DNA of 64,000 nucleotides from Microbacterium murale. GTDB taxonomy: Bacteria; Actinomycetota; Actinomycetes; Actinomycetales; Microbacteriaceae. Both the position numbers and the translations under genes were made by a program. This document shows positions 1 to 64,000 of the stretch, in pieces. Position 1 is the first letter of the stretch. Each line of letters starts with the position of its first letter. The stretch lies in assembly GCF_014635185.1 (NCBI RefSeq), contig NZ_BMCM01000001.1, positions 372,001-436,000 of the forward strand, in the 5' to 3' direction. A model generated the notes under the pieces. It saw nothing but the letters and a program-made list of their open reading frames with translations. It was not told the DNA's origin and ran no database searches.

Positions 1-381
1 ATATCCCTGAGGCGCGTTGGGGTCGTAGACCGGCGCTGTTCCGGGGTACGCCGCGGCGTTCGGATCGTACACCGGGGCGTTCGGGTCGTGCGCCGTGACG
101 TTCGGATCATACACCGGGGCAGCCTGGTACGCGGGTGCGGCCGCGGCCTGGTGCACGGGCGCTCCGGGAATCTCGTGACCCCCTGGGGCCGCGGGCGGAT
201 ACCCGGGCGCTCCGCTCACCGCAGCATCCGGCACGGCAGCATCCGGCACGGCAGCATCCGACGCCGCGCCATCCGACGAGAAGGTGCCGTCGAATCCGTG
301 CTGTCCCGCGGCTGCCTCGTTCACCGGCTCCGGCACATTCGGCGGGGTGGGCGGGGGATTCTCGGGCGTCTCGTTGGTCAC
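1..381 (-). CDS. Pro/Ala-rich low-complexity protein, N-terminal part (runs off window)
   Basis: Open to the window edge on the minus strand, so only the N-terminal ~127 residues are visible. The product begins MTNETPENPPPTPP and is rich in Pro, Ala, Asp and Asn. It contains a triplicated AAVPD-type repeat (about residues 40-55) and at least four YDPN-type repeats (VYDPNVTAHDPNAPVYDPN and onward). No membrane segment or known domain falls in the visible part. Such tails commonly precede a small membrane domain in actinobacteria, but here that is only a guess. I chose the GTG at 381 because a TACGAT box (389-394, minus) lies 7 nt upstream, as expected for a leaderless transcript. An in-frame ATG at 390 is the alternative and lacks a ribosome binding site. 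Confidence 0.6.
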   Translation of the reverse strand, partial: MTNETPENPPPTPPNVPEPVNEAAAGQHGFDGTFSSDGAASDAAVPDAAVPDAAVSGAPGYPPAAPGGHEIPGAPVHQAAAAPAYQAAPVYDPNVTAHDPNAPVYDPNAAAYPGTAPVYDPNAPQGY

Positions 382-445
382 GGATCCCATCGTATGGCCA
401 GAACGAGACGCACCTCACGGGCAGAGATGCCCATGGGCGATGCGG

Positions 446-1369
446 TCAGATCGCGCGGAAACGCCAGGATGCCGCGGCTTCGGCCCCCGGTTCGAGCACG
501 ATCAGATCCACCTCGGAGTTGAATGCGTCGGGTGGGCACGTCATCGGCTCGACCGCCAGACCGATCCGGCTGTGCGCGGCATCGTCCGGAAGGTCGGCCG
601 TGTGCACCTGAACCCACGGACAGCTCTCGTCCCAGCTCAGTGCGACGCCGTGGCCGTCCGCCGCGACGACGCGCACCTCGGCGACGCCGCCGGTGAGTGC
701 GAGCTCGGTGAAGGCGTGATCGATGAACACGTCGCCGATCGGGCGCGCGGCGCGGAAGTCCCATTCCGGATGCGCATCGACCGATTCCGCCGCGACCGGG
801 CTCAGCCGGTCGGGTGTGACGGTGAGCACCTCGGATGCTGGGAGCGTGAGCGTCCAGTCGTCCACGCGCCCTTCGCCGCCCACCAGATACGGATGCGGAC
901 CGGTGCCCCAGGGCGCAGCATCCGCCCCGATGTTGCGCGCGGTGACCGTCTGATTCAGACCGTCTGAATCGAGACGGAACTCGACGGCGACCTCGACGCG
1001 GAACGGGTATCCGAACTGCGGTTCGATCACGGCGACCAGCACGACGCGGTCATCTTCCACGACGCGGTCGGTGAACTCGGTCCACGCCAGCAGGCCGTGC
1101 AGTGCATGCCCGCGGGCGGGTTCGGTGATCGGCAGCTGATGCTCGGCGCCGCCGAACGAGTAGCGGCCGTCGACGATACGGTTCGGCCACGGCGCGAGCG
1201 TCGCGCCTCTGTACGCCGGGCGCACCTCGTCGGCGTCGAAAGGCACGATGAGGTCGCGATCGTCGAACGTGAGTGCGCGCAGTGTGGCGCCGACGCTCGC
1301 GATGGCTGCTTCGTAGCCGTGCGCAGAGATGCGCAGTTGACGGCCGGATGCAGGGATGGGAGCGCTCAT
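446..1369 (-). CDS. galM: aldose 1-epimerase (galactose mutarotase-like)
   Basis: A 307-residue GalM-fold protein that interconverts alpha and beta anomers of an aldose in the cytoplasm. Family features are the NRI block (WPNRIVDGRYSF, ~residues 68-80), the HGLL segment with the first active-site His (~97), GPHPYL with the second His (~170), and a C-terminal Glu in the AVEPMTCPPDAFN stretch (~280). Last gene of the araD-araB-araA-galM operon, 23 bp after araA, so its natural substrate is probably L-arabinose or an arabinoside. The ATG at 1369 begins MSAPIPASG; an upstream in-frame extension would run back into araA and is rejected. A weak hairpin (419-432) lies just past the stop. Confidence 0.85.
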   Translation of the reverse strand: MSAPIPASGRQLRISAHGYEAAIASVGATLRALTFDDRDLIVPFDADEVRPAYRGATLAPWPNRIVDGRYSFGGAEHQLPITEPARGHALHGLLAWTEFTDRVVEDDRVVLVAVIEPQFGYPFRVEVAVEFRLDSDGLNQTVTARNIGADAAPWGTGPHPYLVGGEGRVDDWTLTLPASEVLTVTPDRLSPVAAESVDAHPEWDFRAARPIGDVFIDHAFTELALTGGVAEVRVVAADGHGVALSWDESCPWVQVHTADLPDDAAHSRIGLAVEPMTCPPDAFNSEVDLIVLEPGAEAAASWRFRAI

Positions 1370-1392
1370 GTCTTCGACGATAGCCGCCTGAT

Positions 1393-2907
1393 TCACAGCC
1401 CCTGCGCCAGCCGGTAATAGGCCTGGTTCCACCGCACCTGCTGCTGGAACTCGGGCAGCGTGGTGTCGTCGTCGATCACGAGCAGTTCGACCTCTGCCAT
1501 CTCGGCGAAGTCGCGGAACGCCTCGAGTCCCACGGCGGTCGACATGACCGTGTGGTGCGCGGCGCCGGCCGTGAGCCACGCGGCGGCACTGGTGTTGAAG
1601 TCGGGGGCCGGCTTCCAGACGGCACGGCCCACGGGCAGGTTCGGCAGAGCCGCCCGCGGTTCGACGTTCTCGACGACGTTCGCGGTGAGGCGGAAGCGGT
1701 CGCGCATGTCGCTCATGGCCACGACGACGGCGGGGCCGGGGTCGGCCGTGAAGACCAGGCGCACCGGGTCGTCCTTGCCGCCGATGCCCAGCGGGTGGAT
1801 CTCGAGCATGGGCTTCGCCGTGGTGAGCGATGGCGAGACCTCGAGCATGTGCGCACCGAGGATGAGCTCGTCGCCGGGGGTCATGTCGTAGGTGTAGTCC
1901 TCCATCAGGCTCGCGCCACCGGGCAGACCGGCGCCCATGACGTTCGCGATGCGGACGAGCACGGCGGTCTTCCAGTCGCCCTCGGCGCCGAAGCCGTAGC
2001 CCTCGGCCATGAGCCGCTGCACAGCGAGGCCGGGGAGCTGCTTCAACGCGCCTAGGTCTTCGAACGAGGTCGTGAACGCGCCGAACCCGCCCTCTTCCAG
2101 GAACGAGCGCAGCCCGATCTCGATGGCTGCCCCGTCGCGCAGTGACTCATGCCGGTCGCCGCCCTTGCGGAGTTCCGGAACGACCTCGTAGAGCTCCTCG
2201 TACTCGGCCACCAGCGTGTCGACGTCCGACGAGGATGCCGCGGCGACAGCATCCGCAAGCTCGTTCACGCCCCAGGTGTTGACCTGCACGCCGAAGCGCA
2301 GCTCCGCCTCGGTCTTGTCGCCCTCGGTGACGGCGACGAAGCGCATGTTGTCGCCGAATCGGGCGAGCTTCAGGCTGCGGGATGCCGCGAGCCCTGCGGC
2401 AGCGCGCTGCCAGGTGCCGATCTCCCGCTGCACGCGCGGGTCGCCCGCGTGGCCGACGACGGTCTTGCGCGGCACGCCGAGGCGGGTCTGGATGTAGCCG
2501 AACTCCCGGTCGCCGTGGGCGGCCTGATTCAGGTTCATGAAGTCGAAGTCGATGTCGGACCACGGGAGCTCGACATTGGCCTGCGTGTGCAGGTGCGCGA
2601 GCGGCTTCTGCAGGGCGTCGAGGCCTGCGATCCACATCTTCGCGGGGCTGAACGTGTGCATCCAGGCGATCAGGCCGATGACGTTGTCGTCGGCGTTGGC
2701 CTCGAGCGCGATGCGTTTGATCGCGGCGGAGTCGGTCAGCACCGGCTTCCACACGATCTTCACCGGCACATCTGCAGCAGCATCCAGAGCCTCGGCGATC
2801 GTGCGCGACTGCTCGGCGACCTGCGCGAGCGTCTCGGGGCCGTACAGGTGCTGGCTTCCGGTGAGGAACCAGACCTCGTAGGCGTCGAGAGAAGTAGTCA
2901 AAGACAT
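1393..2907 (-). CDS. araA: L-arabinose isomerase
   Basis: A 504-residue protein of the usual AraA length. It converts L-arabinose to L-ribulose in the cytoplasm, using a divalent metal. The sequence is recognisable throughout, from [11 protein letters not shown] near the N-terminus. The four metal-binding positions known in AraA are visible: Glu in TTSFEDL (~305), Glu in GAEGDWK (~333), His in HMLEVSP (~350) and His in AAHHTVM (~450). The start ATG at 2907 gives [14 protein letters not shown] and is preceded by an AAAGGGA ribosome binding site. It sits between araB (25 bp upstream) and galM, so the operon carries a full L-arabinose to D-xylulose-5-phosphate route. Confidence 0.97.
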
Positions 2908-2932
2908 GGTGCGTGGTCCCTTTCGCGGGAGA

Positions 2933-4516
2933 TCAGAGCGAGTCGACCGCGGCGGACTCGATGGCGAGGCCGGCGCGATAGCGGGTGAGGTACGTGGCGA
3001 AGCCGGCGACATCCGCCGGGTCCGGTGAGACGGTCGTGAGGGATGCCGCGGCGAACACCTGCTCTTCGAGGTAGGTGCCGAGATCCGCGGAGTCGGAGTG
3101 CGCGAGATACGAGGCCAGCACGGCGATGCCCCACGCACCACCCTCCGATGCCAGCGCGCCGACGGCCACAGATGCGTCGAGAGCGCCGGCGAGGAAGCGC
3201 TGTGCGACCCCTGCCGTGCGGAACATGCCTCCGTGCGCGAACATGCGGTCGAGCTCGACACCCTCGGCTTCGAGCACCTGCATTCCGAGGGCGAGCGTGC
3301 CGAAGACGCCGTAGACCTGCGCCCGCATGAAGTTCGCGAGCGAGAAGTCGCTGTCGGGGGTGCGCACGAACAGCGGCCGCCCCTCGTCGAGGCCGGCGAT
3401 CGGCTCACCGGCGAGGTGGTTGTAGGCCAGCAGGCCACCGGCATCCGCTTCGCCGTCGAGTGCTTCGCGCAGCAGCGCGTCGAAGACCGCGTCGTCGTCG
3501 ACGGGTTGTCCGGCTGCTGCCGCGAACCGCGTGAACAGGCCCGCCCATGCGGCGAGCTCGCTGGCGCCGTTGTTGCAGTGCACCATCGCGACGGCGTCGC
3601 CTGCCGGAGTCGTCACGAGATCGAGTTCGTGGTGCACGCTCGTGAGCGGGCGCTCCAGCACGACCATCGCGAAGATGCTCGTGCCCGCCGAGACGTTGCC
3701 GGTGCGCGGAGCGACCGAGTTGGTCGCGACCATCCCGGTGCCGGCGTCGCCCTCGGGCGGGCAGAGGGGGATGCCGGGTCGCAGAACGCCGGTCGGATCC
3801 AGCAGTGCCGCCCCTTCGGCCGTGAGCGAGCCGGCCGAGGTGCCCGCAGGGAGTACGCGGGGGAACAGTTCGCCAAGAGGCGAGGGCAGACGGTCGGCCG
3901 CGAGGACGGAGTAGGCGTCCAGCATCTCCGCGTCGTAGTCACGGGTCGCGGAGTCGATCGGGAACATGCCCGACGCGTCGCCGACGCCGAGCACCCTCTC
4001 GCCCGTGAGCTTCCAGTGCACGTAGCCGGCGAGCGTCGTGACGAAGTCGAGCTGCGGCACGTGCGGCTCTTCGTCGATCACCGCCTGGTGCAGGTGCGCG
4101 ATCGACCAGCGCAGCGGGATGTTCACGCCGAGCAGGCCGGTGAGCTCGGCGGCCGCGACGCCGGTGTTGGTGTTGCGCCAGGTGCGGAACGGCACGAGCA
4201 GATCGCCGGCAGCATCCAAGGCGAGGTAGCCGTGCATCATCGCCGAGATGCCGATGGCACCGAACGTGTCCGGGCGCACACCGTGGCGCTTCTCCGCGTC
4301 GCCGATGAGGTCGGCGAACGCCGCCCGCAGCCCTTGCCAGACCTCGTCCAGCGCGTAGGTCCAGAGGCCGCGCTCGAGGCGGTTCTCCCACGCGAAGGAT
4401 CCGGTCGCGAGAACCTCGGTGGCGTCGGAGCCGATCAGGCACGCCTTGATGCGGGTCGAGCCGAGCTCGATGCCGAGGCTGGTGCGGCCTTCGAGGATGT
4501 CGTCGTGGGCGCTCAT
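2933..4516 (-). CDS. araB: L-ribulokinase-type FGGY carbohydrate kinase
   Basis: A 527-residue FGGY-family sugar kinase with the two-domain actin-like ATPase fold. The N-terminal phosphate loop is [16 protein letters not shown] (~14-29). The C-terminal ATP-binding region includes [13 protein letters not shown] (~280) and FAHGGMFRT (~435). By position between araD and araA it phosphorylates L-ribulose at O5. It is shorter and diverged from the ~560-residue AraB of E. coli and resembles the FGGY kinases that replace AraB in many actinobacterial ara operons; this assignment rests mainly on context. Its start codon overlaps the araD stop by 4 bp (ATGA), so the two are translationally coupled. Confidence 0.88.
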
Positions 4517-5247
4517 CGTCGGGTGTCTCCGCTCTGGCCGTACACGTTCTGGTATCGGTTGTAGAGGCTGTCGATCGACTCCTGCGGGATGGGGATGAGC
4601 GGACCGGCCTCACGGGCATAGTGCACGGTGCGAGCGACGTCCTCCACCATGACCGCGGCCTTCACGGCATCCTTCGCGTCCGTTCCGATCGTGAACGGGC
4701 CATGGTTCTGCATGAGCACGGCGCGTGAGCGGTGTCCGCTGAGCGTCTCGACGATGCCGCGCCCGATCGAGTCGTCGCCGATGATCGCGAACGGGCCGAC
4801 CGGGACCGGCCCGCCGAACTCGTCAGCCATCGCGGTGATGACGCACGGGATCTCCTCGCCGCGCGCGGCCCAGGCGACCGCGAAGGTCGAGTGGGTGTGC
4901 ACGACGCCGCCGACCTCTGGCATGTTCCGGTACACGTACGCGTGGGCGGCGGTGTCGCTGGACGGCGATCGTTCACTGCCCTCGCTGCCCGCGATGACAT
5001 CGCCGTCGAGGTCGCACAGGATCATGTTCTCGGGTGACAGGTCGTCGTAACTCACGCCCGACGGCTTGATGACGAACAGATCGGCGCTGCCGTCTTCAGA
5101 CACCCGCACTCGGCCCGAGACGTTGCCGCCGGTCCAGACGATGAGGTTGTAGAGGACCAGCTCGCTGTGCAGACGGGCGACATCGGCCCGAGCGGCGGCG
5201 ATGGCCGCCTCGACCTCTGGGGTGAATGCGGGGGCTTCGTTGCTCAC
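4513..5247 (-). CDS. araD: L-ribulose-5-phosphate 4-epimerase
   Basis: A 244-residue class II aldolase/adducin-fold protein that converts L-ribulose-5-phosphate to D-xylulose-5-phosphate. Visible motifs are the phosphate-binding TGGNVSGR (~38-45) and KPSGVSY (~66-72), the zinc ligands in GVVHTHSTFAVAW (HTH ~113-115) and MQNHGPFTIG (His ~185). First gene of the operon. The start GTG at 5247 leaves about 120 bp to the upstream lacI-type gene, and this gap holds the 18-bp palindrome at 5274-5291. The gene is therefore probably repressed directly by that regulator. Confidence 0.95.
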   Translation of the reverse strand: MSNEAPAFTPEVEAAIAAARADVARLHSELVLYNLIVWTGGNVSGRVRVSEDGSADLFVIKPSGVSYDDLSPENMILCDLDGDVIAGSEGSERSPSSDTAAHAYVYRNMPEVGGVVHTHSTFAVAWAARGEEIPCVITAMADEFGGPVPVGPFAIIGDDSIGRGIVETLSGHRSRAVLMQNHGPFTIGTDAKDAVKAAVMVEDVARTVHYAREAGPLIPIPQESIDSLYNRYQNVYGQSGDTRR

Positions 5248-5273
5248 GGGTTCCTCATCGGATGCTGGCAGGG

Positions 5274-5291
5274 ACTGTGACCGGTCACAGT
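5274..5291. promoter_or_regulatory. LacI-type operator upstream of araD
   Basis: A perfect 18-bp palindrome, ACTGTGACCGGTCACAGT, 27 bp upstream of the araD start. The even-length dyad with a central CG is typical of LacI-family operators. It lies between the LacI regulator gene (stop at 5367) and the operon it probably controls. Binding by that regulator is inferred. Confidence 0.8.
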
Positions 5292-5366
5292 GATGTGCTG
5301 AAAGTGTACGTGCGCGGCCGCGCGAGCGTCAAGGTTGTGCGCACGCTGCCGTAGGGCGGCGCGCGG

Positions 5367-6377
5367 TCAGCGCGGCCGGGCTACCGAATCTCGGGCGACG
5401 AGGACGGGGGCGATCGGCGCGAGGGCGGATGCCGCGGCATCCGATCCTCCGATCAGCGAGGCAACCGCGCGACGAGCGAGTTCCTCGAAATCCTGGCGCA
5501 CGGTCGTGAGCCGTGGCCAGTAGTACGCGGCATCGGGGACGTCGTCGAAGCCGACGACGCTGATTTCGTCCGGCACGGCGACGCCCACCTCATGCAGACC
5601 GCCGAGTAGCCCCAGCGCCATCTGGTCATTCGCCGCGAACACCGCGGTGACGTCGGACGCGAGCACGGCCCGGGTGGCCTCGTATCCAGAGCGTGCGGTC
5701 CAGTCGCCGACCAGCATCAGCGCAGGATCGAGTCCGCGATGAGCCAGCTCGGCCGCGTACCCCTCGGTGCGAGACTCGGCTTCCAGCCAGTCGGCAGGGC
5801 CTGAGAGATGCGCGATGCGGGAGTGCCCGGCGTCGGCCAGCGCCCCGACCGCGAGGCGAGCCCCGGCAGCCTGATCGACGGAGAGACCACGGGATCCGTG
5901 ACCCGCCGAATGCAGGGTGAGCACGGGAACCCCCACCCGCAGAGTGTCGAGAGCGCGAAGGGTGCGAGCGTGCGGGGCGACGACCACGATGCCCTCCACG
6001 CCCTGTGCCACGAGGTGTTCGACGGCGGAGATCACGGAGTCGTCATCGCCGGCGTCGGCGAAGGCCGCACTCACCCAGTAGCCCGCAGCACGTGCCGCGT
6101 TCTCGATCGCGGCGATGCTACGCGAAGGTCCGTACTGCAGCGCATCGGATGCGAGCACACCGAGAGTGCGCGATCGCCGCGTCCCGAGGGCTCGCGCCGC
6201 GTTGTTCATCCGATAGTCGAGTTCGTGCATCGCCTGCAGCACGCGGGTCTTGGTCTCAGGCGCGACATCGGGGTGGTCGTTCAGCACACGCGAGACGGTC
6301 TGCCGGGAGACCCCGGCGAGCGCGGCAACGTCACGGACGCCGACGGTGCGTCCGGGCCTCGAGGATACGTCGTTCAT
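5367..6377 (-). CDS. LacI-family regulator, probable AraR-type repressor of the arabinose operon
   Basis: A 336-residue LacI-family protein. The N-terminal helix-turn-helix and hinge are VRDVAALAGVSRQTVSRVLN (~15-34). A periplasmic-binding-like effector domain follows, with TLGVLASDALQYG (~70), VFAANDQMALG (~245) and VVGFDDVPDAAYYWP (~277). The ATG at 6377 starts MNDVSSRPG; a longer reading frame upstream lacks family similarity. It is on the same strand as araD-araB-araA-galM, with the 18-bp palindrome between them, so it most likely represses that operon, with arabinose or a derivative as inducer (inferred). It is divergent from a second LacI gene at 6461. Confidence 0.9.
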   Translation of the reverse strand: MNDVSSRPGRTVGVRDVAALAGVSRQTVSRVLNDHPDVAPETKTRVLQAMHELDYRMNNAARALGTRRSRTLGVLASDALQYGPSRSIAAIENAARAAGYWVSAAFADAGDDDSVISAVEHLVAQGVEGIVVVAPHARTLRALDTLRVGVPVLTLHSAGHGSRGLSVDQAAGARLAVGALADAGHSRIAHLSGPADWLEAESRTEGYAAELAHRGLDPALMLVGDWTARSGYEATRAVLASDVTAVFAANDQMALGLLGGLHEVGVAVPDEISVVGFDDVPDAAYYWPRLTTVRQDFEELARRAVASLIGGSDAAASALAPIAPVLVARDSVARPR

Positions 6378-6460
6378 CGCCCCGAGTGTACGGCGCGCAC
6401 GTCGACAGAGGCGCCACTCGCCGCTGCCGGGCCTCTCGCGCACGCCGTTACACTGACCGA

Positions 6461-7507
6461 ATGACAGCGATGCCTCCCCCGCGCGCGACGATGAAGGATG
6501 TCGCCGCCCTCGCGGGGGTCTCGCCCAAGACCGTCTCCAACGTCGTCACCCGCACCGTCCCCGTCCGCGAGGAGACCAGGTCGAAGGTCGAAGCGGCAAT
6601 GCAGCGTCTTGACTTCGTTCCGAACCTCAGCGCCAGGGGCTTGAGGAAGGGGCGCTCCGGGATCATCGCGCTGGCGCTCCCGGATCTCGCGACCGCCTAT
6701 TCCGCAGAGCTGATGCAGCTGATCGTCGCCGGCGCGCATGATCGCGGGCTCGCTGTGCTGATTGAGGAGACGGCGGCAGAACCGGAGCGCGAGAGTGAAC
6801 TGCTCGCACGGGCGCGCGCGCACCTCATCGACGGGCTCATCCTGAATCCGATCCGCTTGGAAGACAGCGTGATCCGCTACGCGGGCCGACTGCCACCGCT
6901 CGTCGTGATCGGCGAAGTCGAGCAGCATCGCGCCGATCACGTACGCATCGACAGTCGCCTCGCGGCCGCGGACGCCACCCGCCATGTGCTGGCGCGCGGC
7001 GCGAGACGCGTCGCGGTGATCGGTGCCGACGGCGACGACTCGATCGCGACCGCGACGAGCCGGCTCCGCTTGGAAGGCGTGCACGACGCCCTGCGCGACG
7101 CGGGCATCGTGCCCGATCCCTCGCTCGAGGTCAACCGCCTGCCGTGGGCGATGGCAGGCGGTGCGGATGCCACCCACATCCTGCTCTCCCGCAAGGTGGC
7201 ATTCGACGCCATCGTGGCGTTCACGGATTCCCTTGCGGTCGGCGTACTGCACGCACTGCACGATCACGGCATCCGCGTTCCAGATGATGTGGTCGTCACC
7301 GGATTCGACGATGTCGAGATCTCGGAGTTCTCCTCCCCCGCCCTCACCACGGTCGCGTTGGACCGCGGGGAGTTCGCAGAGGCAACCCTCGATCTGCTCG
7401 AGACGAGGATCGACGATCCCACCGCTGCGCCGCGATCCGTGACCGTTGCGCACCGCCTCGTGGAACGCGCGAGCACAGCACGACCTCCCGCCGGCTACCG
7501 CCCCTGA
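6461..7507 (+). CDS. LacI-family regulator, probable controller of the arabinoside importer/abfA operon
   Basis: A 348-residue LacI-family protein: helix-turn-helix MKDVAALAGVSPKTVSNVV (~11-29), then a sugar-binding regulatory domain (IIALALPDLATAYSAEL ~67, VTGFDDVEISEFSSPALTTV ~278). It precedes and is co-oriented with the ABC importer and abfA, and a perfect palindrome (7561-7576) lies between it and the first transporter gene. A TACACT box at 6449-6454, 6 nt before the ATG, with no ribosome binding site, indicates a leaderless mRNA. Inducer unknown; an arabino-oligosaccharide or arabinose is likely from context. Confidence 0.9.
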   Translation: MTAMPPPRATMKDVAALAGVSPKTVSNVVTRTVPVREETRSKVEAAMQRLDFVPNLSARGLRKGRSGIIALALPDLATAYSAELMQLIVAGAHDRGLAVLIEETAAEPERESELLARARAHLIDGLILNPIRLEDSVIRYAGRLPPLVVIGEVEQHRADHVRIDSRLAAADATRHVLARGARRVAVIGADGDDSIATATSRLRLEGVHDALRDAGIVPDPSLEVNRLPWAMAGGADATHILLSRKVAFDAIVAFTDSLAVGVLHALHDHGIRVPDDVVVTGFDDVEISEFSSPALTTVALDRGEFAEATLDLLETRIDDPTAAPRSVTVAHRLVERASTARPPAGYRP

Positions 7508-7560
7508 GGCAGCCCGCCGATCACCGACCACCGATTTGTCGATGGATGCTTGCGCGGCAG

Positions 7561-7576
7561 ATTACATCGATGTAAT
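7561..7576. promoter_or_regulatory. LacI-type operator before the importer operon
   Basis: A perfect 16-bp palindrome, ATTACATCGATGTAAT, with a central CG, unusually AT-rich for this genome. It is 39 bp upstream of the solute-binding protein start and 53 bp after the stop of the LacI gene at 6461. It differs from the araD palindrome, so the two LacI proteins probably read distinct operators. Site function is inferred. Confidence 0.75.
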
Positions 7577-7614
7577 GATGTAGGCGCCTACCCCCTGGTC
7601 ACGAAGGAGTGACG

Positions 7615-8952
7615 ATGACACCCCCGCTCGATCTGTCCCGCAGACAATTCCTCACCGCCAGCTCGCTGGCCGCCGGCGCAGCCCTGCTCGCAGGGTGCGC
7701 TCCCGGTCAAGTCAGCGCATCCGACACCCAGACTTTGCAGTTCTGGCACCTTCTGAGCGGCGGTGACGGCGTCACGATGTCGTCGCTGCTCGATGGGGTC
7801 AACGATGCACAGGATGCATACCGGATCCGCCCCACGGTGCTCGCCTGGGGGACGCCGTACTACACGAAGCTCGCGATGGCAGGTGCCGGCGGCCGTGCTC
7901 CCGACGTCGCGATCATGCATGCCACCCGCGTCAACGGGTGGGCGCCCGGCGGGCTCCTGGACGACTGGGATCTCGACCGGCTCGCCGATCTCGGCGTCGA
8001 CAAGAGCACCTTCCCCGCTCCGATCTGGGAGAAGGGCTTCGTCGGCGACCGGCTCTTCAGCGTCGCACTCGACGCGCATCCGTTCGTCATGATGTTCAAC
8101 ACCGACGTCTGCGACGCAGCCGGCGTGCTCGACACCGACGGGCGCCTGCAGGAGACGGCATCCCCCGAGGAGTTCCTCGATCAGCTCCGCACCGTCAGCG
8201 GCACGGCCGAGGGCCATGCGCTGTCGTACGGCTATCTCGGCGACGGGGCGCAGATGTGGCGGTTGTTCTACGGCCTCTACGCCCAGCACGGACTCGCCAT
8301 CGAGCTGCCGCTCGGCGGCAAGGCCGTGATCGACAAGGATGCCGCGGTCGAGTCCCTCACGTTCATGCAGACTCTGCTCGACGGCGAGATCGCCGCCGCC
8401 CAGAACGACTACGGCTCCGCGATCGCCGAATTCGCCACCGGCAAGAGCGGCATGCTGATGACCGGCGTGTGGGAGCTGCGCACGATGCAGAACGCCGGCA
8501 TCCCGTTCGACGCGACGATGATCCCCACCCTGTACGGAACCCCGGCCGTGTACGCCGACTCCCACTCGTTCGTGCTCCCCCACCAGACGAACGCCGACGA
8601 GACCAAGCGCGAGCTGACGTATCAGTTCGTGGCGGATCTGTTGAAGGGCTCGTTCGGATGGGCGGAGGCCGGGCACATTCCGGCGTTCCTGCCGGTCACC
8701 GAATCCGCGGAGTACGCCGATCTGATTCCACAGGCGCACTACGCCGAGGCCGCGGAGCACGTCGTCTACGACCCGACCGCATGGTTCACCGGATCGGGCT
8801 CGAGCTTCCAAGAGGATTTCGGTGCCGCCGTGCAGGGAGTGCTGCTCAGCGGAGACGACCCGGCTGCCGCGATCGACCGTTTCGAGGCGCGTGCGAACAC
8901 CATGCTCGCTCAACCCAACCCGGCTGACCCCGAAGGGAAGTGGAAGCCATGA
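7615..8952 (+). CDS. ABC importer solute-binding lipoprotein (family 1), probable arabinoside binding
   Basis: A 445-residue extracellular solute-binding protein. The N-terminus has a Tat-like twin-arginine motif (SRRQFLT) followed by a hydrophobic stretch and a lipobox LAGC (~23-26). It should therefore be exported and lipid-anchored outside the membrane. The mature part starts with the typical LQFWHLLSGGDG. The ATG at 7615 is preferred because AAGGAG (7604-7609) sits 5 nt upstream; a GTG at 7609 would overlap that site. It overlaps the first permease gene by 4 bp. Neighbouring abfA and ara genes suggest capture of arabino-oligosaccharides or arabinose-containing glycosides. Confidence 0.88.
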   Translation: MTPPLDLSRRQFLTASSLAAGAALLAGCAPGQVSASDTQTLQFWHLLSGGDGVTMSSLLDGVNDAQDAYRIRPTVLAWGTPYYTKLAMAGAGGRAPDVAIMHATRVNGWAPGGLLDDWDLDRLADLGVDKSTFPAPIWEKGFVGDRLFSVALDAHPFVMMFNTDVCDAAGVLDTDGRLQETASPEEFLDQLRTVSGTAEGHALSYGYLGDGAQMWRLFYGLYAQHGLAIELPLGGKAVIDKDAAVESLTFMQTLLDGEIAAAQNDYGSAIAEFATGKSGMLMTGVWELRTMQNAGIPFDATMIPTLYGTPAVYADSHSFVLPHQTNADETKRELTYQFVADLLKGSFGWAEAGHIPAFLPVTESAEYADLIPQAHYAEAAEHVVYDPTAWFTGSGSSFQEDFGAAVQGVLLSGDDPAAAIDRFEARANTMLAQPNPADPEGKWKP

Positions 8953-9917
8953 CCACCTCTACCACCGGCTCTGTCGCCGCCTCCGGCGCTGCCACGCGCA
9001 CGATCGTCACAGGCTCCGCTTCCGGCATCCGCCTCCGTCGCGCCGGGAGCCGCAATCGCGAGCAGCTCATCAGCTGGGCGTTCCTCGCACCGTTCCTCGT
9101 CGCATTCGCGCTCTTCCTCATTTGGCCGATCGTGCACGGCATCTATCTCAGCTTCACCGACCAGTCCCTGACCGGCGCCGGTGGCGGATTCGTCGGATTC
9201 GCCAACTACGGCGAAGCCCTGACGGACCCGGTGATGTGGCAGTCGATGTGGAACACCGTGTGGTTCACGCTGCTGTCCACCGTCCCCCTCGTCGTGATCG
9301 CGCTGCTCATGGCAGCCCTCGTCGACCGCGGCCTGCCCGGTCAGTGGCTCTGGCGGCTGTCGTTCTTCATGCCGTATCTGCTCGCATCCACCGTGATCTC
9401 GCAGATCTGGGTGTGGATCTTCAACCCCCAGATCGGCGCGGCGAACAACATCCTCAAGGCCTTCGGTCTCGAGCCGCTCGCCTGGCTGCAGAACCCAGAC
9501 ACGAACATGATCTCGATCGTCATCGCGACGGTGTGGTGGACGGTCGGATTCAACTTCCTGCTCTACCTCGCCGCCATGCAGAACATCCCCTCACAGCAGT
9601 ATGAGGCGGCGTCGCTCGACGGTGCAGGACCCTGGCGTCAGTTCTGGTCGATCACGCTCCCGCAGCTGGGACCGGCCACCGTGCTCATCCTCATCCTGCA
9701 GATCCTCGCCTCGCTGAAGCTGTTCGACCAGGCGTATCAGATGCTCGGCGGCGTGGCGAGCGACACCACCCGTTCGATCGTGCAATACATCTACGAAGCC
9801 GGCTTCGTCAACTACCGATTCGGCTACTCGGCCGCGATCTCATACGTGTTCTTCGCCCTCATCGTCATCATCGGCGTCGCGCAGGCCCTGGTCTCGCGTC
9901 GTCGGAAGGAGCTGTGA
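8949..9917 (+). CDS. sugar ABC transporter permease (MalF-type)
   Basis: A 322-residue inner-membrane permease with about six transmembrane helices (first near residues 45-65, WAFLAPFLVAFALFLIWPIV region). The cytoplasmic EAA loop that contacts the ATPase is EAASLDGAGPWRQFWSITLP (~221-240). ATGA overlap with the binding-protein gene and TGATG overlap with the next permease show translational coupling. No ATPase gene lies in the operon, so the complex probably uses a shared MsiK/MsmX-type ATPase encoded elsewhere. Confidence 0.92.
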   Translation: MTTSTTGSVAASGAATRTIVTGSASGIRLRRAGSRNREQLISWAFLAPFLVAFALFLIWPIVHGIYLSFTDQSLTGAGGGFVGFANYGEALTDPVMWQSMWNTVWFTLLSTVPLVVIALLMAALVDRGLPGQWLWRLSFFMPYLLASTVISQIWVWIFNPQIGAANNILKAFGLEPLAWLQNPDTNMISIVIATVWWTVGFNFLLYLAAMQNIPSQQYEAASLDGAGPWRQFWSITLPQLGPATVLILILQILASLKLFDQAYQMLGGVASDTTRSIVQYIYEAGFVNYRFGYSAAISYVFFALIVIIGVAQALVSRRRKEL

Positions 9918-10825
9918 TGTCCACCGCCACTCTCTCCCACACCGAGACGATCACGGCACCCGGCGCGCGTCGCCGGCGCCCGCACCTGCCGGGCCAGAAG
10001 CCGTTCGGACCGCTGCGCGTCGCCGCATTCGTGGTGCTCGCCCTGCTCGCGATCGGCTGGTTGCTGCCGTTCCTGTGGGCGATCGCCACGGCGTTCAAGA
10101 CCGAGACGGATGCCGCGTCAGGCGACCCGTCATGGATCGGTGCGACCGGGCCCACTGTCGACGCCTTCGCCGCGATCCTGTCTCAGGGCAACGTCTACAC
10201 CTGGGCGTTCAACAGCCTGTGGACATCGGCCGCTGTGACCCTCATCACCCTGGCGATCTCAGCGCTGGCCGCATACGCGTTCTCCCGCCTGGACTTCACC
10301 GGGCGCAAGTGGCTGTTCGTCGTGGTCATCGCGTCGATCATCGTGCCCCCGCAGGTGCTGATCATCCCGCTGTTCTACCAGATGCTGACCTTCAACATGA
10401 TCGACACGTACTGGGGATTGATCCTGCCCCAGGTCGTGGTGCCGGCGATGGTCTTCATCCTCAAGAAGTTCTTCGACGCCATCCCGATCGAGCTCGAGGA
10501 CGCGGCACGCGTCGACGGCGCGAGCAGGTTCCGCATCTTCTGGTCGATCGTCCTGCCGCTGTCGCGTCCGATCCTCGCATCCGTGGCGATCTTCGTGTTC
10601 ATCGGAGCGTGGAACAACTTCCTCTGGCCGTTCCTGGTCATCAACGACACCACGCTGATGACACTGCCGGTCGGCCTTCAGACCGTGATCAGCGCCTACG
10701 GCGTGCAGTATGCGCAGGTCATGGCGCAGGCTGTGCTCGCCGCCCTCCCGCTGATCATCGTGTTCATCATCTTCCAGAAGCAGATCGTCAAGGGCGTCGC
10801 GACCAGCGGCTTCGGCGGTCAGTAG
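9917..10825 (+). CDS. sugar ABC transporter permease (MalG-type)
   Basis: A 302-residue permease, partner of the preceding gene. After a basic N-terminus (GARRRRPHLPGQ) come about six transmembrane helices. The EAA motif (DAARVDGASRFRIFWSIVLP, ~195-214) is the coupling-helix signature of carbohydrate permeases. The start ATG at 9917 shares one base with the upstream stop (TGATG). The following abfA gene is 42 bp downstream with its own ribosome binding site. Confidence 0.92.
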   Translation: MSTATLSHTETITAPGARRRRPHLPGQKPFGPLRVAAFVVLALLAIGWLLPFLWAIATAFKTETDAASGDPSWIGATGPTVDAFAAILSQGNVYTWAFNSLWTSAAVTLITLAISALAAYAFSRLDFTGRKWLFVVVIASIIVPPQVLIIPLFYQMLTFNMIDTYWGLILPQVVVPAMVFILKKFFDAIPIELEDAARVDGASRFRIFWSIVLPLSRPILASVAIFVFIGAWNNFLWPFLVINDTTLMTLPVGLQTVISAYGVQYAQVMAQAVLAALPLIIVFIIFQKQIVKGVATSGFGGQ

Positions 10826-10867
10826 TCCCATCCCGCACCGGCATCACCGCCAGAAACAAGGAGAGCA

Positions 10868-12403
10868 ATGTCCCACGCCCGTATCACCATCGACCGCGAC
10901 TACACGATCGCCGACGTGCCGCGCAGGCTCTTCGGCTCGTTCGTCGAGCACATGGGCCGCTGCGTGTACACCGGCATCTATGAGCCGGGGCATCCCCAAG
11001 CCGACGAGCGCGGCTTCCGCAAGGACGTGCTCTCGCTCGTCAAGGAGATGGGGCCGACGGTGATCCGCTACCCCGGCGGCAACTTCGTCTCGGGCTATCT
11101 CTGGGAGGACGGGGTCGGCCCTGCGGCAGATCGACCTGTGCGCATCGACGGCGCCTGGCACACGATCGAGACGAACGCGTTCGGTCTGCACGAGTTCGTG
11201 GACTGGGCGAAGGAGGCGGACGTCGAGATCATGGAGGCGATCAACCTCGGCACCCGCGGGGTCGAAGAAGCGCGTGCGCTGGTCGAGTACGCGAACCACC
11301 CCGGCGGCACCTACTGGTCCGACCTGCGTCGCAAGAACGGCGCAGCCGATCCGTTCGACATCAAGCTGTGGTGCCTGGGCAACGAGCTCGACGGTCCGTG
11401 GCAGATCGGCCACAAGACGGCCGCCGAGTACGGCCGCCTCGCACAGGAGACGGCGAAGGCGATGAAACTCGTCGATGACTCGATCGAGCTCGTCGCTGTC
11501 GGATCGTCGAACCGCGGCATGCCGACGTTCGGCACCTGGGAGCACACGGTGCTCACGCACGCGTATGACGAGGTCGACTACATCTCGATGCACGCGTACT
11601 ACCAGGAGCACGACGGCGACGCCGAGTCGTTCCTCGCCGAGGCCGTGGAGATGGACGCCTTCATCGAGGGCGTCGTCGCGACGATCGACGCGGTGAAGGC
11701 CGCGGGCAAGCACACCAAGCAGGTCGACATCTCGTTCGACGAGTGGAACGTCTGGTACCAGTCGGGGCTCGACACCGAGGACCAGCCGCACCAGGTGTCG
11801 AAGTCGTGGCGCACGCACCCGCGCCTCATCGAGGACACCTACTCGGTGACGGACGCCGTCGTCGTCGGCACCTTCCTCAACAGCCTGCTGCGCCACGGCG
11901 ACCGGGTGCGCATCGCCAATCAGGCGCAACTCGTCAATGTCATCGCCCCGATCCGCTCCGAAGAGGGTGGGGCGGCCTGGCGGCAGTCGACGTTCTGGCC
12001 CTTCGAGCGGATGGCGCGCCTCGCGCGCGGGCAGATCCTGCGCCTCGCCGTGTCGTCGTCGCAGATCAGCACCAAGCGATACGGCGACGTGGATGCCGTC
12101 GACGCGGCCGCGACGTGGGACGAGGAGACCGGCCGACTGGTCGTGTTCGTCGCCAACCGCTCGCTGGAGGAGTCGAACGACCTCACTGTCGATCTGCGCG
12201 GGCTGGGCAACCTTCGGGTCACGAACGCCGAGACGCTGACGATCCCCGAAGACGGCGACCGATTCACCGCGAATCTCGAGAGCGCGCCCGACTCCGTTCG
12301 GATGGTGCCGCTGCCCGGCGCCGAGATCGTCGACGGGGCGGTGCGGGCGAGCCTGCCGCCGCTGTCGTGGTCCGTGATCGAGCTGGAGGTCGCGCGGTCC
12401 TGA
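10868..12403 (+). CDS. abfA: alpha-L-arabinofuranosidase, GH51
   Basis: A 511-residue glycoside hydrolase of family GH51 that releases terminal L-arabinofuranose from arabino-oligosaccharides. Visible family features are the N-terminal GSFVEHMGRCVYTGIYEP, RYPGGNFVSGYLWEDGVGP, the acid/base Glu in WCLGNELDGPWQ (~175) and the nucleophile Glu in DISFDEWNVWY (~295). No signal peptide is visible, so it acts in the cytoplasm on imported substrates. This fits its place directly after the importer genes. AAGGAG precedes the ATG. Its product, L-arabinose, would feed araA-araB-araD across the divergent regulators. Confidence 0.95.
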   Translation: MSHARITIDRDYTIADVPRRLFGSFVEHMGRCVYTGIYEPGHPQADERGFRKDVLSLVKEMGPTVIRYPGGNFVSGYLWEDGVGPAADRPVRIDGAWHTIETNAFGLHEFVDWAKEADVEIMEAINLGTRGVEEARALVEYANHPGGTYWSDLRRKNGAADPFDIKLWCLGNELDGPWQIGHKTAAEYGRLAQETAKAMKLVDDSIELVAVGSSNRGMPTFGTWEHTVLTHAYDEVDYISMHAYYQEHDGDAESFLAEAVEMDAFIEGVVATIDAVKAAGKHTKQVDISFDEWNVWYQSGLDTEDQPHQVSKSWRTHPRLIEDTYSVTDAVVVGTFLNSLLRHGDRVRIANQAQLVNVIAPIRSEEGGAAWRQSTFWPFERMARLARGQILRLAVSSSQISTKRYGDVDAVDAAATWDEETGRLVVFVANRSLEESNDLTVDLRGLGNLRVTNAETLTIPEDGDRFTANLESAPDSVRMVPLPGAEIVDGAVRASLPPLSWSVIELEVARS

Positions 12404-12412
12404 ACCGCTCGT

Positions 12413-12467
12413 CCAGGTCGCGGTTCTGCCGTTATCCGTGCGGAGTAACGGCGCAACCGCGACCTGG
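12413..12467. repeat. nested 55-bp inverted repeat after abfA
   Basis: Outer arms CCAGGTCGCGGTT / AACCGCGACCTGG (13 bp, perfect) and inner arms GCCGTTA / TAACGGC (7 bp, perfect), separated by 2-nt internal loops and closed by an 11-nt loop. It starts 10 bp after the abfA stop. It may terminate abfA transcription, but there is no T-run. The next gene's -10 box starts at 12472, so the repeat also sits over that gene's promoter region. Confidence 0.7.
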
Positions 12468-12484
12468 GAGCTAGCCTCGGGTGC

Positions 12485-13639
12485 ATGGGACTGTTCCGAA
12501 ATGATCCGCAACGGGTGCGACTCGAGTCGCAGGACGTCGAGCTGAAAGCGACTCGCGCGCCGTGGAGCCTCTGGGCAGACGGGTTCGGCAAGCTCGGCAT
12601 CCGTGCGATTCAGATCATCGTCGTGGTCGCCGTCCTGGCCGGGATCATCTTCGCATTCCAACAGCTCACGCTCGTCACGATCCCGCTGATGATCGCTCTG
12701 ATCCTCGCCTGTGCCTTCAATCCCGTGATGGGCTGGATGCGGCGTCGCGGTGTGCCGTCGCTGCTGGCGACCGTGATCACCCTGCTCGGGATCGTCGTGA
12801 TCCTGGGTGCGCTCGGCTGGCTGATCGTGTGGGCCGTTCTCGATCAGTGGGACGATCTCTACTCACAGGCGGAGGAAGGCTTCCAGCATCTGCTCGCCTG
12901 GTTGCAGACACTGCCGTTCGACTTCCTGCAGCCCGAGCAGATCGACGAGTGGGTCGATACGCTCACCGAGTTCGTCACGAGCGCACAGTTCGGCTCCGGC
13001 GCCATCGCCGGAGTCAGCGCCGTCGCCAGCTTCGTGACCGGCCTCGTGCTGATGGTGACGATCCTGTTCTTCTTCCTGAAGGATGGCCCGCGGATGTGGG
13101 AGTTCCTGCTCCGCCCGTTCCGCGGTCAGGGCTATGTTCGAGCTCGCCGGATCGGAGACAAGACCGTCAGCACCCTCGGCTCGTATGTGCGCGGCACCGC
13201 CACGGTCGCGGCAGTGGACGCGATCGGCATCCTCATCGGCCTGCTCATCCTGCAGGTTCCTCTCGCCATCCCGCTCGCCGTGCTGGTCTTCCTGCTCGCC
13301 TTCATCCCCATCGTCGGAGCGACCGTCGCCGGAATCCTCGCCGCCCTCGTGGCACTGGTGGCCAACGGCTGGGTGAACGCCCTCATCGTGGTCGGCATCG
13401 TCGTACTGGTCAACCAATTGGAGGGAAACTTCCTGCAGCCGGTGCTGATGGGACGCTCGATGAAGCTGCACGCCTTCGTCATCCTCGTCGCCCTGACCGT
13501 CGGCACGGTGCTGGGTGGCATCGTGGGAGCCATTCTCGCCGTGCCGATCACAGCCGCACTGTGGGGCGTGATCCAGGTGTGGGACGGTCCCCATCTCCCC
13601 GCGCGCTGGGCGCGACCGAAGTTGTCCGAGAGCACCTGA
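12485..13639 (+). CDS. AI-2E family transporter (UPF0118 membrane protein)
   Basis: A 384-residue polytopic membrane protein of the AI-2E transporter family (PF01594). Transmembrane segments appear near residues 38-58, 62-80 and 95-120, and several lie in the C-terminal half. There the family regions FIPIVGATVAGILAALVAL (~273-292) and NQLEGNFLQPVLMGRSM (~310-326) occur. Members are implicated in autoinducer-2 or ion export; the substrate here is unknown. A TAGCCT box (12472-12477), 7 nt before the ATG, with no ribosome binding site, suggests a leaderless transcript. Convergent with the thiolase gene, only 16 bp away. Confidence 0.88.
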   Translation: MGLFRNDPQRVRLESQDVELKATRAPWSLWADGFGKLGIRAIQIIVVVAVLAGIIFAFQQLTLVTIPLMIALILACAFNPVMGWMRRRGVPSLLATVITLLGIVVILGALGWLIVWAVLDQWDDLYSQAEEGFQHLLAWLQTLPFDFLQPEQIDEWVDTLTEFVTSAQFGSGAIAGVSAVASFVTGLVLMVTILFFFLKDGPRMWEFLLRPFRGQGYVRARRIGDKTVSTLGSYVRGTATVAAVDAIGILIGLLILQVPLAIPLAVLVFLLAFIPIVGATVAGILAALVALVANGWVNALIVVGIVVLVNQLEGNFLQPVLMGRSMKLHAFVILVALTVGTVLGGIVGAILAVPITAALWGVIQVWDGPHLPARWARPKLSEST

Positions 13640-13655
13640 CCGGAAGGTCTGGACG

Positions 13656-14840
13656 TCAGAGCCGCTCGATGATCGTCGCGTTCGCCATGCCTCCGCCCTC
13701 GCACATGGTCTGCAGGCCGTAGCGGCCACCGGTCGCTTCGAGGTGATCGACGAGCGTTCCGAGCAGACGCGTCCCGGACGAGCCGAGCGCGTGACCGAGC
13801 GCGATCGCGCCTCCGCGGGGATTCAGCTTCACAGCATCCGCGTCCAGCTCCGCGGCCCAGGCGAGCGGGACGGAGGCGAACGCCTCGTTCACCTCGTACG
13901 CATCGAGATCGGCCATCGTGAGATCGGCGCGCTCGAGGATGCGTCGAGTGGCGGGGATCGGACCGGTGAGCATCATCATCGGATCGTCGCCGACCACGGA
14001 GAAGGCGTGGAACCGGGCGCGGGGGCGAAGCCCGAGAGCCTCGGCGCGCTCCGCACTCATAAGCAGGGCGGCGGATGCGCCGTCCGTCAGCGGTGAGGAG
14101 TTGCCTGGCGTGATCTGCCATTCCAACTCCGGGAATCGCGCAGCGAGTGCGTCGGTACGGAACGCGGGCTGAAGTCCGGCGAGCTTTTCGGCGGTCGTTC
14201 CGGGGCGCACTGTCTCGTCGGCTCGTGCGTCCGGAGCCTCGTCGACCGCGATGACAGTGCCGTCGAAGAACCCGTCCGCCCAGGCCTGGGCTGCGCGCCG
14301 GTGCGACTCGGCCGCGTATGCGTCGAGCTCTTCCCGGCCGATTCCCCAGCGCTGCGCGATCAGCTCAGCCGAGACGCCCTGGTTGACCAGGCCGTCGGGG
14401 TAGCGGGCGCGCAACCGCGGCGACATCGGCGATCCACCTGCGGCGGACGACCCGAGCGGAACGCGGCTCATCGACTCCACGCCGCCGACCAAGACCGCGT
14501 CGTAGGCGCCTGCGATGATCCCCTGGGCCGCGACGTGCACGGCCTGCTGACTGGATCCGCACTGCCGATCGATCGTCGCGCCCGGGATCGTCTCGTCGAA
14601 TCCCGCTGCGAGCACCGCCTGTCGGGCGATGTTCATCGACTGGTCGCCGACCTGGCTGACGCAGCCGAGGAGCACGTCGTCGATCTGCCTGGACTCCAGG
14701 CCGTTGCGCTCAAGGACCTTCTGCAGCGTTCCCGCGGCGAGATCCACAGGATGCACGTCCGACAGCATCCCGCCGGGTTTGCCGCGCCCCACCGGGGTGC
14801 GGACGACGTCGACCAGAACCGCTTCGCTGCGCTCCGTCAT
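13656..14840 (-). CDS. acetyl-CoA C-acyltransferase (thiolase)
   Basis: A 394-residue thiolase. The nucleophilic Cys is in IDRQCGSSQQAVH (~88), the His in NEAFASV (~345) and GGAIALGHALGSSG (~375), and the second active-site Cys in QTMCEGGGMANA (~383). It condenses or cleaves beta-ketoacyl-CoA in the cytoplasm. It is the last gene of the prp operon, 28 bp after prpC, an unusual partner for the methylcitrate cycle; it may supply propionyl-CoA from odd-chain or branched substrates (inferred). Start ATG at 14840 follows GGGAGA. Confidence 0.92.
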   Translation of the reverse strand: MTERSEAVLVDVVRTPVGRGKPGGMLSDVHPVDLAAGTLQKVLERNGLESRQIDDVLLGCVSQVGDQSMNIARQAVLAAGFDETIPGATIDRQCGSSQQAVHVAAQGIIAGAYDAVLVGGVESMSRVPLGSSAAGGSPMSPRLRARYPDGLVNQGVSAELIAQRWGIGREELDAYAAESHRRAAQAWADGFFDGTVIAVDEAPDARADETVRPGTTAEKLAGLQPAFRTDALAARFPELEWQITPGNSSPLTDGASAALLMSAERAEALGLRPRARFHAFSVVGDDPMMMLTGPIPATRRILERADLTMADLDAYEVNEAFASVPLAWAAELDADAVKLNPRGGAIALGHALGSSGTRLLGTLVDHLEATGGRYGLQTMCEGGGMANATIIERL

Positions 14841-14868
14841 GATTCTCCCTCGGTGGGTTCCGGGCGGA

Positions 14869-16059
14869 TCAGCCCGCTGCCTCTTCCGGCCGTTCCAGCA
14901 CGTCGATCGCCGCGGTGTCCGGCTCGTACTCCGCGATATGCCGCTCATCAGGGCCGTTGTACGCCGACAGGGGGCGGATCAGGGCATTGGATGCCTGCTG
15001 CTCGAGGATGTGCGCGGTCCAGCCGGAGATGCGCGCGGCGACGAACAGTGGGGTGAAGGTGAGCGTGTCGTAGCCGATCAGGTTGTACGCCGGGCCAGAC
15101 GGGTAGTCGAGGTTCGGGTAGATGCCCTTCCGCTCGACGAATTCCCTCTCGAGCGTCTCGTACAGCTCCGCCACGTCGGGACGGTCGTAATGCGCGACCA
15201 GGGTGTCGAGCGCGGCCTTCATCGTCGGCACTCGCGAGTCGCCACGCTTGTACACGCGGTGGCCGAAGCCCATGATCTTGCGCTTCTCGGCGAGCGCCTT
15301 GTCGAGCCATCCCGAGACCTCGGACGCACCGCCGATCTCGTCGAAGATGTGCATCACGGCCTCGTTCGCGCCGCCGTGCAGCGGGCCCTTCAGCGCGCCG
15401 ATCGCACCGACGACCGCAGAGTACAGATCGCTCAGTGTCGACGTGATCACTCGTGCCGTGAATGTCGACGCGTTGAACGAGTGCTCCGCATACAGGATCA
15501 TCGAGCGGTTGAACGCGTCGACGACCACAGCATCCGGCTCCTCGCCGAAGGTCAGCCACAGGAAATTCGCCGCATAGTCGAGATCGTCACGCGAGTCGAC
15601 CGCCTCAAGCCCGCGACGACGACGCTGCCCGTACGACACGATCGCCGGCAGGGCGGCGAACAGCTGCAGGCTGCGCTGCAGATTCTCCTCCGGCGTGCCG
15701 ACGGCATCCAGAACATTGCTGATGCCGGCAGTCTCGATCGCACCGATCACGCTGACCGCGGTGCGCACCTCGTCCATCGGATGCGAATCCAACGGCAGAC
15801 GATCGATCGCATCCTTGACCTCGGGGGCGAGTGCGCGATGCGCACGCTCGGTGGCTCGCTGCTCATCCAGTTGTTCGTCAGTGGGCAGCTCGCCATGCCA
15901 CAGCAGGTACGCGACCGCCTCGAACGACTGCGTCGCCGCCAGCTCCTGCACCGGGTATCCGCGGTAGAGCAGGCTGTTCGTCTCGGGGTTGACCTTGCTG
16001 ACCGCCGTCTCATCGGCGATGACCCCTGCGAGGCCCTTCTTGATCTCGTTGTCAGCCAT
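14869..16059 (-). CDS. prpC: 2-methylcitrate synthase / citrate synthase
   Basis: A 396-residue citrate-synthase-family protein of the short methylcitrate-synthase size. It condenses propionyl-CoA with oxaloacetate to 2-methylcitrate. Catalytic positions are visible in HGGANEAVMH (His ~226), GFGHRVYKRGDSR (His ~264) and the final Asp/Arg region. The downstream SAYNGPDERHIAEYEP tail is typical of PrpC. It has a strong AAGGAGTGAG ribosome binding site and lies 3 bp after prpB. The prpB and prpD neighbours support the propionate role over the housekeeping TCA enzyme. Confidence 0.93.
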   Translation of the reverse strand: MADNEIKKGLAGVIADETAVSKVNPETNSLLYRGYPVQELAATQSFEAVAYLLWHGELPTDEQLDEQRATERAHRALAPEVKDAIDRLPLDSHPMDEVRTAVSVIGAIETAGISNVLDAVGTPEENLQRSLQLFAALPAIVSYGQRRRRGLEAVDSRDDLDYAANFLWLTFGEEPDAVVVDAFNRSMILYAEHSFNASTFTARVITSTLSDLYSAVVGAIGALKGPLHGGANEAVMHIFDEIGGASEVSGWLDKALAEKRKIMGFGHRVYKRGDSRVPTMKAALDTLVAHYDRPDVAELYETLEREFVERKGIYPNLDYPSGPAYNLIGYDTLTFTPLFVAARISGWTAHILEQQASNALIRPLSAYNGPDERHIAEYEPDTAAIDVLERPEEAAG

Positions 16060-16062
16060 TGC

Positions 16063-16965
16063 TCACTCCTTCGTAACGGTGAAGTTGAAGACGCCGGAGT
16101 CGAAGTGGTTGTACGACTCGTAGTCGATGAGGTCGTAGAGGTCGGCGCGGTGCTGCATCTCGCCGAGCTTCGAGGTCAGATGCCCCTCTTCGTTCAGCGT
16201 ATCGAGTGCACGGCCGGTCGCGCCCATCGCGATCCGCAGCATCGACACCGGCCAGATGACGATGTTCACCCCGACATCCCTCAATTGATCGACGGAGAAG
16301 AGGTCGCTCTTGCCGAACTCGGTCATGTTCGCCAGGATCGGCACGTCGACTGCCGCCCTGATCGCGGCGAACTCCTCGAGCGAGCGCATCGCCTCGGGGA
16401 AGATCGCATCGGCGCCGGCATTCACCAGCGCCTTGGCCCGGTCCTTCGCAGCCTCGAGTCCGTCGACGGCGGCGATGTCGGTGCGCGCCATGATGAGGAA
16501 GTTCTCGTCGCGCCGAGCGTCGGCGGCGGCACGGATGCGCTTGATCGCGGTCTGCTCGTCGACCACGGCCTTGCCGTCGAGGTGACCGCACCGCTTCGGG
16601 TTGATCTGATCCTCGATGTGGGCTCCGGCAAGCCCCGCGTCCTCGAGGGTCTGGATCGTGCGGGCGACGTTCATCGGCTCGCCGAAGCCGGTGTCGGCGT
16701 CGATGATCGCGGGCAGCTCCGTCATCCGGGCGATCTGCTGACCGCGGCCGGCGACCTCGGTGAGCGTCGTGAGGCCGATGTCGGGCAGGCCGAGGTCGGC
16801 GGAGAGCACGGCACCCGAGATGTAGACGCCCTCGAACCCCTTCTGCTCGATCAGCTGCGCGCTCAGCGGGTTGAACGCGCCGGGGAATCGCAGCAGCTCA
16901 CCGGTCGCGAGCCGCTCGCGGAACAGCCGCCGCTTCTCGGCGGGAGTGGTGGTGGAGTACAGCAT
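16063..16965 (-). CDS. prpB: methylisocitrate lyase
   Basis: A 300-residue isocitrate-lyase-superfamily protein that cleaves 2-methylisocitrate to pyruvate and succinate. Visible motifs are the metal-binding DADTGFGEPMNV (~91-102) and the KRCGHLDGK loop with the catalytic Cys (~127-135), where the lyase family has KKCGH or KRCGH. The start ATG at 16965 shares one base with the prpD stop (TGATG), so translation is coupled. Third gene of the operon. Confidence 0.95.
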   Translation of the reverse strand: MLYSTTTPAEKRRLFRERLATGELLRFPGAFNPLSAQLIEQKGFEGVYISGAVLSADLGLPDIGLTTLTEVAGRGQQIARMTELPAIIDADTGFGEPMNVARTIQTLEDAGLAGAHIEDQINPKRCGHLDGKAVVDEQTAIKRIRAAADARRDENFLIMARTDIAAVDGLEAAKDRAKALVNAGADAIFPEAMRSLEEFAAIRAAVDVPILANMTEFGKSDLFSVDQLRDVGVNIVIWPVSMLRIAMGATGRALDTLNEEGHLTSKLGEMQHRADLYDLIDYESYNHFDSGVFNFTVTKE

Positions 16966-18482
16966 CAGAACAGCCCCCTGGTGACGGGCTCGGATGCCAC
17001 GACACCCGGCTTCGCGATGATCGACAGCTCTGCGACCTCTGCTGCGGTCAGTTCCGGAAGACGCTGCACGAGCGACAGGAACCGTTCGATCTCCTCAGGC
17101 GACAGCACCGGTGCAGCCAGCAGGCGGAACTTGGCGATGTAGTTGTCGCGGGCGAACGGGCGGGCACCCAGCGGGTGGGCATCGGCGACGGCGATCTCAT
17201 CGACCAGCGTCGACCCGTCCTTGAAGAGGATCTCCACACGGCCGCCGAAGGCCTTCTCCGCGATGTCGTTCGAGTGGTAGCGGCGGGTCCACTCGGCGTC
17301 CTCGAGGGTCGTCACCTTGTTCCACAGCTCGACGGTGTCCGCTCGCGCGGCCCGTTCCGGCGAGTACGAGTCGACATGGTGCCAGGTGCCGTCCTGCAGC
17401 GCCACGGTGAAGATGTACGGGATCGAGTGGTCGAGCGTCTCGCGCGACGCGGTCGGGTCGTACTTCTGCGGGTCGTTCGCACCAGAGCCGATCACGTAAT
17501 GCGTGTGGTGGCTCGTGTGAAGAACCACAGAAGCAATCGCAGACGTGTCGACGCCTTCGTTGTGCAGTTTGCGAGCGAGGTCGATCCACGCCTGCGCCTG
17601 GTACTCGGCCGAGTGCTCCTTCGTGTATGAGTCGAGGATCGCGCGCTTGGCCTCACCCTTGGCAGGCAGCGGCACCTCGTACGCGGCATCCGGGCCGTCC
17701 AGCATCCAGGCGATCACGCCGTCTTCACCCTCGTAGATCGGCGACGGGCTGGTCTGGCCGCGCATTGCGCGATCGACGGCCTCGACGGCCATCTTCCCTG
17801 CGAAGGCCGGCGCGTGTGCCTTCCACGTCGAGATCTCGCCCTTGCGGCTCTGCCGTGTCGCGGTCGTGGTGTGCAGCGCCTGGCTCACGGCCTGGTAGAT
17901 CGTCTCCGCGTCGAGGCCGAGAAGTGTGCCGATCCCGGCGGCGGCCGAAGGCCCGAGGTGCGCGACATGGTCGATCTTGTGCTTGTGCAGGCAGATCGCC
18001 TTCACCAGGTCGACCTGGATCTCGTATCCCGTCGCGATGCCGCGCACGAGCGCCCGGCCGTCGGCGCCGGTGTGCTGGGCGACCGCGAGGATCGGCGGGA
18101 TGTTGTCGCCTGGGTGGGAGTATTCGGCAGCGAGGAAGGTGTCGTGGTAGTCGAGTTCACGCACCGCGACGCCGTTCGCCCACGCCGCCCACTCGGGGCT
18201 GGTGTGCTTGTCGAGCGGGGCGCCGAACACGGTCGCACCGCTGCCTCCGGTAGAGACCGGGTGGCTGAACGCCTGGTCGCGGGCCGCGATGATCGGGCCC
18301 CGGGTGAGGGATGCCGCGGCGACGGAGGCGTTGTCGATGATCCGGTTGATGATCATGTCGACGACGTCCTGCTCGACCTCGACGGCGTCGGTCGCGACCT
18401 CGGCGATCTTCCAGGCGAGCTGGCCTTCGCGGGGCAGGTCTTCTTCGCTCTTGTAGACGCGGACGTGGTGGGTGACGGTCAT
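16965..18482 (-). CDS. prpD: 2-methylcitrate dehydratase
   Basis: A 505-residue MmgE/PrpD-family protein that dehydrates 2-methylcitrate to 2-methyl-cis-aconitate; no iron-sulfur cluster is needed in this family. The sequence is collinear with PrpD, including [14 protein letters not shown] near residue 50, [20 protein letters not shown] (~95-114) and the C-terminal [14 protein letters not shown]. The start ATG overlaps the upstream GntR gene stop by 4 bp, which makes the regulator the first cistron of its own target operon. Confidence 0.95.
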
Positions 18483-19183
18483 GACTGGCCTCTGTTCTCG
18501 GTGTGCTCGGAGTTCTGGGTGATGTCGATGTTCTGGATGCTGTCGAGGATGCTCGTGAGCGCATTGCGCAGATGCACGTGCGTGGCGTGGGCGGCGAGGT
18601 CGCCGTCGCGCTCTGCGAGGGCTTCGGCGATGAGCCGGTGCTCGGCGACGGATGCGGCGAGCCGAGCCGGGTTGTCACGAGACAGCCGGCGCACTCGCAC
18701 GAGGTGCGTGCGCACGGTGCGCAGGGCGGCGGCGATGTAGTCGTTGTCGACCGCGGCATCCACTGCCCGGTCGAAGCGCGCGATGAGCGCGTAGTAGTCG
18801 TCGCGGCCCGTCGCCGCGTCGAGGGATGCTCCGGCATCCGCGAACTCCGCGGCAAGGCGTGCGAACAGCTCGGCGTCGCCGCGCACTGCGGCGAGACGGG
18901 CGGCCGACTCCTCCAGCGCGCGCCGGATCTCGAAGAGCGATCGGATGTCGTCGGCATCGATGTCCGTCACGACCGTGACCCTCGGCGATTGCTGCTCGAC
19001 CAGGCCATCGGCGCTGAGCTGCTGCAGCGCCTCGCGCAGCGGGGTGCGACTGACGCCGAGCCTGGCGGCCTGCTCGACTTCGGCCAGGACTGTGCCTGGG
19101 GCGAGCTCGCCGGACTGGATCTCATCGAGCAGCGTCGCGTAGGCGCGATCACTGGCTCTGGTTCGCTCGACTGCGGTGCTCAC
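18479..19183 (-). CDS. GntR/FCD regulator of the prp operon
   Basis: A 234-residue regulator with an N-terminal winged helix ([22 protein letters not shown], ~44-65) and a C-terminal all-helical FCD ligand domain ([15 protein letters not shown] ~90; [15 protein letters not shown] ~135; [12 protein letters not shown] ~180). It is co-transcribed with prpD, prpB, prpC and the thiolase through a 4-bp overlap, so autoregulation is likely. Two GTATAC-centred sites upstream are its probable operators. The effector may be 2-methylcitrate or another propionate metabolite (inferred). Confidence 0.9.
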
Positions 19184-19190
19184 AGAGCTA

Positions 19191-19253
19191 GTGTATACAC
19201 AATTCCCGAACTTGCCGCCCTTGTAGTCCGCGCTAGGGGATCAAGGTATACAA
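19191..19253. promoter_or_regulatory. probable operators of the prp regulator (two GTATAC sites)
   Basis: The region between the GntR gene and the convergently oriented end of the VOC gene has a perfect 10-bp palindrome GTGTATACAC at 19191-19200 and a second GGTATACA at 19245-19252. The two GTATAC cores are 53 bp apart, about five helical turns. GT-AT-AC cores of this kind are common in FCD-type GntR operators. The first site begins 8 bp upstream of the regulator's start codon. Confidence 0.65.
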
Positions 19254-19258
19254 ACACG

Positions 19259-19624
19259 TCAGCCGGCGTCGGTCACACCTTCGTATAGTCCGATCGAGTT
19301 GCCGTCTGGGTCACTGATCGCCGCCCACCAGCTCGTCTCGCTGATCGGCTGCTTCTCCAGCAGGACCGTCGCGCCGGCCTCGACGGCAGCGGCGATGGTC
19401 TCGTCGATCGAATCGACCTCGACGTACGAGCGCGGCTGCGTGAAGTCGGCGCTGCGCGGGGCGAGCCCTCCCCCGCTGATCTTGTTCGGTGCCTGCCACA
19501 TCGGGTAGTCCTCGAACCCGGGGATCTCCGCGATCTCCCAACCGAACAGCCCCGAGTAGAACGTCTTGGCCCGTTCCATGTCGCCCACAGGGATATCGAT
19601 GTGGGTGATGTCTCCGTGCGCCAT
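19259..19624 (-). CDS. VOC-family (glyoxalase/bleomycin-resistance fold) protein
   Basis: A 121-residue single-domain VOC protein. It opens with GDITHIDIPVGDMERAKTFY (His ~8), has the FGWEIAEIP turn, and closes with ISDPDGNSIGLYEG, where the Glu would be a metal ligand. Such proteins are metal-dependent isomerases, lyases, dioxygenases or drug binders; no substrate can be assigned. The start has an AGGAGAGGAC ribosome binding site. It follows the EamA gene on the same strand, 14 bp away, so the two may be co-transcribed. Confidence 0.85.
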   Translation of the reverse strand: MAHGDITHIDIPVGDMERAKTFYSGLFGWEIAEIPGFEDYPMWQAPNKISGGGLAPRSADFTQPRSYVEVDSIDETIAAAVEAGATVLLEKQPISETSWWAAISDPDGNSIGLYEGVTDAG

Positions 19625-19638
19625 GACGGCGTCCTCTC

Positions 19639-20694
19639 CTACGAGTGATCCGGGCCCGTGCGAGCACCGGCACGGCCAGTTTCGTCCGGCGCGTCCTGGA
19701 CTTCAAGAGCATCCACGAACTGTTCACCCGGTGGGGCGAGTGCTGGGTCCCCCGTCTCCGCAGCCGCGGGCTCACCGAGCTTGACGACGACCACTCCCGC
19801 GAGCACCAGAGCCGCCCCGAGACCCTGCAGCAGGTTCGGCAACTGACCGAGCAGCAGCCATCCGAAAAGCAGCGCCGCCACAACTTCGGCGAGCGCGATG
19901 AACGAGGCCAGCCGCGAGCCGAGCAGCCGCGTCGACACGATCCCGAGCACGTACGCCAGCGCGGTCGCGATGATCCCGATGGCGAGCACCGGCACGAACC
20001 ACGGGACGGTTCCGAACCGGTAGGTGACGTCATCCGTGTTCCAGGCGATCGGGAGCACGCCGATGAGGCCGGCGACGGTCAGACCGATCGCGCCGACGAA
20101 GAGGCCGGACCCGGCGAGCACCAGCGGAGGGAGACCAGTGTCGCTCTTGGCGGACAGGATGAAATAGGTCGCCGCACCCACCATCGCGCCGAACGCCCAA
20201 AGCACACCGCCGACGTCGACGATGCGCCCAGAGAGCACATCGAGCATGAGGAAGAGGCCCGCAAACGCGATCAATGCGCCCAGGATGCTGCGACCGGTGG
20301 GCTTCTCGCCCCGCCGCAGCCACAGCCAGAGCACGACGGCGATCGGTGCGGTGTACTCGATGAGCAGCGCGAGGCCGACATCCATCACGGCGACCGCCTG
20401 GAAGTAGAACAGCTGTGTGGCGGTGACGGCGAGCAGCCCGTACGCCGCGATGATCCCCGCGTTGCGCACGAGCAGCCGCCACCGACCACGCAGCGCGATG
20501 ACGGTCGGGATGAGCAGCACGAGCGCCGCGACCCAGATCCGCACGGTCACCGCTGCACCCGGCGTCCACCCCGCGTCGATCAGTCCGCGCGCCCAGGCGC
20601 CGGACATCCCGAACGCGAACGCCGCACCGATCGCGAGCGGTAGTCCGAGCCGCAAGCCGGATCGGACACGGCTGTCATCTGCCAAAGTACTCAT
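19639..20694 (-). CDS. EamA/DMT-superfamily transporter
   Basis: A 351-residue inner-membrane protein with ten predicted transmembrane helices in two EamA repeats (~15-150 and ~165-300), the usual layout of drug/metabolite exporters. The C-terminal ~45 residues are a soluble Pro/Glu/Asp-rich tail. The ATG at 20694 gives MSTLADDSRVRSG. On the minus strand a perfect TTGACA (20727-20732) and TAGCGT (20703-20708) are spaced 18 bp, with the start 8 nt further on, so the transcript is probably leaderless. Divergent from the CGNR regulator gene. Confidence 0.9.
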   Translation of the reverse strand: MSTLADDSRVRSGLRLGLPLAIGAAFAFGMSGAWARGLIDAGWTPGAAVTVRIWVAALVLLIPTVIALRGRWRLLVRNAGIIAAYGLLAVTATQLFYFQAVAVMDVGLALLIEYTAPIAVVLWLWLRRGEKPTGRSILGALIAFAGLFLMLDVLSGRIVDVGGVLWAFGAMVGAATYFILSAKSDTGLPPLVLAGSGLFVGAIGLTVAGLIGVLPIAWNTDDVTYRFGTVPWFVPVLAIGIIATALAYVLGIVSTRLLGSRLASFIALAEVVAALLFGWLLLGQLPNLLQGLGAALVLAGVVVVKLGEPAAAETGDPALAPPGEQFVDALEVQDAPDETGRAGARTGPDHS

Positions 20695-20702
20695 GATCGA
20701 TG

Positions 20703-20732
20703 ACGCTATCCGCCTCGGTTGTAAGGTGTCAA
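20703..20732. promoter_or_regulatory. back-to-back leaderless promoters of EamA and CGNR genes
   Basis: The 39-bp gap holds both promoters. Minus strand: TTGACA (20727-20732), 18 bp, TAGCGT (20703-20708), for the EamA gene. Plus strand: TAAGGT (20722-20727), 6 nt before the ATG at 20734. The -35 of one overlaps the -10 of the other, so the two should compete. Confidence 0.65.
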
Positions 20733-20733
20733 T

Positions 20734-21264
20734 ATGCTCTTCACAGATGACACGGTCGAAGCGCTGCGCGCCGCGGTCCACCTCGCCAACACCGCAGAGG
20801 ACCCGGACACGCTCGCATCGCGCCACGACTTCGACGAGTTCCTCGCAGCCTTCCCCTACACGGGCCGCATCGACCACGATGCCGATGAGCTGTCAACCCT
20901 GCGCAGCCTGCGCCCGCGCCTGCGCAGGATGCTGCTCGCTCCACGTGACGCGATGGTGGAAGAGATCAACGACGCTCTGCGCGACGTGACGTTCGACGCC
21001 CACGTCGTCCGCCACGACGGGGCCGACTGGCACCTGCACGCCGTCGCCGACGACCGACCACTCACCGAACGCATCCTCGCCGAAACAGCGATGGCGCTCC
21101 TCGACGTCGTTCGCGCAGACGAGAGCAGCCGACTCGCGGTGTGCGCAGACGCGGAGTGCGAGGGGATCGTCCTCGACCTCTCACGCAACCGCTCCCGCCG
21201 CTACTGCTCCACGACCTGCACCAATCGCAACGCCGTCGCCGCGTACCGCGCACGCCAGCGGTAG
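20734..21264 (+). CDS. CGNR zinc-finger protein (ABATE-type putative regulator)
   Basis: A 176-residue protein with an N-terminal ABATE-like domain and a C-terminal CGNR-type zinc finger. The finger carries Cys at CADAECEGIVLD (~136-141) and CSTTCTNRNAVAAYRARQ (~158-175); the GNR part reads TNR. Members are thought to be stress-related DNA-binding regulators. It is divergent from the EamA transporter with overlapping promoters, so it probably regulates that exporter and itself (inferred). The start follows a TAAGGT box by 6 nt with no ribosome binding site. Confidence 0.88.
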   Translation: MLFTDDTVEALRAAVHLANTAEDPDTLASRHDFDEFLAAFPYTGRIDHDADELSTLRSLRPRLRRMLLAPRDAMVEEINDALRDVTFDAHVVRHDGADWHLHAVADDRPLTERILAETAMALLDVVRADESSRLAVCADAECEGIVLDLSRNRSRRYCSTTCTNRNAVAAYRARQR

Positions 21265-21276
21265 CCGCCCGCAGCC

Positions 21277-21882
21277 TCAGCCCGCGCGGTACCCGGTGTG
21301 GTCGGGGTTGTCTTTCAGCGCCCAGCCGTCGCCGTCCGCGACCACGAGGTTCTTCATGCCGCCCGCCTCTGCGATCACGGCGTAGTCCTGCCCCGCATCG
21401 GCCGCGTAGCAGAACAGCGTGACGAACGGCTCGTCGCCCACGTTCACGCTGCGATGGATCCAGTGGCCGGGCACGTTGACGGCCTGGCCTGGCGCGAGCT
21501 CGACGGCCGAGGTCTGCCCGTCGAGCGTCTCCAGCAGCATCACGCCGCGCCCGCTCAGGCAGTAGTACAGCTCGGCCCGATCCGCCACGGCGTGCAGATG
21601 CCCGCGGGTCACGGCGAACTCCTCCCCGTACAGGCCCGGCAGCACTGTGCTGGTGCCGACGATCAGTGCGCCGGGGCCCTCCTGGTAGCGCTGGTCGTCG
21701 ACCCAGTAGACCAGGTCGTCCGTGCCGCGCTCGCCGACGGCATCCTGCCACGCCTGCTCATCGCGGTAGACGCCATCCATGTCACCGAGGTATTTCTCAT
21801 AGCGGCGGGACCGCCCCTCTATGCCGCCCTGCGGCGAGATCTCCAGCAGGGTGGGGACATCCACGGCGGTTGGGGTGCTCAC
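21277..21882 (-). CDS. cupin-type glucose-6-phosphate isomerase
   Basis: A 201-residue protein of the archaeal-type (cupin) phosphoglucose isomerase family. The two cupin motifs are visible: GHLHAVADRAELYYCLSG (metal His/His/Glu, ~96-113) and PGHWIHRSVNVG (~140-151). It interconverts aldose and ketose 6-phosphates. The GTG start at 21882 follows an AGGAGA site. It is divergent from the FGGY kinase gene, and the 98-bp gap holds two tandem operator copies, so it belongs to the HutC-type regulon. A non-glucose sugar phosphate substrate is likely in this setting (inferred). Confidence 0.88.
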   Translation of the reverse strand: MSTPTAVDVPTLLEISPQGGIEGRSRRYEKYLGDMDGVYRDEQAWQDAVGERGTDDLVYWVDDQRYQEGPGALIVGTSTVLPGLYGEEFAVTRGHLHAVADRAELYYCLSGRGVMLLETLDGQTSAVELAPGQAVNVPGHWIHRSVNVGDEPFVTLFCYAADAGQDYAVIAEAGGMKNLVVADGDGWALKDNPDHTGYRAG

Positions 21883-21896
21883 GATGATCTCCTACG

Positions 21897-21926
21897 ACTT
21901 GTAACTACAGGACTTGTAATGACAGG
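21897..21926. promoter_or_regulatory. tandem operators of the HutC-type GntR regulon
   Basis: Two directly adjacent 15-bp copies: ACTTGTAACTACAGG (21897-21911) and ACTTGTAATGACAGG (21912-21926). Each has half-sites CTTGT-N4-ACAGG. The core GT-A-AN-N-AC keeps the spacing of the HutC-subfamily consensus GT(N)TA(N)AC. Related copies occur at 30898, 38731 and 38757. The likely reader is the UTRA-domain regulator at 40178. Confidence 0.75.
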
Positions 21927-21980
21927 TATACTCCAAAACAGCACGATCAGGAAACCGCAACCAACGAAGCAGGCACGCAC

Positions 21981-23471
21981 GTGATCATCGCCCACGACCT
22001 CGGCACCACCGGGAACAAGGCCTCACTGCACCACGACGACGGCCGACTCGTGGCATCCACGACCGTCGGCTATCCGGCGCACTTCGCCGCCGGCGGCGTC
22101 GCAGAGCAGAACCCTCAGGACTGGTGGAATGCCGTCGTATCGGCGACCCGCGACCTCCTCGCCCGCACGGCGACCTCGTCGGCCGACGTGCAGGGACTCG
22201 TCGTCAGCGGCCAGATGATGGGCGCGGTGCTGCTCGACGGCGACGGCCGTCCTGTGCGCCCGGCGATCATCTGGGCCGACACTCGCGCCGGCGCACAGCA
22301 GCGTGAGCTCGAACGTGCACTCGGCGCCGAACACGCATATCGACTCCTCGGGCATCGACTCAACCCGACCTACTCGGTGGAGAAGGTCATGTGGGTGCGC
22401 GACAACGAGCCCGATGTGTGGGCCCGCGTGCGCCGCTTCTGCATCGCCAAGGACTACATCGTGCTCGGCCTCACCGGGCGCCTGGCGACCGACCGCTCCG
22501 ATGCCTCCGGCACGAACGCCTACGACCAGCAGAGCGGCGACTGGTCGGACGAGGTGCTGACAGCGGCACGACTCGACCGATCACTCTTCCCCGAGATCCT
22601 CGACTCGACGGCGATCGCCGGTTCGCTCACGGATGCTGCCGCAGAAGCCCTCGGGTTGCACCCGGGTGTTCGGGTCGTGATGGGTGGTGGCGACGGGCCG
22701 ATGGCCGCCGTCGGATCGGGCATCGTCGCACCCGAGGACGGCGCGTACGTGTCGCTGGGCACGTCATCGTGGATCTCGTTCGCGTCACACACGCCACTGG
22801 TCGATGAGGGCATGCGCACCTTCACGTTCGACAACGTCGTGCCCGGATCGTTCGTGCCGACCGCCACGATGCAGGCCGGCGGCGCCTCGATCCAGTGGAT
22901 CAGCGAGGCGCTCTCCCCCGACCCCGCGAAGCCCGAGACGGCTCGGCTCACGGCCGAGGCCGGCAGCGATCTCGACACGGAAGACCTCTACTTCCTGCCC
23001 TACCTGCTCGGCGAGCGCTCCCCCATATGGGACCCGAACGCGCGCGGCGCCTTCGTCGGCATCGGCCGTCATCACACCCGCCAGCACCTCGTCCGCGCAG
23101 TGCTGGAGAGCCTGGGGTACAACCTGCTCACCAGCATCCATGCCTTCCGCGAATCGGGCGCGACGATCGACCGCATCGACGCCGTCGGCGGCGGTGCGCA
23201 GAGCGACGTGCTGCTGCAGATCCTCGCCGATGTGTGGGGCGTGCCGGTGCGGCGACGCACGATCGTCGAGGAGGCGAACAGCCTCGGTGCCGCCGTCACC
23301 GGTGCAGTCGGGCTCGGGCTCGCCGATTTCTCCGCCGCGCGGGAGCTCAGCGAGGTGACGGCGGAGTTCGTTCCGGATGCCGGGCGCCACGGTGTGCATG
23401 CGGCGCGGCACGCGCGCTTCACGTCCGCGTACGACGCCCTGGCGCCGTGGTTCGCCGCAGGAGCACGCTGA
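21981..23471 (+). CDS. FGGY carbohydrate kinase (xylulokinase-like)
   Basis: A 496-residue FGGY kinase. The phosphate loop is AHDLGTTGNKASLH (~4-17); the second domain has MGGGDGPMAAVGSG (~234-247), SLGTSSW (~258) and GGGAQSDVLLQILADVWGVP (~402-421). Overall it is most like xylulokinases, so a ketose is the probable substrate. GTG start. It opens an operon of four genes joined by 1-4 bp overlaps (kinase, D-2-hydroxyacid dehydrogenase, AroE-like dehydrogenase, phosphotriesterase-like hydrolase). Two tandem operators lie 55 bp upstream. Confidence 0.88.
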   Translation: MIIAHDLGTTGNKASLHHDDGRLVASTTVGYPAHFAAGGVAEQNPQDWWNAVVSATRDLLARTATSSADVQGLVVSGQMMGAVLLDGDGRPVRPAIIWADTRAGAQQRELERALGAEHAYRLLGHRLNPTYSVEKVMWVRDNEPDVWARVRRFCIAKDYIVLGLTGRLATDRSDASGTNAYDQQSGDWSDEVLTAARLDRSLFPEILDSTAIAGSLTDAAAEALGLHPGVRVVMGGGDGPMAAVGSGIVAPEDGAYVSLGTSSWISFASHTPLVDEGMRTFTFDNVVPGSFVPTATMQAGGASIQWISEALSPDPAKPETARLTAEAGSDLDTEDLYFLPYLLGERSPIWDPNARGAFVGIGRHHTRQHLVRAVLESLGYNLLTSIHAFRESGATIDRIDAVGGGAQSDVLLQILADVWGVPVRRRTIVEEANSLGAAVTGAVGLGLADFSAARELSEVTAEFVPDAGRHGVHAARHARFTSAYDALAPWFAAGAR

Positions 23472-24433
23472 TGGGCATCATCCTCGCCACGAGCCGCTCA
23501 TTCTCGGACGGCGACATCGACCTCGTCGCGCGAGCGGCGGATGCCGGGCACGAGATCGTCCGAGGGCCGGCGCACCACGAGCTCCACACGCTCGCTCCGC
23601 TGCTCGCGATAGCGGATGCCTGGATCGCGGGCACCGGCCCCGTCACGGCCGCGCATCTGGATGCTGCACCGAACCTCAGGGTCATCGCCCGCTACGGCGT
23701 CGGCACCGAGGCCGTCGACATCGACGCGGCCGAGGCTCGCGGCATCCTGGTCACCAACACGCCGGGCGCCAACGCCGATGCGGTCGCCGACCACGCCGTC
23801 GGCCTCATGCTCTCTGCCCTGCGCTGCATCCCCGACGGTGACCGGCGCGTGCGCGACGGCGACTGGGGTGTGCGCCGCGGACGTGAGCTCGGCGCCGCGA
23901 CCGTGGGCATCGTCGGCTTCGGCCGCATCGGCCAAGGCGTCGCCAGGCGGCTGAGCGGGTTCGGCCCGCGCATTCTCGCGGCCGATCCGTTCCTACCGGC
24001 CGAGCGCATCCGCGAACTCGGCGCCGAGCCCGTCGAAGTCGACGAGCTGTTCCGCACCGCCGACCTCATCACCCTGCACGCTCCGGGAGGGCAGCAACTC
24101 GTCGCGGGTGCTCTGCTCGACAGCATCCGACGCGGCGCGATCATCGTCAACACCGCCCGGCCCGACCTGGTCGACGAGCGCGAGGTCGCACACGCGCTGC
24201 GCGACGGCATCCTCGCCGGCTACGCCGCCGACACGCTCGACGGCGACACCGCGGCATCCGCCAGTCCCCTGCTCGCCCCCGAACTGGCCGACCGCGTGAT
24301 CGTGACCCCGCATCTGGGGGCGCAGACGACACAGGCCGTCGACAACATGGGCTCCATGTCGCTCGACGACGTGATCGCCGTCCTCGCAGGGCGCGAGCCC
24401 GCCTTCCCCGTCATCCGAAAGGCCGCATCATGA
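23471..24433 (+). CDS. D-isomer-specific 2-hydroxyacid dehydrogenase family protein
   Basis: A 320-residue NAD(P)-dependent dehydrogenase. The Rossmann motif is VGIVGFGRIGQGVARRL (~141-157). The catalytic region has IVNTARPDLVDE (~225-236), where most members have ARG, and the catalytic His in TPHLGAQTT (~283). The substrate would be a 2-hydroxy or 2-keto acid, unusual beside a sugar kinase. The real start is the ATG at 23471, sharing one base with the kinase stop; reading frames further upstream overlap the kinase. Overlaps the next gene by 4 bp. Confidence 0.87.
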   Translation: MGIILATSRSFSDGDIDLVARAADAGHEIVRGPAHHELHTLAPLLAIADAWIAGTGPVTAAHLDAAPNLRVIARYGVGTEAVDIDAAEARGILVTNTPGANADAVADHAVGLMLSALRCIPDGDRRVRDGDWGVRRGRELGAATVGIVGFGRIGQGVARRLSGFGPRILAADPFLPAERIRELGAEPVEVDELFRTADLITLHAPGGQQLVAGALLDSIRRGAIIVNTARPDLVDEREVAHALRDGILAGYAADTLDGDTAASASPLLAPELADRVIVTPHLGAQTTQAVDNMGSMSLDDVIAVLAGREPAFPVIRKAAS

Positions 24434-25356
24434 CCGCTCCTTCGTCCGATTACATGGGCTTCGTCGGCGTCACCACCGGTTCGTCGTCGATCATGAAGGT
24501 GTTCCCGCTGTGGGCCGACATCCTTGGTCTTCCCACCCGCACGCTCGTCGGGCACGACCTGCCGATGGACGCCGCGCCCGAGTTGTACCGCGCGATGGTC
24601 GAGCAGATCCGCGACGACCCACATCACCGCGGTGCGCTCGTCACGACGCACAAGATGAATGTGTACGCGGCGGCATCCGACCTGTTCGACGAGCTCGACC
24701 CGTTCGCGGTGTCGTGTTCGGAGATCTCCAGCATCGCCAAGCGGGGCTCACGCGTGTCCGGACGGGCGAAGGATCCGATCACGGTCGACCTCGCGCTCAA
24801 CGACTTCCTGCCCGCCGACCACTTCGTGCGCACCGGCGCCGAGGTCGTCATCCTCGGCGCCGGCGGCTCGGGCACCGCACTCAGCTGGGCGCTCTCCGAG
24901 CGGGCCGATGCCCCCTCCCGTGTGATCGTGACCGCGCGCGACGACGAGAAGCTCGAACACCTGCGCGAGGTGCACCGCCAGCACGGAACTCGCGACGGGT
25001 TCATCGAATATGCGCGGACCGATGCTCCGGAAGATGCCGCCGCGATCGTCGCCGCAGCGCCTCCCGGATCGCTCATCGTCAACGCCACCGGGCTCGGCAA
25101 GGATCGCCCAGGCTCTCCCCTGCCGGACAACGTCGTCTTCCCCGAAGGCGCGTACGTCTGGGAGTTCAACTACCGCGGCTCGCTGGAGTTCCTGCACCAG
25201 GCGCGCGCGCAGGAAGCCGAGCGCGGACTGCATGTCGTCGACGGCTGGCGGTACTTCATCCACGGCTGGTCGCAGGTCGTCGCCGACGTCTTCGAACTCG
25301 ATCTCACTCCCGAGGTCGTCGAACAGCTCGCGGAGGCCGCCGAGGGAGTGCGCTGA
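24430..25356 (+). CDS. shikimate dehydrogenase-like (AroE-family) oxidoreductase
   Basis: A 308-residue protein with the AroE layout. The N-terminal substrate domain has GSSSIMKVFP (~17-26) and ALVTTHKMNVYAA (~65-77); its THK Lys matches the catalytic Lys of shikimate dehydrogenases, and DLFDELD (~80-86) follows. A Rossmann domain has VVILGAGGSGTALSWALSE (~138-156). It is embedded in a sugar operon, not an aromatic one, so its substrate is probably a cyclic or open-chain polyhydroxy acid or a sugar derivative rather than shikimate. ATGA overlap at the 5' end and TGATG at the 3' end. Function unassigned. Confidence 0.8.
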   Translation: MTAPSSDYMGFVGVTTGSSSIMKVFPLWADILGLPTRTLVGHDLPMDAAPELYRAMVEQIRDDPHHRGALVTTHKMNVYAAASDLFDELDPFAVSCSEISSIAKRGSRVSGRAKDPITVDLALNDFLPADHFVRTGAEVVILGAGGSGTALSWALSERADAPSRVIVTARDDEKLEHLREVHRQHGTRDGFIEYARTDAPEDAAAIVAAAPPGSLIVNATGLGKDRPGSPLPDNVVFPEGAYVWEFNYRGSLEFLHQARAQEAERGLHVVDGWRYFIHGWSQVVADVFELDLTPEVVEQLAEAAEGVR

Positions 25357-26315
25357 TGATCCGCACGGTCCTCGGCGACATCGACCCGGCGCTGCTCGGG
25401 TCGACGAACTACCACGAGCACCTCTTCCAGGTGAGCCCGCTGCTACCGGGCGATGAGCTCGACGATGAGGATGCCTCGGGCGCGGAAGCCGCCCTGTTGA
25501 AGGGCAGCGGCTTCACCGCGATGGTGGATGCCACGCCGTTCGGCCTCGGTCGGAATCCGGAAGCCATCGCACGCATCAGCGCTTCCGCCGGGCTGCACGT
25601 CATCGCCACGACCGGCCGCCACCGCGAGGCGCACTACGGCGAAGAGCATCCGATGCAGGTGTGGACGGCCGAGCAGCTCGCGGAGCTCTTCATCGGCGAG
25701 GTGACAAGAGGGATGCCCGTGGACGACGCCGTCGTCTTCGAGAGCCCCGACGTACCGCTCGCCCGCACGCCCGGAGGCAGGCCGGTGCGCGCAGGAATGC
25801 TCAAGGGCGGGCTCGACTACTGGCGGATCAGCCCGTTCGAGCGCACCACGCTCGACGCTCTGGCCACCGCGCACCGTGCGACGCACGCGCCGATCATGGT
25901 GCACCTGGAGTTCTGCACCGCGGCGCACGAGGCGCTGGATCTGCTCGCGGCGGAGGGCGTGGCATCCGATCGGGTCGTACTCGCGCACGCCGACCGGGAT
26001 CCGGATGCCGGGCTGCACGCCTCGCTCGCCGAACGCGGCGCGTACCTCGGCTATGACGGCTTCGCTCGGCCTCGCACCCGCTCGGATGCGGAGCTGCTCG
26101 GCCTGACAGAGCAGGTCGTGTCACAGGTGGGAGCTGACCGCATCCTTCTCGGCGGCGACGTCGCGCGCCGCACTCGCTACATCTCCTACGGCGGCATGCC
26201 CGGCCTCGCCTACCTCGGCGACAGGTACCTGCCCCGGCTGCGGTCGCTCATCGGCGCGGATGCCGTGGAGCGGATGCTGGTCGCGAACCCCGCCCGGCTT
26301 CTCACGCTGGCGTGA
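25356..26315 (+). CDS. phosphotriesterase-family metal-dependent hydrolase (possible sugar lactonase)
   Basis: A 319-residue TIM-barrel protein of the phosphotriesterase family. Metal ligands of the family are visible: HxH in NYHEHLFQ (~19-21), Glu in VVFESPDVP (~125), His in IMVHLEFCT (~180), His in VVLAHADRDPD (~208), and Asp in ILLGGDVARR (~262). Relatives include sugar-phosphate lactonases as well as promiscuous organophosphate hydrolases, so ring-opening of a sugar lactone is a reasonable proposal, not shown by the sequence. Last gene of the kinase operon. Start ATG at 25356 overlaps the previous stop. Confidence 0.82.
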   Translation: MIRTVLGDIDPALLGSTNYHEHLFQVSPLLPGDELDDEDASGAEAALLKGSGFTAMVDATPFGLGRNPEAIARISASAGLHVIATTGRHREAHYGEEHPMQVWTAEQLAELFIGEVTRGMPVDDAVVFESPDVPLARTPGGRPVRAGMLKGGLDYWRISPFERTTLDALATAHRATHAPIMVHLEFCTAAHEALDLLAAEGVASDRVVLAHADRDPDAGLHASLAERGAYLGYDGFARPRTRSDAELLGLTEQVVSQVGADRILLGGDVARRTRYISYGGMPGLAYLGDRYLPRLRSLIGADAVERMLVANPARLLTLA

Positions 26316-26331
26316 TCCCGACGGCGCTGCC

Positions 26332-26396
26332 GCACACTTGCAGGTCGAAAGCACGGATGCAGGGTCAGAAACCGCATTCCTGACCTGCAGGTGTGC
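26332..26396. terminator. imperfect hairpin with T-run, convergent gene ends
   Basis: Arms GCACACTTGCAGGTC (26332-26346) and GACCTGCAGGTGTGC (26382-26396) pair over 15 bp with one G-T wobble. Inside, GGTCAG and CTGACC can pair in an alternative stem. TTTT follows at 26397, so it can work as a terminator for the phosphotriesterase-like operon. A third related arm, GGACCTGCAT (26401-26410), makes the element more complex than a simple terminator. Confidence 0.6.
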
Positions 26397-26457
26397 TTTT
26401 GGACCTGCATCTGTACCGCTCCGGGGCATCGCCCGACAGCGGTGCGGGAGCGCGCCC

Positions 26458-27033
26458 TCAGCGAGGCTGACGCGGGTCCCGCAAGGCGGACATCGCCGCA
26501 ACCAGACTCTCGTGGATGTACTCGAGTTCGGGAGAGGAGAAGTCCGACCAGTCCTCCGCACCCGCTGCCCCGTCAGCGCCATCTGCTTCCCAGTCTGCAC
26601 CGCCTTCGGCATCCGATTCCGCTGACCACTCACTCGCTGCTTGCGGCTCATGCCGGTACACCCACCACAGATTCCCGGACGGATCGGAGAAGCGTGAGAA
26701 GGTGTCGCCGAAGAAATCGGTGGGGCGGGTCACGATGCGCGCTCCCAGGCGCTGTGCTCGTTCGAGCGTCGCCTCCACATCGTCGACGTACACCTGAACG
26801 AACCCAGGGGTGAAGGGCCAGTCCGGCTTGCGGTCGGCGATCGTGATGACGGAGTCTCCGATGCGCAGTTCGGAGTGCAGGATGAGGCCGTCGGTATCGA
26901 GAGTACGTGCCTCCGCAACATCGACAGCACCGAAGACATCGATGAGGAATGCGATGATCCTTGCGGCGTCGTCAGTCATGAGGAATGGATTGATGGTGTT
27001 CGAACCTGCGGGTCGAGCGGGCACAGAGGTCAT
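26458..27033 (-). CDS. VOC-family protein (PhnB-like) with acidic C-terminal tail
   Basis: A 191-residue protein. The N-terminal ~130 residues form one VOC domain (NPFLMTDDAARIIAFLIDVF ~15; FVQVYVDDVEATLERAQRLG ~85; FSDPSGNLWWVYRHEP ~118). The C-terminal ~60 residues are a low-complexity acidic tail rich in Ala, Glu, Asp and Trp. PhnB-like VOC proteins of this type have no fixed function. The ATG at 27033 is preceded by AAAGGA. It lies between the kinase operon and the ABC importer with no evident link to either. Confidence 0.8.
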   Translation of the reverse strand: MTSVPARPAGSNTINPFLMTDDAARIIAFLIDVFGAVDVAEARTLDTDGLILHSELRIGDSVITIADRKPDWPFTPGFVQVYVDDVEATLERAQRLGARIVTRPTDFFGDTFSRFSDPSGNLWWVYRHEPQAASEWSAESDAEGGADWEADGADGAAGAEDWSDFSSPELEYIHESLVAAMSALRDPRQPR

Positions 27034-27114
27034 GATCGTCCTTTCGTCGCGGTCATCATCCCAGCCCATCAGGACATGTGGTGTCCTCGATCGAGAAGGC
27101 TTTTCGACGAAGAA

Positions 27115-27144
27115 GCGGCCCCTCACCCGAAGGTGAGAGGCCGC
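27115..27144 (-). terminator. intrinsic terminator of the Rbs-type ABC operon
   Basis: On the minus strand a 13-bp GC-rich stem (GCGGCCTCTCACC / GGTGAGGGGCCGC, one T-G pair) closes on a TTCG tetraloop and is followed by CTTCTTCGTC. It begins 16 bp after the stop of the binding-protein gene. The UUCG tetraloop and stem length make it a convincing terminator. Confidence 0.85.
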
Positions 27145-27159
27145 CCGTGACGCGTCAGA

Positions 27160-28161
27160 TCACTCGTAGAGGACCGCTGCGATGTCCTCGTCTTCGATGT
27201 TCTTGGCGTCGTACCAGTACGAGCCGGTGTCGTAGAACTCCTCGACCGAGTCGCCGTTGGCCGCGTCGTATGCGGCCTGGACAACCTGCTCGCCGATGCC
27301 GATCGGGTCCTGCGTGATGGCGCCGGCCATGGTGCCGTCCTTGATCGCGTTGATCTGCGCGGCACCCGAGTCGAACCCGATGATGGTGATCTTGCCCTTT
27401 TCGAGGTTCAGCTCGTTGACGGCGTTCACGACGCCGATGGCCGAGCCCTCGTTGGTGCCGTAGATGCCCTTGAGGTCGGGGTGAGCGGCGATCATGGCCT
27501 TCGCGATGTCAGCCGACTTCAGGTGGTCGCCGTCGCCGTACTGGATGTCGACGATCTCGATGTCGGGGTAGTCCGCCTCGATCTTGTCGACGAAGCCGTC
27601 ACGACGCTCGACACCGGTGGAGTTGATCTGCGAGTGACCGACGATGGCCACCTCGCCCTCTCCGCCGATGAGCTCTGCCATGTGCTCGGCTGCCAGGGCT
27701 CCGGCGACCTTGCTGTCGGTGGCCGAGAGGCTCAGGCCCACGTCGCCGTTGCACGGTGCGTCGAAGTAGACGACCGGGATGTCCTTCGACTTCGCCTGCT
27801 CGAGCGGGGCGACGCACGCCTCGGGGTCGAGGGCGGCGTAGGCGATGGCATCCGGGTTCTTGTCGATCGCCGCGGTGAGCATCTCGAGCTGCTGCGCGAT
27901 CTCGGTCTCGGCAGCAGGGCCCTCGAACGTGATCTTCACGCCCAGCTCTTCGGCCTTCTGCTCGGCGCCCTTCTTGACGGCCTGCCAGAACTGGTGCTGG
28001 AAGCCCTTCGAGACGAGGGCGATGTACATCTCGCCGTCGCCGCTGCCGCCGTCTGTGCCGCCACCCTCTTCGATGACGTCACCGCCGCCGGCGCAGCCGG
28101 CCATGACGAGAGCGGATGCGGCCACGAGTGCCGCGAATGCGGTCTTCTTGCCAAATCGCAT
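27160..28161 (-). CDS. sugar ABC importer substrate-binding lipoprotein (RbsB-like)
   Basis: A 333-residue periplasmic-binding-fold (family 4) protein. The signal peptide ends in a lipobox MAGCAGGG (~21-28), then a Gly-rich linker, then MYIALVSKGFQHQFWQAVKK and IKDGTMAGAITQDPIGIG, typical of RbsB-like receptors. The ATG at 28161 (MRFGKK) is chosen because GGAG lies 8 nt upstream; an in-frame ATG at 28173 has no such site. The operon order is ATPase, permease, receptor. The operator-like site in the shared promoter suggests it belongs to the L-fucose regulon, so L-fucose is the proposed ligand (inferred). Confidence 0.9.
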   Translation of the reverse strand: MRFGKKTAFAALVAASALVMAGCAGGGDVIEEGGGTDGGSGDGEMYIALVSKGFQHQFWQAVKKGAEQKAEELGVKITFEGPAAETEIAQQLEMLTAAIDKNPDAIAYAALDPEACVAPLEQAKSKDIPVVYFDAPCNGDVGLSLSATDSKVAGALAAEHMAELIGGEGEVAIVGHSQINSTGVERRDGFVDKIEADYPDIEIVDIQYGDGDHLKSADIAKAMIAAHPDLKGIYGTNEGSAIGVVNAVNELNLEKGKITIIGFDSGAAQINAIKDGTMAGAITQDPIGIGEQVVQAAYDAANGDSVEEFYDTGSYWYDAKNIEDEDIAAVLYE

Positions 28162-28226
28162 TGGAAACTCCATTGTTCTGTGTGTGCCGGACAAGCCGGC
28201 GCTGTGGTGGACAGGGAAGGAAACGA

Positions 28227-29258
28227 TCAGGTTCGCTGGCGGTTGCGCAGCGAGTCGAGGAACACGGCCAGCAGCACGACCACGCCGACGACGACGTTCT
28301 GCCACTCGGTCTGGATGGACAGGATGCGCAGGCCGTTGACGAGCACGCTCATGATGAGCGCGCCGATCACTGTGCCGAGGATCGACCCACGACCGCCGAG
28401 CAGAGACGTGCCGCCGATGATGACCGCGGCGATCGCCTGCAGCTCGTAGCCGGTGCCGATCTGCGGCTGCGCGGAATCGAGGCGGGAGGCGATGATGATG
28501 CCCGCGATGCCGGTGAAGGCGCCGGCGAACATGTAGATGAGGATCGTCCAGCGGCGGGTGTTGACACCCGACAGGCGCGTCGCCTCCTCGTTCGAGCCGA
28601 TCGCGAACGTGTAGCGACCGAGCAGCGTCTTCGACAGCACGATGGCGGCGATGATCGCGAGCACGGCCGTGATGAGGACCGCATTCGGGATGCCGGGGAT
28701 CAGCACGCCGAGCGCGATCTTCTTGAAGTCCGGCGCGGACGTCGAGAAGTAGATCGGTGCGACGCCGGAGATGACCAGTGCGAGGCCGCCGGCGATCATC
28801 ATCATGGCGAGCGTGGCGATGAACGGGGGCAGGCGCAGGAACGTGACGTTGAGACCGTTGATCAGTCCCATCAGCACGCCGGTCGCGATGCCGCCGAGGA
28901 TGCCGACCCACACTGGCAGGCCCATGTTCGTGACGAACACACCCGTCATGACGGCGCACAGCGCCATTCCGGTTCCCAGTGACAGGTCGATGCCACCGGT
29001 GATGATCACGAAGGTCGTGCCGAGGGCGAGGATGCCGATCACCGCTGTCGACAGCAGCACGGTGGCGATGTTGCTGAAGGTGAAGAAGTTCGGGCTGGCG
29101 ATCGAGAAGAAGATCAGCAGGACGACGAGCGTCCCGAACGCGAGCGACTGCTGAACCTGACGCTTCAGGAAGCCGGCGACGTCACGTCTGTCGGTGTCTT
29201 CGTTCACGGCCTGCTGGATGACGGTCGTCGTCTCTCCGGACTGCTGTGGGGTGCTCAT
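28227..29258 (-). CDS. sugar ABC importer permease (RbsC-like)
   Basis: A 343-residue BPD_transp_2-family permease with about ten membrane helices. Typical features are TFVIITGGIDLSLGTGMALC (~83-102), SNEEATRLSGVNTRR (~215) and GGTSLLGGRGSILGTVIGAL (~285-304). It forms the channel with the adjacent ATPase and binding protein. The start overlaps the ATPase stop by one base (TGATG). A soluble N-terminal ~35 residues precede the first helix. Confidence 0.93.
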   Translation of the reverse strand: MSTPQQSGETTTVIQQAVNEDTDRRDVAGFLKRQVQQSLAFGTLVVLLIFFSIASPNFFTFSNIATVLLSTAVIGILALGTTFVIITGGIDLSLGTGMALCAVMTGVFVTNMGLPVWVGILGGIATGVLMGLINGLNVTFLRLPPFIATLAMMMIAGGLALVISGVAPIYFSTSAPDFKKIALGVLIPGIPNAVLITAVLAIIAAIVLSKTLLGRYTFAIGSNEEATRLSGVNTRRWTILIYMFAGAFTGIAGIIIASRLDSAQPQIGTGYELQAIAAVIIGGTSLLGGRGSILGTVIGALIMSVLVNGLRILSIQTEWQNVVVGVVVLLAVFLDSLRNRQRT

Positions 29259-30760
29259 CAGTCTTCCTCCCCGTGGGCTGCGAGTTGCATGATCTTCTCC
29301 TGGCTGGCTTCTTCGTTGCGGAGGGTTCCGGTGATCCGGCCGTTCGCGAACACCGCGATGCGGTTCGCGACACGCAGGATCTCGGGGAGCTCCGACGAGA
29401 TGACGATGATGGATTTTCCGGCGTCAGCGAGCTGCTGCATGAGCCGGTAGATCTCTTCCTTCGCGCCGACGTCGATCCCTCGGGTCGGCTCGTCGAAGAT
29501 GAGGATCTCGCAGTCGCGCATCAGCCAGCGGGCGATGACGACCTTCTGCTGGTTGCCTCCGGAGAGCAGCTTGACGATCTGGTTCACCGACGGAGTCTTG
29601 ACGCGCAGCTGCTGCACGTACTGCTTGGTCTGGTTCTTGGCCTTGCCGTCGCCCATCCAGCCGAGCGCGCCCGCATAGTTGCTGAGCGAGGCGAGGACGG
29701 TGTTGAACGTGACATCCTGCTCGAGCATGAGACCGAGCTGCTTGCGATCCTCGGAGAGGTAGCCGACGCCGCGGCGCACGGCATCCTCGGGCTGGTGGAT
29801 CTTCGCATCGCGGCCGTTGATCCTGATCGTCCCGGCGCTGCGCGGGTCCGCGCCGATGACCGCACGGGCGGTCTCGGTGCGACCGGCGCCCATGAGGCCG
29901 GCGAAGCCGAGGATCTCGCCCCTGTGCAGTTGGAACGACACGTCCTTCAGGAGCGTCTTCGTCGACAGGTTCGCGACATCGAGCACGATCGGCTCGTCCT
30001 GGTGCTCGCGGGCCGACGGGCGCGTTCCCTCGTCGATGACCCGGCCGACCATCATCTCGATGATCTTCGGGACGCTGATCTCGCTCTTCTCCAATGATCC
30101 GATGTAATGGCCGTCACGGAGCACGCTCACCCGATCGGCGAGCCTGCGCAGCTCGTCCATGCGGTGGGAGATGTAGACGATGCCGGTGCCGTCGGCCTTG
30201 AGCTGCTCGATGAGCGTGAACAGCGTCTCTGTCTCGCTGTCGGTGAGCGCCGAAGTCGGCTCATCCATGATGAGCACCTTCGCATTGAACGACAGCGCCT
30301 TCGCGATCTCGACCATCTGCTGTTCGGCGACGGTGAGCTCGCCGACCTTCTGACGCGGATCGAGGCGGATGTTCAGGCGCTTCAGCAGCTCAGCGGTCTG
30401 GCGGTTGAGCCGTCGTTCGGAGAGAAGTCCCGCCGAGGTGGGCTCACGGCCGATGTAGATGTTCTGCGCGACGGTGAGGTCGGGCATGAGGTTGAGCTCC
30501 TGGTGGATGATCGTGACGCCGAGCTGCTGCGCCTGCAGAGGGCTGGTCAGCTCGACCTGCTGCCCCTCGAACGTGATCGTGCCCTCGTCGCGCGTGTAGA
30601 TCCCGGAGAGGATCTTCATGAGCGTCGACTTGCCCGCGCCGTTCTCGCCGACGAGAACCAGCACTTCGCCCGCGTGCACTTCGAGGTGCACATCCTTGAG
30701 TGCCTGCACGCCAGGGAAACCCTTGCTGATGCCTTCCACCCGGAGGATGGGATCGCTCAT
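29258..30760 (-). CDS. sugar ABC importer ATPase with two nucleotide-binding domains (RbsA-like)
   Basis: A 500-residue protein with duplicated ABC domains. Domain 1: Walker A GENGAGKST (~37-45), signature VAEQQMVEIAKAL (~143), Walker B VLIMDEPTSAL (~160). Domain 2: degenerate Walker A GLMGAGRTE (~285), signature LSGGNQQKV (~398) and ILIFDEPTRGID (~420). This asymmetry is standard for RbsA/XylG proteins. ATG at 30760 follows GGAGCAGGTGAG. First gene of the importer operon; the upstream gap of 193 bp is shared with a divergent isomerase gene and holds sites of both regulons. Confidence 0.95.
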   Translation of the reverse strand: MSDPILRVEGISKGFPGVQALKDVHLEVHAGEVLVLVGENGAGKSTLMKILSGIYTRDEGTITFEGQQVELTSPLQAQQLGVTIIHQELNLMPDLTVAQNIYIGREPTSAGLLSERRLNRQTAELLKRLNIRLDPRQKVGELTVAEQQMVEIAKALSFNAKVLIMDEPTSALTDSETETLFTLIEQLKADGTGIVYISHRMDELRRLADRVSVLRDGHYIGSLEKSEISVPKIIEMMVGRVIDEGTRPSAREHQDEPIVLDVANLSTKTLLKDVSFQLHRGEILGFAGLMGAGRTETARAVIGADPRSAGTIRINGRDAKIHQPEDAVRRGVGYLSEDRKQLGLMLEQDVTFNTVLASLSNYAGALGWMGDGKAKNQTKQYVQQLRVKTPSVNQIVKLLSGGNQQKVVIARWLMRDCEILIFDEPTRGIDVGAKEEIYRLMQQLADAGKSIIVISSELPEILRVANRIAVFANGRITGTLRNEEASQEKIMQLAAHGEED

Positions 30761-30814
30761 GTGCTCACCTGCTCCCTTGAAGGTCGTACTCGGTTCCACC
30801 ATGGAATCCATTTC

Positions 30815-30830
30815 AAACATCGGATCAATT
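30815..30830. promoter_or_regulatory. candidate operator of the FCD-type (L-fucose) GntR regulator
   Basis: AAACATCGGATCAATT, 55 bp upstream of the importer ATPase start. It shares ACATC-S-GATCAAT with the site at 37271-37285 and AAACATCGGAT with the site at 34584-34596, both in divergent promoters of L-fucose genes. The link makes the importer a probable member of that regulon. Confidence 0.55.
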
Positions 30831-30897
30831 GTGCATGTCGGACCGCATCTGCACAAGTTGTATCTAAATGTACCTAACCCGATCCCATCATGGTAGA

Positions 30898-30912
30898 CCT
30901 GTAATAACAACT
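30898..30912. promoter_or_regulatory. HutC-type regulon operator upstream of the epimerase-like gene
   Basis: CCTGTAATAACAACT; its reverse complement AGTTGTTATTACAGG matches the tandem sites at 21897-21926 in 12 of 15 positions and keeps the GT and ACAGG half-site blocks. It lies 41 bp upstream of the start at 30954. Confidence 0.55.
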
Positions 30913-30953
30913 TCGTCACGGATTTGCGCGAACGCGCAGCGAAAGGGAACGAC

Positions 30954-31826
30954 ATGCTCATCGGCGCGCACGGACTGGTCTTCACCGGCACCTTCGACGA
31001 GGCGGGCCTGCGACGCGCCATCGAGGGCACGAAACACGCGGGATTCGACCTGATCGAAATCCCGCTGATGGATGCCGCGGGCTTCGACTCGGCTCTCGCC
31101 GGCCGGATGCTGCGCGACAACGATCTCGCCGTGACAGCATCCCTCGGCCTCACAGCGGCGACCGACCTCACCAGTGAGGACCCGGCGGTCGTCGCAGCCG
31201 GAGTCTCGATGCTGGAGCGCTGCCTGGATCACGTCGCGACGATGGGCGGCGACGTGCTGTGCGGCGTGATCTATTCGGCGATGGGCAAGTACATGACGCC
31301 GCCGACGGCGAAGGGCACCGAGAACAGTCAGCACGCGATCTCCGCTCTCGCGGCGAAAGCGGCGGAGCGCGGCATCCGCCTCTCGCTCGAGGTCGTGAAC
31401 CGCTACGAGTCGAACGTCTTCAACACCGGCAGGGGCGCGCTCGGCTACCTCGACGGCGTCGACGGGGATGTCAGCGTGCACCTGGACACGTACCACATGA
31501 ACATCGAGGAGTCGGATTTCTTCCAGCCCGTGCGCGACGCCTCCAAAGCCGGAAAGCTCGGCTACGTGCACATCGGCGACAGCCACCGCGGTTACCTCGG
31601 CACCGGCACCGTCGACTTCGCGACCTTCTTCCGCGCGCTGCACGACGTCGCCTATGACGGACCGGTCGTGTTCGAGTCGTTCTCGTCGGCCGTGGTGAGC
31701 GCCGAGCTGAGCAACACGCTCGGGATCTGGCGCAACCTCTGGCAGGACTCGGATGACCTCGCCGCGCACGCGAACCGCTTCATCCGCGATGCGCTGCACG
31801 CCGTGAGGACGATCGACCTGCACTGA
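30954..31826 (+). CDS. sugar (phosphate) isomerase/epimerase, D-tagatose 3-epimerase-like
   Basis: A 290-residue TIM-barrel protein of the AP_endonuc_2 superfamily. It carries the metal and substrate residues known from D-tagatose/D-allulose 3-epimerases: Glu in SLEVVNRYESNVFNT (~145), Asp and His in VHLDTYHMNIEES (~178-181), His in YVHIGDSHRGYLGTG (~204), and a final Glu in PVVFESFSS (~240). It should epimerise a free or phosphorylated ketose at C3. GAAAGGGAAC precedes the ATG. A HutC-type site lies upstream, so it belongs functionally with the kinase and RbsK/RbsD genes and not with the fucose genes that physically flank it. Confidence 0.85.
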   Translation: MLIGAHGLVFTGTFDEAGLRRAIEGTKHAGFDLIEIPLMDAAGFDSALAGRMLRDNDLAVTASLGLTAATDLTSEDPAVVAAGVSMLERCLDHVATMGGDVLCGVIYSAMGKYMTPPTAKGTENSQHAISALAAKAAERGIRLSLEVVNRYESNVFNTGRGALGYLDGVDGDVSVHLDTYHMNIEESDFFQPVRDASKAGKLGYVHIGDSHRGYLGTGTVDFATFFRALHDVAYDGPVVFESFSSAVVSAELSNTLGIWRNLWQDSDDLAAHANRFIRDALHAVRTIDLH

Positions 31827-31830
31827 TCCC

Positions 31831-32250
31831 CTACGCAGAGGCGTGCCCCACGACGCCCTTGCGCAGCAGCGCATTGCCGTACTTGCGCGTCTCGCCGGTG
31901 CGCACCATGAGGTACGCCGGCTTCGCGACCTCGTAGTACGCGAAGCGCTCGACGAAACGAGTGGTCTCGGCGCTCACGCCTGCGGCGTCCATGAGCTCGC
32001 GCTGCACGTCGAGCACCTCGCCGTCGGCGGATTCCATCAGGTCGAGCCCTGGCGCATCGTCGAGCGGGATCACCGTGCGGATCGCGGCCAGCACCTCGGG
32101 CGTCGTCGTGCCGGGCAGGTCGACCACGCGTTCGCCGAGACCCCAGGCGGGGAAATGCGCGTCGGCGATCACGACGGCATCCGAATGCCCCATCCGGTCC
32201 AGATGCAGCAGCAGCTCACCTGTGAGCAGCGGGTGGATTCCTTCGAGCAT
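31831..32250 (-). CDS. fucU: L-fucose mutarotase (RbsD/FucU family)
   Basis: A 139-residue RbsD/FucU-fold protein. It begins MLEGIHPLLTGELLLHLDRM, with the catalytic-type GHSDAVVIADAHFP (~21-34) and the C-terminal RKYGNALLRKGVVG typical of FucU. It interconverts L-fucose anomers. The start at 32250 is chosen from family alignment; upstream extensions run antiparallel to nothing recognisable. It is downstream of the aldo/keto reductase and fuconate dehydratase genes on the same strand, so it completes the first step of that operon. Confidence 0.88.
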   Translation of the reverse strand: MLEGIHPLLTGELLLHLDRMGHSDAVVIADAHFPAWGLGERVVDLPGTTTPEVLAAIRTVIPLDDAPGLDLMESADGEVLDVQRELMDAAGVSAETTRFVERFAYYEVAKPAYLMVRTGETRKYGNALLRKGVVGHASA

Positions 32251-32284
32251 GTCTTGTCCTCGATCTCGGGTCAGGGCAACGTGT

Positions 32285-33247
32285 TCAGGCGGGGATGAGT
32301 CCGTCGGCGGCGAGCTCCGCCCAGAACTCGTCGGGGATCGTGAGCGCGGCGAGCGCGGCGTTCTGACGCACCTGCTGCGGGCGCGAGCTGCCGAGCACCA
32401 CCGACTTCGTCGCGGCATCGCGCAGCGGGAACTGGATCGCCGCCGCCGGCAGCGACACGTCGTGCGCGCCGCAGACGGCGACGATGCGCTGAAGCCGGTC
32501 CCAGATCTCGTCCGGAACGCCGCCGTATTCGTAGCGACCATCGCGTGTCGGCTCCGCCTTCGCGAGCAGGCCGGAGTTGAAGACGGATGCCGCGACCACA
32601 CCGGTGCCGCGCTCGTGGCACGCAGGCAGCACGTCGGCCGCCGCTGGCTGCTCGAGCAGGGTGTAGCGACCGGCGATCATGATGATGTCGAGGTCGGCCT
32701 CGCGCACCGATCGTGCCAGTGCCTCGGAGGTCATCGATCCGATGCCGATCGCCTGCACGCCCCCCTCGGAGCGGATCGCCTCGAGCGCAGGGAACGCCTC
32801 GGCGAGCGCGAGGTCGAGATCGTGGCGCTCCGGGTCGTGCAGGAAGACGAGGTCGATCCGGTCGAGTCCCAGCCGCTCGCGCGATTCGTCGAGAGAGGCA
32901 CGGATGCCGGCATCCGAGAAGTCCCACACGCGCTGCAGGTCGTCCGGCACGAAGAAGTCATGCGCGGTGTCGAGGCCGCCGTCGAAGTCGGGGTTCGGGC
33001 GCAGGAGCCTCCCGGCCTTGGTCGAGACGACGAACTCGTCACGCGGCTTGGTCTGCAGGAACGCGCCGAGGCGTCTCTCCGACAGCCCGAGTCCGTAGTG
33101 CGGCGCGGTGTCGTAATAGCGGACTCCGCTCTCCCACGCGGCATCCAGAACCGCCCATGCTTCGTCGTCGGAGAGCTCACGGAAGAGGTTCCCGACGTTC
33201 GCAGCGCCGTATCCGAGTGCCGGCAGCTGCAGGTCAGTCGATGACAT
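32285..33247 (-). CDS. aldo/keto reductase, probable L-fucose dehydrogenase
   Basis: A 320-residue aldo/keto reductase. The catalytic tetrad is visible: Asp and Tyr in [14 protein letters not shown] (~45-53), Lys in [12 protein letters not shown] (~76) and His in [11 protein letters not shown] (~135). It is closest to D-threo-aldose/L-fucose 1-dehydrogenases (opening [15 protein letters not shown]). It would oxidise L-fucose to L-fucono-lactone with NAD(P). It overlaps the end of the fuconate dehydratase gene by 14 bp and precedes fucU by 34 bp. Confidence 0.85.
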
Positions 33248-34529
33248 GCTCGCCCTTCCAGGTGTACTTCGCGATGCTCTCCGCCTTCATCTCCATGCTG
33301 ACACCTGGCGCGGTGGGCGGCATGTACGAGCCGCCCTGGATGTCGGTGGGCACGACGAAGTGCTCGTGCAGATGATCGACGAACTCGATCAGTCTCCCCT
33401 CAAGGGTGCCGGTCACGGCGACGAAGTCGAACATCGACAGGTGCTGCACGGCCTCGCAGAGCCCGACCCCGCCGGCGTGCGGGCAGACCGGGACGCCGAA
33501 CTTCGCGGCGAGCAGCAGATTGGCGATGTTCTCGTTGACCCCGGCCACGCGCACGGCGTCGATCTGCATGACCTCGATGGCGTTCGCCTGGAGCAGTTGT
33601 TTGAAGATCATCCGGTTCTGGGCGTGCTCGCCGGTCGCGACGCGGATGGGGGCGATGCCGCGGGCGATCTCGGCGTGACCGAGGATGTCGTCGGGGCTGG
33701 TGGGCTCCTCGACCCAGGCCGGGTTGAACTCGGCCAGCGCCTTCACCCACTCGATCGCCTCGGAGACCTCCCAGCGCTGGTTCGCGTCGATCGCGATCGG
33801 GAAGTCAGGTCCGACGACCTCGCGTGCCTTGCGGAAGCGGCGGATGTCGTCGTCGAGGTCTGCCCCGACCTTGAGCTTGATCTGGGTGAACCCGTCCGCG
33901 AGGGCCTCCAACGCGAGGCGTTCGAGCTTCTCGTCGGAGTAGCCGAGCCATCCGGGGCTCGTGGTGTAGCCCGGGTAGCCGGTGGCGAGCAGTTCGGCTT
34001 CGCGCTCATCCCTGCCGGCGACGCCTGCGCGCAGGATCTCGAGTGCGTCCTCGGGGGTGAGCGCATTGGTGAGGTAGCGGAAGTCGACCAGCGCGACGAG
34101 CTCCTCCGGCGTCATCCGGGCGAGCAGCTGCCAGAGCGGCAGGCCGGCGCGCTTGGCCTTGATGTCCCACAGCGCGTTCGTTACGGCGCCGATCGCCATG
34201 TGCATGACGCCCTTCTCAGGGCCGAGCCAACGCAACTGCGAGTCGCCGATGATCTCCCGGAACGTGGCGCCCATGTCGTCCAGCATCGGTTCGATCTCTC
34301 GACCGACCAGGTGTCCGGCGAGTGCATCGATCGCCGCGACCTGCACGTCGTTTCCTCGTCCGATCGTGAAGACGAACGCATGCCCCTCGACGCCGTCAGC
34401 AGCATCGGTGCGGATCACCGCGTACGCGGCCGAGTAGTCGGGGTCGGGGTTCATCGCGTCAGAGCCGTCCAGGCTCAGCGACGTGGGGAAGCGGATGTCG
34501 GTGGTCTCGAGTGCGGTGATGCGGCTCAC
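33234..34529 (-). CDS. L-fuconate dehydratase (enolase superfamily)
   Basis: A 431-residue mandelate-racemase-type enolase-superfamily protein, the size of L-fuconate dehydratases. Visible residues are the KxK base ([12 protein letters not shown], ~212-214), metal ligands Asp in [10 protein letters not shown] (~240) and Glu in VEEPTSPDD (~267), Glu in [10 protein letters not shown] (~295), and the C-terminal His in [11 protein letters not shown] (~345). It removes water from L-fuconate to give 2-keto-3-deoxy-L-fuconate. The start is the GTG at 34529 ([11 protein letters not shown]), preceded by GAGGAGAGG; an upstream in-frame ATG has no family similarity. Divergent from the FAH-hydrolase gene. 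Confidence 0.9.
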
Positions 34530-34580
34530 GGGGAATCCTCTCCTCGTGCAGCACGAATATTCTGCACGGATCTCTTGGAG

Positions 34581-34600
34581 TGTAAACATCGGATGTCTAT
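34581..34600. promoter_or_regulatory. candidate operator in the divergent L-fucose promoter
   Basis: TGTAAACATCGGATGTCTAT; the core ACATC-G-GATGT (34586-34596) is a perfect dyad apart from its central base. It lies midway between the fuconate dehydratase start (34529) and the hydrolase start (34655), so it can control both. A second core, ACATCCGATGT, lies inside the hydrolase gene at 34739-34749. Confidence 0.6.
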
Positions 34601-34654
34601 ACTGTCAATCAGACGTGCCGCCGAACGGCGGCTTCCCCGAGAGGCTGGAGAACC

Positions 34655-35515
34655 ATGAAGTTCGCGCGGCTTGGCGCCCCTGGATCCGAGATTCCCGTCC
34701 TGGTCGACGGTGATCGACACTTCGACCTCAGGTCGGTGACATCCGATGTTGACGGTGATTTTCTCGCCGGCGACTTCCGCGAGCGCGTGGATGCGGCCCG
34801 CGCCGCGGGCGAGCTCCCGGAACTCGAGGGAGCAGCGGATCTTCGCATCGGCGCGCCGATCGCACGCCCGAGCGCCGTGATCTGCATCGGCATGAACTAC
34901 GCAGCTCACGCAGCGGAGTCCGGCTCTGAGCCGCCGAAGATTCCGATCATCTTCCTGAAGACGCCGAACACCGTCGTCGGCCCGAACGATGACGTCACGA
35001 TCCCCCGCGGCAGTGAGAAGACCGACTGGGAGGTCGAACTCGGCATCGTCATCGGCGCACGAGCGGCGTACCTCGACTCCCCCGATGAGGCCGACGCGCA
35101 CATCGCCGGCTATGTCGTGGCGAACGACGTCTCGGAGCGCGCCTTCCAGATCGAGGTCTCCGGCGGACAGTGGTCGAAGGGCAAGATCGCCCCCGGCTTC
35201 AACCCGACCGGCCCATGGCTGGTGACTCCTGACGAGGTCGACGTCGACGACCTCAACCTGAAGAGCTTCGTGAACGGCGAACCCCGTCAGGACTCGAACA
35301 CCAGCGACATGATCTTCGATGTGCGCACCATCGTGCACCATCTCTCGCAGTACGTCACGCTCGAACCGGGCGACCTCATCCTCACCGGCACCCCGCAGGG
35401 CGTGGCCCTGTCGGGCAAGTACCCGTACCTGAAGCCCGGCGATGTCGTCGAGATCTCCATCGACGGACTCGGACACCAGCGGCAGAACTTCGTGGCATGG
35501 GAGGCGACCCGATGA
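34655..35515 (+). CDS. FAH-family hydrolase, probable 2,4-diketo-3-deoxy-L-fuconate hydrolase
   Basis: A 286-residue fumarylacetoacetate-hydrolase-family protein. The catalytic domain opens ICIGMNYAAHAAESG (~74-88) with the active-site His. Metal acidic residues lie in DWEVELGIVIG (~125-135) and YVVANDVSERAFQ (~155-167); the C-terminal LEPGDLILTGTPQGV is the family signature. In the non-phosphorylating L-fucose pathway this family splits 2,4-diketo-3-deoxy-L-fuconate to pyruvate and L-lactate. Overlaps the SDR gene by 4 bp. Confidence 0.88.
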   Translation: MKFARLGAPGSEIPVLVDGDRHFDLRSVTSDVDGDFLAGDFRERVDAARAAGELPELEGAADLRIGAPIARPSAVICIGMNYAAHAAESGSEPPKIPIIFLKTPNTVVGPNDDVTIPRGSEKTDWEVELGIVIGARAAYLDSPDEADAHIAGYVVANDVSERAFQIEVSGGQWSKGKIAPGFNPTGPWLVTPDEVDVDDLNLKSFVNGEPRQDSNTSDMIFDVRTIVHHLSQYVTLEPGDLILTGTPQGVALSGKYPYLKPGDVVEISIDGLGHQRQNFVAWEATR

Positions 35516-36264
35516 GCGCTCCACTGGAAGGCCTCGTCGCGATCGTCACCGGTGGCGCTTCGGGCATCGGCGCGGCGATCGCCACCCGCCTGCACGCCGA
35601 CGGGGCACAGATCGCGGTGCTCGACCGCGACACGTCCGGCGCCGACGAGCGCTTCGCCGCGTTCACTGCCGACGTCTCCGATCGCGCGAGCGTGGATGCC
35701 GCGGTCACTGCCGTCGCAGGCAAGTTCGGCCGCATCGACATCGTCGTGAACAACGCCGGCATCGGCGCCATCGGCGACATCAGCGCGAACGACGACGAGG
35801 AGTGGGCACGGGTGCTCTCTGTCAACGTCACGGGCATCGCACGCGTGACCGCGGCCGCACTCCCCTGGCTGCGCAAGTCACCCGCCGCTGCGGTGTGCAA
35901 CACGGCATCCATCGCCTCCTCGACCGGCCTGCCCGCGCGCGCCCTCTACAGCGCATCGAAAGGCGCCGTCTCGGCACTGACCCGCGCCATGGCGGCCGAC
36001 CATCTGCGCGAGGGCATCCGCGTCAACGCCGTGAACCCCGGCACGGCCGACACCCCGTGGGTCGGGCGCCTGCTCGATCAGGCCGCCGACCCCGGAGCCG
36101 AGCGCGCGGCACTCGAGGCGCGGCAGCCGCACGGGCGCCTGGTCTCGCCCGACGAGGTCGCCGCGGCTGTGGCGTACCTGGTCGGCCCGTCCGCAGCATC
36201 CACCACCGGCACGTTCATCGAGGTCGACGGAGGCATGGCGCAGCTGCGCCTGCGGGCGGAGTAG
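35512..36264 (+). CDS. SDR oxidoreductase, probable 2-keto-3-deoxy-L-fuconate dehydrogenase
   Basis: A 250-residue classical short-chain dehydrogenase: cofactor motif VTGGASGIGAAIA (~12-24), NNAG (~79-82), catalytic Ser in NTASIASSTG (~137), Tyr and Lys in YSASKGAVS (~151-155). The C-terminus GTFIEVDGGMAQLR is standard. Given its coupling by ATGA overlap to the FAH hydrolase, it probably oxidises 2-keto-3-deoxy-L-fuconate to the 2,4-diketo acid. The specific substrate is inferred from context. Confidence 0.87.
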   Translation: MSAPLEGLVAIVTGGASGIGAAIATRLHADGAQIAVLDRDTSGADERFAAFTADVSDRASVDAAVTAVAGKFGRIDIVVNNAGIGAIGDISANDDEEWARVLSVNVTGIARVTAAALPWLRKSPAAAVCNTASIASSTGLPARALYSASKGAVSALTRAMAADHLREGIRVNAVNPGTADTPWVGRLLDQAADPGAERAALEARQPHGRLVSPDEVAAAVAYLVGPSAASTTGTFIEVDGGMAQLRLRAE

Positions 36265-36286
36265 TCGCCGACCCCGACGCCCCGTC

Positions 36287-36337
36287 CCGCCGTCGACGCC
36301 CCCTCGTGTCGACGTGTTCACGAGGGGGCATCGGCGG
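36287..36337. terminator. hairpin between convergent SDR and lactonase genes
   Basis: Inner arms GCCCCCTCGTG (36298-36308) and CACGAGGGGGC (36319-36329) pair perfectly over 11 bp around a 10-nt loop. Outer CCGCCG and CGGCGG extend the stem with a bulge. It fills the convergent gap and could terminate both transcripts. No clear T-run. Confidence 0.65.
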
Positions 36338-36366
36338 TCAGAGGGGGCCTCGGCGAAAGGGGCGCG

Positions 36367-37254
36367 TCAGACCCGGTAGAACCGCTCGGCGTTGCTCCAC
36401 AGGATCGCATCGACATCGACGGCGCGTGAAACGGCCCAGGATGTGACGGCATCAGTCCACGCGCCGATCGCGCCGGCATCCAGCGCCGCATCCGCGCCGC
36501 CGTTCCAACCGGATGCCGTGACCGCCGACACCGGCCAGTCGCTGCCGATCATCAGTCGGTCGGGCCCGAACGCCTCCAGCGCCGCGTCGAAGAACGGCTC
36601 CATCTGCGCCGGGCTCCACGACCCGCCGGCCTCGGCGGGCAGCCCGGAGAGCTTGCAGAAGACCTGTGAGTGCACGGCGAGCGCTCCCATCGCATCCGCC
36701 CACTCCGCAGACGGCAACGACGATGCCGCGGCCGTCCCCACCGCGGGCTTGCCGAGGTGATCCAGCACGATGCGAAGCTCCGGCATGTCCGCCGCGAGCC
36801 GGATCACATCGCGCATCTGCGCTTCACCGCGCACGCACGCATCGAACGTCAGGTCTCGTTCGACCAGCGCCGCCGCTCCCGCGCGGAACGCCGGCGTCGC
36901 GGCGAACCCGTCCGCCTCACCCTGCAGCAGATGCCGCACCCCGACGACGAGCGGGCGCTCAGCGACAGCATCCAGGTGACGAACCGTCGCCGCCCCGCGA
37001 TCGAGCCGGGCGCCGGCGACGATCCCGCGCACACCGACCTGAGTGGCGAGCGAGGCGACCCAGTCGATCTCGTCGAGGTACTGCGCCTCGATGCAGTCGG
37101 CCTGCACGAACACGAAACCACGCTCGCCATCGACCGCGCCGACGGCGCTCGCCACCTCATCCGCCGCGAACCGCGCCCGCAACGGTCCCGAAAGCCACGG
37201 ATAGTCGAGGAGCGACGGATCCCACAGGTGCAGATGTGAATCGAGAACGCGCAT
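36367..37254 (-). CDS. amidohydrolase-2 family, probable L-fuconolactonase
   Basis: A 295-residue amidohydrolase-superfamily protein of the COG3618 (predicted sugar/dicarboxylate lactonase) type. The N-terminal metal motif is LDSHLHLWDP (~4-13), with FVFVQADCIEAQYLDE (~50-65), LDHLGKPA (His ~165) and IGSDWPVS (Asp ~240). It would open L-fucono-lactone to L-fuconate, the missing step between the aldo/keto reductase and dehydratase. The start ATG at 37254 gives MRVLDSHLHL. Divergent from the FCD regulator over a 47-bp gap that contains the operator-like site. Confidence 0.87.
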   Translation of the reverse strand: MRVLDSHLHLWDPSLLDYPWLSGPLRARFAADEVASAVGAVDGERGFVFVQADCIEAQYLDEIDWVASLATQVGVRGIVAGARLDRGAATVRHLDAVAERPLVVGVRHLLQGEADGFAATPAFRAGAAALVERDLTFDACVRGEAQMRDVIRLAADMPELRIVLDHLGKPAVGTAAASSLPSAEWADAMGALAVHSQVFCKLSGLPAEAGGSWSPAQMEPFFDAALEAFGPDRLMIGSDWPVSAVTASGWNGGADAALDAGAIGAWTDAVTSWAVSRAVDVDAILWSNAERFYRV

Positions 37255-37270
37255 GGCACCATCCTGCCCC

Positions 37271-37285
37271 AGACATCCGATCAAT
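37271..37285. promoter_or_regulatory. candidate operator between lactonase gene and its FCD regulator
   Basis: AGACATCCGATCAAT shares ACATC-S-GATCAAT with 30817-30829 and AGACATCCGAT with the reverse complement of 34588-34598. It directly precedes the regulator's -10-like TAGGAT (37289-37294) and lies 17 bp upstream of the lactonase start, so both genes could be repressed from it. Confidence 0.55.
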
Positions 37286-37301
37286 CGCTAGGATGACGAT
37301 C

Positions 37302-38000
37302 ATGGCTGTAACCGATGAGGCGATCGAGAAGATCAAGTCGATGATCGTGTCCGGCGAGTTGTCTCCCGGAGACCGCCTCCCCCCGGAGAAAGAGCTCTCC
37401 GAACGCCTCGGCCTCTCGCGCAACTCGATGCGCGAAGCCGTGAAGGCTCTCGAGGTCATCCGAGTGCTCGACGTGCGCCGAGGCGACGGCACCTACGTCA
37501 CCAGCCTCGAGCCGCACCTGCTGCTCGAGGCGATCTCGTTCGTCGCCGACATGCACGACGACGATTCGCTGCTCGAGATCTTCGCGGTCAGACGGATGCT
37601 GGAATCTCAGGCGACCGGACTCGCCGCGACCCTCGGCACCACCGAGGGGATCGACGCGCTGCACACCGAGCTGGACGGCATCGACTCCGACGTCTCCGTC
37701 GATGCGCTCGTCGAGCACGACATCCGATTCCACCGCGACATCGTCCGCATGGCGGGCAACACCTATCTCGCCAGCCTCATCGAGAGCCTCAGCGGCCAGA
37801 CAGTGCGCGCACGCATCTGGCGAGGACTCACGGAACAGGGTGCGGTCGAGCGCACGCTGTCGGAGCACCGCGGCATCGCCGATGCGATCGCGCAGCGAGA
37901 CCCGAACCTCGCCACATCGCTGGCCACCGCGCACATCGCCGGCATCGAGCGCTGGCTGCGCCAGGCGGTCGCCGTCACCGAGAGCGGCGCCGAGGCGTAG
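37302..38000 (+). CDS. GntR/FCD regulator, probable controller of the L-fucose regulon
   Basis: A 232-residue GntR protein: winged helix LSERLGLSRNSMREAVKALE (~38-57), then an FCD domain (IFAVRRMLESQATGLAA ~90; EHDIRFHRDIVRMAGNTYL ~137-155; LSEHRGIADAIAQRD ~187; TAHIAGIERWL ~207) with conserved metal-type Asp/His positions. The ATG at 37302 follows a TAGGAT box (37289-37294) by 7 nt, so it is probably leaderless; the in-frame ATG at 37293 lies inside that box. Its position beside the lactonase gene and recurrent ACATC-S-GAT sites point to control of the fucose genes and perhaps of the ABC importer. Confidence 0.87.
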   Translation: MAVTDEAIEKIKSMIVSGELSPGDRLPPEKELSERLGLSRNSMREAVKALEVIRVLDVRRGDGTYVTSLEPHLLLEAISFVADMHDDDSLLEIFAVRRMLESQATGLAATLGTTEGIDALHTELDGIDSDVSVDALVEHDIRFHRDIVRMAGNTYLASLIESLSGQTVRARIWRGLTEQGAVERTLSEHRGIADAIAQRDPNLATSLATAHIAGIERWLRQAVAVTESGAEA

Positions 38001-38039
38001 CATCCGCGTCGTCGACTTCCGCGGCCCGTCGCGCACGGC

Positions 38040-38708
38040 TCAAACCCCGATGCGCCCCATCGCGGCGTCGAACTCCACGGCAGAGCTGTCGCTCACCGGA
38101 TGCTGCAGCACCTGATCCAGCACATCCGGCGCAGCCGTGAAATACGGCACACCCGCCAGTCGCAGCGACACGATGTCGTCGGCCGAACGCAGGCTCGCCG
38201 CCAGCACGTTCGTCGCGCTCCCCGCGCACACGGCCTGCATCTCGGGGATGAGCGCATCACCGTCGACGCCGGCATCCCGCAGGCGCCCGAGATACGGCGC
38301 GATGTACGCCGCACCGATGCTCGCCGCGGCGAGCGCCTGTGCGACCGAGTACACGGCGGTGACGAGCACGGTCGCACCGTCGGAGACCAGTGCGGATGCC
38401 GCGGCGAAGCCCTCGGCGGTCGCCGGAACCTTCACTGCCACTCGATCACCGAGCCCGCGAATTGTCTCGGCGTTGCGCAGCAGTTCGGCACGGGAGGAGC
38501 CCCAGGTCTGGAAGAAGATCTCCCGCGCGCCCTCCTCCGCCCACTGCGAGTACAGCGAGGGAATCTCGGCCGCCGTGCGGCCACCGCGCTCGAGGATCGT
38601 GGGGTTCGTGGTCACGCCGTGCACCACTCCGGCCGCGAGCAGCCGCGACACGCGTTCGGTGTCGGCGCTGTCGACATACAGGCGCGGGGCGATGGCTGCA
38701 GCGGGCAT
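38040..38708 (-). CDS. transaldolase-family protein, fructose-6-phosphate aldolase-like
   Basis: A 222-residue protein of the small transaldolase subfamily. It begins LYVDSADTERVSRLLAAG, with VVHGVTTNPTILERGG (~30-45) and the Schiff-base Lys in VAVKVPATAEGF (~96). The length fits FSA/TalC-type enzymes and not the ~315-residue transaldolase B. It would cleave or transfer a dihydroxyacetone unit from a ketose (phosphate). Start ATG at 38708 (MPAAAIAPRL). Divergent from rbsK across a 102-bp gap with two HutC-type sites, so it belongs to the same regulon as the FGGY kinase. Confidence 0.83.
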   Translation of the reverse strand: MPAAAIAPRLYVDSADTERVSRLLAAGVVHGVTTNPTILERGGRTAAEIPSLYSQWAEEGAREIFFQTWGSSRAELLRNAETIRGLGDRVAVKVPATAEGFAAASALVSDGATVLVTAVYSVAQALAAASIGAAYIAPYLGRLRDAGVDGDALIPEMQAVCAGSATNVLAASLRSADDIVSLRLAGVPYFTAAPDVLDQVLQHPVSDSSAVEFDAAMGRIGV

Positions 38709-38730
38709 GGAATCGACTCCTTGTGACGAA

Positions 38731-38745
38731 CCTGTCGTTACAAGT
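38731..38745. promoter_or_regulatory. HutC-type regulon operator near the transaldolase-like gene
   Basis: CCTGTCGTTACAAGT, the reverse complement of ACTTGTAACGACAGG. It differs from the 21897 site at one position and from the 21912 site at one position. It lies 22 bp upstream of the transaldolase-like start, suited to repression of that gene. Confidence 0.75.
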
Positions 38746-38756
38746 TCGGATTCGGC

Positions 38757-38771
38757 TAATGTAATGACAGG
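38757..38771. promoter_or_regulatory. HutC-type regulon operator near rbsK
   Basis: TAATGTAATGACAGG matches the 21912-21926 site in its last 12 bases; only the first three differ. It is 39 bp upstream of the rbsK start and faces the opposite way from the site at 38731, fitting control of the divergent rbsK-rbsD-gntR operon. Confidence 0.65.
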
Positions 38772-38810
38772 AAACGGCCCTGTCAAAGCGGGCCACGTCG
38801 AAGGAGCCAC

Positions 38811-39755
38811 ATGGCCACCCCCTCCACCGAAGGACGCAACGGCGTCGTCATCGTCGGCAGCGTCACGGCGGATGTGACCACGTTCTCCCAGCGCCTTCCC
38901 GCGCGTGGCGAGACGATCCTCGGCGATCATTTCACGCTGATGCTGGGCGGGAAGGGCGCGAACCAGGCCGTGGCGGCGGGCCGGGCCGGCGCGCGGACGA
39001 GCTTCGTCGGCTGCGTCGGCGACGACCTCTTCCACGACCTGGTCGTCGACGGGCTCACGGATGCCGGCGTCGATCTCACGCACCTGCGCACCGTTCCCGG
39101 TCCGACCGGCGTTGCCCATATCCGCGTCGACGCCTCGGCGCAGAACGACATCGTCATGGTGCCGCTCGCCAACGCCGAGCTGAACACCGATCAGATCGAT
39201 GCCGCGCTCGACGCACTCGCTCCGTCCACTTCGGTGCTGTTGACCCAGCTCGAGACGCCGTCCGCGCTGACCGCGCACATCACCGCCAGGGGCCGCGAAC
39301 TCGGCATGACGGTCATCCTCGACCCTGCCCCCGCCGCTCCGCTGCCCGCGGAGGTCTGGGCGAACATCGACATCGTCACGCCGAATGAGACCGAGGCCTC
39401 GATCCTCAGCGGCATCGAGGTGACGGATGCCGCGACCGCGGAACAGGCCGGGCGCTGGTTCCTCGACCACGGCGTCGCGGCCGCCGTGATCACCCTGGCG
39501 GCTCAGGGCTCGTGCGTCGTCACGGCCGACGGCGCGACGCTCGTGCCGCCGTTGCCGGTCGCGGCCGTCGACACCACTGCCGCCGGCGATGCGTATGCCG
39601 GTTACCTCGGCGCTGCGCTCGCGAACGGCGCCTCCCTGACCGACGCGGTCCGCCTCGCCACGGCCGCCGGCGCACTCACCGTCACGAAGCAGGGCGCCTC
39701 GCCGAGTCTGCCCGTCCGTGCAGACGTGGACGCCTTCCTGGCGTCCAGAGTCTGA
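38811..39755 (+). CDS. rbsK: ribokinase-family (PfkB) sugar kinase
   Basis: A 314-residue PfkB-family kinase: N-terminal GSVTADVTTFSQRLPARGET, substrate-binding GGKGANQAVAAGRAGA (~44-59), and the C-terminal ATP/anion-hole motif VDTTAAGDAYAGYL (~250-263) with the catalytic Asp. The features match ribokinase. It is followed after 23 bp by rbsD, which supports D-ribose or a related aldose as substrate. The usual rbs transporter genes are not adjacent, and the regulon contains further enzymes, so the sugar may not be ribose. Confidence 0.88.
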   Translation: MATPSTEGRNGVVIVGSVTADVTTFSQRLPARGETILGDHFTLMLGGKGANQAVAAGRAGARTSFVGCVGDDLFHDLVVDGLTDAGVDLTHLRTVPGPTGVAHIRVDASAQNDIVMVPLANAELNTDQIDAALDALAPSTSVLLTQLETPSALTAHITARGRELGMTVILDPAPAAPLPAEVWANIDIVTPNETEASILSGIEVTDAATAEQAGRWFLDHGVAAAVITLAAQGSCVVTADGATLVPPLPVAAVDTTAAGDAYAGYLGAALANGASLTDAVRLATAAGALTVTKQGASPSLPVRADVDAFLASRV

Positions 39756-39778
39756 TCGCCAGAGACCAGGAGCCCGCG

Positions 39779-40177
39779 ATGCGCAAGACCTCGACCACCA
39801 TCAACCCGGCTCTGTCGCGCGTGATCAGCGAGACCGGGCACACCGATCTCATCGTCGTGACGGATGCCGGGTTGCCGATCCCGCCCGGATCCGAGCGGAT
39901 CGACCTCGCCTATCGCCCAGGATCCCCGGCCTTCTTCGATGTGCTCGACACCGTGCTGGCCGAGATGGTCGTGGAGGGCGCGACGGTGTCGGCCGAGGTC
40001 GAGAAGCAGAGCCCCGAGGTGCTGGCCGGACTTCGTGAGCGGCTACCAGGCATCGAGATCGAACTCGTGCCGCACGTCGAGTTCAAGAAGCGGACGCACG
40101 GCGCACGCGCGTTCGTGCGCTCCGGCGAATTCACACCGTACGCGAACGTGATCCTGCACGCGGGGGTGGCGTACTAG
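39779..40177 (+). CDS. rbsD: D-ribose pyranase (RbsD)
   Basis: A 132-residue RbsD-family mutarotase. It aligns end to end with RbsD: INPALSRVISETGHTDLIVV with the active-site His (~20), TDAGLPIPPGSERIDLAY, and the C-terminal ARAFVRSGEFTPYANVILHAGVAY region. It converts pyranose and furanose forms of an aldose, feeding the adjacent ribokinase. AGGAG lies upstream of the ATG. The stop TAG abuts the ATG of the regulator gene directly, so these are one transcript. Confidence 0.92.
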   Translation: MRKTSTTINPALSRVISETGHTDLIVVTDAGLPIPPGSERIDLAYRPGSPAFFDVLDTVLAEMVVEGATVSAEVEKQSPEVLAGLRERLPGIEIELVPHVEFKKRTHGARAFVRSGEFTPYANVILHAGVAY

Positions 40178-41014
40178 ATGGCCGCCACAGCCCCGGCCAG
40201 GCCGGCCGCAACCGACGCGATCGACCGGCACTCCGCCGCTCCGATGTACGACCAGCTGCGCCAGTTGATCATCGACGGCATCACCCGGGACGGCCTTCAG
40301 CCGGGCGATCCGCTCCCCGGCGAGCACCGACTGTGCGAGCGTTACGGCATCTCGCGCACGGTCGTACGGCAGGCTCTCGCGCAGCTCGAGCACGAGGGCC
40401 TCGTCGAACGCGTCAAGGGCAAGGGCACTTTCGTGTCGCGGCCGCGCACGAGCGAAGCGCTGGTCCATACGCTGATCGGCCTGTTCGACGACGTCGAGCG
40501 GCGCGGTGGACACGTGCACAGCGACATCCTGCGGCACGAGCGGACGGATGCCGATGCCGACGTCGCCGCAGCCCTCGAGGTGCCCGTCGGGTCTGCGGTC
40601 ATCGCGCTGGAGCGGCTCCGCCACGTCGACGGCGAGCCGTGGTCGCTCTCGACGACGTGGATGCCGGATGCCGTCGGCGCCTTCACCCTCGACGTCGACC
40701 TGTCCGAAGCCTCGTTGTATCGCGTGCTCGCCGAGCACGGCATCCGCGCGACCGACGGCGTGCGCTCCGCCGAGGCGACCGTCGCGACCCACGACCAGGC
40801 TCAGCAGCTGGATGTCAGTGCGGGCTCTGCGCTGCTGCGACTGCGCAGCATCAGCCGGGACGCGAACGGGACGCCGATCGAGTACTTCGTCGCTCTGCAC
40901 CGCGGCGACCGCTCACGATTCGAATTCCAGCTTCGCCAGGAGCAGTCCCAGGCGTCGCTGCTGCACGTCGACGGCGACGGCGGCACGTCGCGAGCCGGTA
41001 CAGTCTCTCTCTGA
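40178..41014 (+). CDS. GntR/HutC-subfamily regulator with UTRA domain
   Basis: A 278-residue regulator: GntR winged helix PMYDQLRQLIIDGI to ISRTVVRQALAQLEHEGLVE (~22-75), then a UTRA effector domain (~95-250; VIALERLRHVDGEPWSLSTTW, SASAL-type motif GSALLRLRSISRDANGTPIEY). UTRA domains bind sugars, sugar phosphates or similar small ligands. Third gene of the rbsK operon, immediately after rbsD, so it is probably autoregulated through the sites at 38731-38771. It is the most likely reader of all ACTTGTAAYNACAGG sites in this window (inferred from family spacing and location). Confidence 0.88.
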   Translation: MAATAPARPAATDAIDRHSAAPMYDQLRQLIIDGITRDGLQPGDPLPGEHRLCERYGISRTVVRQALAQLEHEGLVERVKGKGTFVSRPRTSEALVHTLIGLFDDVERRGGHVHSDILRHERTDADADVAAALEVPVGSAVIALERLRHVDGEPWSLSTTWMPDAVGAFTLDVDLSEASLYRVLAEHGIRATDGVRSAEATVATHDQAQQLDVSAGSALLRLRSISRDANGTPIEYFVALHRGDRSRFEFQLRQEQSQASLLHVDGDGGTSRAGTVSL

Positions 41015-41044
41015 GGGTGATTGATCTCCTCGGAAGGGACGACG

Positions 41045-41326
41045 ATGGTCGACGAGCAGCCCCACCAGCATGACGATTCCGCACCGCCGCTGGCTGACCT
41101 CAGCACCCGCCCGAGTCCGGTTCCCGGCCCCTTGACGAAGCCGGCGCCCGTCATCCGTCCGCCGAAGAAGCGCCGACGCTGGGTGGTCATCGTCGCCGTA
41201 CTGGTCGTGCTGGCAGGACTGATCGCGGGTGGCATCGCGTGGAGCAACTCCCTGCAGGCTGCACCGCAGACGTGGCATTCGAGCACCGCGCTCGGCGACG
41301 AGAACCCTGTGCTCCTCACCGTCTGA
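41045..41326 (+). CDS. small Pro-rich single-pass membrane protein
   Basis: A 93-residue protein: hydrophilic Pro/His-rich N-terminus (~1-40), basic stop PPKKRRRW (~41-48), one transmembrane helix ([20 protein letters not shown], ~49-68) and a short C-terminal outer tail. GGAAGGGA precedes the ATG at 41045. No known domain. It may be secreted-anchor-like or a small accessory subunit. It lies between the HutC-type regulator and the Cds1-like gene; a functional link to either is not evident. Confidence 0.65.
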
Positions 41327-41348
41327 CCGCACAGCTACGCTCGAACCC

Positions 41349-42404
41349 ATGACCTCCTGGACCAGCAACGCCATCTCCCTGCTGGAAGCCGACGCCAACC
41401 GCAGCGCCGACACCCATCTGCACGTCTTCCCCCTGCCGATCGAGTGGGGCATCGACCTGTATCTCAAGGACGAGTCCGTGCATCCGACCGGCTCACTCAA
41501 GCACCGCCTCGCGCGCTCGCTGCTGCTGTACGGCCTGGTGAACGGGCGCATCAAAGAGGGCACGACCCTGGTCGAGGCATCCAGCGGGTCGACCGCCGTG
41601 TCAGAGGCGTACTTCGCACGGATGCTGGGACTCGACTTCGTCACGGTGGTGCCCCGATCGACCAGTCCCGAGAAGATCGCACTGATCGAGTTCTACGGCG
41701 GGCGCTGCCACTACGTCGACCGTGCGCCCGACATGTACGGCGAGGCCGAGCGTCTGGCGTCTGAATGCGGCGGCCATTATCTCGACCAGTTCAGCTACGC
41801 CGAGCGGGCGACCGACTGGCGCGGCAACAACAACATCGCCGAGAGCGTGTTCAGTCAGCTCTCGCGCGAACGGCATCCGATCCCCGAATGGATCGTGGTC
41901 GGCGCTGGAACCGGAGGAACGAGTGCGACCTTCGGCCGGTACGTCCGTTACCGCCAGCATCCCACCAAGGTCGCTGTCGTCGATCCTGAGGGATCCGCGT
42001 TCTACGGCGGCTGGAGCACCGGGGCCGCCGACTACACGACCGGCACACCCAGCCGCATCGAGGGCATCGGCCGACCCCGCGTCGAGCCGTCGTTCGTGCC
42101 GGGCGTGATCGACGAGATGCTGCAGATCCCGGATGCCGCATCCATCGCCGCCATCCGCCTTCTCAAGGAGCGCACCCTGCACTGGGCGGGTGGTTCGACG
42201 GGCACGAACCTCGTGGGCGCGTTCCAGCTCATCTCGCGGATGCGCGCCGCCGGCGTGACCGGCAGCGTCGTCACCCTGATCTGCGACGGCGGCGCCCGCT
42301 ACGCCGGCACGTACTACTCCGACGAGTGGGTCGCATCCCAGGGCTGGGACCTCGCCCCGCACCGCGCCCAGCTCAACCGGTTCCTCGAGACCGGCACCTG
42401 GTAA
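41349..42404 (+). CDS. PLP-dependent cysteine synthase-family protein, Cds1-like (L-cysteine desulfhydrase)
   Basis: A 351-residue fold-type II PLP enzyme. The PLP Lys is in [18 protein letters not shown] (~49), the phosphate-binding Gly loop is [16 protein letters not shown] (~183-198), and substrate loop [14 protein letters not shown] lies at ~76. The [11 protein letters not shown] block matches the Cds1 group of actinobacterial L-cysteine desulfhydrases better than O-acetylserine sulfhydrylases. It would release H2S, pyruvate and ammonia from cysteine. A TACGCT box (41336-41341), 7 nt before the ATG, indicates a leaderless transcript. Confidence 0.8.
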
Positions 42405-42462
42405 GCCCCCGCTCCATCGATGGGGCGACGACGGCGGCGGGTGATCCGGCTACGCTGACGGC

Positions 42463-42969
42463 ATGACCACTCTGATCCTCACCGTCGCCGGATCCGACCG
42501 CCCTGGCCTCGTCGCAGCCGTCGCCGATGTCGTCGACACCCACGGCGGAAACTGGGAGAACAGTCAGCTCAGCGAACTCGCCGGGGTCTTCGCCGGAGTC
42601 ATCCAGGTGTCGGTGACACCCGAACGCCAGGACGAGCTCACCTCGGCGCTGCACGCCCTTGACGGGATGCTCACGGTCGCCGTGCACGCCGGGTCGGATT
42701 CCGCGCCTGCCGCCGCACGGCCGATATCGCTGCAGATCCTCGGAAACGATCGGCCAGGCATCGTCCGCGAGGTCTCCACGGTGCTGCAGGCGCATGGCGT
42801 CAGCATCGAGAAGATCGACACCGAGACCAAGGATGCCGCGATGGCCGGTGGCCGTCTGTTCGAGGCATCCGTGACGGCCGAGGTTCCGGCATCCGCCGAC
42901 CTCGACGCGCTGCGCGCAGACCTCGAGCGCCTCACGTCCGAGCTTCAGGTCGACATCACCCTGACCTGA
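42463..42969 (+). CDS. tandem ACT-domain protein (GcvR-like)
   Basis: A 168-residue protein made of two ACT domains (~3-80 and ~88-165), each opening with a ligand-type motif (VAGSDRPGLVAAVADV; LGNDRPGIVREVSTVLQ). It resembles the GcvR-type glycine-cleavage regulators and likely senses an amino acid in the cytoplasm. A TACGCT box (42451-42456) lies 6 nt before the ATG with no ribosome binding site: probable leaderless mRNA. Confidence 0.83.
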   Translation: MTTLILTVAGSDRPGLVAAVADVVDTHGGNWENSQLSELAGVFAGVIQVSVTPERQDELTSALHALDGMLTVAVHAGSDSAPAAARPISLQILGNDRPGIVREVSTVLQAHGVSIEKIDTETKDAAMAGGRLFEASVTAEVPASADLDALRADLERLTSELQVDITLT

Positions 42970-42980
42970 GCTGACCTTCG

Positions 42981-43060
42981 CCGAGACCCCAGGTTGCTAC
43001 CGAGACCCCCTGCTGCAGGCGTGAACAAACGGGGGTCTCGACAAGAACCTGGGGTCTCGG
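42981..43060. repeat. 80-bp nested perfect inverted repeat between convergent genes
   Basis: Outer arms CCGAGACCCCAGGTT (42981-42995) and AACCTGGGGTCTCGG (43046-43060) are perfect over 15 bp. Inner arms CGAGACCCCC (43001-43010) and GGGGGTCTCG (43031-43040) are perfect over 10 bp. The 20-nt loop contains GCAGGCGTG. CGAGACCCC itself recurs in both arm pairs, so alternative pairings exist. It fills the gap between the ACT gene and the convergent aldo/keto reductase gene. Confidence 0.8.
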
Positions 43061-43070
43061 CGGAAGTGGA

Positions 43071-44084
43071 TCAGACCAGGCGGCGCTTCGGGGAGACTGA
43101 GTAGGTGTGCTCGGCGTCACGGTTGACCGTGTCGCCGAGCGCGGTGTCGATCGCGGCGAGCGTGTCGGCGTCGAGCGTCACGCCTGATGCCTTGACCGTC
43201 TCGGCGAGCTGCTCGGGGCGGGATGCTCCCACCAGCGCCGCCGCGACGTTCTTGTTCTGCAGCACCCAGGCGATCGCGAGCTGCGGCATCGAGAGTCCGG
43301 CCTGCTCGGCGATCGGCTTGAGCTTCTGCACGGCGGTGAGGATGTCGTCCTGCAGGTACCGCTTGATGAAGTCGGCGCCGCTGTGCGGGTCGGTCGCGCG
43401 TGAGCCGTCCGGCACGGGCTGTCCTGGCAGGTACTTTCCGCTGAGAACGCCCTGCGCCATGGGCGACCAGACGATCTGCGAGATGCCGAGCTCTTCGGAT
43501 GCCGGTACGACCTTGCCCTCGATCACTCGATGCAGCATGGAGTACTCCGGTTGGTTCGAGATGAGCTGCACGCCGAGCTGCTTCGCCAGCGCGTGGCCTT
43601 CACGCAGCTGCTCTGCCGTCCACTCGCTGACGCCGATGTACAGCGCCTTGCCCTGCCGGACGACATCGGCGAATGCCTGGAACGTCTCCTCCAGCGGGGT
43701 CTCGTGGTCGAAGCGGTGCGCCTGGTAGAGGTCGACATAGTCGGTGCCGAGGCGCTTCAGCGATCCGTTGATCGACTCGAGAATGTGCTTGCGAGAGAGG
43801 CCGGTGTCGTTCGGGCCCTTGGGACCGGTCGGGAAATAGACCTTCGTGAAGATCTCGAGCCCTTCGCGGCGCTGACCCTCGAGCGCCTTGCCGAGCACGA
43901 CCTCCGCGGCGGTGTTCGCGTAGGTGTCTGCGGTGTCGAACGTCGTGATGCCGGCATCCAGTGCCGCGTGCACGGTCTTCACCGCGGCGTCGTCGCCGAC
44001 CTGTGATGCGTGAGTGACCCAGTTGCCGTAGGTGATCTCAGAGACCTTGAGACCGCTGTTGCCGAGATAGCGATAGTTGACCAT
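43071..44084 (-). CDS. aldo/keto reductase (Kv-beta-like family)
   Basis: A 337-residue aldo/keto reductase with the catalytic set Asp and Tyr in TFDTADTYANTAAE (~49-54), Lys in LEIFTKVYFPTGP (~80) and His in LYQAHRFDHETP (~118). It opens MVNYRYLGNSGLKVSEITYG and has the IAWVLQNKNVAAALVGASRP NADP-binding segment, placing it near the voltage-gated K+ channel beta-subunit-like reductases. Substrate unknown. A TAGCGT box (44091-44096, minus) lies 6 nt before the start: probable leaderless transcript. Confidence 0.9.
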   Translation of the reverse strand: MVNYRYLGNSGLKVSEITYGNWVTHASQVGDDAAVKTVHAALDAGITTFDTADTYANTAAEVVLGKALEGQRREGLEIFTKVYFPTGPKGPNDTGLSRKHILESINGSLKRLGTDYVDLYQAHRFDHETPLEETFQAFADVVRQGKALYIGVSEWTAEQLREGHALAKQLGVQLISNQPEYSMLHRVIEGKVVPASEELGISQIVWSPMAQGVLSGKYLPGQPVPDGSRATDPHSGADFIKRYLQDDILTAVQKLKPIAEQAGLSMPQLAIAWVLQNKNVAAALVGASRPEQLAETVKASGVTLDADTLAAIDTALGDTVNRDAEHTYSVSPKRRLV

Positions 44085-44137
44085 GTCTCAACGCTAGCGG
44101 CTGACGAAACGACGTGGGTCGGCTCGGTCGTACTGTG

Positions 44138-44824
44138 TCACGCCTGCTGAGGAGACTGATGCTTGCGCAACCAGAATTCGGTCTGCGCGACGTGGCCGGC
44201 AGCGGCAGCCGACGCCGCCACCGGGTCTCGCGCTTCGAGACCACGCAGGATCGATCGATGTCCGGCGTCGGAGAGCAGCTTGATCTGCGCGGCGTCGTCG
44301 GTGGTGAAGATCCGGTACGCCCGCGAGCGAGATCGGAGCACGTCGAGCAGTGTGGCCAGGGCATCGTTGCCCGCGATGTCGGCGATCGCGGAGTGGAACT
44401 CGTTGTCCAGCTCGGAGAGCGCCTCATCGTCCGTGACCGCTTCCAATCGGTCCAGCAGAGCATCCAGTCGCGCGATCGTCTCCGGGTCGACCCTGGCCGC
44501 CGCGAGGCTGGCCGCATGTGCCTCGAGAGCGCGGCGCAGCTCGTACAGCTCGATGATCGAGTCCAGGGGCAGCAGGCCGACGGTGAGACCGAGCCCCTTG
44601 ATCAGATCCGCGGCGTGCAGCTCGGAGACGTAGCTGCCGGATCCGTGCCGGGTGTCGATCACCCCGAGCGCAGACAGGGTGCGGATGGCCTCGCGCAGCG
44701 GCCCCCTCGAGACGCCGAGCCGTTCGCACAGTTCGCCCTCGCTGGGCAGCCGGTCGCCCGGGCGCAGATCGCCGTCGGCGATCAACGCACGCAGGCCGTG
44801 CAGTGCCGTCTCCATCGCGCCCAT
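44138..44824 (-). CDS. GntR/FCD regulator of the aminotransferase-ABC cluster
   Basis: A 228-residue GntR protein: winged helix LCERLGVSRGPLREAIRTLS (~31-50) and FCD domain (ELYELRRALEAHAASLAAA ~90; ELDNEFHSAIADIAGNDAL ~130-148; GHRSILRGLEARD ~185). The ATG at 44824 is taken; ATG 44815 is also possible. Divergent from the class V aminotransferase gene. Two sites matching the FadR-subfamily consensus TNGTNNNACNA lie between them, so it most likely represses that operon. Effector unknown. Confidence 0.88.
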   Translation of the reverse strand: MGAMETALHGLRALIADGDLRPGDRLPSEGELCERLGVSRGPLREAIRTLSALGVIDTRHGSGSYVSELHAADLIKGLGLTVGLLPLDSIIELYELRRALEAHAASLAAARVDPETIARLDALLDRLEAVTDDEALSELDNEFHSAIADIAGNDALATLLDVLRSRSRAYRIFTTDDAAQIKLLSDAGHRSILRGLEARDPVAASAAAAGHVAQTEFWLRKHQSPQQA

Positions 44825-44900
44825 GCGCCTGCTCTCTCTCGGGCGCCGTCGTGCGCCGACCCACAGTCGGAGTCTGCCGCGCCGACACTGATGCACCAAG

Positions 44901-44974
44901 TTGTATTACGACTTTGCTAAATCTACGTCCTATAATCGCGTTTCTCGGCACTCTGTGGCAAAGTTGTGCAACAA
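44901..44974. promoter_or_regulatory. promoter with two FadR-type operators
   Basis: TTGTATTACGA (44901-44911) and TTGTGCAACAA (44964-44974) both fit TNGTNNNACNA exactly and both sit in an AAGTTGT context. They bracket a perfect TATAAT (44931-44936) that can serve the aminotransferase operon starting at 45009. The arrangement suits repression by the divergent FCD regulator. Confidence 0.72.
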
Positions 44975-45008
44975 GTTTCCTTTCAGTGATCTTCCCGAAC
45001 GAGGCACC

Positions 45009-46229
45009 ATGCAGCAGCCGACATCCATCATCGCCCCGGTGCAGCTGGCATCCGGCATGCGTGCCCGGGATGCCTGGCCCCTCGATCCCGCGATCATCCA
45101 CCTCAATCACGGCTCGTTCGGCGCCGTGCCGACAGAGGTCGTCGAGCACCAGAACGCGCTGCGCGAGCAGGCCGACCGCAGCCCGGTCGGATGGTTCCCC
45201 CGCATCGCGGAGCACGTGGCGGATGCTCGCACCAGGGTCGCCCCGTTCGTCGGCGCCCGCGCAGAAGACACCGCGTTCGTGCCGAACGCCTCCGCCGCAG
45301 CGACGGTCGTCTATAACAGCCTCCGCCTCTCCCAAGACGACGAGATCCTCGTCACCGACCACGGGTACGGCGCGATCACGATGGGGGCGGCGCGTCTCGC
45401 ACGTCGTTTCGGTGCGCAGGTGCGCGCCGTGCACATCCCGTTGTTCGCCACCGCCGAAGATGTGGTGGAGCTTTTCCGCCTGGCGATCACCGGCCGCACC
45501 CGCCTGATCGTCGTGGATCAGATCACGTCCCCCACCGCCCGCGTGCTCCCGACGGCTGAGATCAGCGCACTCGCGCGGGAGCGCGGCATCCGCGTGCTCG
45601 TCGACGGCGCGCACGCGCCGGGTCTCGTCGCCGATGCCGCGACGGTCGGCGGCGGTGACTGGTGGTTCGGCAATCTGCACAAGTGGCCCTGCGCCCCACG
45701 CGGTTCTGCGGTGCTCGTCACGGCCGATCCCGACCGCCAGGATCTCTGGCCGCTCATCGACTCCTGGGGTGCGCCTGAGCCCTTCCCCGGCCGCTTCGAC
45801 ACGCAGGGCACGATCGACGCGACCACGTACATCAGCACGCCGGCCGCCATCGAGTTCATCGAGCGGGAGTACACCTGGGAGCGCACGCGCACCACGATGC
45901 GCGAACTCGCCGACCTCGGCGCGCGGATGATCGCCGACGCCGTGCAGCCGTATGTCGCAGACGACGCACTCGTGCAGCTGCCCGCAGCCGTCGACGCCAT
46001 GCGGCTGATCCGCCTTCCCGACGGACTGGGCAAGACCCGCGAAGAAGCCGACGATCTGCGCATGACGCTGTTCGACCGTGTCGGCGTCGAGACCGCGTTC
46101 ACGAGCTTCGAAGGCCGCGGTTATTACCGCCTCTCCGTGCACCTCTACACCGAGGTGAGCGACTTCGAGGCGTTCGTCGAGCGCTGCATACCGGAGATCC
46201 TCCGCGCGGCCGAGGCCGCAACATCCTGA
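45009..46229 (+). CDS. class V aminotransferase-fold PLP enzyme (isopenicillin-N-epimerase-like)
   Basis: A 406-residue fold-type I PLP enzyme. It begins with IIHLNHGSFGAVPTEVVEHQ (~31-50). The PLP-binding Asp/His are in VLVDGAHAPGLV (~205-216), and the Schiff-base Lys is in WWFGNLHKWPCAPRGSAVL (~230). The group includes isopenicillin N epimerase, cysteine desulfurase-like and hercynylcysteine sulfoxide lyase-like enzymes, so the reaction cannot be fixed. First gene of an operon with a three-gene ABC importer; it probably processes the imported compound. The ATG at 45009 follows GAACGAGG. Confidence 0.82.
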   Translation: MQQPTSIIAPVQLASGMRARDAWPLDPAIIHLNHGSFGAVPTEVVEHQNALREQADRSPVGWFPRIAEHVADARTRVAPFVGARAEDTAFVPNASAAATVVYNSLRLSQDDEILVTDHGYGAITMGAARLARRFGAQVRAVHIPLFATAEDVVELFRLAITGRTRLIVVDQITSPTARVLPTAEISALARERGIRVLVDGAHAPGLVADAATVGGGDWWFGNLHKWPCAPRGSAVLVTADPDRQDLWPLIDSWGAPEPFPGRFDTQGTIDATTYISTPAAIEFIEREYTWERTRTTMRELADLGARMIADAVQPYVADDALVQLPAAVDAMRLIRLPDGLGKTREEADDLRMTLFDRVGVETAFTSFEGRGYYRLSVHLYTEVSDFEAFVERCIPEILRAAEAATS

Positions 46230-46273
46230 CCTGAATACCCCCGAGAAAGCACCACACACGAAAGAGGTACGTC

Positions 46274-47587
46274 ATGAAGCGCACTCGTCTGACGACGATC
46301 GCCGGCGTGGGCACAGTCGCCCTGCTGGCTCTGACCGCATGCTCCGGCGGCGGCTCCGATTCCTCCGCCGAGGGCGGCGACGTCGAACTGCAGATGGTCG
46401 AGAGCCTGACCAACCCCGCGCGCACCGAGCTGCTGCGCGGCCTGCTCGACGACTTCGAGGCCGAGAACCCCGGCGTCACGGTCAAGCTGGTCTCGCCGCC
46501 CACGGAGCAGGCCGACCAGACCATCCAGCAGATGCTGCAGTCCGGCTCCGGTGTCGACGTGCTCGAAGTGCGCGACATCACCGTCGGCCCGTTCTCGAAC
46601 AACGGCTGGCTGTACGACATGAGCGACGACCTCAAGAGCTGGGACGGCTGGGATGCCCTGACCGACAACGCGAAGGCCGCCGCCGAGGGCGATGGCGAGA
46701 GCTACTTCGTCCCGTACGGCTTCTACGGCCTGTCGCTGTTCTACCGCACCGACCTCGTGGAGGAGGCCGGTTTCGACGGGCCGCCCACCAGCTGGGAAGA
46801 GCTCCTCGAGCAGGCATCCGCGATCCAGGACCCGGCGAACAACACCTACGGCTACGCGTTCCGCGGCGGCCAGAACGGCAACACGAACGTCGTCGCCGCC
46901 ATCGAGGCCTACCTCGTCGACGACCTCGATCCGAGCGATGCCTTCCGCCTCGAAGACGGTTCGACGATCTTCGCGGCGCCTGAAGCGCAGGATGCCGTCG
47001 ACACGTACTTCGACCTGTTCGAGCAGGGTTCGCCGCCTTCTGCCGTGTCGTGGGGCTACCCCGAGATGGTCGCCGGCTTCACGAACGGCTCGACCGCGTT
47101 CCTGCTGCAGGACCCAGAGGTCATCGCGACCGTGCAGGAATCCAACCTCACCGAGGACCAGTGGGACACCGCACCGCTGCTGACCGGTCCTGACGGCAAG
47201 GCGGCGCAGCCGCTTGCGGTCGCCGGCTGGGGTGTCGCCGAGGCGAGCACGCACAAGGCGGAGGCCGTGGAGCTGGTCGAGTTCCTCTCCTCCGCCGAGC
47301 CCGCCACCGAGTTCGCCCAGGCCAACAGCCTCGTGCCGATCATCGCCGCCGCATCCGACGACGAGTTCTACTCGACGGGTCCGTGGACCAGCTACGTGAC
47401 GATGACCGAGAACCCGGACACCTACGTCAACGTGCAGCAGCCGCGTGGCGTCAGCTGGTGGACCGAGTGGATCCAGAAGTCCGATCAGGACGTGCAGAAC
47501 GTGTTGCTGGGCAACATGACCACGAAGGAACTGCTCGAGTCGTGGGACGCGTACTGGGTCGAGAAGTACGCCTCTGAAGAGGGCTGA
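46274..47587 (+). CDS. ABC importer solute-binding lipoprotein (family 1)
   Basis: A 437-residue extracellular receptor: signal peptide with lipobox LTACSGGG (~20-27), then VELQMVESLTNPARTELLRG and a Trp/Tyr-rich ligand cleft (WGYPEMVAGFTNGSTAFLLQ, ~258-277) typical of carbohydrate receptors. GAAAGAGG precedes the ATG. It is the second gene of the aminotransferase cluster, 44 bp downstream. The ligand may be an amino sugar or a glycosylated amino compound, given the adjacent PLP enzyme (inferred). Confidence 0.88.
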   Translation: MKRTRLTTIAGVGTVALLALTACSGGGSDSSAEGGDVELQMVESLTNPARTELLRGLLDDFEAENPGVTVKLVSPPTEQADQTIQQMLQSGSGVDVLEVRDITVGPFSNNGWLYDMSDDLKSWDGWDALTDNAKAAAEGDGESYFVPYGFYGLSLFYRTDLVEEAGFDGPPTSWEELLEQASAIQDPANNTYGYAFRGGQNGNTNVVAAIEAYLVDDLDPSDAFRLEDGSTIFAAPEAQDAVDTYFDLFEQGSPPSAVSWGYPEMVAGFTNGSTAFLLQDPEVIATVQESNLTEDQWDTAPLLTGPDGKAAQPLAVAGWGVAEASTHKAEAVELVEFLSSAEPATEFAQANSLVPIIAAASDDEFYSTGPWTSYVTMTENPDTYVNVQQPRGVSWWTEWIQKSDQDVQNVLLGNMTTKELLESWDAYWVEKYASEEG

Positions 47588-47589
47588 TC

Positions 47590-48540
47590 ATGACAGTGCT
47601 GACGCGTGCGGGGCGCTCCACCGATGAATCCGGTGGAGCTGCCCCGGCGCGGCCGGGGAAGAAGGTCTTCCGCAGTCGTCACGCCTGGACGATCCTCGCC
47701 TTCCTCGCCCCCGCCATCCTGTTCGTCTGCTGGTTCACGTACTACCCGATGCTGCAGGGCGTGCGCATGGCGTTCCACGACTGGAACCTGTGGGATCTCA
47801 CCTCCACCCCCTTCGTCGGGTTCGACAACTTCACACGTATCTTCAGCGACCCGGTGTTCCCCCAGGTCGCGTGGAACTCGGTGCTGTGGGTCGTCGGATC
47901 GCTGGTGCCGCAGTTCGTCATCGGCTTCCTGATCGCCCTCGCCCTGCGCACCCGGTTCCGCTTCCGCGGCGTGTACCAGGCGCTCGTGTTCTTCCCGTGG
48001 GCGGTATCCGGCTTCCTGATCGGGATGCTGTTCCGCTGGATGTTCAACGCGGAGTTCGGTGTCATCAACGACCTGCTGATGAAGGCCGGGCTGATCGACG
48101 CCCCGCTGCCGTGGCTGGCCGATCCGAAGCTCGCGATGGTCGCGGTGATCGTGGCGAACATCTGGTACGGCGTGACGTTCTTCGCGATCATGATCCTCGC
48201 CGCGTTGCAGTCCGTCCCGGACGAGATGCTCGAGGCCGCGAGCCTCGACGGTGCAGGCAAGCTCCGTCAACTGTTCTCAGTGATCATCCCGTACATCCGG
48301 ATGACCCTGATGCTGACCGTGCTGCTGCGCGTGATCTGGATCTTCAACTTCCCCGACATCATCTGGGCGATGACGAGGGGCGGGCCTGCGAACCAGACCC
48401 ACATCATCACCACCTGGATGATCAACTACACCCAGCAGGGCAACTACGGCATCGCCAGCGCGATCGGTCTGATCGTCGTCGGGTTCCTGTTCGTGTTCTG
48501 CGCCTTCTACCTGATGGCGATGAGGAGGGCGAACCGATGA
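47590..48540 (+). CDS. ABC transporter permease (MalF-type)
   Basis: A 316-residue inner-membrane permease, about six transmembrane helices starting near residue 35 (AWTILAFLAPAILFVCWFTY), with the EAA coupling loop LEAASLDGAGKLRQLFSVII (~212-231). It lies 2 bp after the receptor gene stop and overlaps the next permease by 4 bp. The cluster has no ATPase gene, so a shared ATPase is presumed. Confidence 0.92.
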   Translation: MTVLTRAGRSTDESGGAAPARPGKKVFRSRHAWTILAFLAPAILFVCWFTYYPMLQGVRMAFHDWNLWDLTSTPFVGFDNFTRIFSDPVFPQVAWNSVLWVVGSLVPQFVIGFLIALALRTRFRFRGVYQALVFFPWAVSGFLIGMLFRWMFNAEFGVINDLLMKAGLIDAPLPWLADPKLAMVAVIVANIWYGVTFFAIMILAALQSVPDEMLEAASLDGAGKLRQLFSVIIPYIRMTLMLTVLLRVIWIFNFPDIIWAMTRGGPANQTHIITTWMINYTQQGNYGIASAIGLIVVGFLFVFCAFYLMAMRRANR

Positions 48541-49430
48541 GCGCCACCGCACAGATGGTCCTTCCGGCCGGCACACGACAACGGCCGATCGGACGCCGCA
48601 AGAAGAAGATCTCCGGCCTCGGCATCCTGCGCTTCGTCGGACTCGCCGTCTGGCTGCTGATCACGCTGTTCCCGCTGTACTGGATCGCGCTGACCTCGTT
48701 CAAGGCTCCGGCCACGGTCAACGTGTACCCGATCGAGTACTGGCCGAGCCAGCCGTCGATGCAGAACTACGCCAACCTGTTCGAGACGAGCAGCTTCGGG
48801 GTGTTCCTCGCGAACTCCGCGATCGTGGCGCTGATCGCCGGTGTCACGAGCACGTTCATCGCGCTGCTGAGTGCGTTCGTGATCGCGCGGTTCGAGTTCC
48901 GCAGCAAGGGCGCGGTGCTGATCGCGTTCCTGCTCACGCAGATGATCCCCGCGTTCATCGCGCTCGGTCCGCTGTACTCGATGATGGCCGACCTCGGCCT
49001 GGTCGACAACAAGTTCGGACTGATCCTCGTCTACGTCGCGATCTGCATCCCGTTCTCCACCGTCATGCTGCGGGGTTTCTTCGAGAACGTCCCCGTGGCG
49101 CTCGAGGAGGCGGCGATGATCGACGGATGCTCGCGCCTCGGCGCGCTGTTCCGCGTGCTCGTGCCGGTCATGACCCCCGGCATCATCGCGGCGTTCATCT
49201 TCAACTTCGTGAACTGCTGGAACGAGCTGTTCCTCTCGGTCGTGCTGATGCACTCCGAGGAGAATCGCACTGTCCCCGCGGCGCTGAACGGCTTCATCTC
49301 GACGTTCAACGTCGACTGGGGTTCGATGTCGGCTGCCGCCGTCGTCACGATCCTTCCGACGATGGTGCTCTTCGCTCTCGCGAGCAAGTGGATCGTCCAG
49401 GGCCTGACGGCGGGAGCCGTCAAGGAGTGA
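48537..49430 (+). CDS. ABC transporter permease (MalG-type)
   Basis: A 297-residue permease and partner of the previous gene. The basic N-terminus (GRRKKKISG) precedes the first helix (~35-55), and the EAA loop is LEEAAMIDGCSRLGALFRVL (~188-207). The ATGA overlap with the upstream permease sets the start. Last gene of the cluster; the convergent quinone reductase gene ends 9 bp away. Confidence 0.92.
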   Translation: MSATAQMVLPAGTRQRPIGRRKKKISGLGILRFVGLAVWLLITLFPLYWIALTSFKAPATVNVYPIEYWPSQPSMQNYANLFETSSFGVFLANSAIVALIAGVTSTFIALLSAFVIARFEFRSKGAVLIAFLLTQMIPAFIALGPLYSMMADLGLVDNKFGLILVYVAICIPFSTVMLRGFFENVPVALEEAAMIDGCSRLGALFRVLVPVMTPGIIAAFIFNFVNCWNELFLSVVLMHSEENRTVPAALNGFISTFNVDWGSMSAAAVVTILPTMVLFALASKWIVQGLTAGAVKE

Positions 49431-49439
49431 ACCGCCCCG

Positions 49440-50057
49440 TCAGGACCGGGCGTCGACGCGCGCCCGGTCCGCGGTGCGCACGGCGAGCTTCTCGCCGAGT
49501 TCGCGAATCTCCGCGGCAAGGAGGTCGCGTTCCTTCGTGTCGGACTCGTACACGTAGGTCGTGGATCCGTGCGTCGCTCCGCTGTACGTCACGATCCCGC
49601 GCTCGATCTGCGCGTGGACGGCCTCGGGGATCCGATGGCGCTCGAAGCTCTCCTCGTCGTCGCCGGCGACGATGACCAGATGGATCGTCAGGCGATCCAG
49701 CATCCCGAACTGCGCGGCACCCGGCGTCGGGTCGTACGCCCACTTGCCGACGAACACCCGGTCGATCCACCCTTTGAGCAGCGCGGGCATCGACCACCAG
49801 TACATCGGGAACACGAGGATCAGGTGCTCTGCCCGATCGATGCGCTCCTGCTCGGCGACGATCTCTGCCGGCACTTCACCCCTGCCGCGGTACAGCTCCA
49901 GATCGGCATCCGTGAACCTCGGGTCGAAGTCCTCGGCGGCGAGGTCGGCGAACTCCACCTCGCCACCGGCCGCCCGGATCGCGTCGAACGCCGCACGCGC
50001 GGTGCCGTGGGTCAGTGATTCGCGATCGGGGTGCGAGACGACGACGAGACTGCTCAT
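49440..50057 (-). CDS. NAD(P)H dehydrogenase (quinone), flavodoxin fold
   Basis: A 205-residue flavoprotein of the NQO1/MdaB/KefF type. It has the FMN/FAD-binding start LVVVSHPDRESLTHGTARA (~4-22), then LILVFPMYWWSMPALLKGWI (~79-98) and DRVFVGKWAYD (~99). It would reduce quinones by two electrons in the cytoplasm and limit redox stress. Divergent from a TetR gene with an 8-bp-arm inverted repeat between them, so it is probably repressed by that regulator. Confidence 0.88.
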   Translation of the reverse strand: MSSLVVVSHPDRESLTHGTARAAFDAIRAAGGEVEFADLAAEDFDPRFTDADLELYRGRGEVPAEIVAEQERIDRAEHLILVFPMYWWSMPALLKGWIDRVFVGKWAYDPTPGAAQFGMLDRLTIHLVIVAGDDEESFERHRIPEAVHAQIERGIVTYSGATHGSTTYVYESDTKERDLLAAEIRELGEKLAVRTADRARVDARS

Positions 50058-50078
50058 GGACTTCCTCCGGTAGAGTTG

Positions 50079-50113
50079 TTATGTACTAAGCGTAGGTTAC
50101 TGATGGTACATAA
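50079..50113. promoter_or_regulatory. TetR-type operator between quinone reductase and regulator
   Basis: Perfect inverted arms TTATGTAC (50079-50086) and GTACATAA (50106-50113) are separated by 19 bp in a 72-bp divergent gap. It is AT-rich for this genome. Probable binding site of the adjacent TetR protein. Confidence 0.65.
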
Positions 50114-50129
50114 GACAAGGAGGTGCCGG

Positions 50130-50705
50130 ATGCCGCGACAGAGGCTGTCTCGAGAGGACAGGTACAGCCAGCTGATCGACGTCTCGTGGGCGCTCGTGCG
50201 CTCAGAGGGCGCGGACGCCCTGACGCTCGGCCGCCTCGCCGAACGAGCCGGCGTCGCGAAGCCGGTCGTCTACAGTCATTTCGCCTCCCGCGCCGCTCTG
50301 CTGGCCGCCCTCTTCACAGAATTCGACGGTCGCCAGACGGCGATGCTCGAGGAGTACCTGGACGCCGCCGATGAGTCTCTGCACGGACGCGCGCGGGCCA
50401 TCGCCGACTCGTACGTCGAATGCGCGCTCGCCCAGGGGCGAGAGTTGACCGGCGTGCTCGCCGCCTTGGAAGGCTCACCGGAGCTCGAGCAGGTCAAGCG
50501 CGAATCAGAGCGTGCCTACTCCGCGCGGTGCCGGGAGATCCTCACTCCGTTCGGCGGCGCAGATGGCGTGCGGCCCGCGTCGTTGACCGCCGTCTTCGGG
50601 GCCGCGGATGCTCTCTCGCAGGCGGCGGTGACGACTGCTCTCCCCGCCGATCAGGCGAAGGAAGAACTCTCCGCTCTCATCGTCACGGTCATCGGCAGGG
50701 ACTGA
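50130..50705 (+). CDS. TetR-family regulator
   Basis: A 191-residue TetR protein: N-terminal helix-turn-helix LAERAGVAKPVVYSHFASRAALL (~33-55) after SREDRYSQLIDVSWALVRSEG, and a helical C-terminal ligand domain. The ATG at 50130 has AAGGAGG 6 nt upstream; longer frames upstream run into the operator. It probably represses the divergent quinone reductase and itself. Ligand unknown, perhaps a quinone or electrophile. Confidence 0.87.
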   Translation: MPRQRLSREDRYSQLIDVSWALVRSEGADALTLGRLAERAGVAKPVVYSHFASRAALLAALFTEFDGRQTAMLEEYLDAADESLHGRARAIADSYVECALAQGRELTGVLAALEGSPELEQVKRESERAYSARCREILTPFGGADGVRPASLTAVFGAADALSQAAVTTALPADQAKEELSALIVTVIGRD

Positions 50706-50723
50706 CCCGCCTCGCCCTGCTGC

Positions 50724-52262
50724 TCAGGTCGCCTGCGTGGCGGGCTGCTCGGTCACGATCGCGGCCCGGTCGCGGAAGCCGTCGGCGGTGACCTTGTCGA
50801 GCGCCACCTGCTTGCGGATCGCAGCCGTCTTCTCGTACAGCGATGGCTCGCCGAAGCTCGTGAGAACCTTCACGAGCACCGGCAGCAGTTCGATCATGAA
50901 GAACAGGGCGGCGATGAGCCAGTGCGCCCAGAGGATCGCCGGTTCCTTCTCGGACAGGCGGTTCAGGCCGCTGATCTGGCTGAGCAGGCCCGTGGCCCCG
51001 GCGTTGCCGCCGGCGACGGCATCCGCCCTCGCGTTGTAGGCGGCGAGAGCCTGGTCATAGCCGTCCCTCGCGGCCGGAAGCTGAGTCTGCGCCTGCTCGC
51101 GGTTCTGCGACTCGGACGCCGAGGTGTTCTCCTTCGCGGCGGTGCCCGCGGATTCCAGCGCGTCGTTCGCATCGCGCTGCTGCGCGGCGAGAGCGTCATA
51201 GGTCTGCTGCGCCTCGGCGAGCTGCGCCTCGGCGGCGTCGGAGCTCGCGCCCTCGCCGTTCACGCCGGTGCAGCCTGGCACGGTACCGGCGCCCTCACCG
51301 GTGAGCTCGCACTGGTACAGCGCACGCGCCTGGTCGATGACAGCCTGCTGGTCGGCCATCTTGGCGTTGAGGTCGTCGACTGTCGCCTGGGCTGCGGATT
51401 CGCTGGCGGATGAGGAGTCGGTGCCGGCGACGATCCCGGTGGCGGCCTGGTTCTCCAGCGTCGCGACGCGGTCGGATGCCGCATCGAGCGCCAGCTTCTC
51501 CGGACCGGATTCCAACGCCTCCTGGTCGGACTGCGCCTGGACGATGTTGGTCGCGGCGACCTCGCGGGAGATGTCGTTGTGGAAGATCTGCAGCACGAGC
51601 GGCTCGGCGACGACGAAGCCGATGATCACGGCCATGATCACACGAGGGATCGCGAGACCGATGAGCTTCCAGACGTTGCGGGTCGACGTCATGGTCGAGG
51701 TGAGGAACCGGTCGAGGTTGAAGATGATCAGCGCCCAGATCATCGCCAGCGGAACCGCGAGCCAGATGATCGCCTGCACGCCGGTCGTGAGCGCGAAGAG
51801 CATCGAGATCGCCGAGACGAGTGCGGTGCCGGCGAGCACGAAGAACATCTGCACGAAGCGCGAGGTCTCCCCCGGCACGCGGTCGAGGATCTCGCCGTCG
51901 GCGCCGCCCAGGATCGCGAGAGTGCGCAAACGCGAACCCGGCGTACGGGGACGACGCGGGCGGCGGATGCGCTGCTGCCGCTCGGGCTTCACGCGCGTGG
52001 CGGTGGTGGGTGCGGCATCCGGCTCCGCGGGAGCCTGGCGCTGCGGCGTCGTTCCGATGAAGGGGTCGTCATCGACGCTCCCGGCATCGGCGACGGGAAC
52101 GTCTTCGCCGTCGGTCGCGTCGTCGACCGACGTGGAGTCGGAACCGGTGGGCTCGAACTCGCGCAGGAAGTCGAGGTCATCGGTGTCGGCGTTCGAGTCG
52201 TCGTCGAGGATGATCTGACCCTGCGAGTCGAGTCGACCCGGTCGATGGGCGGAGTAGGGCAT
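50724..52262 (-). CDS. DUF4407 membrane protein with coiled-coil domain
   Basis: A 512-residue membrane protein of the DUF4407 family. It has an acidic disordered N-terminus (~1-70), a basic segment (RQQRIRRPRRPRTPGSR, ~93-109), two to three transmembrane helices (~138-205), a long Ala/Gln/Asp-rich extracytoplasmic coiled-coil-like region (~245-425) with two Cys (YQCELTGEGAGTVPGCTG, ~330), and a last helix pair (~445-470). The function of the family is not known. A TAAGTT box (52269-52274, minus) lies 6 nt before the ATG: probable leaderless transcript. Confidence 0.85.
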   Translation of the reverse strand: MPYSAHRPGRLDSQGQIILDDDSNADTDDLDFLREFEPTGSDSTSVDDATDGEDVPVADAGSVDDDPFIGTTPQRQAPAEPDAAPTTATRVKPERQQRIRRPRRPRTPGSRLRTLAILGGADGEILDRVPGETSRFVQMFFVLAGTALVSAISMLFALTTGVQAIIWLAVPLAMIWALIIFNLDRFLTSTMTSTRNVWKLIGLAIPRVIMAVIIGFVVAEPLVLQIFHNDISREVAATNIVQAQSDQEALESGPEKLALDAASDRVATLENQAATGIVAGTDSSSASESAAQATVDDLNAKMADQQAVIDQARALYQCELTGEGAGTVPGCTGVNGEGASSDAAEAQLAEAQQTYDALAAQQRDANDALESAGTAAKENTSASESQNREQAQTQLPAARDGYDQALAAYNARADAVAGGNAGATGLLSQISGLNRLSEKEPAILWAHWLIAALFFMIELLPVLVKVLTSFGEPSLYEKTAAIRKQVALDKVTADGFRDRAAIVTEQPATQAT

Positions 52263-52342
52263 CAGGACAACTTACGGAAGAGCGCCTGTGGGCGCGGTGC
52301 GAAACCCCTGCGAGCGGCTCACAGGTTCTGGTGCCTGCCGCC

Positions 52343-53608
52343 TCAGGCCATCGCGGCCGCGGCGACCTCGTCCTCGGTGGTGGCCACGAGCTGACCGCAC
52401 GCGCCGTCGATCTCCTTGCCGCGGGTGTCGCGGAGGGTCGTCGGCACGCCGGCGTCGTTGAGGCGCCGCACGAACTCGTTCGTGACCTCGCGGGTGGATG
52501 CCGTCCACACCGACTCCGGAGTCGGGTTGAGCGGGATCGGGTTCACGTGCACCCAGCCGCGGCCTCGAGCGTTGAGCTTCTCCGCCAGGAGGTCGGCGCG
52601 CCATCCGTGGTCGTTCATGTCCTTGATCAGTGCGTATTCGATCGAGACGCGGCGTCCGGTCTTCTCGTAGTACTCGCGCGCGGCATCCAGCGCCTCATCG
52701 ACCTTCCACTTCGAGTTCACCGGGATGAGCTCGTCGCGCAGGTGGTCGTCGGGTGCGTGCAGAGAGAGCGCGAAGGTGACGGGGATGCCTTCGTCGGCGA
52801 GCTTGCGGATGGCCGGCACCAGGCCGACTGTCGACACCGTGATGCCGCGAGCGCTCATGCCGAGGCCGTGCGGCTGCTCTGCGACCATCGTGCGGACGGC
52901 ATCCATCACGCGCTTGTAGTTGGCGAGCGGCTCGCCCATGCCCATGAACACGATGTTCGAGACGCGCTCCATGCTGTGGTCGTCGGACTTCTTGCCGCCG
53001 AGGCCGCCCTCGGCGATCAGGCGGTTCGCGCGGACGATCTGCTCGATGATCTCGGCGGACGACATGTTGCGGGTCAACCCCGCCTGGCCGGTGGCGCAGA
53101 ACGGACAGTTCATGCCGCATCCGGCCTGACTCGACACGCACAACGTGATGCGCCCCGGGTAGCGCATCAGCACCGACTCGACGAGAGCACCGTCGTGCAG
53201 TCGCCAGAGGAATTTGATCGTGTCGCCCTTGTCGGTCTCGAGCCGGCGCACCTCGGTGAGCAGAGGCGGCAGCATGCCGGCGACGAGCTCCTCGCGCTGA
53301 GCGGCAGGCAGGTCGGTCATCTCGGCCGGGTCGGACGTGTAGTGCGTGAAGTAGTGCGTCGACAGCTGCTTCGCGCGGAACCCGGGAAGGCCGAGCTCCT
53401 TGACCTTCTCGATGCGCTCTTCGACTGTGAGGTCGGCGAGGTGAACCGGCGGCTTGCCGCGCTTCGGGCTCGCGAACTGCAGCAGCGGGCGCCCCGACTC
53501 GTCCTTCTTCTGCGTCCAGCCCTCGGTGCGGGGGCGCACCTGCGGGGCGGCGGATGCCGTCTTCGTAGCGGCGGGACCCGTCGAGCGGATGCGGGAAGAC
53601 TCAGTCAT
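52343..53608 (-). CDS. rlmN: 23S rRNA (adenine2503-C2) methyltransferase, radical SAM
   Basis: A 421-residue RlmN/Cfr-family enzyme that methylates A2503 of 23S rRNA and A37 of some tRNAs. The radical-SAM [4Fe-4S] motif is [11 protein letters not shown] (~170-180). The second Cys used for methyl transfer is in the C-terminal [16 protein letters not shown] (~400). The segment [12 protein letters not shown] (~224) is also diagnostic. The N-terminal ~50 residues are a basic, variable extension. A TACCCT box (53616-53621, minus) lies 7 nt before the ATG, so the transcript is probably leaderless although GGAG is also present. Confidence 0.96.
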
Positions 53609-53714
53609 GTCTCCAAGGGTACGCGGTGGCGGGTGGGAAGCGGCTGGTCGCCGTCTTGTCACTACAACCTGCGCGATGCGCGAGAATGGAAGCGTCACCG
53701 ATCGAGGAGCTCCC

Positions 53715-54353
53715 ATGACCGACCGTCTCGCCCGTGCCCGTGCCACCGGCGTTCTCGCCGTACTGCGCGCCCCCTCCCCCGAGCAGGCGCTCGATGCGGC
53801 CGAAGCGATCATCCGCGGCGGCGTCGCCGGCATCGAGGTCACCTACTCCACGCCGGACGCTCCGGCCGTCATCCGCGAGCTCATCGCCCGTCACGGCGAC
53901 ACCGCGTATATCGGCGCCGGCACCGTGACGACGCTCGAGCAGGCGACGGCAGCTGCGGATGCGGGTGCCGAGTTCCTCGTGAGCCCCGGCACACTGCCCG
54001 ATCTCACCCGCGCGATGCTCGACACCGGACGCGTCGTGATGACGGGAGCGATGACCCCGACCGAGGTCATGGGCGCACTCGCACTCGGTGTCGACGTCGT
54101 GAAGATCTTCCCCGCGTCCCTCGGCGGTCCCTCCTACCTCGGAGCCCTGCGCGGACCGTTCCCCGATGCTCCGCTCATGCCCACCGGTGGCGTGAAGCCC
54201 GACAACCTCGCCGAGTGGTTCGCCGCGGGCGCGGTAGCCGTCGGAGCGGGCGGCGACCTCGCGAACTCCGCATCGATCAAGGCCGGCGACTGGGCCGACC
54301 TCACGACGCGCGCCGAAGCCTTCGCCGCGGCGTTCGCCGCCGTACGCGGCTGA
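53715..54353 (+). CDS. 2-dehydro-3-deoxy-phosphogluconate / 4-hydroxy-2-oxoglutarate aldolase
   Basis: A 212-residue class I aldolase of the KDPG/KHG family. The Schiff-base Lys is in [13 protein letters not shown] (~127), the catalytic Glu in [12 protein letters not shown] (~44), and the phosphate site in [10 protein letters not shown] (~157). It splits a 2-keto-3-deoxy-6-phospho sugar acid to pyruvate and an aldehyde. There is no dehydratase or sugar-acid kinase next to it, so the substrate pathway is unclear; the 3' neighbour is a TSUP transporter gene 2 bp away. GAGGAGC precedes the ATG at 53715. Confidence 0.9.
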
Positions 54354-54355
54354 GC

Positions 54356-55102
54356 GTGCCCGAACTTCTCCCCTGGGCGTGGGTCGTCCTGGGGCTCGCC
54401 GCGCTCACGATCGGCCTCGCGAAGACCGCGATCCCCGGTGGCGGCATCCTGCCCGTCGCGCTTTTCGCGGCCGTGCTTCCGGCGCGGACATCGACCGCCG
54501 CGCTGCTGCTCCTGCTGATCGTCGGCGACATGTTCGCACTGATCGCGTATCGGCGGCATGCGCATTGGCCGACGCTGCTGCGGCTGGCGCCGGCTGTGGT
54601 CGCGGGCCTGGTGGCGGGGTTCGCCTTCCTCGCGCTCGGAGACGACAGCATCGTGCGCCGCGCGATCGGTGTGATCCTGCTCGCCATGATCGCCGTGACG
54701 CTGTGGCGCCGCTGGCGCCAGCGCAAGACGGATGCCGCGGCCGCCGAGCACGGCATCGTGGTCGCGTCGACCTACGGCGCGCTGGCCGGCTTCACGACGA
54801 TGGTCGCGAACGCCGCGGGTCCGGTGATGTCGATGTACTTCCTCGCGATGCGCACACCGGTGCAGGTGTTCCTCGGCACCTCGGCGTGGTTCTTCGCGAT
54901 CGTGAACCTCGTGAAAGTGCCCTTCCTCGCGGGTATCGGCCTGTTCGACGGCCAGGTGCTGCTGATGGATGCTGTGCTGGTCCCGTTCGTCGTCGTCGGC
55001 GCGCTCGTCGGAGTGCGCGTGGCGCGGAGGATGAAGCAGCAGGTGTTCGACTGGATCGTGATCACCCTCACGATCGTCGGCGCCGTCTACCTGCTGCTCT
55101 GA
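54356..55102 (+). CDS. TSUP-family (TauE/SafE) anion transporter
   Basis: A 248-residue membrane protein with about eight transmembrane segments in two repeats. The conserved GLAKTAIPGGGILPVALFA (~19-37) and GFTTMVANAAGPVMSMYFLA (~147-166) mark the TauE/SafE family. Members export or import sulfite, sulfoacetate or other organic anions. GTG start at 54356, 2 bp after the KDPG-aldolase stop, so the two are co-transcribed. Transport of a related organic acid is possible (inferred). Confidence 0.87.
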   Translation: MPELLPWAWVVLGLAALTIGLAKTAIPGGGILPVALFAAVLPARTSTAALLLLLIVGDMFALIAYRRHAHWPTLLRLAPAVVAGLVAGFAFLALGDDSIVRRAIGVILLAMIAVTLWRRWRQRKTDAAAAEHGIVVASTYGALAGFTTMVANAAGPVMSMYFLAMRTPVQVFLGTSAWFFAIVNLVKVPFLAGIGLFDGQVLLMDAVLVPFVVVGALVGVRVARRMKQQVFDWIVITLTIVGAVYLLL

Positions 55103-55124
55103 AGTCCGTCCGCTGCTCGCAGCC

Positions 55125-55958
55125 TCAGCCGAGGAAGATGTCGGGGAACAGCCGGGCGTCGGGGGTACCGGGCACGGCGGCGTAGCCGGAGAAGTCGGTC
55201 ACACCGTCGGCCTCCAGCACGTCCTCCACGATCAGGCTCTGCCCGGTGTACTCGGCAGCGGTCTTCGTGAGAACGGCGTACGCGGCATCCGCATAGATCT
55301 GCGGTGTGCGGCTCGCAGCCATCACCTTGTCGCCGCCGAGCAGGTTCTGCACCGCCGCGGTCGCGATCGTCGTGCGCGGCCACAGCGTGTTCGCGGCGAT
55401 CCCGTCGGAGGCGAACTCCGCTGCGAGTCCGAGCGTGACCATCGTCATGCCGAACTTCGCCAGCGAGTAGCCGGTGTGTGCGCCGAGCCACTTCGGGGTG
55501 GGATTCAGCGGCGGCGAGAGCGACAGGATGTGCGGGTTCGAGGCCTCGCGCAGCTGCGGGATCGCCGCACGCGACAGCATGAACGTGCCGCGCACGTTGA
55601 CGTCCTGCATCAGGTCGTATTTCTTCGCACCGAGGTCGAGCGAACGCGACAGATCAATGACGCTGGCGTTGTTGAGCACGATGTCGATGCCGCCGAACTC
55701 GCCCTGCGTCTTCATGACGGCCTCGGTGATGTCATCGTCCTCGCGCACGTCGCCGACGATGGGCAGCGCGTTGCCGCCGGCCGCCCTGATCTGCTCGGCG
55801 GCCGTGTGGATCGTGCCCTCGAGCTTCGGATGCGGGGTGTCGGTCTTGGCGAGCATCGCGATGTTCGCGCCGTCCGCCGCCGCGCGCAGCGCGATCGCCA
55901 GTCCGATGCCGCGGCTGCCGCCCGACATCAGGATCGTCTTGCCTGCGAGGTTGCTCAT
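55125..55958 (-). CDS. SDR oxidoreductase (HSDL2-like)
   Basis: A 277-residue short-chain dehydrogenase: cofactor motif MSGGSRGIGLAIALRA (~12-27), NNAS (~91-94, where most SDRs have NNAG), and YSLAKFGMT (~160-168) with catalytic Tyr and Lys. The Ser/Pro segment SLSPPLNPTPKW (~145) is characteristic of the HSDL2-like branch of SDRs. ATG at 55958 follows GAAGGAGC. Substrate unknown; it may act on fatty acyl or steroid-like carbonyls together with the SDR at 56044. Confidence 0.85.
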   Translation of the reverse strand: MSNLAGKTILMSGGSRGIGLAIALRAAADGANIAMLAKTDTPHPKLEGTIHTAAEQIRAAGGNALPIVGDVREDDDITEAVMKTQGEFGGIDIVLNNASVIDLSRSLDLGAKKYDLMQDVNVRGTFMLSRAAIPQLREASNPHILSLSPPLNPTPKWLGAHTGYSLAKFGMTMVTLGLAAEFASDGIAANTLWPRTTIATAAVQNLLGGDKVMAASRTPQIYADAAYAVLTKTAAEYTGQSLIVEDVLEADGVTDFSGYAAVPGTPDARLFPDIFLG

Positions 55959-55980
55959 GCTGCTCCTTCTTCTGCGTTCG

Positions 55981-56031
55981 GGTCGCACTTTCCGTCGCTT
56001 TCCGACGCTGCGAGCGGCAGAAACTGCGACC
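55981..56031. repeat. imperfect inverted repeat between two SDR genes
   Basis: Arms GGTCGCACTTT (55981-55991) and AAACTGCGACC (56021-56031) pair over 11 bp with one mismatch, and a further AAAGTGCGGATC (56034-56045) can pair with the first arm instead. It lies 12 bp after the stop of the gene at 56044 (minus direction) and 22 bp before the start of the next gene, so it may act as an attenuator or a partial terminator. Confidence 0.5.
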
Positions 56032-56043
56032 TCAAAGTGCGGA

Positions 56044-56805
56044 TCACTTCGGCGCCATCCGGATCGCGCCGTCCAGGCGGATCGTCTCGCCGTTCAGATA
56101 GTCGTTCTCGATGATGCTCATGGCCAGTGCCGCGTACTCGGCGGGGCGCCCCAGCCGGGCGGGATACGGCACCTGCTGCCCGAGCGACAGCTGTGCGGCT
56201 TCGGGTAGGCCTGCGAGCATCGGCGTCTCCATGATGCCAGGAGCGATCGTGCAGACCCGGATGCCGTAGCGGGCGAGCTCGCGCGCGATCGGCAGCGTCA
56301 TGGCATGCACGCCGCCCTTCGACGCCGAGTACGCCGGCTGGCCGATCTGGCCGTCGAACGCGGCGACGGATGCCGTGTTGACGATGACGCCGCGATCGCC
56401 CGAGTCGGAGGGGTCGTTCTTCGCGATCACTGCGGATGCCTGCGAGGTGACGTTGAACGTGCCGACGAGGTTGATGCGGATCACCCGTTCGAAGTCCGCG
56501 AGGACCACGGGAATGCCATCGCGATCGAGCACCTTCGCCGGCGGGGCGATGCCGGCGCAGTTCACGACGATGCGCAGCGGCGCCACGTCGTTCGCGGCGG
56601 CGACGGCGGACGCGGCATCCTCGGGGCTCGTCACGTCACCGGGGGCGAACGCTCCGCCCAGCTCAGCGGCGAGCTCCGCGCCCTGAGATGAAGGAAGATC
56701 GAGCAGTGTGACGTGCGCGCCGGCGGCGGCGAGCGCGCGTGCGGCGGCGAGGCCGAGGCCTGAGGCGCCACCTGTGATCAATGCTCCGGATCCCTGGACC
56801 TGCAT
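56044..56805 (-). CDS. SDR oxidoreductase, 3-hydroxyacyl-CoA dehydrogenase type II-like
   Basis: A 253-residue short-chain dehydrogenase: ITGGASGLGLAAARALA (~10-26), NCAGIAPP (~84-91), Ser in VNTASVAAFDGQIGQPAYSASKGG with Tyr and Lys (~147-165), and a C-terminal LNGETIRLDGAIRM. It resembles HSD17B10-type 3-hydroxyacyl-CoA dehydrogenases (CAG instead of NAG, AFDGQIGQ). It probably oxidises a hydroxyacyl-CoA. AAGGAGAACAC precedes the ATG. Confidence 0.87.
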   Translation of the reverse strand: MQVQGSGALITGGASGLGLAAARALAAAGAHVTLLDLPSSQGAELAAELGGAFAPGDVTSPEDAASAVAAANDVAPLRIVVNCAGIAPPAKVLDRDGIPVVLADFERVIRINLVGTFNVTSQASAVIAKNDPSDSGDRGVIVNTASVAAFDGQIGQPAYSASKGGVHAMTLPIARELARYGIRVCTIAPGIMETPMLAGLPEAAQLSLGQQVPYPARLGRPAEYAALAMSIIENDYLNGETIRLDGAIRMAPK

Positions 56806-56901
56806 GTGTTCTCCTTCGAACGGCTGTGCAACTCAGTTCCAGCATACGCAGTTCTCAGTCCCACCCTGGCGTCATAGCGCGAACGGGTGTTGGGTGGAGG
56901 T

Positions 56902-57261
56902 ATGCAACTGCGTCGCAAGCGAGCCTACGACACCCCTGCGGCGGCGGATGGCTTCCGTGTGCTGGTGGATCGGCTGTGGCCGCGAGGTCTCGCGAAGGAT
57001 AAGGCCGAGATCGACCTGTGGGCCAAGGACACGGCACCCAGCCCCGATCTGCGCAAGGCCTGGCATGCGGCATCCGACGACGACTGGAACGACTTCGCCG
57101 ACCGCTACCGTACAGAACTCGCGAACGAGTCGGCCCCCGCGCTCGAGAACCTCGCCGCAGACCTGAAGCAGCACGGTGTCGTCACGCTCGTCTACGCCGC
57201 CCACGACGTGGAGCACAACCATGCCGTCGTGCTCGAACAGGCACTGAGTGAACTGCTGTGA
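56902..57261 (+). CDS. DUF488 family protein (YeaO-like)
   Basis: A 119-residue DUF488 protein of the YeaO type. It opens MQLRRKRAYDTPAAADGFRV, has the diagnostic RLWPRGLAKDKAEIDLWAKD (~27-46), and the Lys/Trp-rich KAWHAASDDDWNDFADRY. The biochemical role is unknown. GGAGG sits one base upstream of the T preceding the ATG at 56902, so spacing is short but acceptable. It overlaps the next gene by 4 bp, and the three genes here form one unit. Confidence 0.88.
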   Translation: MQLRRKRAYDTPAAADGFRVLVDRLWPRGLAKDKAEIDLWAKDTAPSPDLRKAWHAASDDDWNDFADRYRTELANESAPALENLAADLKQHGVVTLVYAAHDVEHNHAVVLEQALSELL

Positions 57262-57983
57262 GCATCCCCTCCACACACATCGAAGTACCCTCGCGCGTGC
57301 GCGAGCTGGCCTGTCGCGCGACGCTCGCGCCGGTGTGGCACAACAACATCGGCGGGCTCACGTTCCGCACCGACGACGAACGCTTCATCAAGTACGGTCC
57401 TCTCGACGCCGAGGCGAACATGCGCGATGAGGCTGAGCGGATGCGGTGGGCATCCCGATGGACAGCCGTGCCGGAGGTGATCGACCAGGGACAGGATGAG
57501 TCCCACGAATGGCTCGTCACGGTCGCCGTCCCCGGCGAGAGCGCTGTGGCACCGCGGTGGATCGCCGAGCCCGCAACGGCCGTGAGGGCCGTGGGCGAAG
57601 GTCTGAGGGCGCTGCACGACGCACTGCCGGTCGGCGAGTGTCCGTGGAGTTGGGGCGTGCCGGAGCGTGTCGCCAACGCCGAGGCCCGTGGCATCCACGT
57701 CCCCGACGCGATGCGCGACGCGCCCCCGATGGATACGCTCGTCGTCTGCCATGGCGACGCGTGCGTGCCGAACACCCTGCTGGATGCCGACGGTCGGTGG
57801 CTCGCGCACGTCGACCTCGCCGCACTCGGTACAGCCGATCGTTGGGCCGACATCGCCGTGGCATCCATGAGCACGACCTGGAACTACGGCCCTGGGTGGG
57901 ACGACGCGCTCATCGAGGCCTACGGCGTCGAGCCCGACCGTGAGCGGCTGGCCTACTACCGCGATCTGTGGAATGCGACGTGA
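57258..57983 (+). CDS. APH-family phosphotransferase
   Basis: A 241-residue protein-kinase-fold phosphotransferase like aminoglycoside 3'-phosphotransferases. The catalytic loop is VVCHGDACVPNTLLD (~161-175, HGD with Asn) and the metal-binding motif is HVDLAALGTADRWADIAVA (~183-201). The N-lobe Lys is in ERFIKYGPLDAEANM (~45). The native substrate is unknown and resistance cannot be claimed. GTG start overlaps the DUF488 stop (GTGA); its own stop overlaps the next start. Confidence 0.82.
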   Translation: MSIPSTHIEVPSRVRELACRATLAPVWHNNIGGLTFRTDDERFIKYGPLDAEANMRDEAERMRWASRWTAVPEVIDQGQDESHEWLVTVAVPGESAVAPRWIAEPATAVRAVGEGLRALHDALPVGECPWSWGVPERVANAEARGIHVPDAMRDAPPMDTLVVCHGDACVPNTLLDADGRWLAHVDLAALGTADRWADIAVASMSTTWNYGPGWDDALIEAYGVEPDRERLAYYRDLWNAT

Positions 57984-58390
57984 TGGCCCATCCGATCATG
58001 TTCCAGGACGACGACCCGCTGCTGGCGAGGGTCCGCACCATCGCGCTCGCCTTTCCCGAGGCTGAGGAGAAGATCAGTCACGGGCGCCCGGCGTTCTTCA
58101 CGCAGAAGGTGTTCTGCTACTTCGGCGGCTCCGTGCGCATCGATCAGGAGTGGGTCGCCCATGATGCGGCGATCATGGTGCGCCCCGACCCCGCCGACGA
58201 TCCGGCTCTGCGTCAGGATCCACGGTTCTGGGTTCCCGCCTACCTCGGCCCCTCTGGTTGGCTCGGCATCGACCTCGACGCTGAGAAGGAAGGCGCCGAC
58301 ACGGACTGGCAGGAGATCGCCGAGCTCATCGACGCCTCGTACCGCGTGACCGCGCCCCGGCGACTCGTGCGGGAGCTCGACGCGCGCTGA
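57983..58390 (+). CDS. MmcQ/YjbR-family protein
   Basis: A 135-residue protein of the MmcQ/YjbR family (CyaY-like DNA-binding fold). Conserved segments are LAFPEAEEKISHGRPAFFTQ (~21-40), VFCYFGG (~43) and GPSGWLGIDLD (~92). Function is not established. The ATG at 57983 shares one base with the upstream stop; a GTG 15 bp earlier would only add MECDV. Last gene of the DUF488-APH-MmcQ unit and convergent with ykoC. Confidence 0.85.
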   Translation: MAHPIMFQDDDPLLARVRTIALAFPEAEEKISHGRPAFFTQKVFCYFGGSVRIDQEWVAHDAAIMVRPDPADDPALRQDPRFWVPAYLGPSGWLGIDLDAEKEGADTDWQEIAELIDASYRVTAPRRLVRELDAR

Positions 58391-58455
58391 GACGCCGCTC
58401 CTGACGTGAAACACCATTGCAGGCGTGGTGTCTCACGCAGCGCGTGGTGTCTCAG
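58387..58455. repeat. nested inverted repeat between convergent MmcQ-like and ykoC genes
   Basis: Outer arms CTGAGACGCC (58387-58396) and GGTGTCTCAG (58446-58455) pair with one wobble and overlap both stop codons. Inner arms GTGAAACACCA (58406-58416) and TGGTGTCTCAC (58426-58436) pair over 11 bp with one mismatch around a 9-nt loop TTGCAGGCG. The loop sequence GCAGGCGTG also occurs in the loop of the 42981-43060 element. Confidence 0.7.
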
Positions 58456-59240
58456 CTCCAGACGAACCGGAACGTGCCCAGCAGCACGGCCGCCGCCAGA
58501 GCGAGCGCCATGATCACCGCGCCACCGAGCAGCGCGACGCCGTCGCGCGCGTGCAGGCGCGACGGGCGGGACCAGGTGCGCGGGATGTCGGACCCGAACC
58601 CGCGCGCCTCCATCGCCATCGCCAGCTTCGTACCGCGCCTGACCGCGAAGACGAGCAGCACGAAAGCCATCGAGAAGAACCGCCTGAGCGCTCCGCGATC
58701 TCCGACGCCGCGTGCACGGCGGGCGAGGCCCATCGTGCGCCAGTCGTCGAGGAACAGCCCCAGCATCCTGGTCCCGGCGAGCACGCCGAGCACGAACCGG
58801 CTGGGCAGCTTCGCGACCTGCGCGAGAGCATCGGCCAGCTCGGTCGGATCCGTGCGACCGAACAGCAGGATCGTCGGCAGCCCCAGCGCCAAGACTCGGA
58901 GGCTCACGGCAATCGCGAGACTGACCGAGTCCTCACTGATGGTCGCGAAGCCGAAACTCCAGTAGATGCGTCCGGCCGGTTCCGCATACAGCAGCATGCT
59001 GAGCCCGGCGACGGGCGCGAAGATCACAAGCGGAAGCAGACGCTTCAACACCGTGCCCCATCGCAGACCGGTGAGCGGCAGGCACAGCAGTTGCAGTCCG
59101 ATCGCGACGAGACCGCTCACGACGTCGATCGACGCGAACAGCGGCACGGACAGGAGCAGTGCGAGCACCACCTTCGTCACAGGATTCACACCGTCGAGCC
59201 ACGCGCGGCGCACCGTCTCGATTTCGATGCCTGTGCTCAC
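58452..59240 (-). CDS. ykoC: ECF transporter transmembrane component (YkoC/EcfT)
   Basis: A 262-residue EcfT-type membrane protein with about five to six helices. It carries the coupling motifs ARRARGVG (~174-181) and AMEARGFGS (~208-216), equivalents of the conserved ARG pairs that contact the ATPase. GTG start overlaps the ykoD stop (GTGA). Last gene of the thiamine-pathway importer operon ykoE-ykoD-ykoC. Confidence 0.9.
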   Translation of the reverse strand: MSTGIEIETVRRAWLDGVNPVTKVVLALLLSVPLFASIDVVSGLVAIGLQLLCLPLTGLRWGTVLKRLLPLVIFAPVAGLSMLLYAEPAGRIYWSFGFATISEDSVSLAIAVSLRVLALGLPTILLFGRTDPTELADALAQVAKLPSRFVLGVLAGTRMLGLFLDDWRTMGLARRARGVGDRGALRRFFSMAFVLLVFAVRRGTKLAMAMEARGFGSDIPRTWSRPSRLHARDGVALLGGAVIMALALAAAVLLGTFRFVWS

Positions 59241-60694
59241 GCGGCCGGCTCCAACACGATCCGATGCCCGCCGACGTGACGGATCACGCCCTCATCGTGC
59301 GTCACGGCGACGACCGAGGTGCCCGATGCGATCTCCTCCTGCAGCAGTGCGACCAGCTCGATCCAGCCACGCCGATCCTGTCCGAACGTGGGCTCGTCGA
59401 GCACGATCACCTCTGGGGATGCCGCGAGCACTGTCGCGACGGACAGTCGACGCTTCTGCCCGCCGGACAGGGTGAACGGGTTCGCGAGAGCGAGATCCGA
59501 CAGGTGCAGGCGCTCGAGTAGCGCGTCGACGACGGATGCGGTGCGCGCGGCATCCCAACCCAGTGCCTTCGGTCCGACGCTGAGTTCGTCATGCAGGGTC
59601 TGGGTGAGGAACTGGTGCTCCGGCTCCTGGAAGACCGTGCCGATGCGCGTGAGCAGCTCGCGCGACGTCCACCGGAACGGTCGATGTCCGCCGCGTCCCG
59701 CAAGAGGCGAGGCAGCGACGACCTCACCCTTGTGCTCCGGGATGAGACCGGCGAGTGTGAGCGCGAGCGTCGACTTGCCGACGCCGTTCGGGCCCGTGAT
59801 GACCGTCGCGCTCCCTCGCGGCACGCGGACGTCGAGCCCGGATTGCACGACGGTGCGCGAGGTGCGGGCGATCGCGAGGCCGGTCGCGGAGAGAACGGAC
59901 TCGGCCGCATCCGGAGCCGCGGGAAGCACCGACAGTTCGATGTCCTGGTCGGGCACCCACACCCCGGCATCCGCCAGCGCGTGCCCGTGCTCGGCGAACA
60001 CCTGCGCGGGCGAGCCGTCGGCGAGAAGACCACCGTCGGCGGCGAGGACGATGACGCGGGTCATCAGGCCCACCCAGACCGGAGTGCGGTGTTCGACGAC
60101 GATCAGCGTCGCACCCGTGGCATCGACGACCCGCTCGACGCTCGCGCGCACCTCAGCGACGCCTTCAGGGTCGAGGTTCGCTGTCGGCTCGTCGAGCAGC
60201 AGCAGCCCCGGCCGCATGGCCAGCACACCGGCGAGCACCAGACGCTGCTTCTGTCCGCCGGAGAGTGCTTCAGTAGGACGACGCAGCGGCACGTCCAAGC
60301 CCACGGCCTCGAGTGCCTCCGTCACGCGCGCGGGGATCTCGGATGCTGGAACGCCGAGGTTCTCGCATCCGAACGCGACGTCGTCGCCGACCTTCGACAG
60401 CACGATGCCGGCATCCGGCTCCTGCATGACGAGGCCCGCCTTCCCTCGTCGCGACTCGGGAGCGGCGCCGTCGATCAGAAGCGACCCGGTGCGCTCGCCC
60501 TCGTCAGCGTCGCCGAGCACCCCTGCGAGCCCGGCGAGCATGGTCGACTTGCCCGCACCGGATGCGCCGAGCAGCAGCACGCGCTCGCCCGGCTCGATCG
60601 TGAAGGAGACGTCGCTGACAGCGGGGCGCTTCCGTCCGGCATAACGCCAGCCCCAGCCCGCAGCCTGCACGCGGGCCGGGGTGGCATCGGTCAT
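59237..60694 (-). CDS. ykoD: ECF transporter ATPase with fused domains (YkoD)
   Basis: A 485-residue double ATPase. Domain 1: Walker A GASGAGKST (~40-48), LSGGQKQRL (~141), LLLLDEPTANLD (~161). Domain 2: GPNGVGKST (~300-308), LSGGQKRRLS (~405), VIVLDEPTFGQD (~425). The fusion of both EcfA subunits and its neighbours identify it as YkoD of the thiamine/HMP importer. Start ATG at 60694 lies 2 bp after ykoE's stop. Confidence 0.92.
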   Translation of the reverse strand: MTDATPARVQAAGWGWRYAGRKRPAVSDVSFTIEPGERVLLLGASGAGKSTMLAGLAGVLGDADEGERTGSLLIDGAAPESRRGKAGLVMQEPDAGIVLSKVGDDVAFGCENLGVPASEIPARVTEALEAVGLDVPLRRPTEALSGGQKQRLVLAGVLAMRPGLLLLDEPTANLDPEGVAEVRASVERVVDATGATLIVVEHRTPVWVGLMTRVIVLAADGGLLADGSPAQVFAEHGHALADAGVWVPDQDIELSVLPAAPDAAESVLSATGLAIARTSRTVVQSGLDVRVPRGSATVITGPNGVGKSTLALTLAGLIPEHKGEVVAASPLAGRGGHRPFRWTSRELLTRIGTVFQEPEHQFLTQTLHDELSVGPKALGWDAARTASVVDALLERLHLSDLALANPFTLSGGQKRRLSVATVLAASPEVIVLDEPTFGQDRRGWIELVALLQEEIASGTSVVAVTHDEGVIRHVGGHRIVLEPAA

Positions 60695-60696
60695 GC

Positions 60697-61338
60697 TCAG
60701 ACCTCGCGCGCGAGTTCTCTGCCCGCGGCGAAGCGGCTGAGCGCTCCGGTCTTCGCCAGTGCACGCACGAGCAACCAGCCGACGACGCCGGCGAGGATCG
60801 CGCCCGAGACGGCGACGCACACGAGGTAGATCGTGTTGAACTCGAGGGACTTGAGGATGTTCGGCGAACTGCCGTAGAACAGCTCGAACACCCATGCGGC
60901 GACGGCTGCGCCGACACCGGCGAGGGCTGCGACACCGATCCCGAACCGGCGATACAGGAACAGCGCGAAGATGAGCTCGGCGCCGAGACCCTGCACGAGG
61001 CCGGACAGGACCGTCGAGACGCCCCAGACGTTGCCGATGAGCATCGAGACGATCGCGGCGACCACCTCGACGACGAGGGCAGCGCCCGGCTTGCGGATCA
61101 CGAGGCCGCCGATGACACCACCGATCAGCCAGATTCCGACGGCGACACCGCCCAGCCCGGGGGTCACGGCATCCGCAGCCCCGAACCATGCGCCGCCAAC
61201 GACGTTCCAGCCCCAGAACAGCAGCCCGATCGCGACGCCGAGGACGGCGGCGACGACGATGTCGACGACGCGCCAGCGCCAGGGATTCGCGCCGGTGCCG
61301 GTGGATGTGGCGTGGGGCGTGCGTGTAGACGTGCTCAT
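60697..61338 (-). CDS. ykoE: ECF transporter substrate-binding component YkoE (thiamine/HMP)
   Basis: A 213-residue integral membrane S-component with about six helices (first ~24-45). YkoE features visible are GWNVVGGAWFGAADAVTPG (~42-60), a KPGAALVVEVVAAIVSMLIG-type segment (~80-100) and QGLGAELIFALFLYRRFG (~113-130). It captures thiamine or its pyrimidine part (HMP) for uptake. GGAGGAGTT precedes the ATG. The TPP riboswitch immediately upstream strongly supports the substrate class. Confidence 0.93.
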   Translation of the reverse strand: MSTSTRTPHATSTGTGANPWRWRVVDIVVAAVLGVAIGLLFWGWNVVGGAWFGAADAVTPGLGGVAVGIWLIGGVIGGLVIRKPGAALVVEVVAAIVSMLIGNVWGVSTVLSGLVQGLGAELIFALFLYRRFGIGVAALAGVGAAVAAWVFELFYGSSPNILKSLEFNTIYLVCVAVSGAILAGVVGWLLVRALAKTGALSRFAAGRELAREV

Positions 61339-61345
61339 TTGAACT

Positions 61346-61433
61346 CCTCCCTGCGCTGGCATGACCCAGATCAGGTTCGACGGTCGAAGCGCTGGTCGCT
61401 CCCTCTCAGCCCGGCTCGCCGGACTCCCGTGGT
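61346..61433 (-). promoter_or_regulatory. TPP riboswitch (THI element) of ykoEDC
   Basis: Read on the minus strand it has the conserved THI-box elements: CACGGGAGTCC, GGCTGAGAGGG, then a variable arm, AACCTGATCTGGGTC and ATGCCAGCGCAGGGA, ending a few bases before the ykoE ribosome binding site. Binding of thiamine pyrophosphate would hide the ribosome binding site (GGAGGAG) and switch off uptake. The exact ends are approximate. Confidence 0.93.
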
Positions 61434-61556
61434 TGTGCTGACGATCATACCCAGGTTCGAAAACGTCTGCGCCGGCTCGCAGCACCGTGCAGCGCGGGCG
61501 CAGCGCGTGGACCGCGTGAACGCGCGGTGCGGCACCGGATTCGGTAGCGTGAACAG

Positions 61557-63131
61557 GTGACCATTGATGACGCGACGCCCGAGACCGGGACTCTCACCCG
61601 GCGTGAGCTTCGTGCGGGCACGGGCGCTACCGAGACGGTGCGCCCGCCGGCCCTGCCCTTCAGCGATACGGCGAGCACGTCGGCCCCTGATGCTGCCGAC
61701 CTCGACCCGGTGACGGATGCCGTTCTCGCCGCGGACGAGCCCACGGCATCCGCCGCTTCCACAGTGCAGTGGGCCGACAGGAACCAGCCGGCGACCGTGT
61801 TCACCTGGCTCGATGTCGACACCGTCGAAGAGAGCACCCGTCCTGCCGATCTCGATCGGATAACGATGCGAGAGACCGGTCCGGATCTGCTCGCTGATGC
61901 GCGACTGCGTCCGACGCTGTTGCGTGCGCGCTGGCTGGTGCCGATCGTCGCAGTCGCCGCCCTGGTGCTGGCGTACGCGGCGACTGTGTTGTTGTGGCCG
62001 CTGCACGAGGTGCCCCCGACCGTCGAGGCCGTCGAGTTCGAGACTGTCGCCGCGCAGATCGCGGCTCCCGCGTGGCCGGTCGCCGGCAGCGCGGGCGTGG
62101 GCATCGCAGGGCTCTCATCGGTCACGTCATCTGCGGACGCCGTATCGATCGCCAGCGTGACGAAGGTGGTCACAGCCCTGATGGTGCTGGATCGGATGCC
62201 GCTTCAGCTCGGTGAGCAGGGACCCGAGTTCGCCTTCAGCTACAGCGACAGCGTCGAGTACTGGGATTACCGTCGCGCGGATCAGTCGGCACTGGATGTG
62301 CCGGTCGGCGGAGTACTCACCGAATATCAGTTGCTGCAGGGCACCCTGCTCGGGTCTGCGAACAACTACGTCGACCGCCTGGCACGCGAGATCTGGGGCT
62401 CGGATGCCAGCTTCGCGGATGCCGCGGCGAGGTGGCTCGCCGACCGCGGGCTCTCCGGCATCACGGTCGTGACACCGTCGGGCTTCGATGAGGGCAATGT
62501 CGCCACTCCCGAGGCCCTGCTGCAGCTCGGCGAGCGTGCGATGCAGAACCCGGTGTTCGCGGAGATCGTCGGAACGGTCAGCGTGGACATCCCGGGTGCC
62601 GGCGTCGTCACGAACACGAACGGGATGCTCGCAGACCCTGGTGTCGTCGGCATCAAGACAGGAACGCTCGTGGGGTGGAGCATGCTCACCGCGAAAGATG
62701 TCACGATCGGCGACACGACCGTCCATCTTTACGCCGCAGTGCTGAATCAGGGCGACGACGCCGAGCGTCTCGCGGTGACCCGTTCCCTGTTCGCCGACGC
62801 CGAGGCCGCACTCGAGGCGATGGCACCTGCGGTTCCGTCCGGGACTGTCGTCGGTACGGTCGACACCCTGTGGGGTGCGAGCGTCGATCTCGTCACGGAC
62901 GAAGACGCGACTGTGCTGCTGTGGAATGGGGCGGCTGCCGGCGCCAGCGCGACGCTCGCTCTCGGCGACGAGGAGCAGCGTGACGCCGGCGATGAAGCGG
63001 GCACGCTCAGCGTGAGCGGCCCCCTGGATGCCGTGGATGTCGGCGTCTCTCTGTCGGATGAACTGTCGGGCCCGAGTCCGTGGTGGCGTCTGACGCATCC
63101 GTTCGAGCTTCTCGGTGTTGTGGCCGGCTGA
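61557..63131 (+). CDS. D-alanyl-D-alanine carboxypeptidase-like protein (peptidase S11), membrane-anchored
   Basis: A 524-residue protein. An acidic/Thr-rich cytoplasmic segment (~1-120) precedes one transmembrane helix (~122-142), then a peptidase S11 domain outside. Catalytic motifs: SxxK in SIASVTKVV (~196-204), SxN in GSANNYVDR (~263-266), KTG in VGIKTGTLVGW (~368). It would trim the terminal D-Ala of peptidoglycan stem peptides. The cytoplasmic extension is longer than in DacA-type enzymes. GTG start follows a TAGCGT box (61545-61550) by 6 nt: leaderless GTG. Confidence 0.87.
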   Translation: MTIDDATPETGTLTRRELRAGTGATETVRPPALPFSDTASTSAPDAADLDPVTDAVLAADEPTASAASTVQWADRNQPATVFTWLDVDTVEESTRPADLDRITMRETGPDLLADARLRPTLLRARWLVPIVAVAALVLAYAATVLLWPLHEVPPTVEAVEFETVAAQIAAPAWPVAGSAGVGIAGLSSVTSSADAVSIASVTKVVTALMVLDRMPLQLGEQGPEFAFSYSDSVEYWDYRRADQSALDVPVGGVLTEYQLLQGTLLGSANNYVDRLAREIWGSDASFADAAARWLADRGLSGITVVTPSGFDEGNVATPEALLQLGERAMQNPVFAEIVGTVSVDIPGAGVVTNTNGMLADPGVVGIKTGTLVGWSMLTAKDVTIGDTTVHLYAAVLNQGDDAERLAVTRSLFADAEAALEAMAPAVPSGTVVGTVDTLWGASVDLVTDEDATVLLWNGAAAGASATLALGDEEQRDAGDEAGTLSVSGPLDAVDVGVSLSDELSGPSPWWRLTHPFELLGVVAG

Positions 63132-63149
63132 CGCGCAGCCGGCCACAAC
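63117..63149. terminator. hairpin overlapping the carboxypeptidase stop codon
   Basis: A perfect 14-bp stem GTTGTGGCCGGCTG / CAGCCGGCCACAAC closed by a 5-nt loop ACGCG. The stem begins inside the last codons and the loop starts with the final base of the TGA stop. It can serve as a terminator in the convergent gap, though no T-run follows. Confidence 0.75.
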
Positions 63150-63173
63150 CTCCGAACTCAGAGACTTCCGACC

Positions 63174-64000
63174 TCAGAGACCCGTCGGCTCCTCGGCGTC
63201 GACGTCAGCCGCGCCCGCGGGAACAGCGTCCGGCTCGGCCTCTCCGGTGACGACCACGGGCGTCGTGCCGGTCATGGCCTCCTCGGCATCGATGTCGGTC
63301 GCGGCCTGCTCGAACTGCGACTGGTACAGCCGCCAGTACGCACCCTGCGCCGCGATGAGCTCGTCATGCGAACCCTTCTCGACGATGTCGCCGTGCTCCA
63401 TCACGAGGATGAGGTCGGCGTCGCGGATGGTCGACAGACGGTGCGCGATCACGAACGACGTGCGCCCCTGGCGCAGTGCCGCCATCGCGTGCTGCAGCAG
63501 CAGCTCGGTGCGAGTGTCGACGGCGCTCGTCGCCTCATCGAGGATGAGGATCGATGGCTTCGCCACGAATGCGCGCGCGATCGTGATGAGCTGACGCTCG
63601 CCGGCCGAGACATTCGCCGCATCCTCTTCGAGAACCGTCTCGTAGCCGTCGGGAAGCGCGTGGACGAAGCGGTCGACGTACGTCGCCTTCGCTGCATCCA
63701 GCACCTCTTCATCGGTCGCCGATGCCCGGCCGTACCTGATGTTCTCCAGGATGGAACCGGCGAACAGCCACGGGTCCTGCAGCACCATACCGGTGCGCGA
63801 GCGCAGCTCGGATCGGGTCACCTTGGAGATGTCCTGACCGTCGAGCAGGATCCGGCCGCCGCTGAGCTCGTAGAAGCGCATGATGAGGTTCACCAGCGTC
63901 GTCTTACCTGCGCCGGTGGGTCCCACGATCGCGACCGTCTGACCCGGCTCCACCCGGAACGAGAGGTCGTTGATCAGCGGGCGCTCCGGCGTGTACGAGA
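63174..64000 (-). CDS. ABC exporter ATPase/permease, C-terminal nucleotide-binding part (runs off window)
   Basis: Only the C-terminal ~275 residues are visible; the gene continues beyond the right edge. The visible part begins [19 protein letters not shown] and contains Walker [11 protein letters not shown]-loop [13 protein letters not shown], signature [15 protein letters not shown], Walker [13 protein letters not shown] and H-loop IAHRLST. The adjacent [18 protein letters not shown] is typical of MdlB/SmdB/MsbA-type exporters with a membrane domain fused upstream. The last ~40 residues are an acidic Ala/Thr-rich tail. Confidence 0.9.

Follow-up and report, generated by a model that had tools for sequence, protein, structure and literature searches.

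Do the scattered carbohydrate genes in this 64-kb stretch of Microbacterium murale (the whole stretch analysed, hereafter the window) answer to one regulator, and which sugar do they consume? The original prediction tied them together by five directional 15-mers, and these were found exactly at 21897 (+), 21912 (+), 38731 (-), 38757 (+) and 30898 (-), all five within three divergent promoter gaps. The unit itself had to be redefined, as it is not a 15-mer with a direction but a 14-bp palindrome, CCTGTAATTACAGG, whose core has the expected GT-N4-AC spacing. Gap 1 (21883-21980), between the genes for the cupin isomerase (-) and the FGGY kinase (+), holds predicted operators 1a (CTTGTAACTACAGG, 21898..21911) and 1b (CTTGTAATGACAGG, 21913..21926). 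Gap 2 (30761-30953), between the ABC ATPase (-) and epimerase (+) genes, holds predicted operator 2 (CCTGTAATAACAAC, 30898..30911), and gap 3 (38709-38810), between the FSA (-) and RbsK (+) genes, holds predicted operators 3a (CCTGTCGTTACAAG, 38731..38744) and 3b (AATGTAATGACAGG, 38758..38771). None of the five operators is assigned a strand.

We scanned the window with a matrix built solely from relatives, 17 of whose sites served for training. The five predicted operators ranked 1-5 in the 64 kb, with scores of 22.8 (1b), 21.6 (1a; about 21.5-21.6), 18.5 (3a), 17.6 (2) and 16.8 (3b), and the next scores were 11.8 and 2.8. This blind recovery of 5/5 sites argues against the view that short AT-rich motifs in intergenic gaps merely look alike by chance, as does the fact that the same promoters keep sites across genera and phyla, short of a common compositional cause. 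The window has 7 motif matches at ≤3 mismatches, one of which is the palindrome read backwards and one of which (29928) lies inside the ATPase gene; the shuffle mean was 0.79, and none of 100 shuffles reached 7. What speaks for chance is that one site in 20 Markov shuffles of the window reached 17.5, and that raw genome counts were not above those of the reversed-pattern control. Specifically, the control occurred as often as TTGTWAYNACAGG (6 and 6), was commoner when 3 mismatches were allowed (501+542 vs 201+239 for the motif), and numbered 7 and 7 vs 6 and 6 for the core TGTNATNACA. The sites are nevertheless unusually clustered in the genome: within one mismatch, all 4 sites of CTTGTWAYNACAGG in the 3.9-Mb genome fall in this stretch, as do 5/6 sites of the looser TTGTWAYNACAGG at ≤1 mismatch and 3 of the 6 places with TGTNATNACA, whose other matches include contigs C6 and C7. 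The unusual feature is thus the clustering of the sites, not their number, and a chance origin, which we consider extremely improbable, was rejected.

The predicted operators stand before genes whose nearest curated families are seldom reached at their cut-offs. To the left of gap 1, a cupin-type phosphoglucose isomerase-like protein (21277..21882, -) matches Pfam GPI at 120 bits; cupin phosphoglucose isomerases are its closest solved relatives, and its PF06560 cupin domain has a His-x-His, a Glu and a His aligned to 1j3p, which we take to be metal ligands, while no NCBIfam family was matched. To the right runs an operon of four genes on the plus strand. The first encodes an FGGY kinase (21981..23471) that passes a xylulokinase cut-off (TIGR01312, 393.6 bits, cut-off 380.25) and falls below a second one (NF011601, 264.3 of 912), and the second a D-2-hydroxyacid dehydrogenase (HADH, 23471..24433; Pfam 2-Hacid_dh_C). 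These are followed by a divergent AroE-fold dehydrogenase (SDHL, 24430..25356) and a PTE-superfamily hydrolase (PTE, 25356..26315; Pfam PTE), whose best solved match is 3pnz and whose nearest family, the phospho-furanose lactonases, was not reached (NF045706, 89.9 bits, cut-off 630).

Gap 2 separates two further units. On the minus strand lie the genes of an RbsABC-type transporter, namely the sugar-binding protein (27160..28161; Peripla_BP_4), permease (28227..29258) and ATPase (29258..30760). On the plus strand lies a ketose 3-epimerase-like gene of the D-allulose/L-ribulose type (30954..31826; phmmer E 1e-109 to 5zfs/8yeb), the product of which is below the D-psicose 3-epimerase cut-off (NF051856, 157.4 of 300). 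At gap 3, a fructose-6-phosphate aldolase/transaldolase-like protein (FSA, 38040..38708, -; TAL_FSA) does not reach TIGR00875 (137 bits, cut-off 245.95). On the plus strand, a ribokinase-like PfkB kinase (RbsK, 38811..39755; TIGR02152, 291.8 bits) is just under its cut-off of 299.65, and the RbsD pyranase (39779..40177; NF008761, 149.3 bits) exceeds its cut-off of 93. The linkage of the cupin protein, FGGY operon, epimerase, FSA-like protein, rbsK-rbsD and regulator had been anticipated and stands; the transporter at the 30898 site had been missed.

The operators of gap 3 also precede the regulator's own operon, rbsK-rbsD-gntR. The last gene (GNTR, 40178..41014, +) encodes a GntR/HutC-type regulator with an N-terminal GntR helix-turn-helix (PF00392, 70.1 bits) and a C-terminal UTRA domain (PF07702, 122.3 bits), both of which pass their cut-offs. 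The protein is below the curated cut-offs for PhnF (134.3 of 156.8), HutC (119.6 of 220) and TreR (93.1 of 211.95), its nearest solved relatives are DasR (about 120 bits) and YvoA (about 106 bits), and a scan of viral contigs found no relative.

Co-occurrence in 299 family genomes, a cluster comparison, a set of named genomes and a distant regulon member all support the local UTRA-GntR regulon that had been proposed. Sites of score ≥11 were present in 17/17 loci (16 genomes) with the GNTR-type cluster, the same loci from which the 17 training sites were drawn, and in 0/23 other SDHL loci. In a second set of loci from named genomes, sites were found in 20/23 with GNTR vs 2/35 without GNTR in view (Fisher 2e-10); the former count was 23/26 before L115, L118 and L126 were removed as repeats of training genomes. 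GNTR-like loci without a site were L132, L144 and L161; the proteins of L144 and L161 are 39% and 36% identical, and these loci may hold other UTRA proteins. Conversely, L114 and L116 have a site without GNTR in view. The strict motif occurred in 9/18 family genomes with GNTR vs 10/281 without (Fisher 7e-8); since 10 of these 19 strict-motif genomes are without GNTR, single matches can be chance. The Fisher p-values here and below overstate the case because related genomes are not independent.

The pairing of site and regulator extends to a Chloroflexota locus. Many relatives have a site directly between GNTR and the isomerase-FGGY genes, and many keep the form of operator 3b before rbsK. An equivalent of operator 2 was found in 22/23 Microbacterium loci (L089-L111); L093 alone is without it, and no transporter gene was detected there. 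Several relatives have no site in the gap between transporter and epimerase, and one site (L052, score 17.0) lies within a coding region. A distant aldo-keto reductase (DkgA-like) appears from its promoter to belong to the regulon, as its site is kept in 10/12 Microbacterium genomes with GNTR and 0/15 without (Fisher 8e-6), G436 and G377 having GNTR and lacking the site.

A second regulator, a FadR-type GntR protein, is encoded next to the FSA-rbsK promoter, here (37293-38000) as well as in many relatives, and could be supposed to read the sites, with the L-fucose-type genes in the same regulon. The window scan found no site of score ≥11 in 31831-38000, which speaks against this arrangement, and sites occur with GNTR in loci where the FadR-type gene is not seen (for example L046, L048, L049, L052, L119, L129, L135-L137 and L154), although it could lie elsewhere there. 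We regard the arrangement as very improbable; the FadR-type protein was rejected as the reader of the sites, and the L-fucose-type genes, having no predicted operator, as regulon members. Judged from the distribution of sites and genes, the UTRA-GntR protein at 40178-41014 very probably controls the local regulon, and with nearly the same likelihood is a local repressor of sugar-catabolic genes.

The position of the sites bears on the sign of the control. A likely -10 box of the FGGY operon, TATACT (21927..21932, +), abuts operator 1b, and that of rbsK, TAATGT, is formed by position 38757 and operator 3b. A TANNNT adjoins the operator in 9/10 promoters examined, and at 41/105 sites of score ≥18 vs 0.2% of sampled positions. 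Repression by the predicted operators is probable because they touch likely -10 boxes.

We next consider the enzymes in other bacteria. A core of cupin isomerase, FGGY kinase, HADH, SDHL and lactonase-type hydrolase, in relatives often with a KDPG aldolase, recurs, with losses, in seven phyla. Among 84 SDHL loci, HADH was present in 75, FGGY in 74 and the isomerase in 70; within 9 kb of SDHL, 60 had only a PTE-type hydrolase, 13 only an MBL-type, 1 both and 10 neither. This rarity of joint occurrence suggests that the two types serve a common lactone step, while the choice between them mostly tracks phylum, so that the exchange may be lineage history. No KDPG aldolase was found in the window, and only 1/23 Microbacterium loci had one, which leaves the proposed last step unexplained there. 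The SDHL gene is present in 9/57 Cryobacterium genomes.

SDHL itself probably carries a misleading name. It is annotated as shikimate dehydrogenase in 4/4 plasmid records, a label that is probably wrong, likely in hundreds of genomes (SDHL has at least 488 relatives). The best score of the window protein against AroE was 38.1 of a cut-off of 252. In profile searches it matched solved AroE relatives, with 5-ketofructose reductase second-best. The predicted structure (pLDDT 93.7) matches quinate/shikimate dehydrogenases in fold (Foldseek, 2nlo, TM 0.72, E 1e-16), and K75 and D115, the latter aligned to the Asp of AroE, are invariant in 29 rows and presumably are the catalytic Lys/Asp of the fold. 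By this model SDHL is a member of the AroE-fold dehydrogenase superfamily.

From the sites, genes, co-occurrence and conservation read in the sequences, we infer how the regulator may bind and repress, what may release it, and in which order the enzymes may act on what substrate. A GNTR dimer would bind the palindrome, in its five variants here, over or beside the core promoters of the three gaps, and would shut off the isomerase gene and FGGY-HADH-SDHL-PTE operon, the FSA gene and rbsK-rbsD-gntR operon (including the regulator itself), the transporter and ketose 3-epimerase genes, and the distant aldo-keto reductase gene. A pathway metabolite would release it, perhaps a sugar phosphate by analogy with DasR/NagR, which are released by sugar phosphates. 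The substrate is likely a ketose or its aldose. After uptake, epimerisation and mutarotation, it would be phosphorylated by FGGY and RbsK and isomerised between aldose and ketose by the cupin protein. SDHL would then oxidise it to a phosphorylated lactone, PTE hydrolyse the lactone and HADH oxidise the product at C2, before aldol cleavage by KDPG aldolase in relatives and by FSA or another aldolase here. This order of reactions is the likeliest that we can offer, yet by our estimate it falls well short of even chances.

Simple pentose use offers another account: the cupin protein would isomerise free D-lyxose and FGGY would act as a xylulokinase, so that the sugar would enter as xylulose 5-phosphate, the other enzymes serving other sugars under the same repressor. 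FGGY does pass TIGR01312, and the parts available of the species descriptions record acid from D-lyxose in three cluster-bearing species (Cryobacterium tagatosivorans, Microbacterium galbinum and M. sufflavum) and in only 2/19 Cryobacterium descriptions. D-lyxose is listed, however, by 3/4 new Microbacterium species in the available text and is thus not rare there, a comparison made without cluster status for M. croceum, M. aurugineum and C. lyxosi. Moreover, the enzymes that the cupin protein resembles go by the name of glucose-6-phosphate isomerase, and the wide company of HADH, SDHL and lactonase-type hydrolase with kinase and isomerase would be left unexplained. We hold this account to be unlikely. 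D-tagatose, from which C. tagatosivorans alone among the 19 descriptions forms acid in the text available, is not supported as a common substrate: the cluster is also present in M. galbinum and M. sufflavum, yet the paper describing these species contains no mention of D-tagatose.

SDHL and the distant aldo-keto reductase could instead be keto-sugar reductases/dehydrogenases of the 5-ketofructose type, the lactonase-type enzyme acting on a later product. The part available of one paper places known 5-ketofructose reductases in both the shikimate dehydrogenase and aldo-keto reductase families (PMC7954740), and the second-best profile match of SDHL points the same way. According to the text available, 5-ketofructose was not turned over by a shikimate-dehydrogenase homologue from Clostridium. 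Catalytic residues of the AroE type leave the substrate undecided, and reduction of 5-ketofructose gives fructose, for which the other enzymes are unneeded; we consider this possibility quite doubtful. To return to the phosphorylative-oxidative reading, the core with its exchangeable PTE/MBL hydrolase and KDPG-type aldolase could be an undescribed sugar pathway in at least seven bacterial phyla, governed by UTRA-GntR in one Actinomycetota set, with an RpiR-type regulator taking its place in other such sets and in Alphaproteobacteria, a reading we put forward at somewhat under even chances. The original remark that the enzyme set matches no nameable pathway holds so far, as the nearest curated families were mostly missed at their cut-offs, and the open-licence literature yielded no matching description of pathway or operator; the available part of PMC9007349 mentions neither shikimate, FGGY nor cupin.

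A predicted repressor-operator pair, conserved between Microbacterium and one Chloroflexota locus, defines which genes act jointly, a distant one included, and thereby makes a single testable pathway out of enzymes with loose annotations. Once its substrate is assigned, a sugar route of plant-associated Rhizobium and Actinomycetota would have a name.

Parts of this arrangement resemble known systems. GNTR shares the GntR helix-turn-helix and UTRA domain with DasR and YvoA/NagR of the HutC subfamily, whose operators are palindromes with a GT-N4-AC core, as predicted for GNTR. Unlike the DasR dre site, CCTGTAATTACAGG is near the HutC operator form, TGTA-N2-TACA, and the predicted target is a sugar operon. 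UlaG of L-ascorbate utilisation is an MBL-fold lactonase, and by analogy with it and the phospho-furanose lactonases an MBL- or PTE-fold hydrolase could open a phosphorylated sugar lactone here; the PTE protein scores below the cut-off of the curated lactonase, and the Rhizobium MBL protein below that of a metal-dependent hydrolase family (53.6 of 144). In those 5-ketofructose reductases that belong to the shikimate dehydrogenase family, an AroE fold likewise acts on a sugar, but SDHL is only 18% identical in the fold match to 7col, and in most of the 84 loci it has genes for a kinase, an isomerase and a lactonase-type enzyme beside it. As in the ribose operon rbsDACBK, there are an RbsABC-type transporter, an RbsD over its cut-off and an RbsK just under it, whereas here an isomerase, an FGGY kinase, two dehydrogenases, a hydrolase, an epimerase and an aldolase additionally stand under the same predicted operator.

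All five 15-mers of the original prediction were found at their positions and on their strands: 21897 and 21912 between the genes for the cupin phosphoglucose isomerase-like protein (GPI) and the xylulokinase-like kinase (FGGY), 30898 (reverse) between those for the ABC ATPase and the epimerase, and 38731 (reverse) and 38757 between those for the fructose-6-phosphate aldolase/transaldolase-like enzyme (FSA) and the ribokinase-like RbsK. These three gaps are divergent promoter gaps, as proposed. Matches to the 15-mer in the window numbered 7, against a shuffle average of 0.79. Random scatter over the genome was checked with two outcomes: the four genomic sites of CTTGTWAYNACAGG with at most one mismatch all lay inside this stretch, and looser patterns were no commoner genome-wide than the reversed-pattern control, indicating that the signal is clustering, not the number of sites. 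Comparison with relatives gave the motif unit as a 14-bp palindrome, CCTGTAATTACAGG, with core TGTA-N2-TACA. A symmetric matrix trained on 17 sites from relatives only, with the window excluded, ranked the five operator sites first to fifth in the window. The next best match, CTTGTCACTACAAC at 53655-53668 (score 11.8), was far from the regulon.

The co-occurrence of sites with the GntR/HutC-type UTRA regulator (GNTR; 40178-41014, + strand) was examined in 299 family genomes, evenly drawn from a larger group and searched for GNTR and for the AroE-fold dehydrogenase SDHL, whose loci were fetched. SDHL was present in 39 and GNTR in 18 of the 299. Seventeen GNTR-carrying loci, drawn from 16 genomes, kept the order FSA, rbsK-rbsD-gntR, GPI-FGGY-HADH-(EDA)-SDHL-PTE with local changes (HADH, D-2-hydroxyacid dehydrogenase; EDA, KDPG aldolase; PTE, a lactonase-type hydrolase), and the transporter and epimerase genes mostly adjoined the cluster. 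Sites scoring at least 11 occurred in 17/17 of these loci, which are also the source of the matrix training sites; the weakest was in L041 (14.6). In the 23 other SDHL loci, where parts of the core were mostly present and L073-L075 showed SDHL alone, no GNTR was seen and the top score was 8.7. One of them, L066, comes from a genome (G033) that has GNTR elsewhere, at L176, with two sites. Of the 18 GNTR genomes, 9 contained the strict motif, versus 10 of the 281 lacking the regulator; the motif's 13 matches (9 places) in GNTR genomes were all within the cluster. A second set, 84 loci, came from named genomes and from plasmids; there, 23 of 26 loci with GNTR had sites (20 of 23 once three that repeat training genomes are removed) versus 2 of 35 without. 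Note that Microbacterium loci L089-L111, with sites in 23/23, were omitted from both counts, as no GNTR was seen within their flanks. Later-fetched GNTR loci L176-L180 had sites in 5/5, and the most distant case, L154 from Chloroflexota (GNTR identity 40%), carried CCTGTCATTACAGG at the regulator gene start. Site presence thus followed GNTR across family and named loci, supporting the predicted assignment of these operators to this regulator.

A further putative member lies on contig C4 of the same genome, where CCTGTGATGACAGG (score 19.4) precedes a DkgA-like aldo-keto reductase gene by 15 bp; the family match of its product, 350.8 bits, did not reach the cut-off of 425. The reductase gap was searched in 99 Microbacterium genomes, and the best 27 with the reductase gene start covered were read (16 with a match spanning the gap, plus 11 more). 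Among these best 27 of 99, the site was present in 10 of 12 genomes with GNTR, being absent from G436 and G377, versus 0 of 15 without (Fisher, 8e-6), one of the latter, G441, being 68% complete. L204, L205 and L208 match only the other side of the gap and were left out of this count; L205 holds a site of 21.8.

At the FGGY promoter, TATACT directly follows the operator. TANNNT abutted the operator in 9 of 10 printed promoters of this kind (exception, L049), and in L037 was placed after the first of two operators. It abutted 41 of 105 sites scoring at least 18 in 71 sequences, versus 0.2% of sampled positions, the former figure being inflated by close relatives and repeats. The conserved rbsK promoter form TAATGTAATGACAGG includes TAATGT, a likely -10 element; these promoters were chosen by that very pattern and give no independent count. 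Since the operators lie on or beside the core promoter, their position points to repression. Beside the operator at 30898, a conserved element at 30852-30877 (- strand, approximately TTAGRTACATTTAGATACAACTTG, with a 10-bp repeat) recurred in most of the Microbacterium loci inspected, with weaker forms in L100 and L105, and is possibly a second regulator's site or a promoter part. A sister operator form, TGTATCTACA/TGTAGATACA, was seen upstream of the transporter binding-protein gene in other genera (L041, L044, L112, L114, L176, L179).

Two cupin versions, divergent GPI-A (9 loci) and co-directional GPI-B (13), were distributed so that exactly one occurred in 22 of the 23 loci L089-L111; L096 was cut off and not scored. 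The window copy (21277-21882) is GPI-A, and this mutual exclusion makes the two probably isofunctional. The exchange is a non-orthologous isomerase swap with operator control kept.

Among the gene products, the transporter is of ribose type, the epimerase closely resembles D-allulose/ketose 3-epimerases of solved structure, and the FGGY kinase scored above the xylulokinase cut-off. SDHL represents a distinct family with the AroE fold; 28 further members, spread over seven phyla (one with no phylum given), share 48-67% identity with the window copy, and Lys75 and Asp115 are invariant. Its model (pLDDT 93.7) matched quinate and shikimate dehydrogenases, and 5-ketofructose reductase was the second-best match in a profile search. 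The 84 SDHL loci, some of them short, held HADH in 75, FGGY in 74, GPI in 70 and EDA in 41. Within 9 kb, 60 had PTE alone, 13 the other hydrolase, MBL, alone, one both and 10 neither. The MBL fold includes known lactonases. Two unrelated folds, each with known lactonases, thus occupy the same place, which argues for a lactone step; the distribution may alternatively reflect lineage history, as MBL was mostly found in Alphaproteobacteria. On Rhizobium and Sinorhizobium plasmids the core, with MBL, was accompanied by polyol dehydrogenases and by a regulator of RpiR type; no operator was seen in these loci, and EDA was missing from L085. Microbacterium sp. Bi121 (L093) has two SDHL genes, one in a PTE-type cluster and the other beside an MBL-type hydrolase.

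Judging the reaction order by enzyme classes only, a ketose or aldose would be taken up, adjusted by the pyranase RbsD and the epimerase, and then phosphorylated. The cupin would isomerise it to an aldose phosphate, SDHL would oxidise this to a lactone phosphate, PTE would hydrolyse the lactone, HADH would oxidise at C2, and aldol cleavage would end the route. The last step is the weak point: many relatives have a KDPG aldolase gene between HADH and SDHL, but in the window these two overlap at 24430-24433 with no such gene between them, and G258 likewise has no room for it. FSA is a candidate replacement for the aldolase here.

As for candidate substrates, passages and word counts from species descriptions show C. 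tagatosivorans Sr47, whose cluster is L112 with some L-fucose-type genes visible, to be alone among 19 described species of Cryobacterium in producing acid from D-tagatose, likewise alone for L-fucose, and one of two for D-lyxose (PMC10067761). Cluster carriers M. galbinum SSW1-36 (L110) and M. sufflavum SSW1-51 (L097) produce acid from D-lyxose and D-arabinose, as does M. croceum, not placed as a carrier (PMC10757982). Comparing the cluster carriers only, D-lyxose is the rare sugar that all three use for acid production.

The segment 31831-38000 encodes an L-fucose-type oxidative set (mutarotase, aldo-keto reductase, enolase-family sugar-acid dehydratase, FAH hydrolase, SDR and fuconolactonase; best family matches, below family cut-offs) with its own FadR-type regulator, and it is linked to the regulon in many relatives. 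The matrix scan of the window found no operator in it. The conserved core seems to represent an as yet unassigned pathway, because the nearest curated families were mostly missed at their cut-offs and no description was found in open-licence literature, in keeping with the earlier view that the enzyme set fits no nameable pathway. GNTR itself is a new member of a regulator class that is well known.
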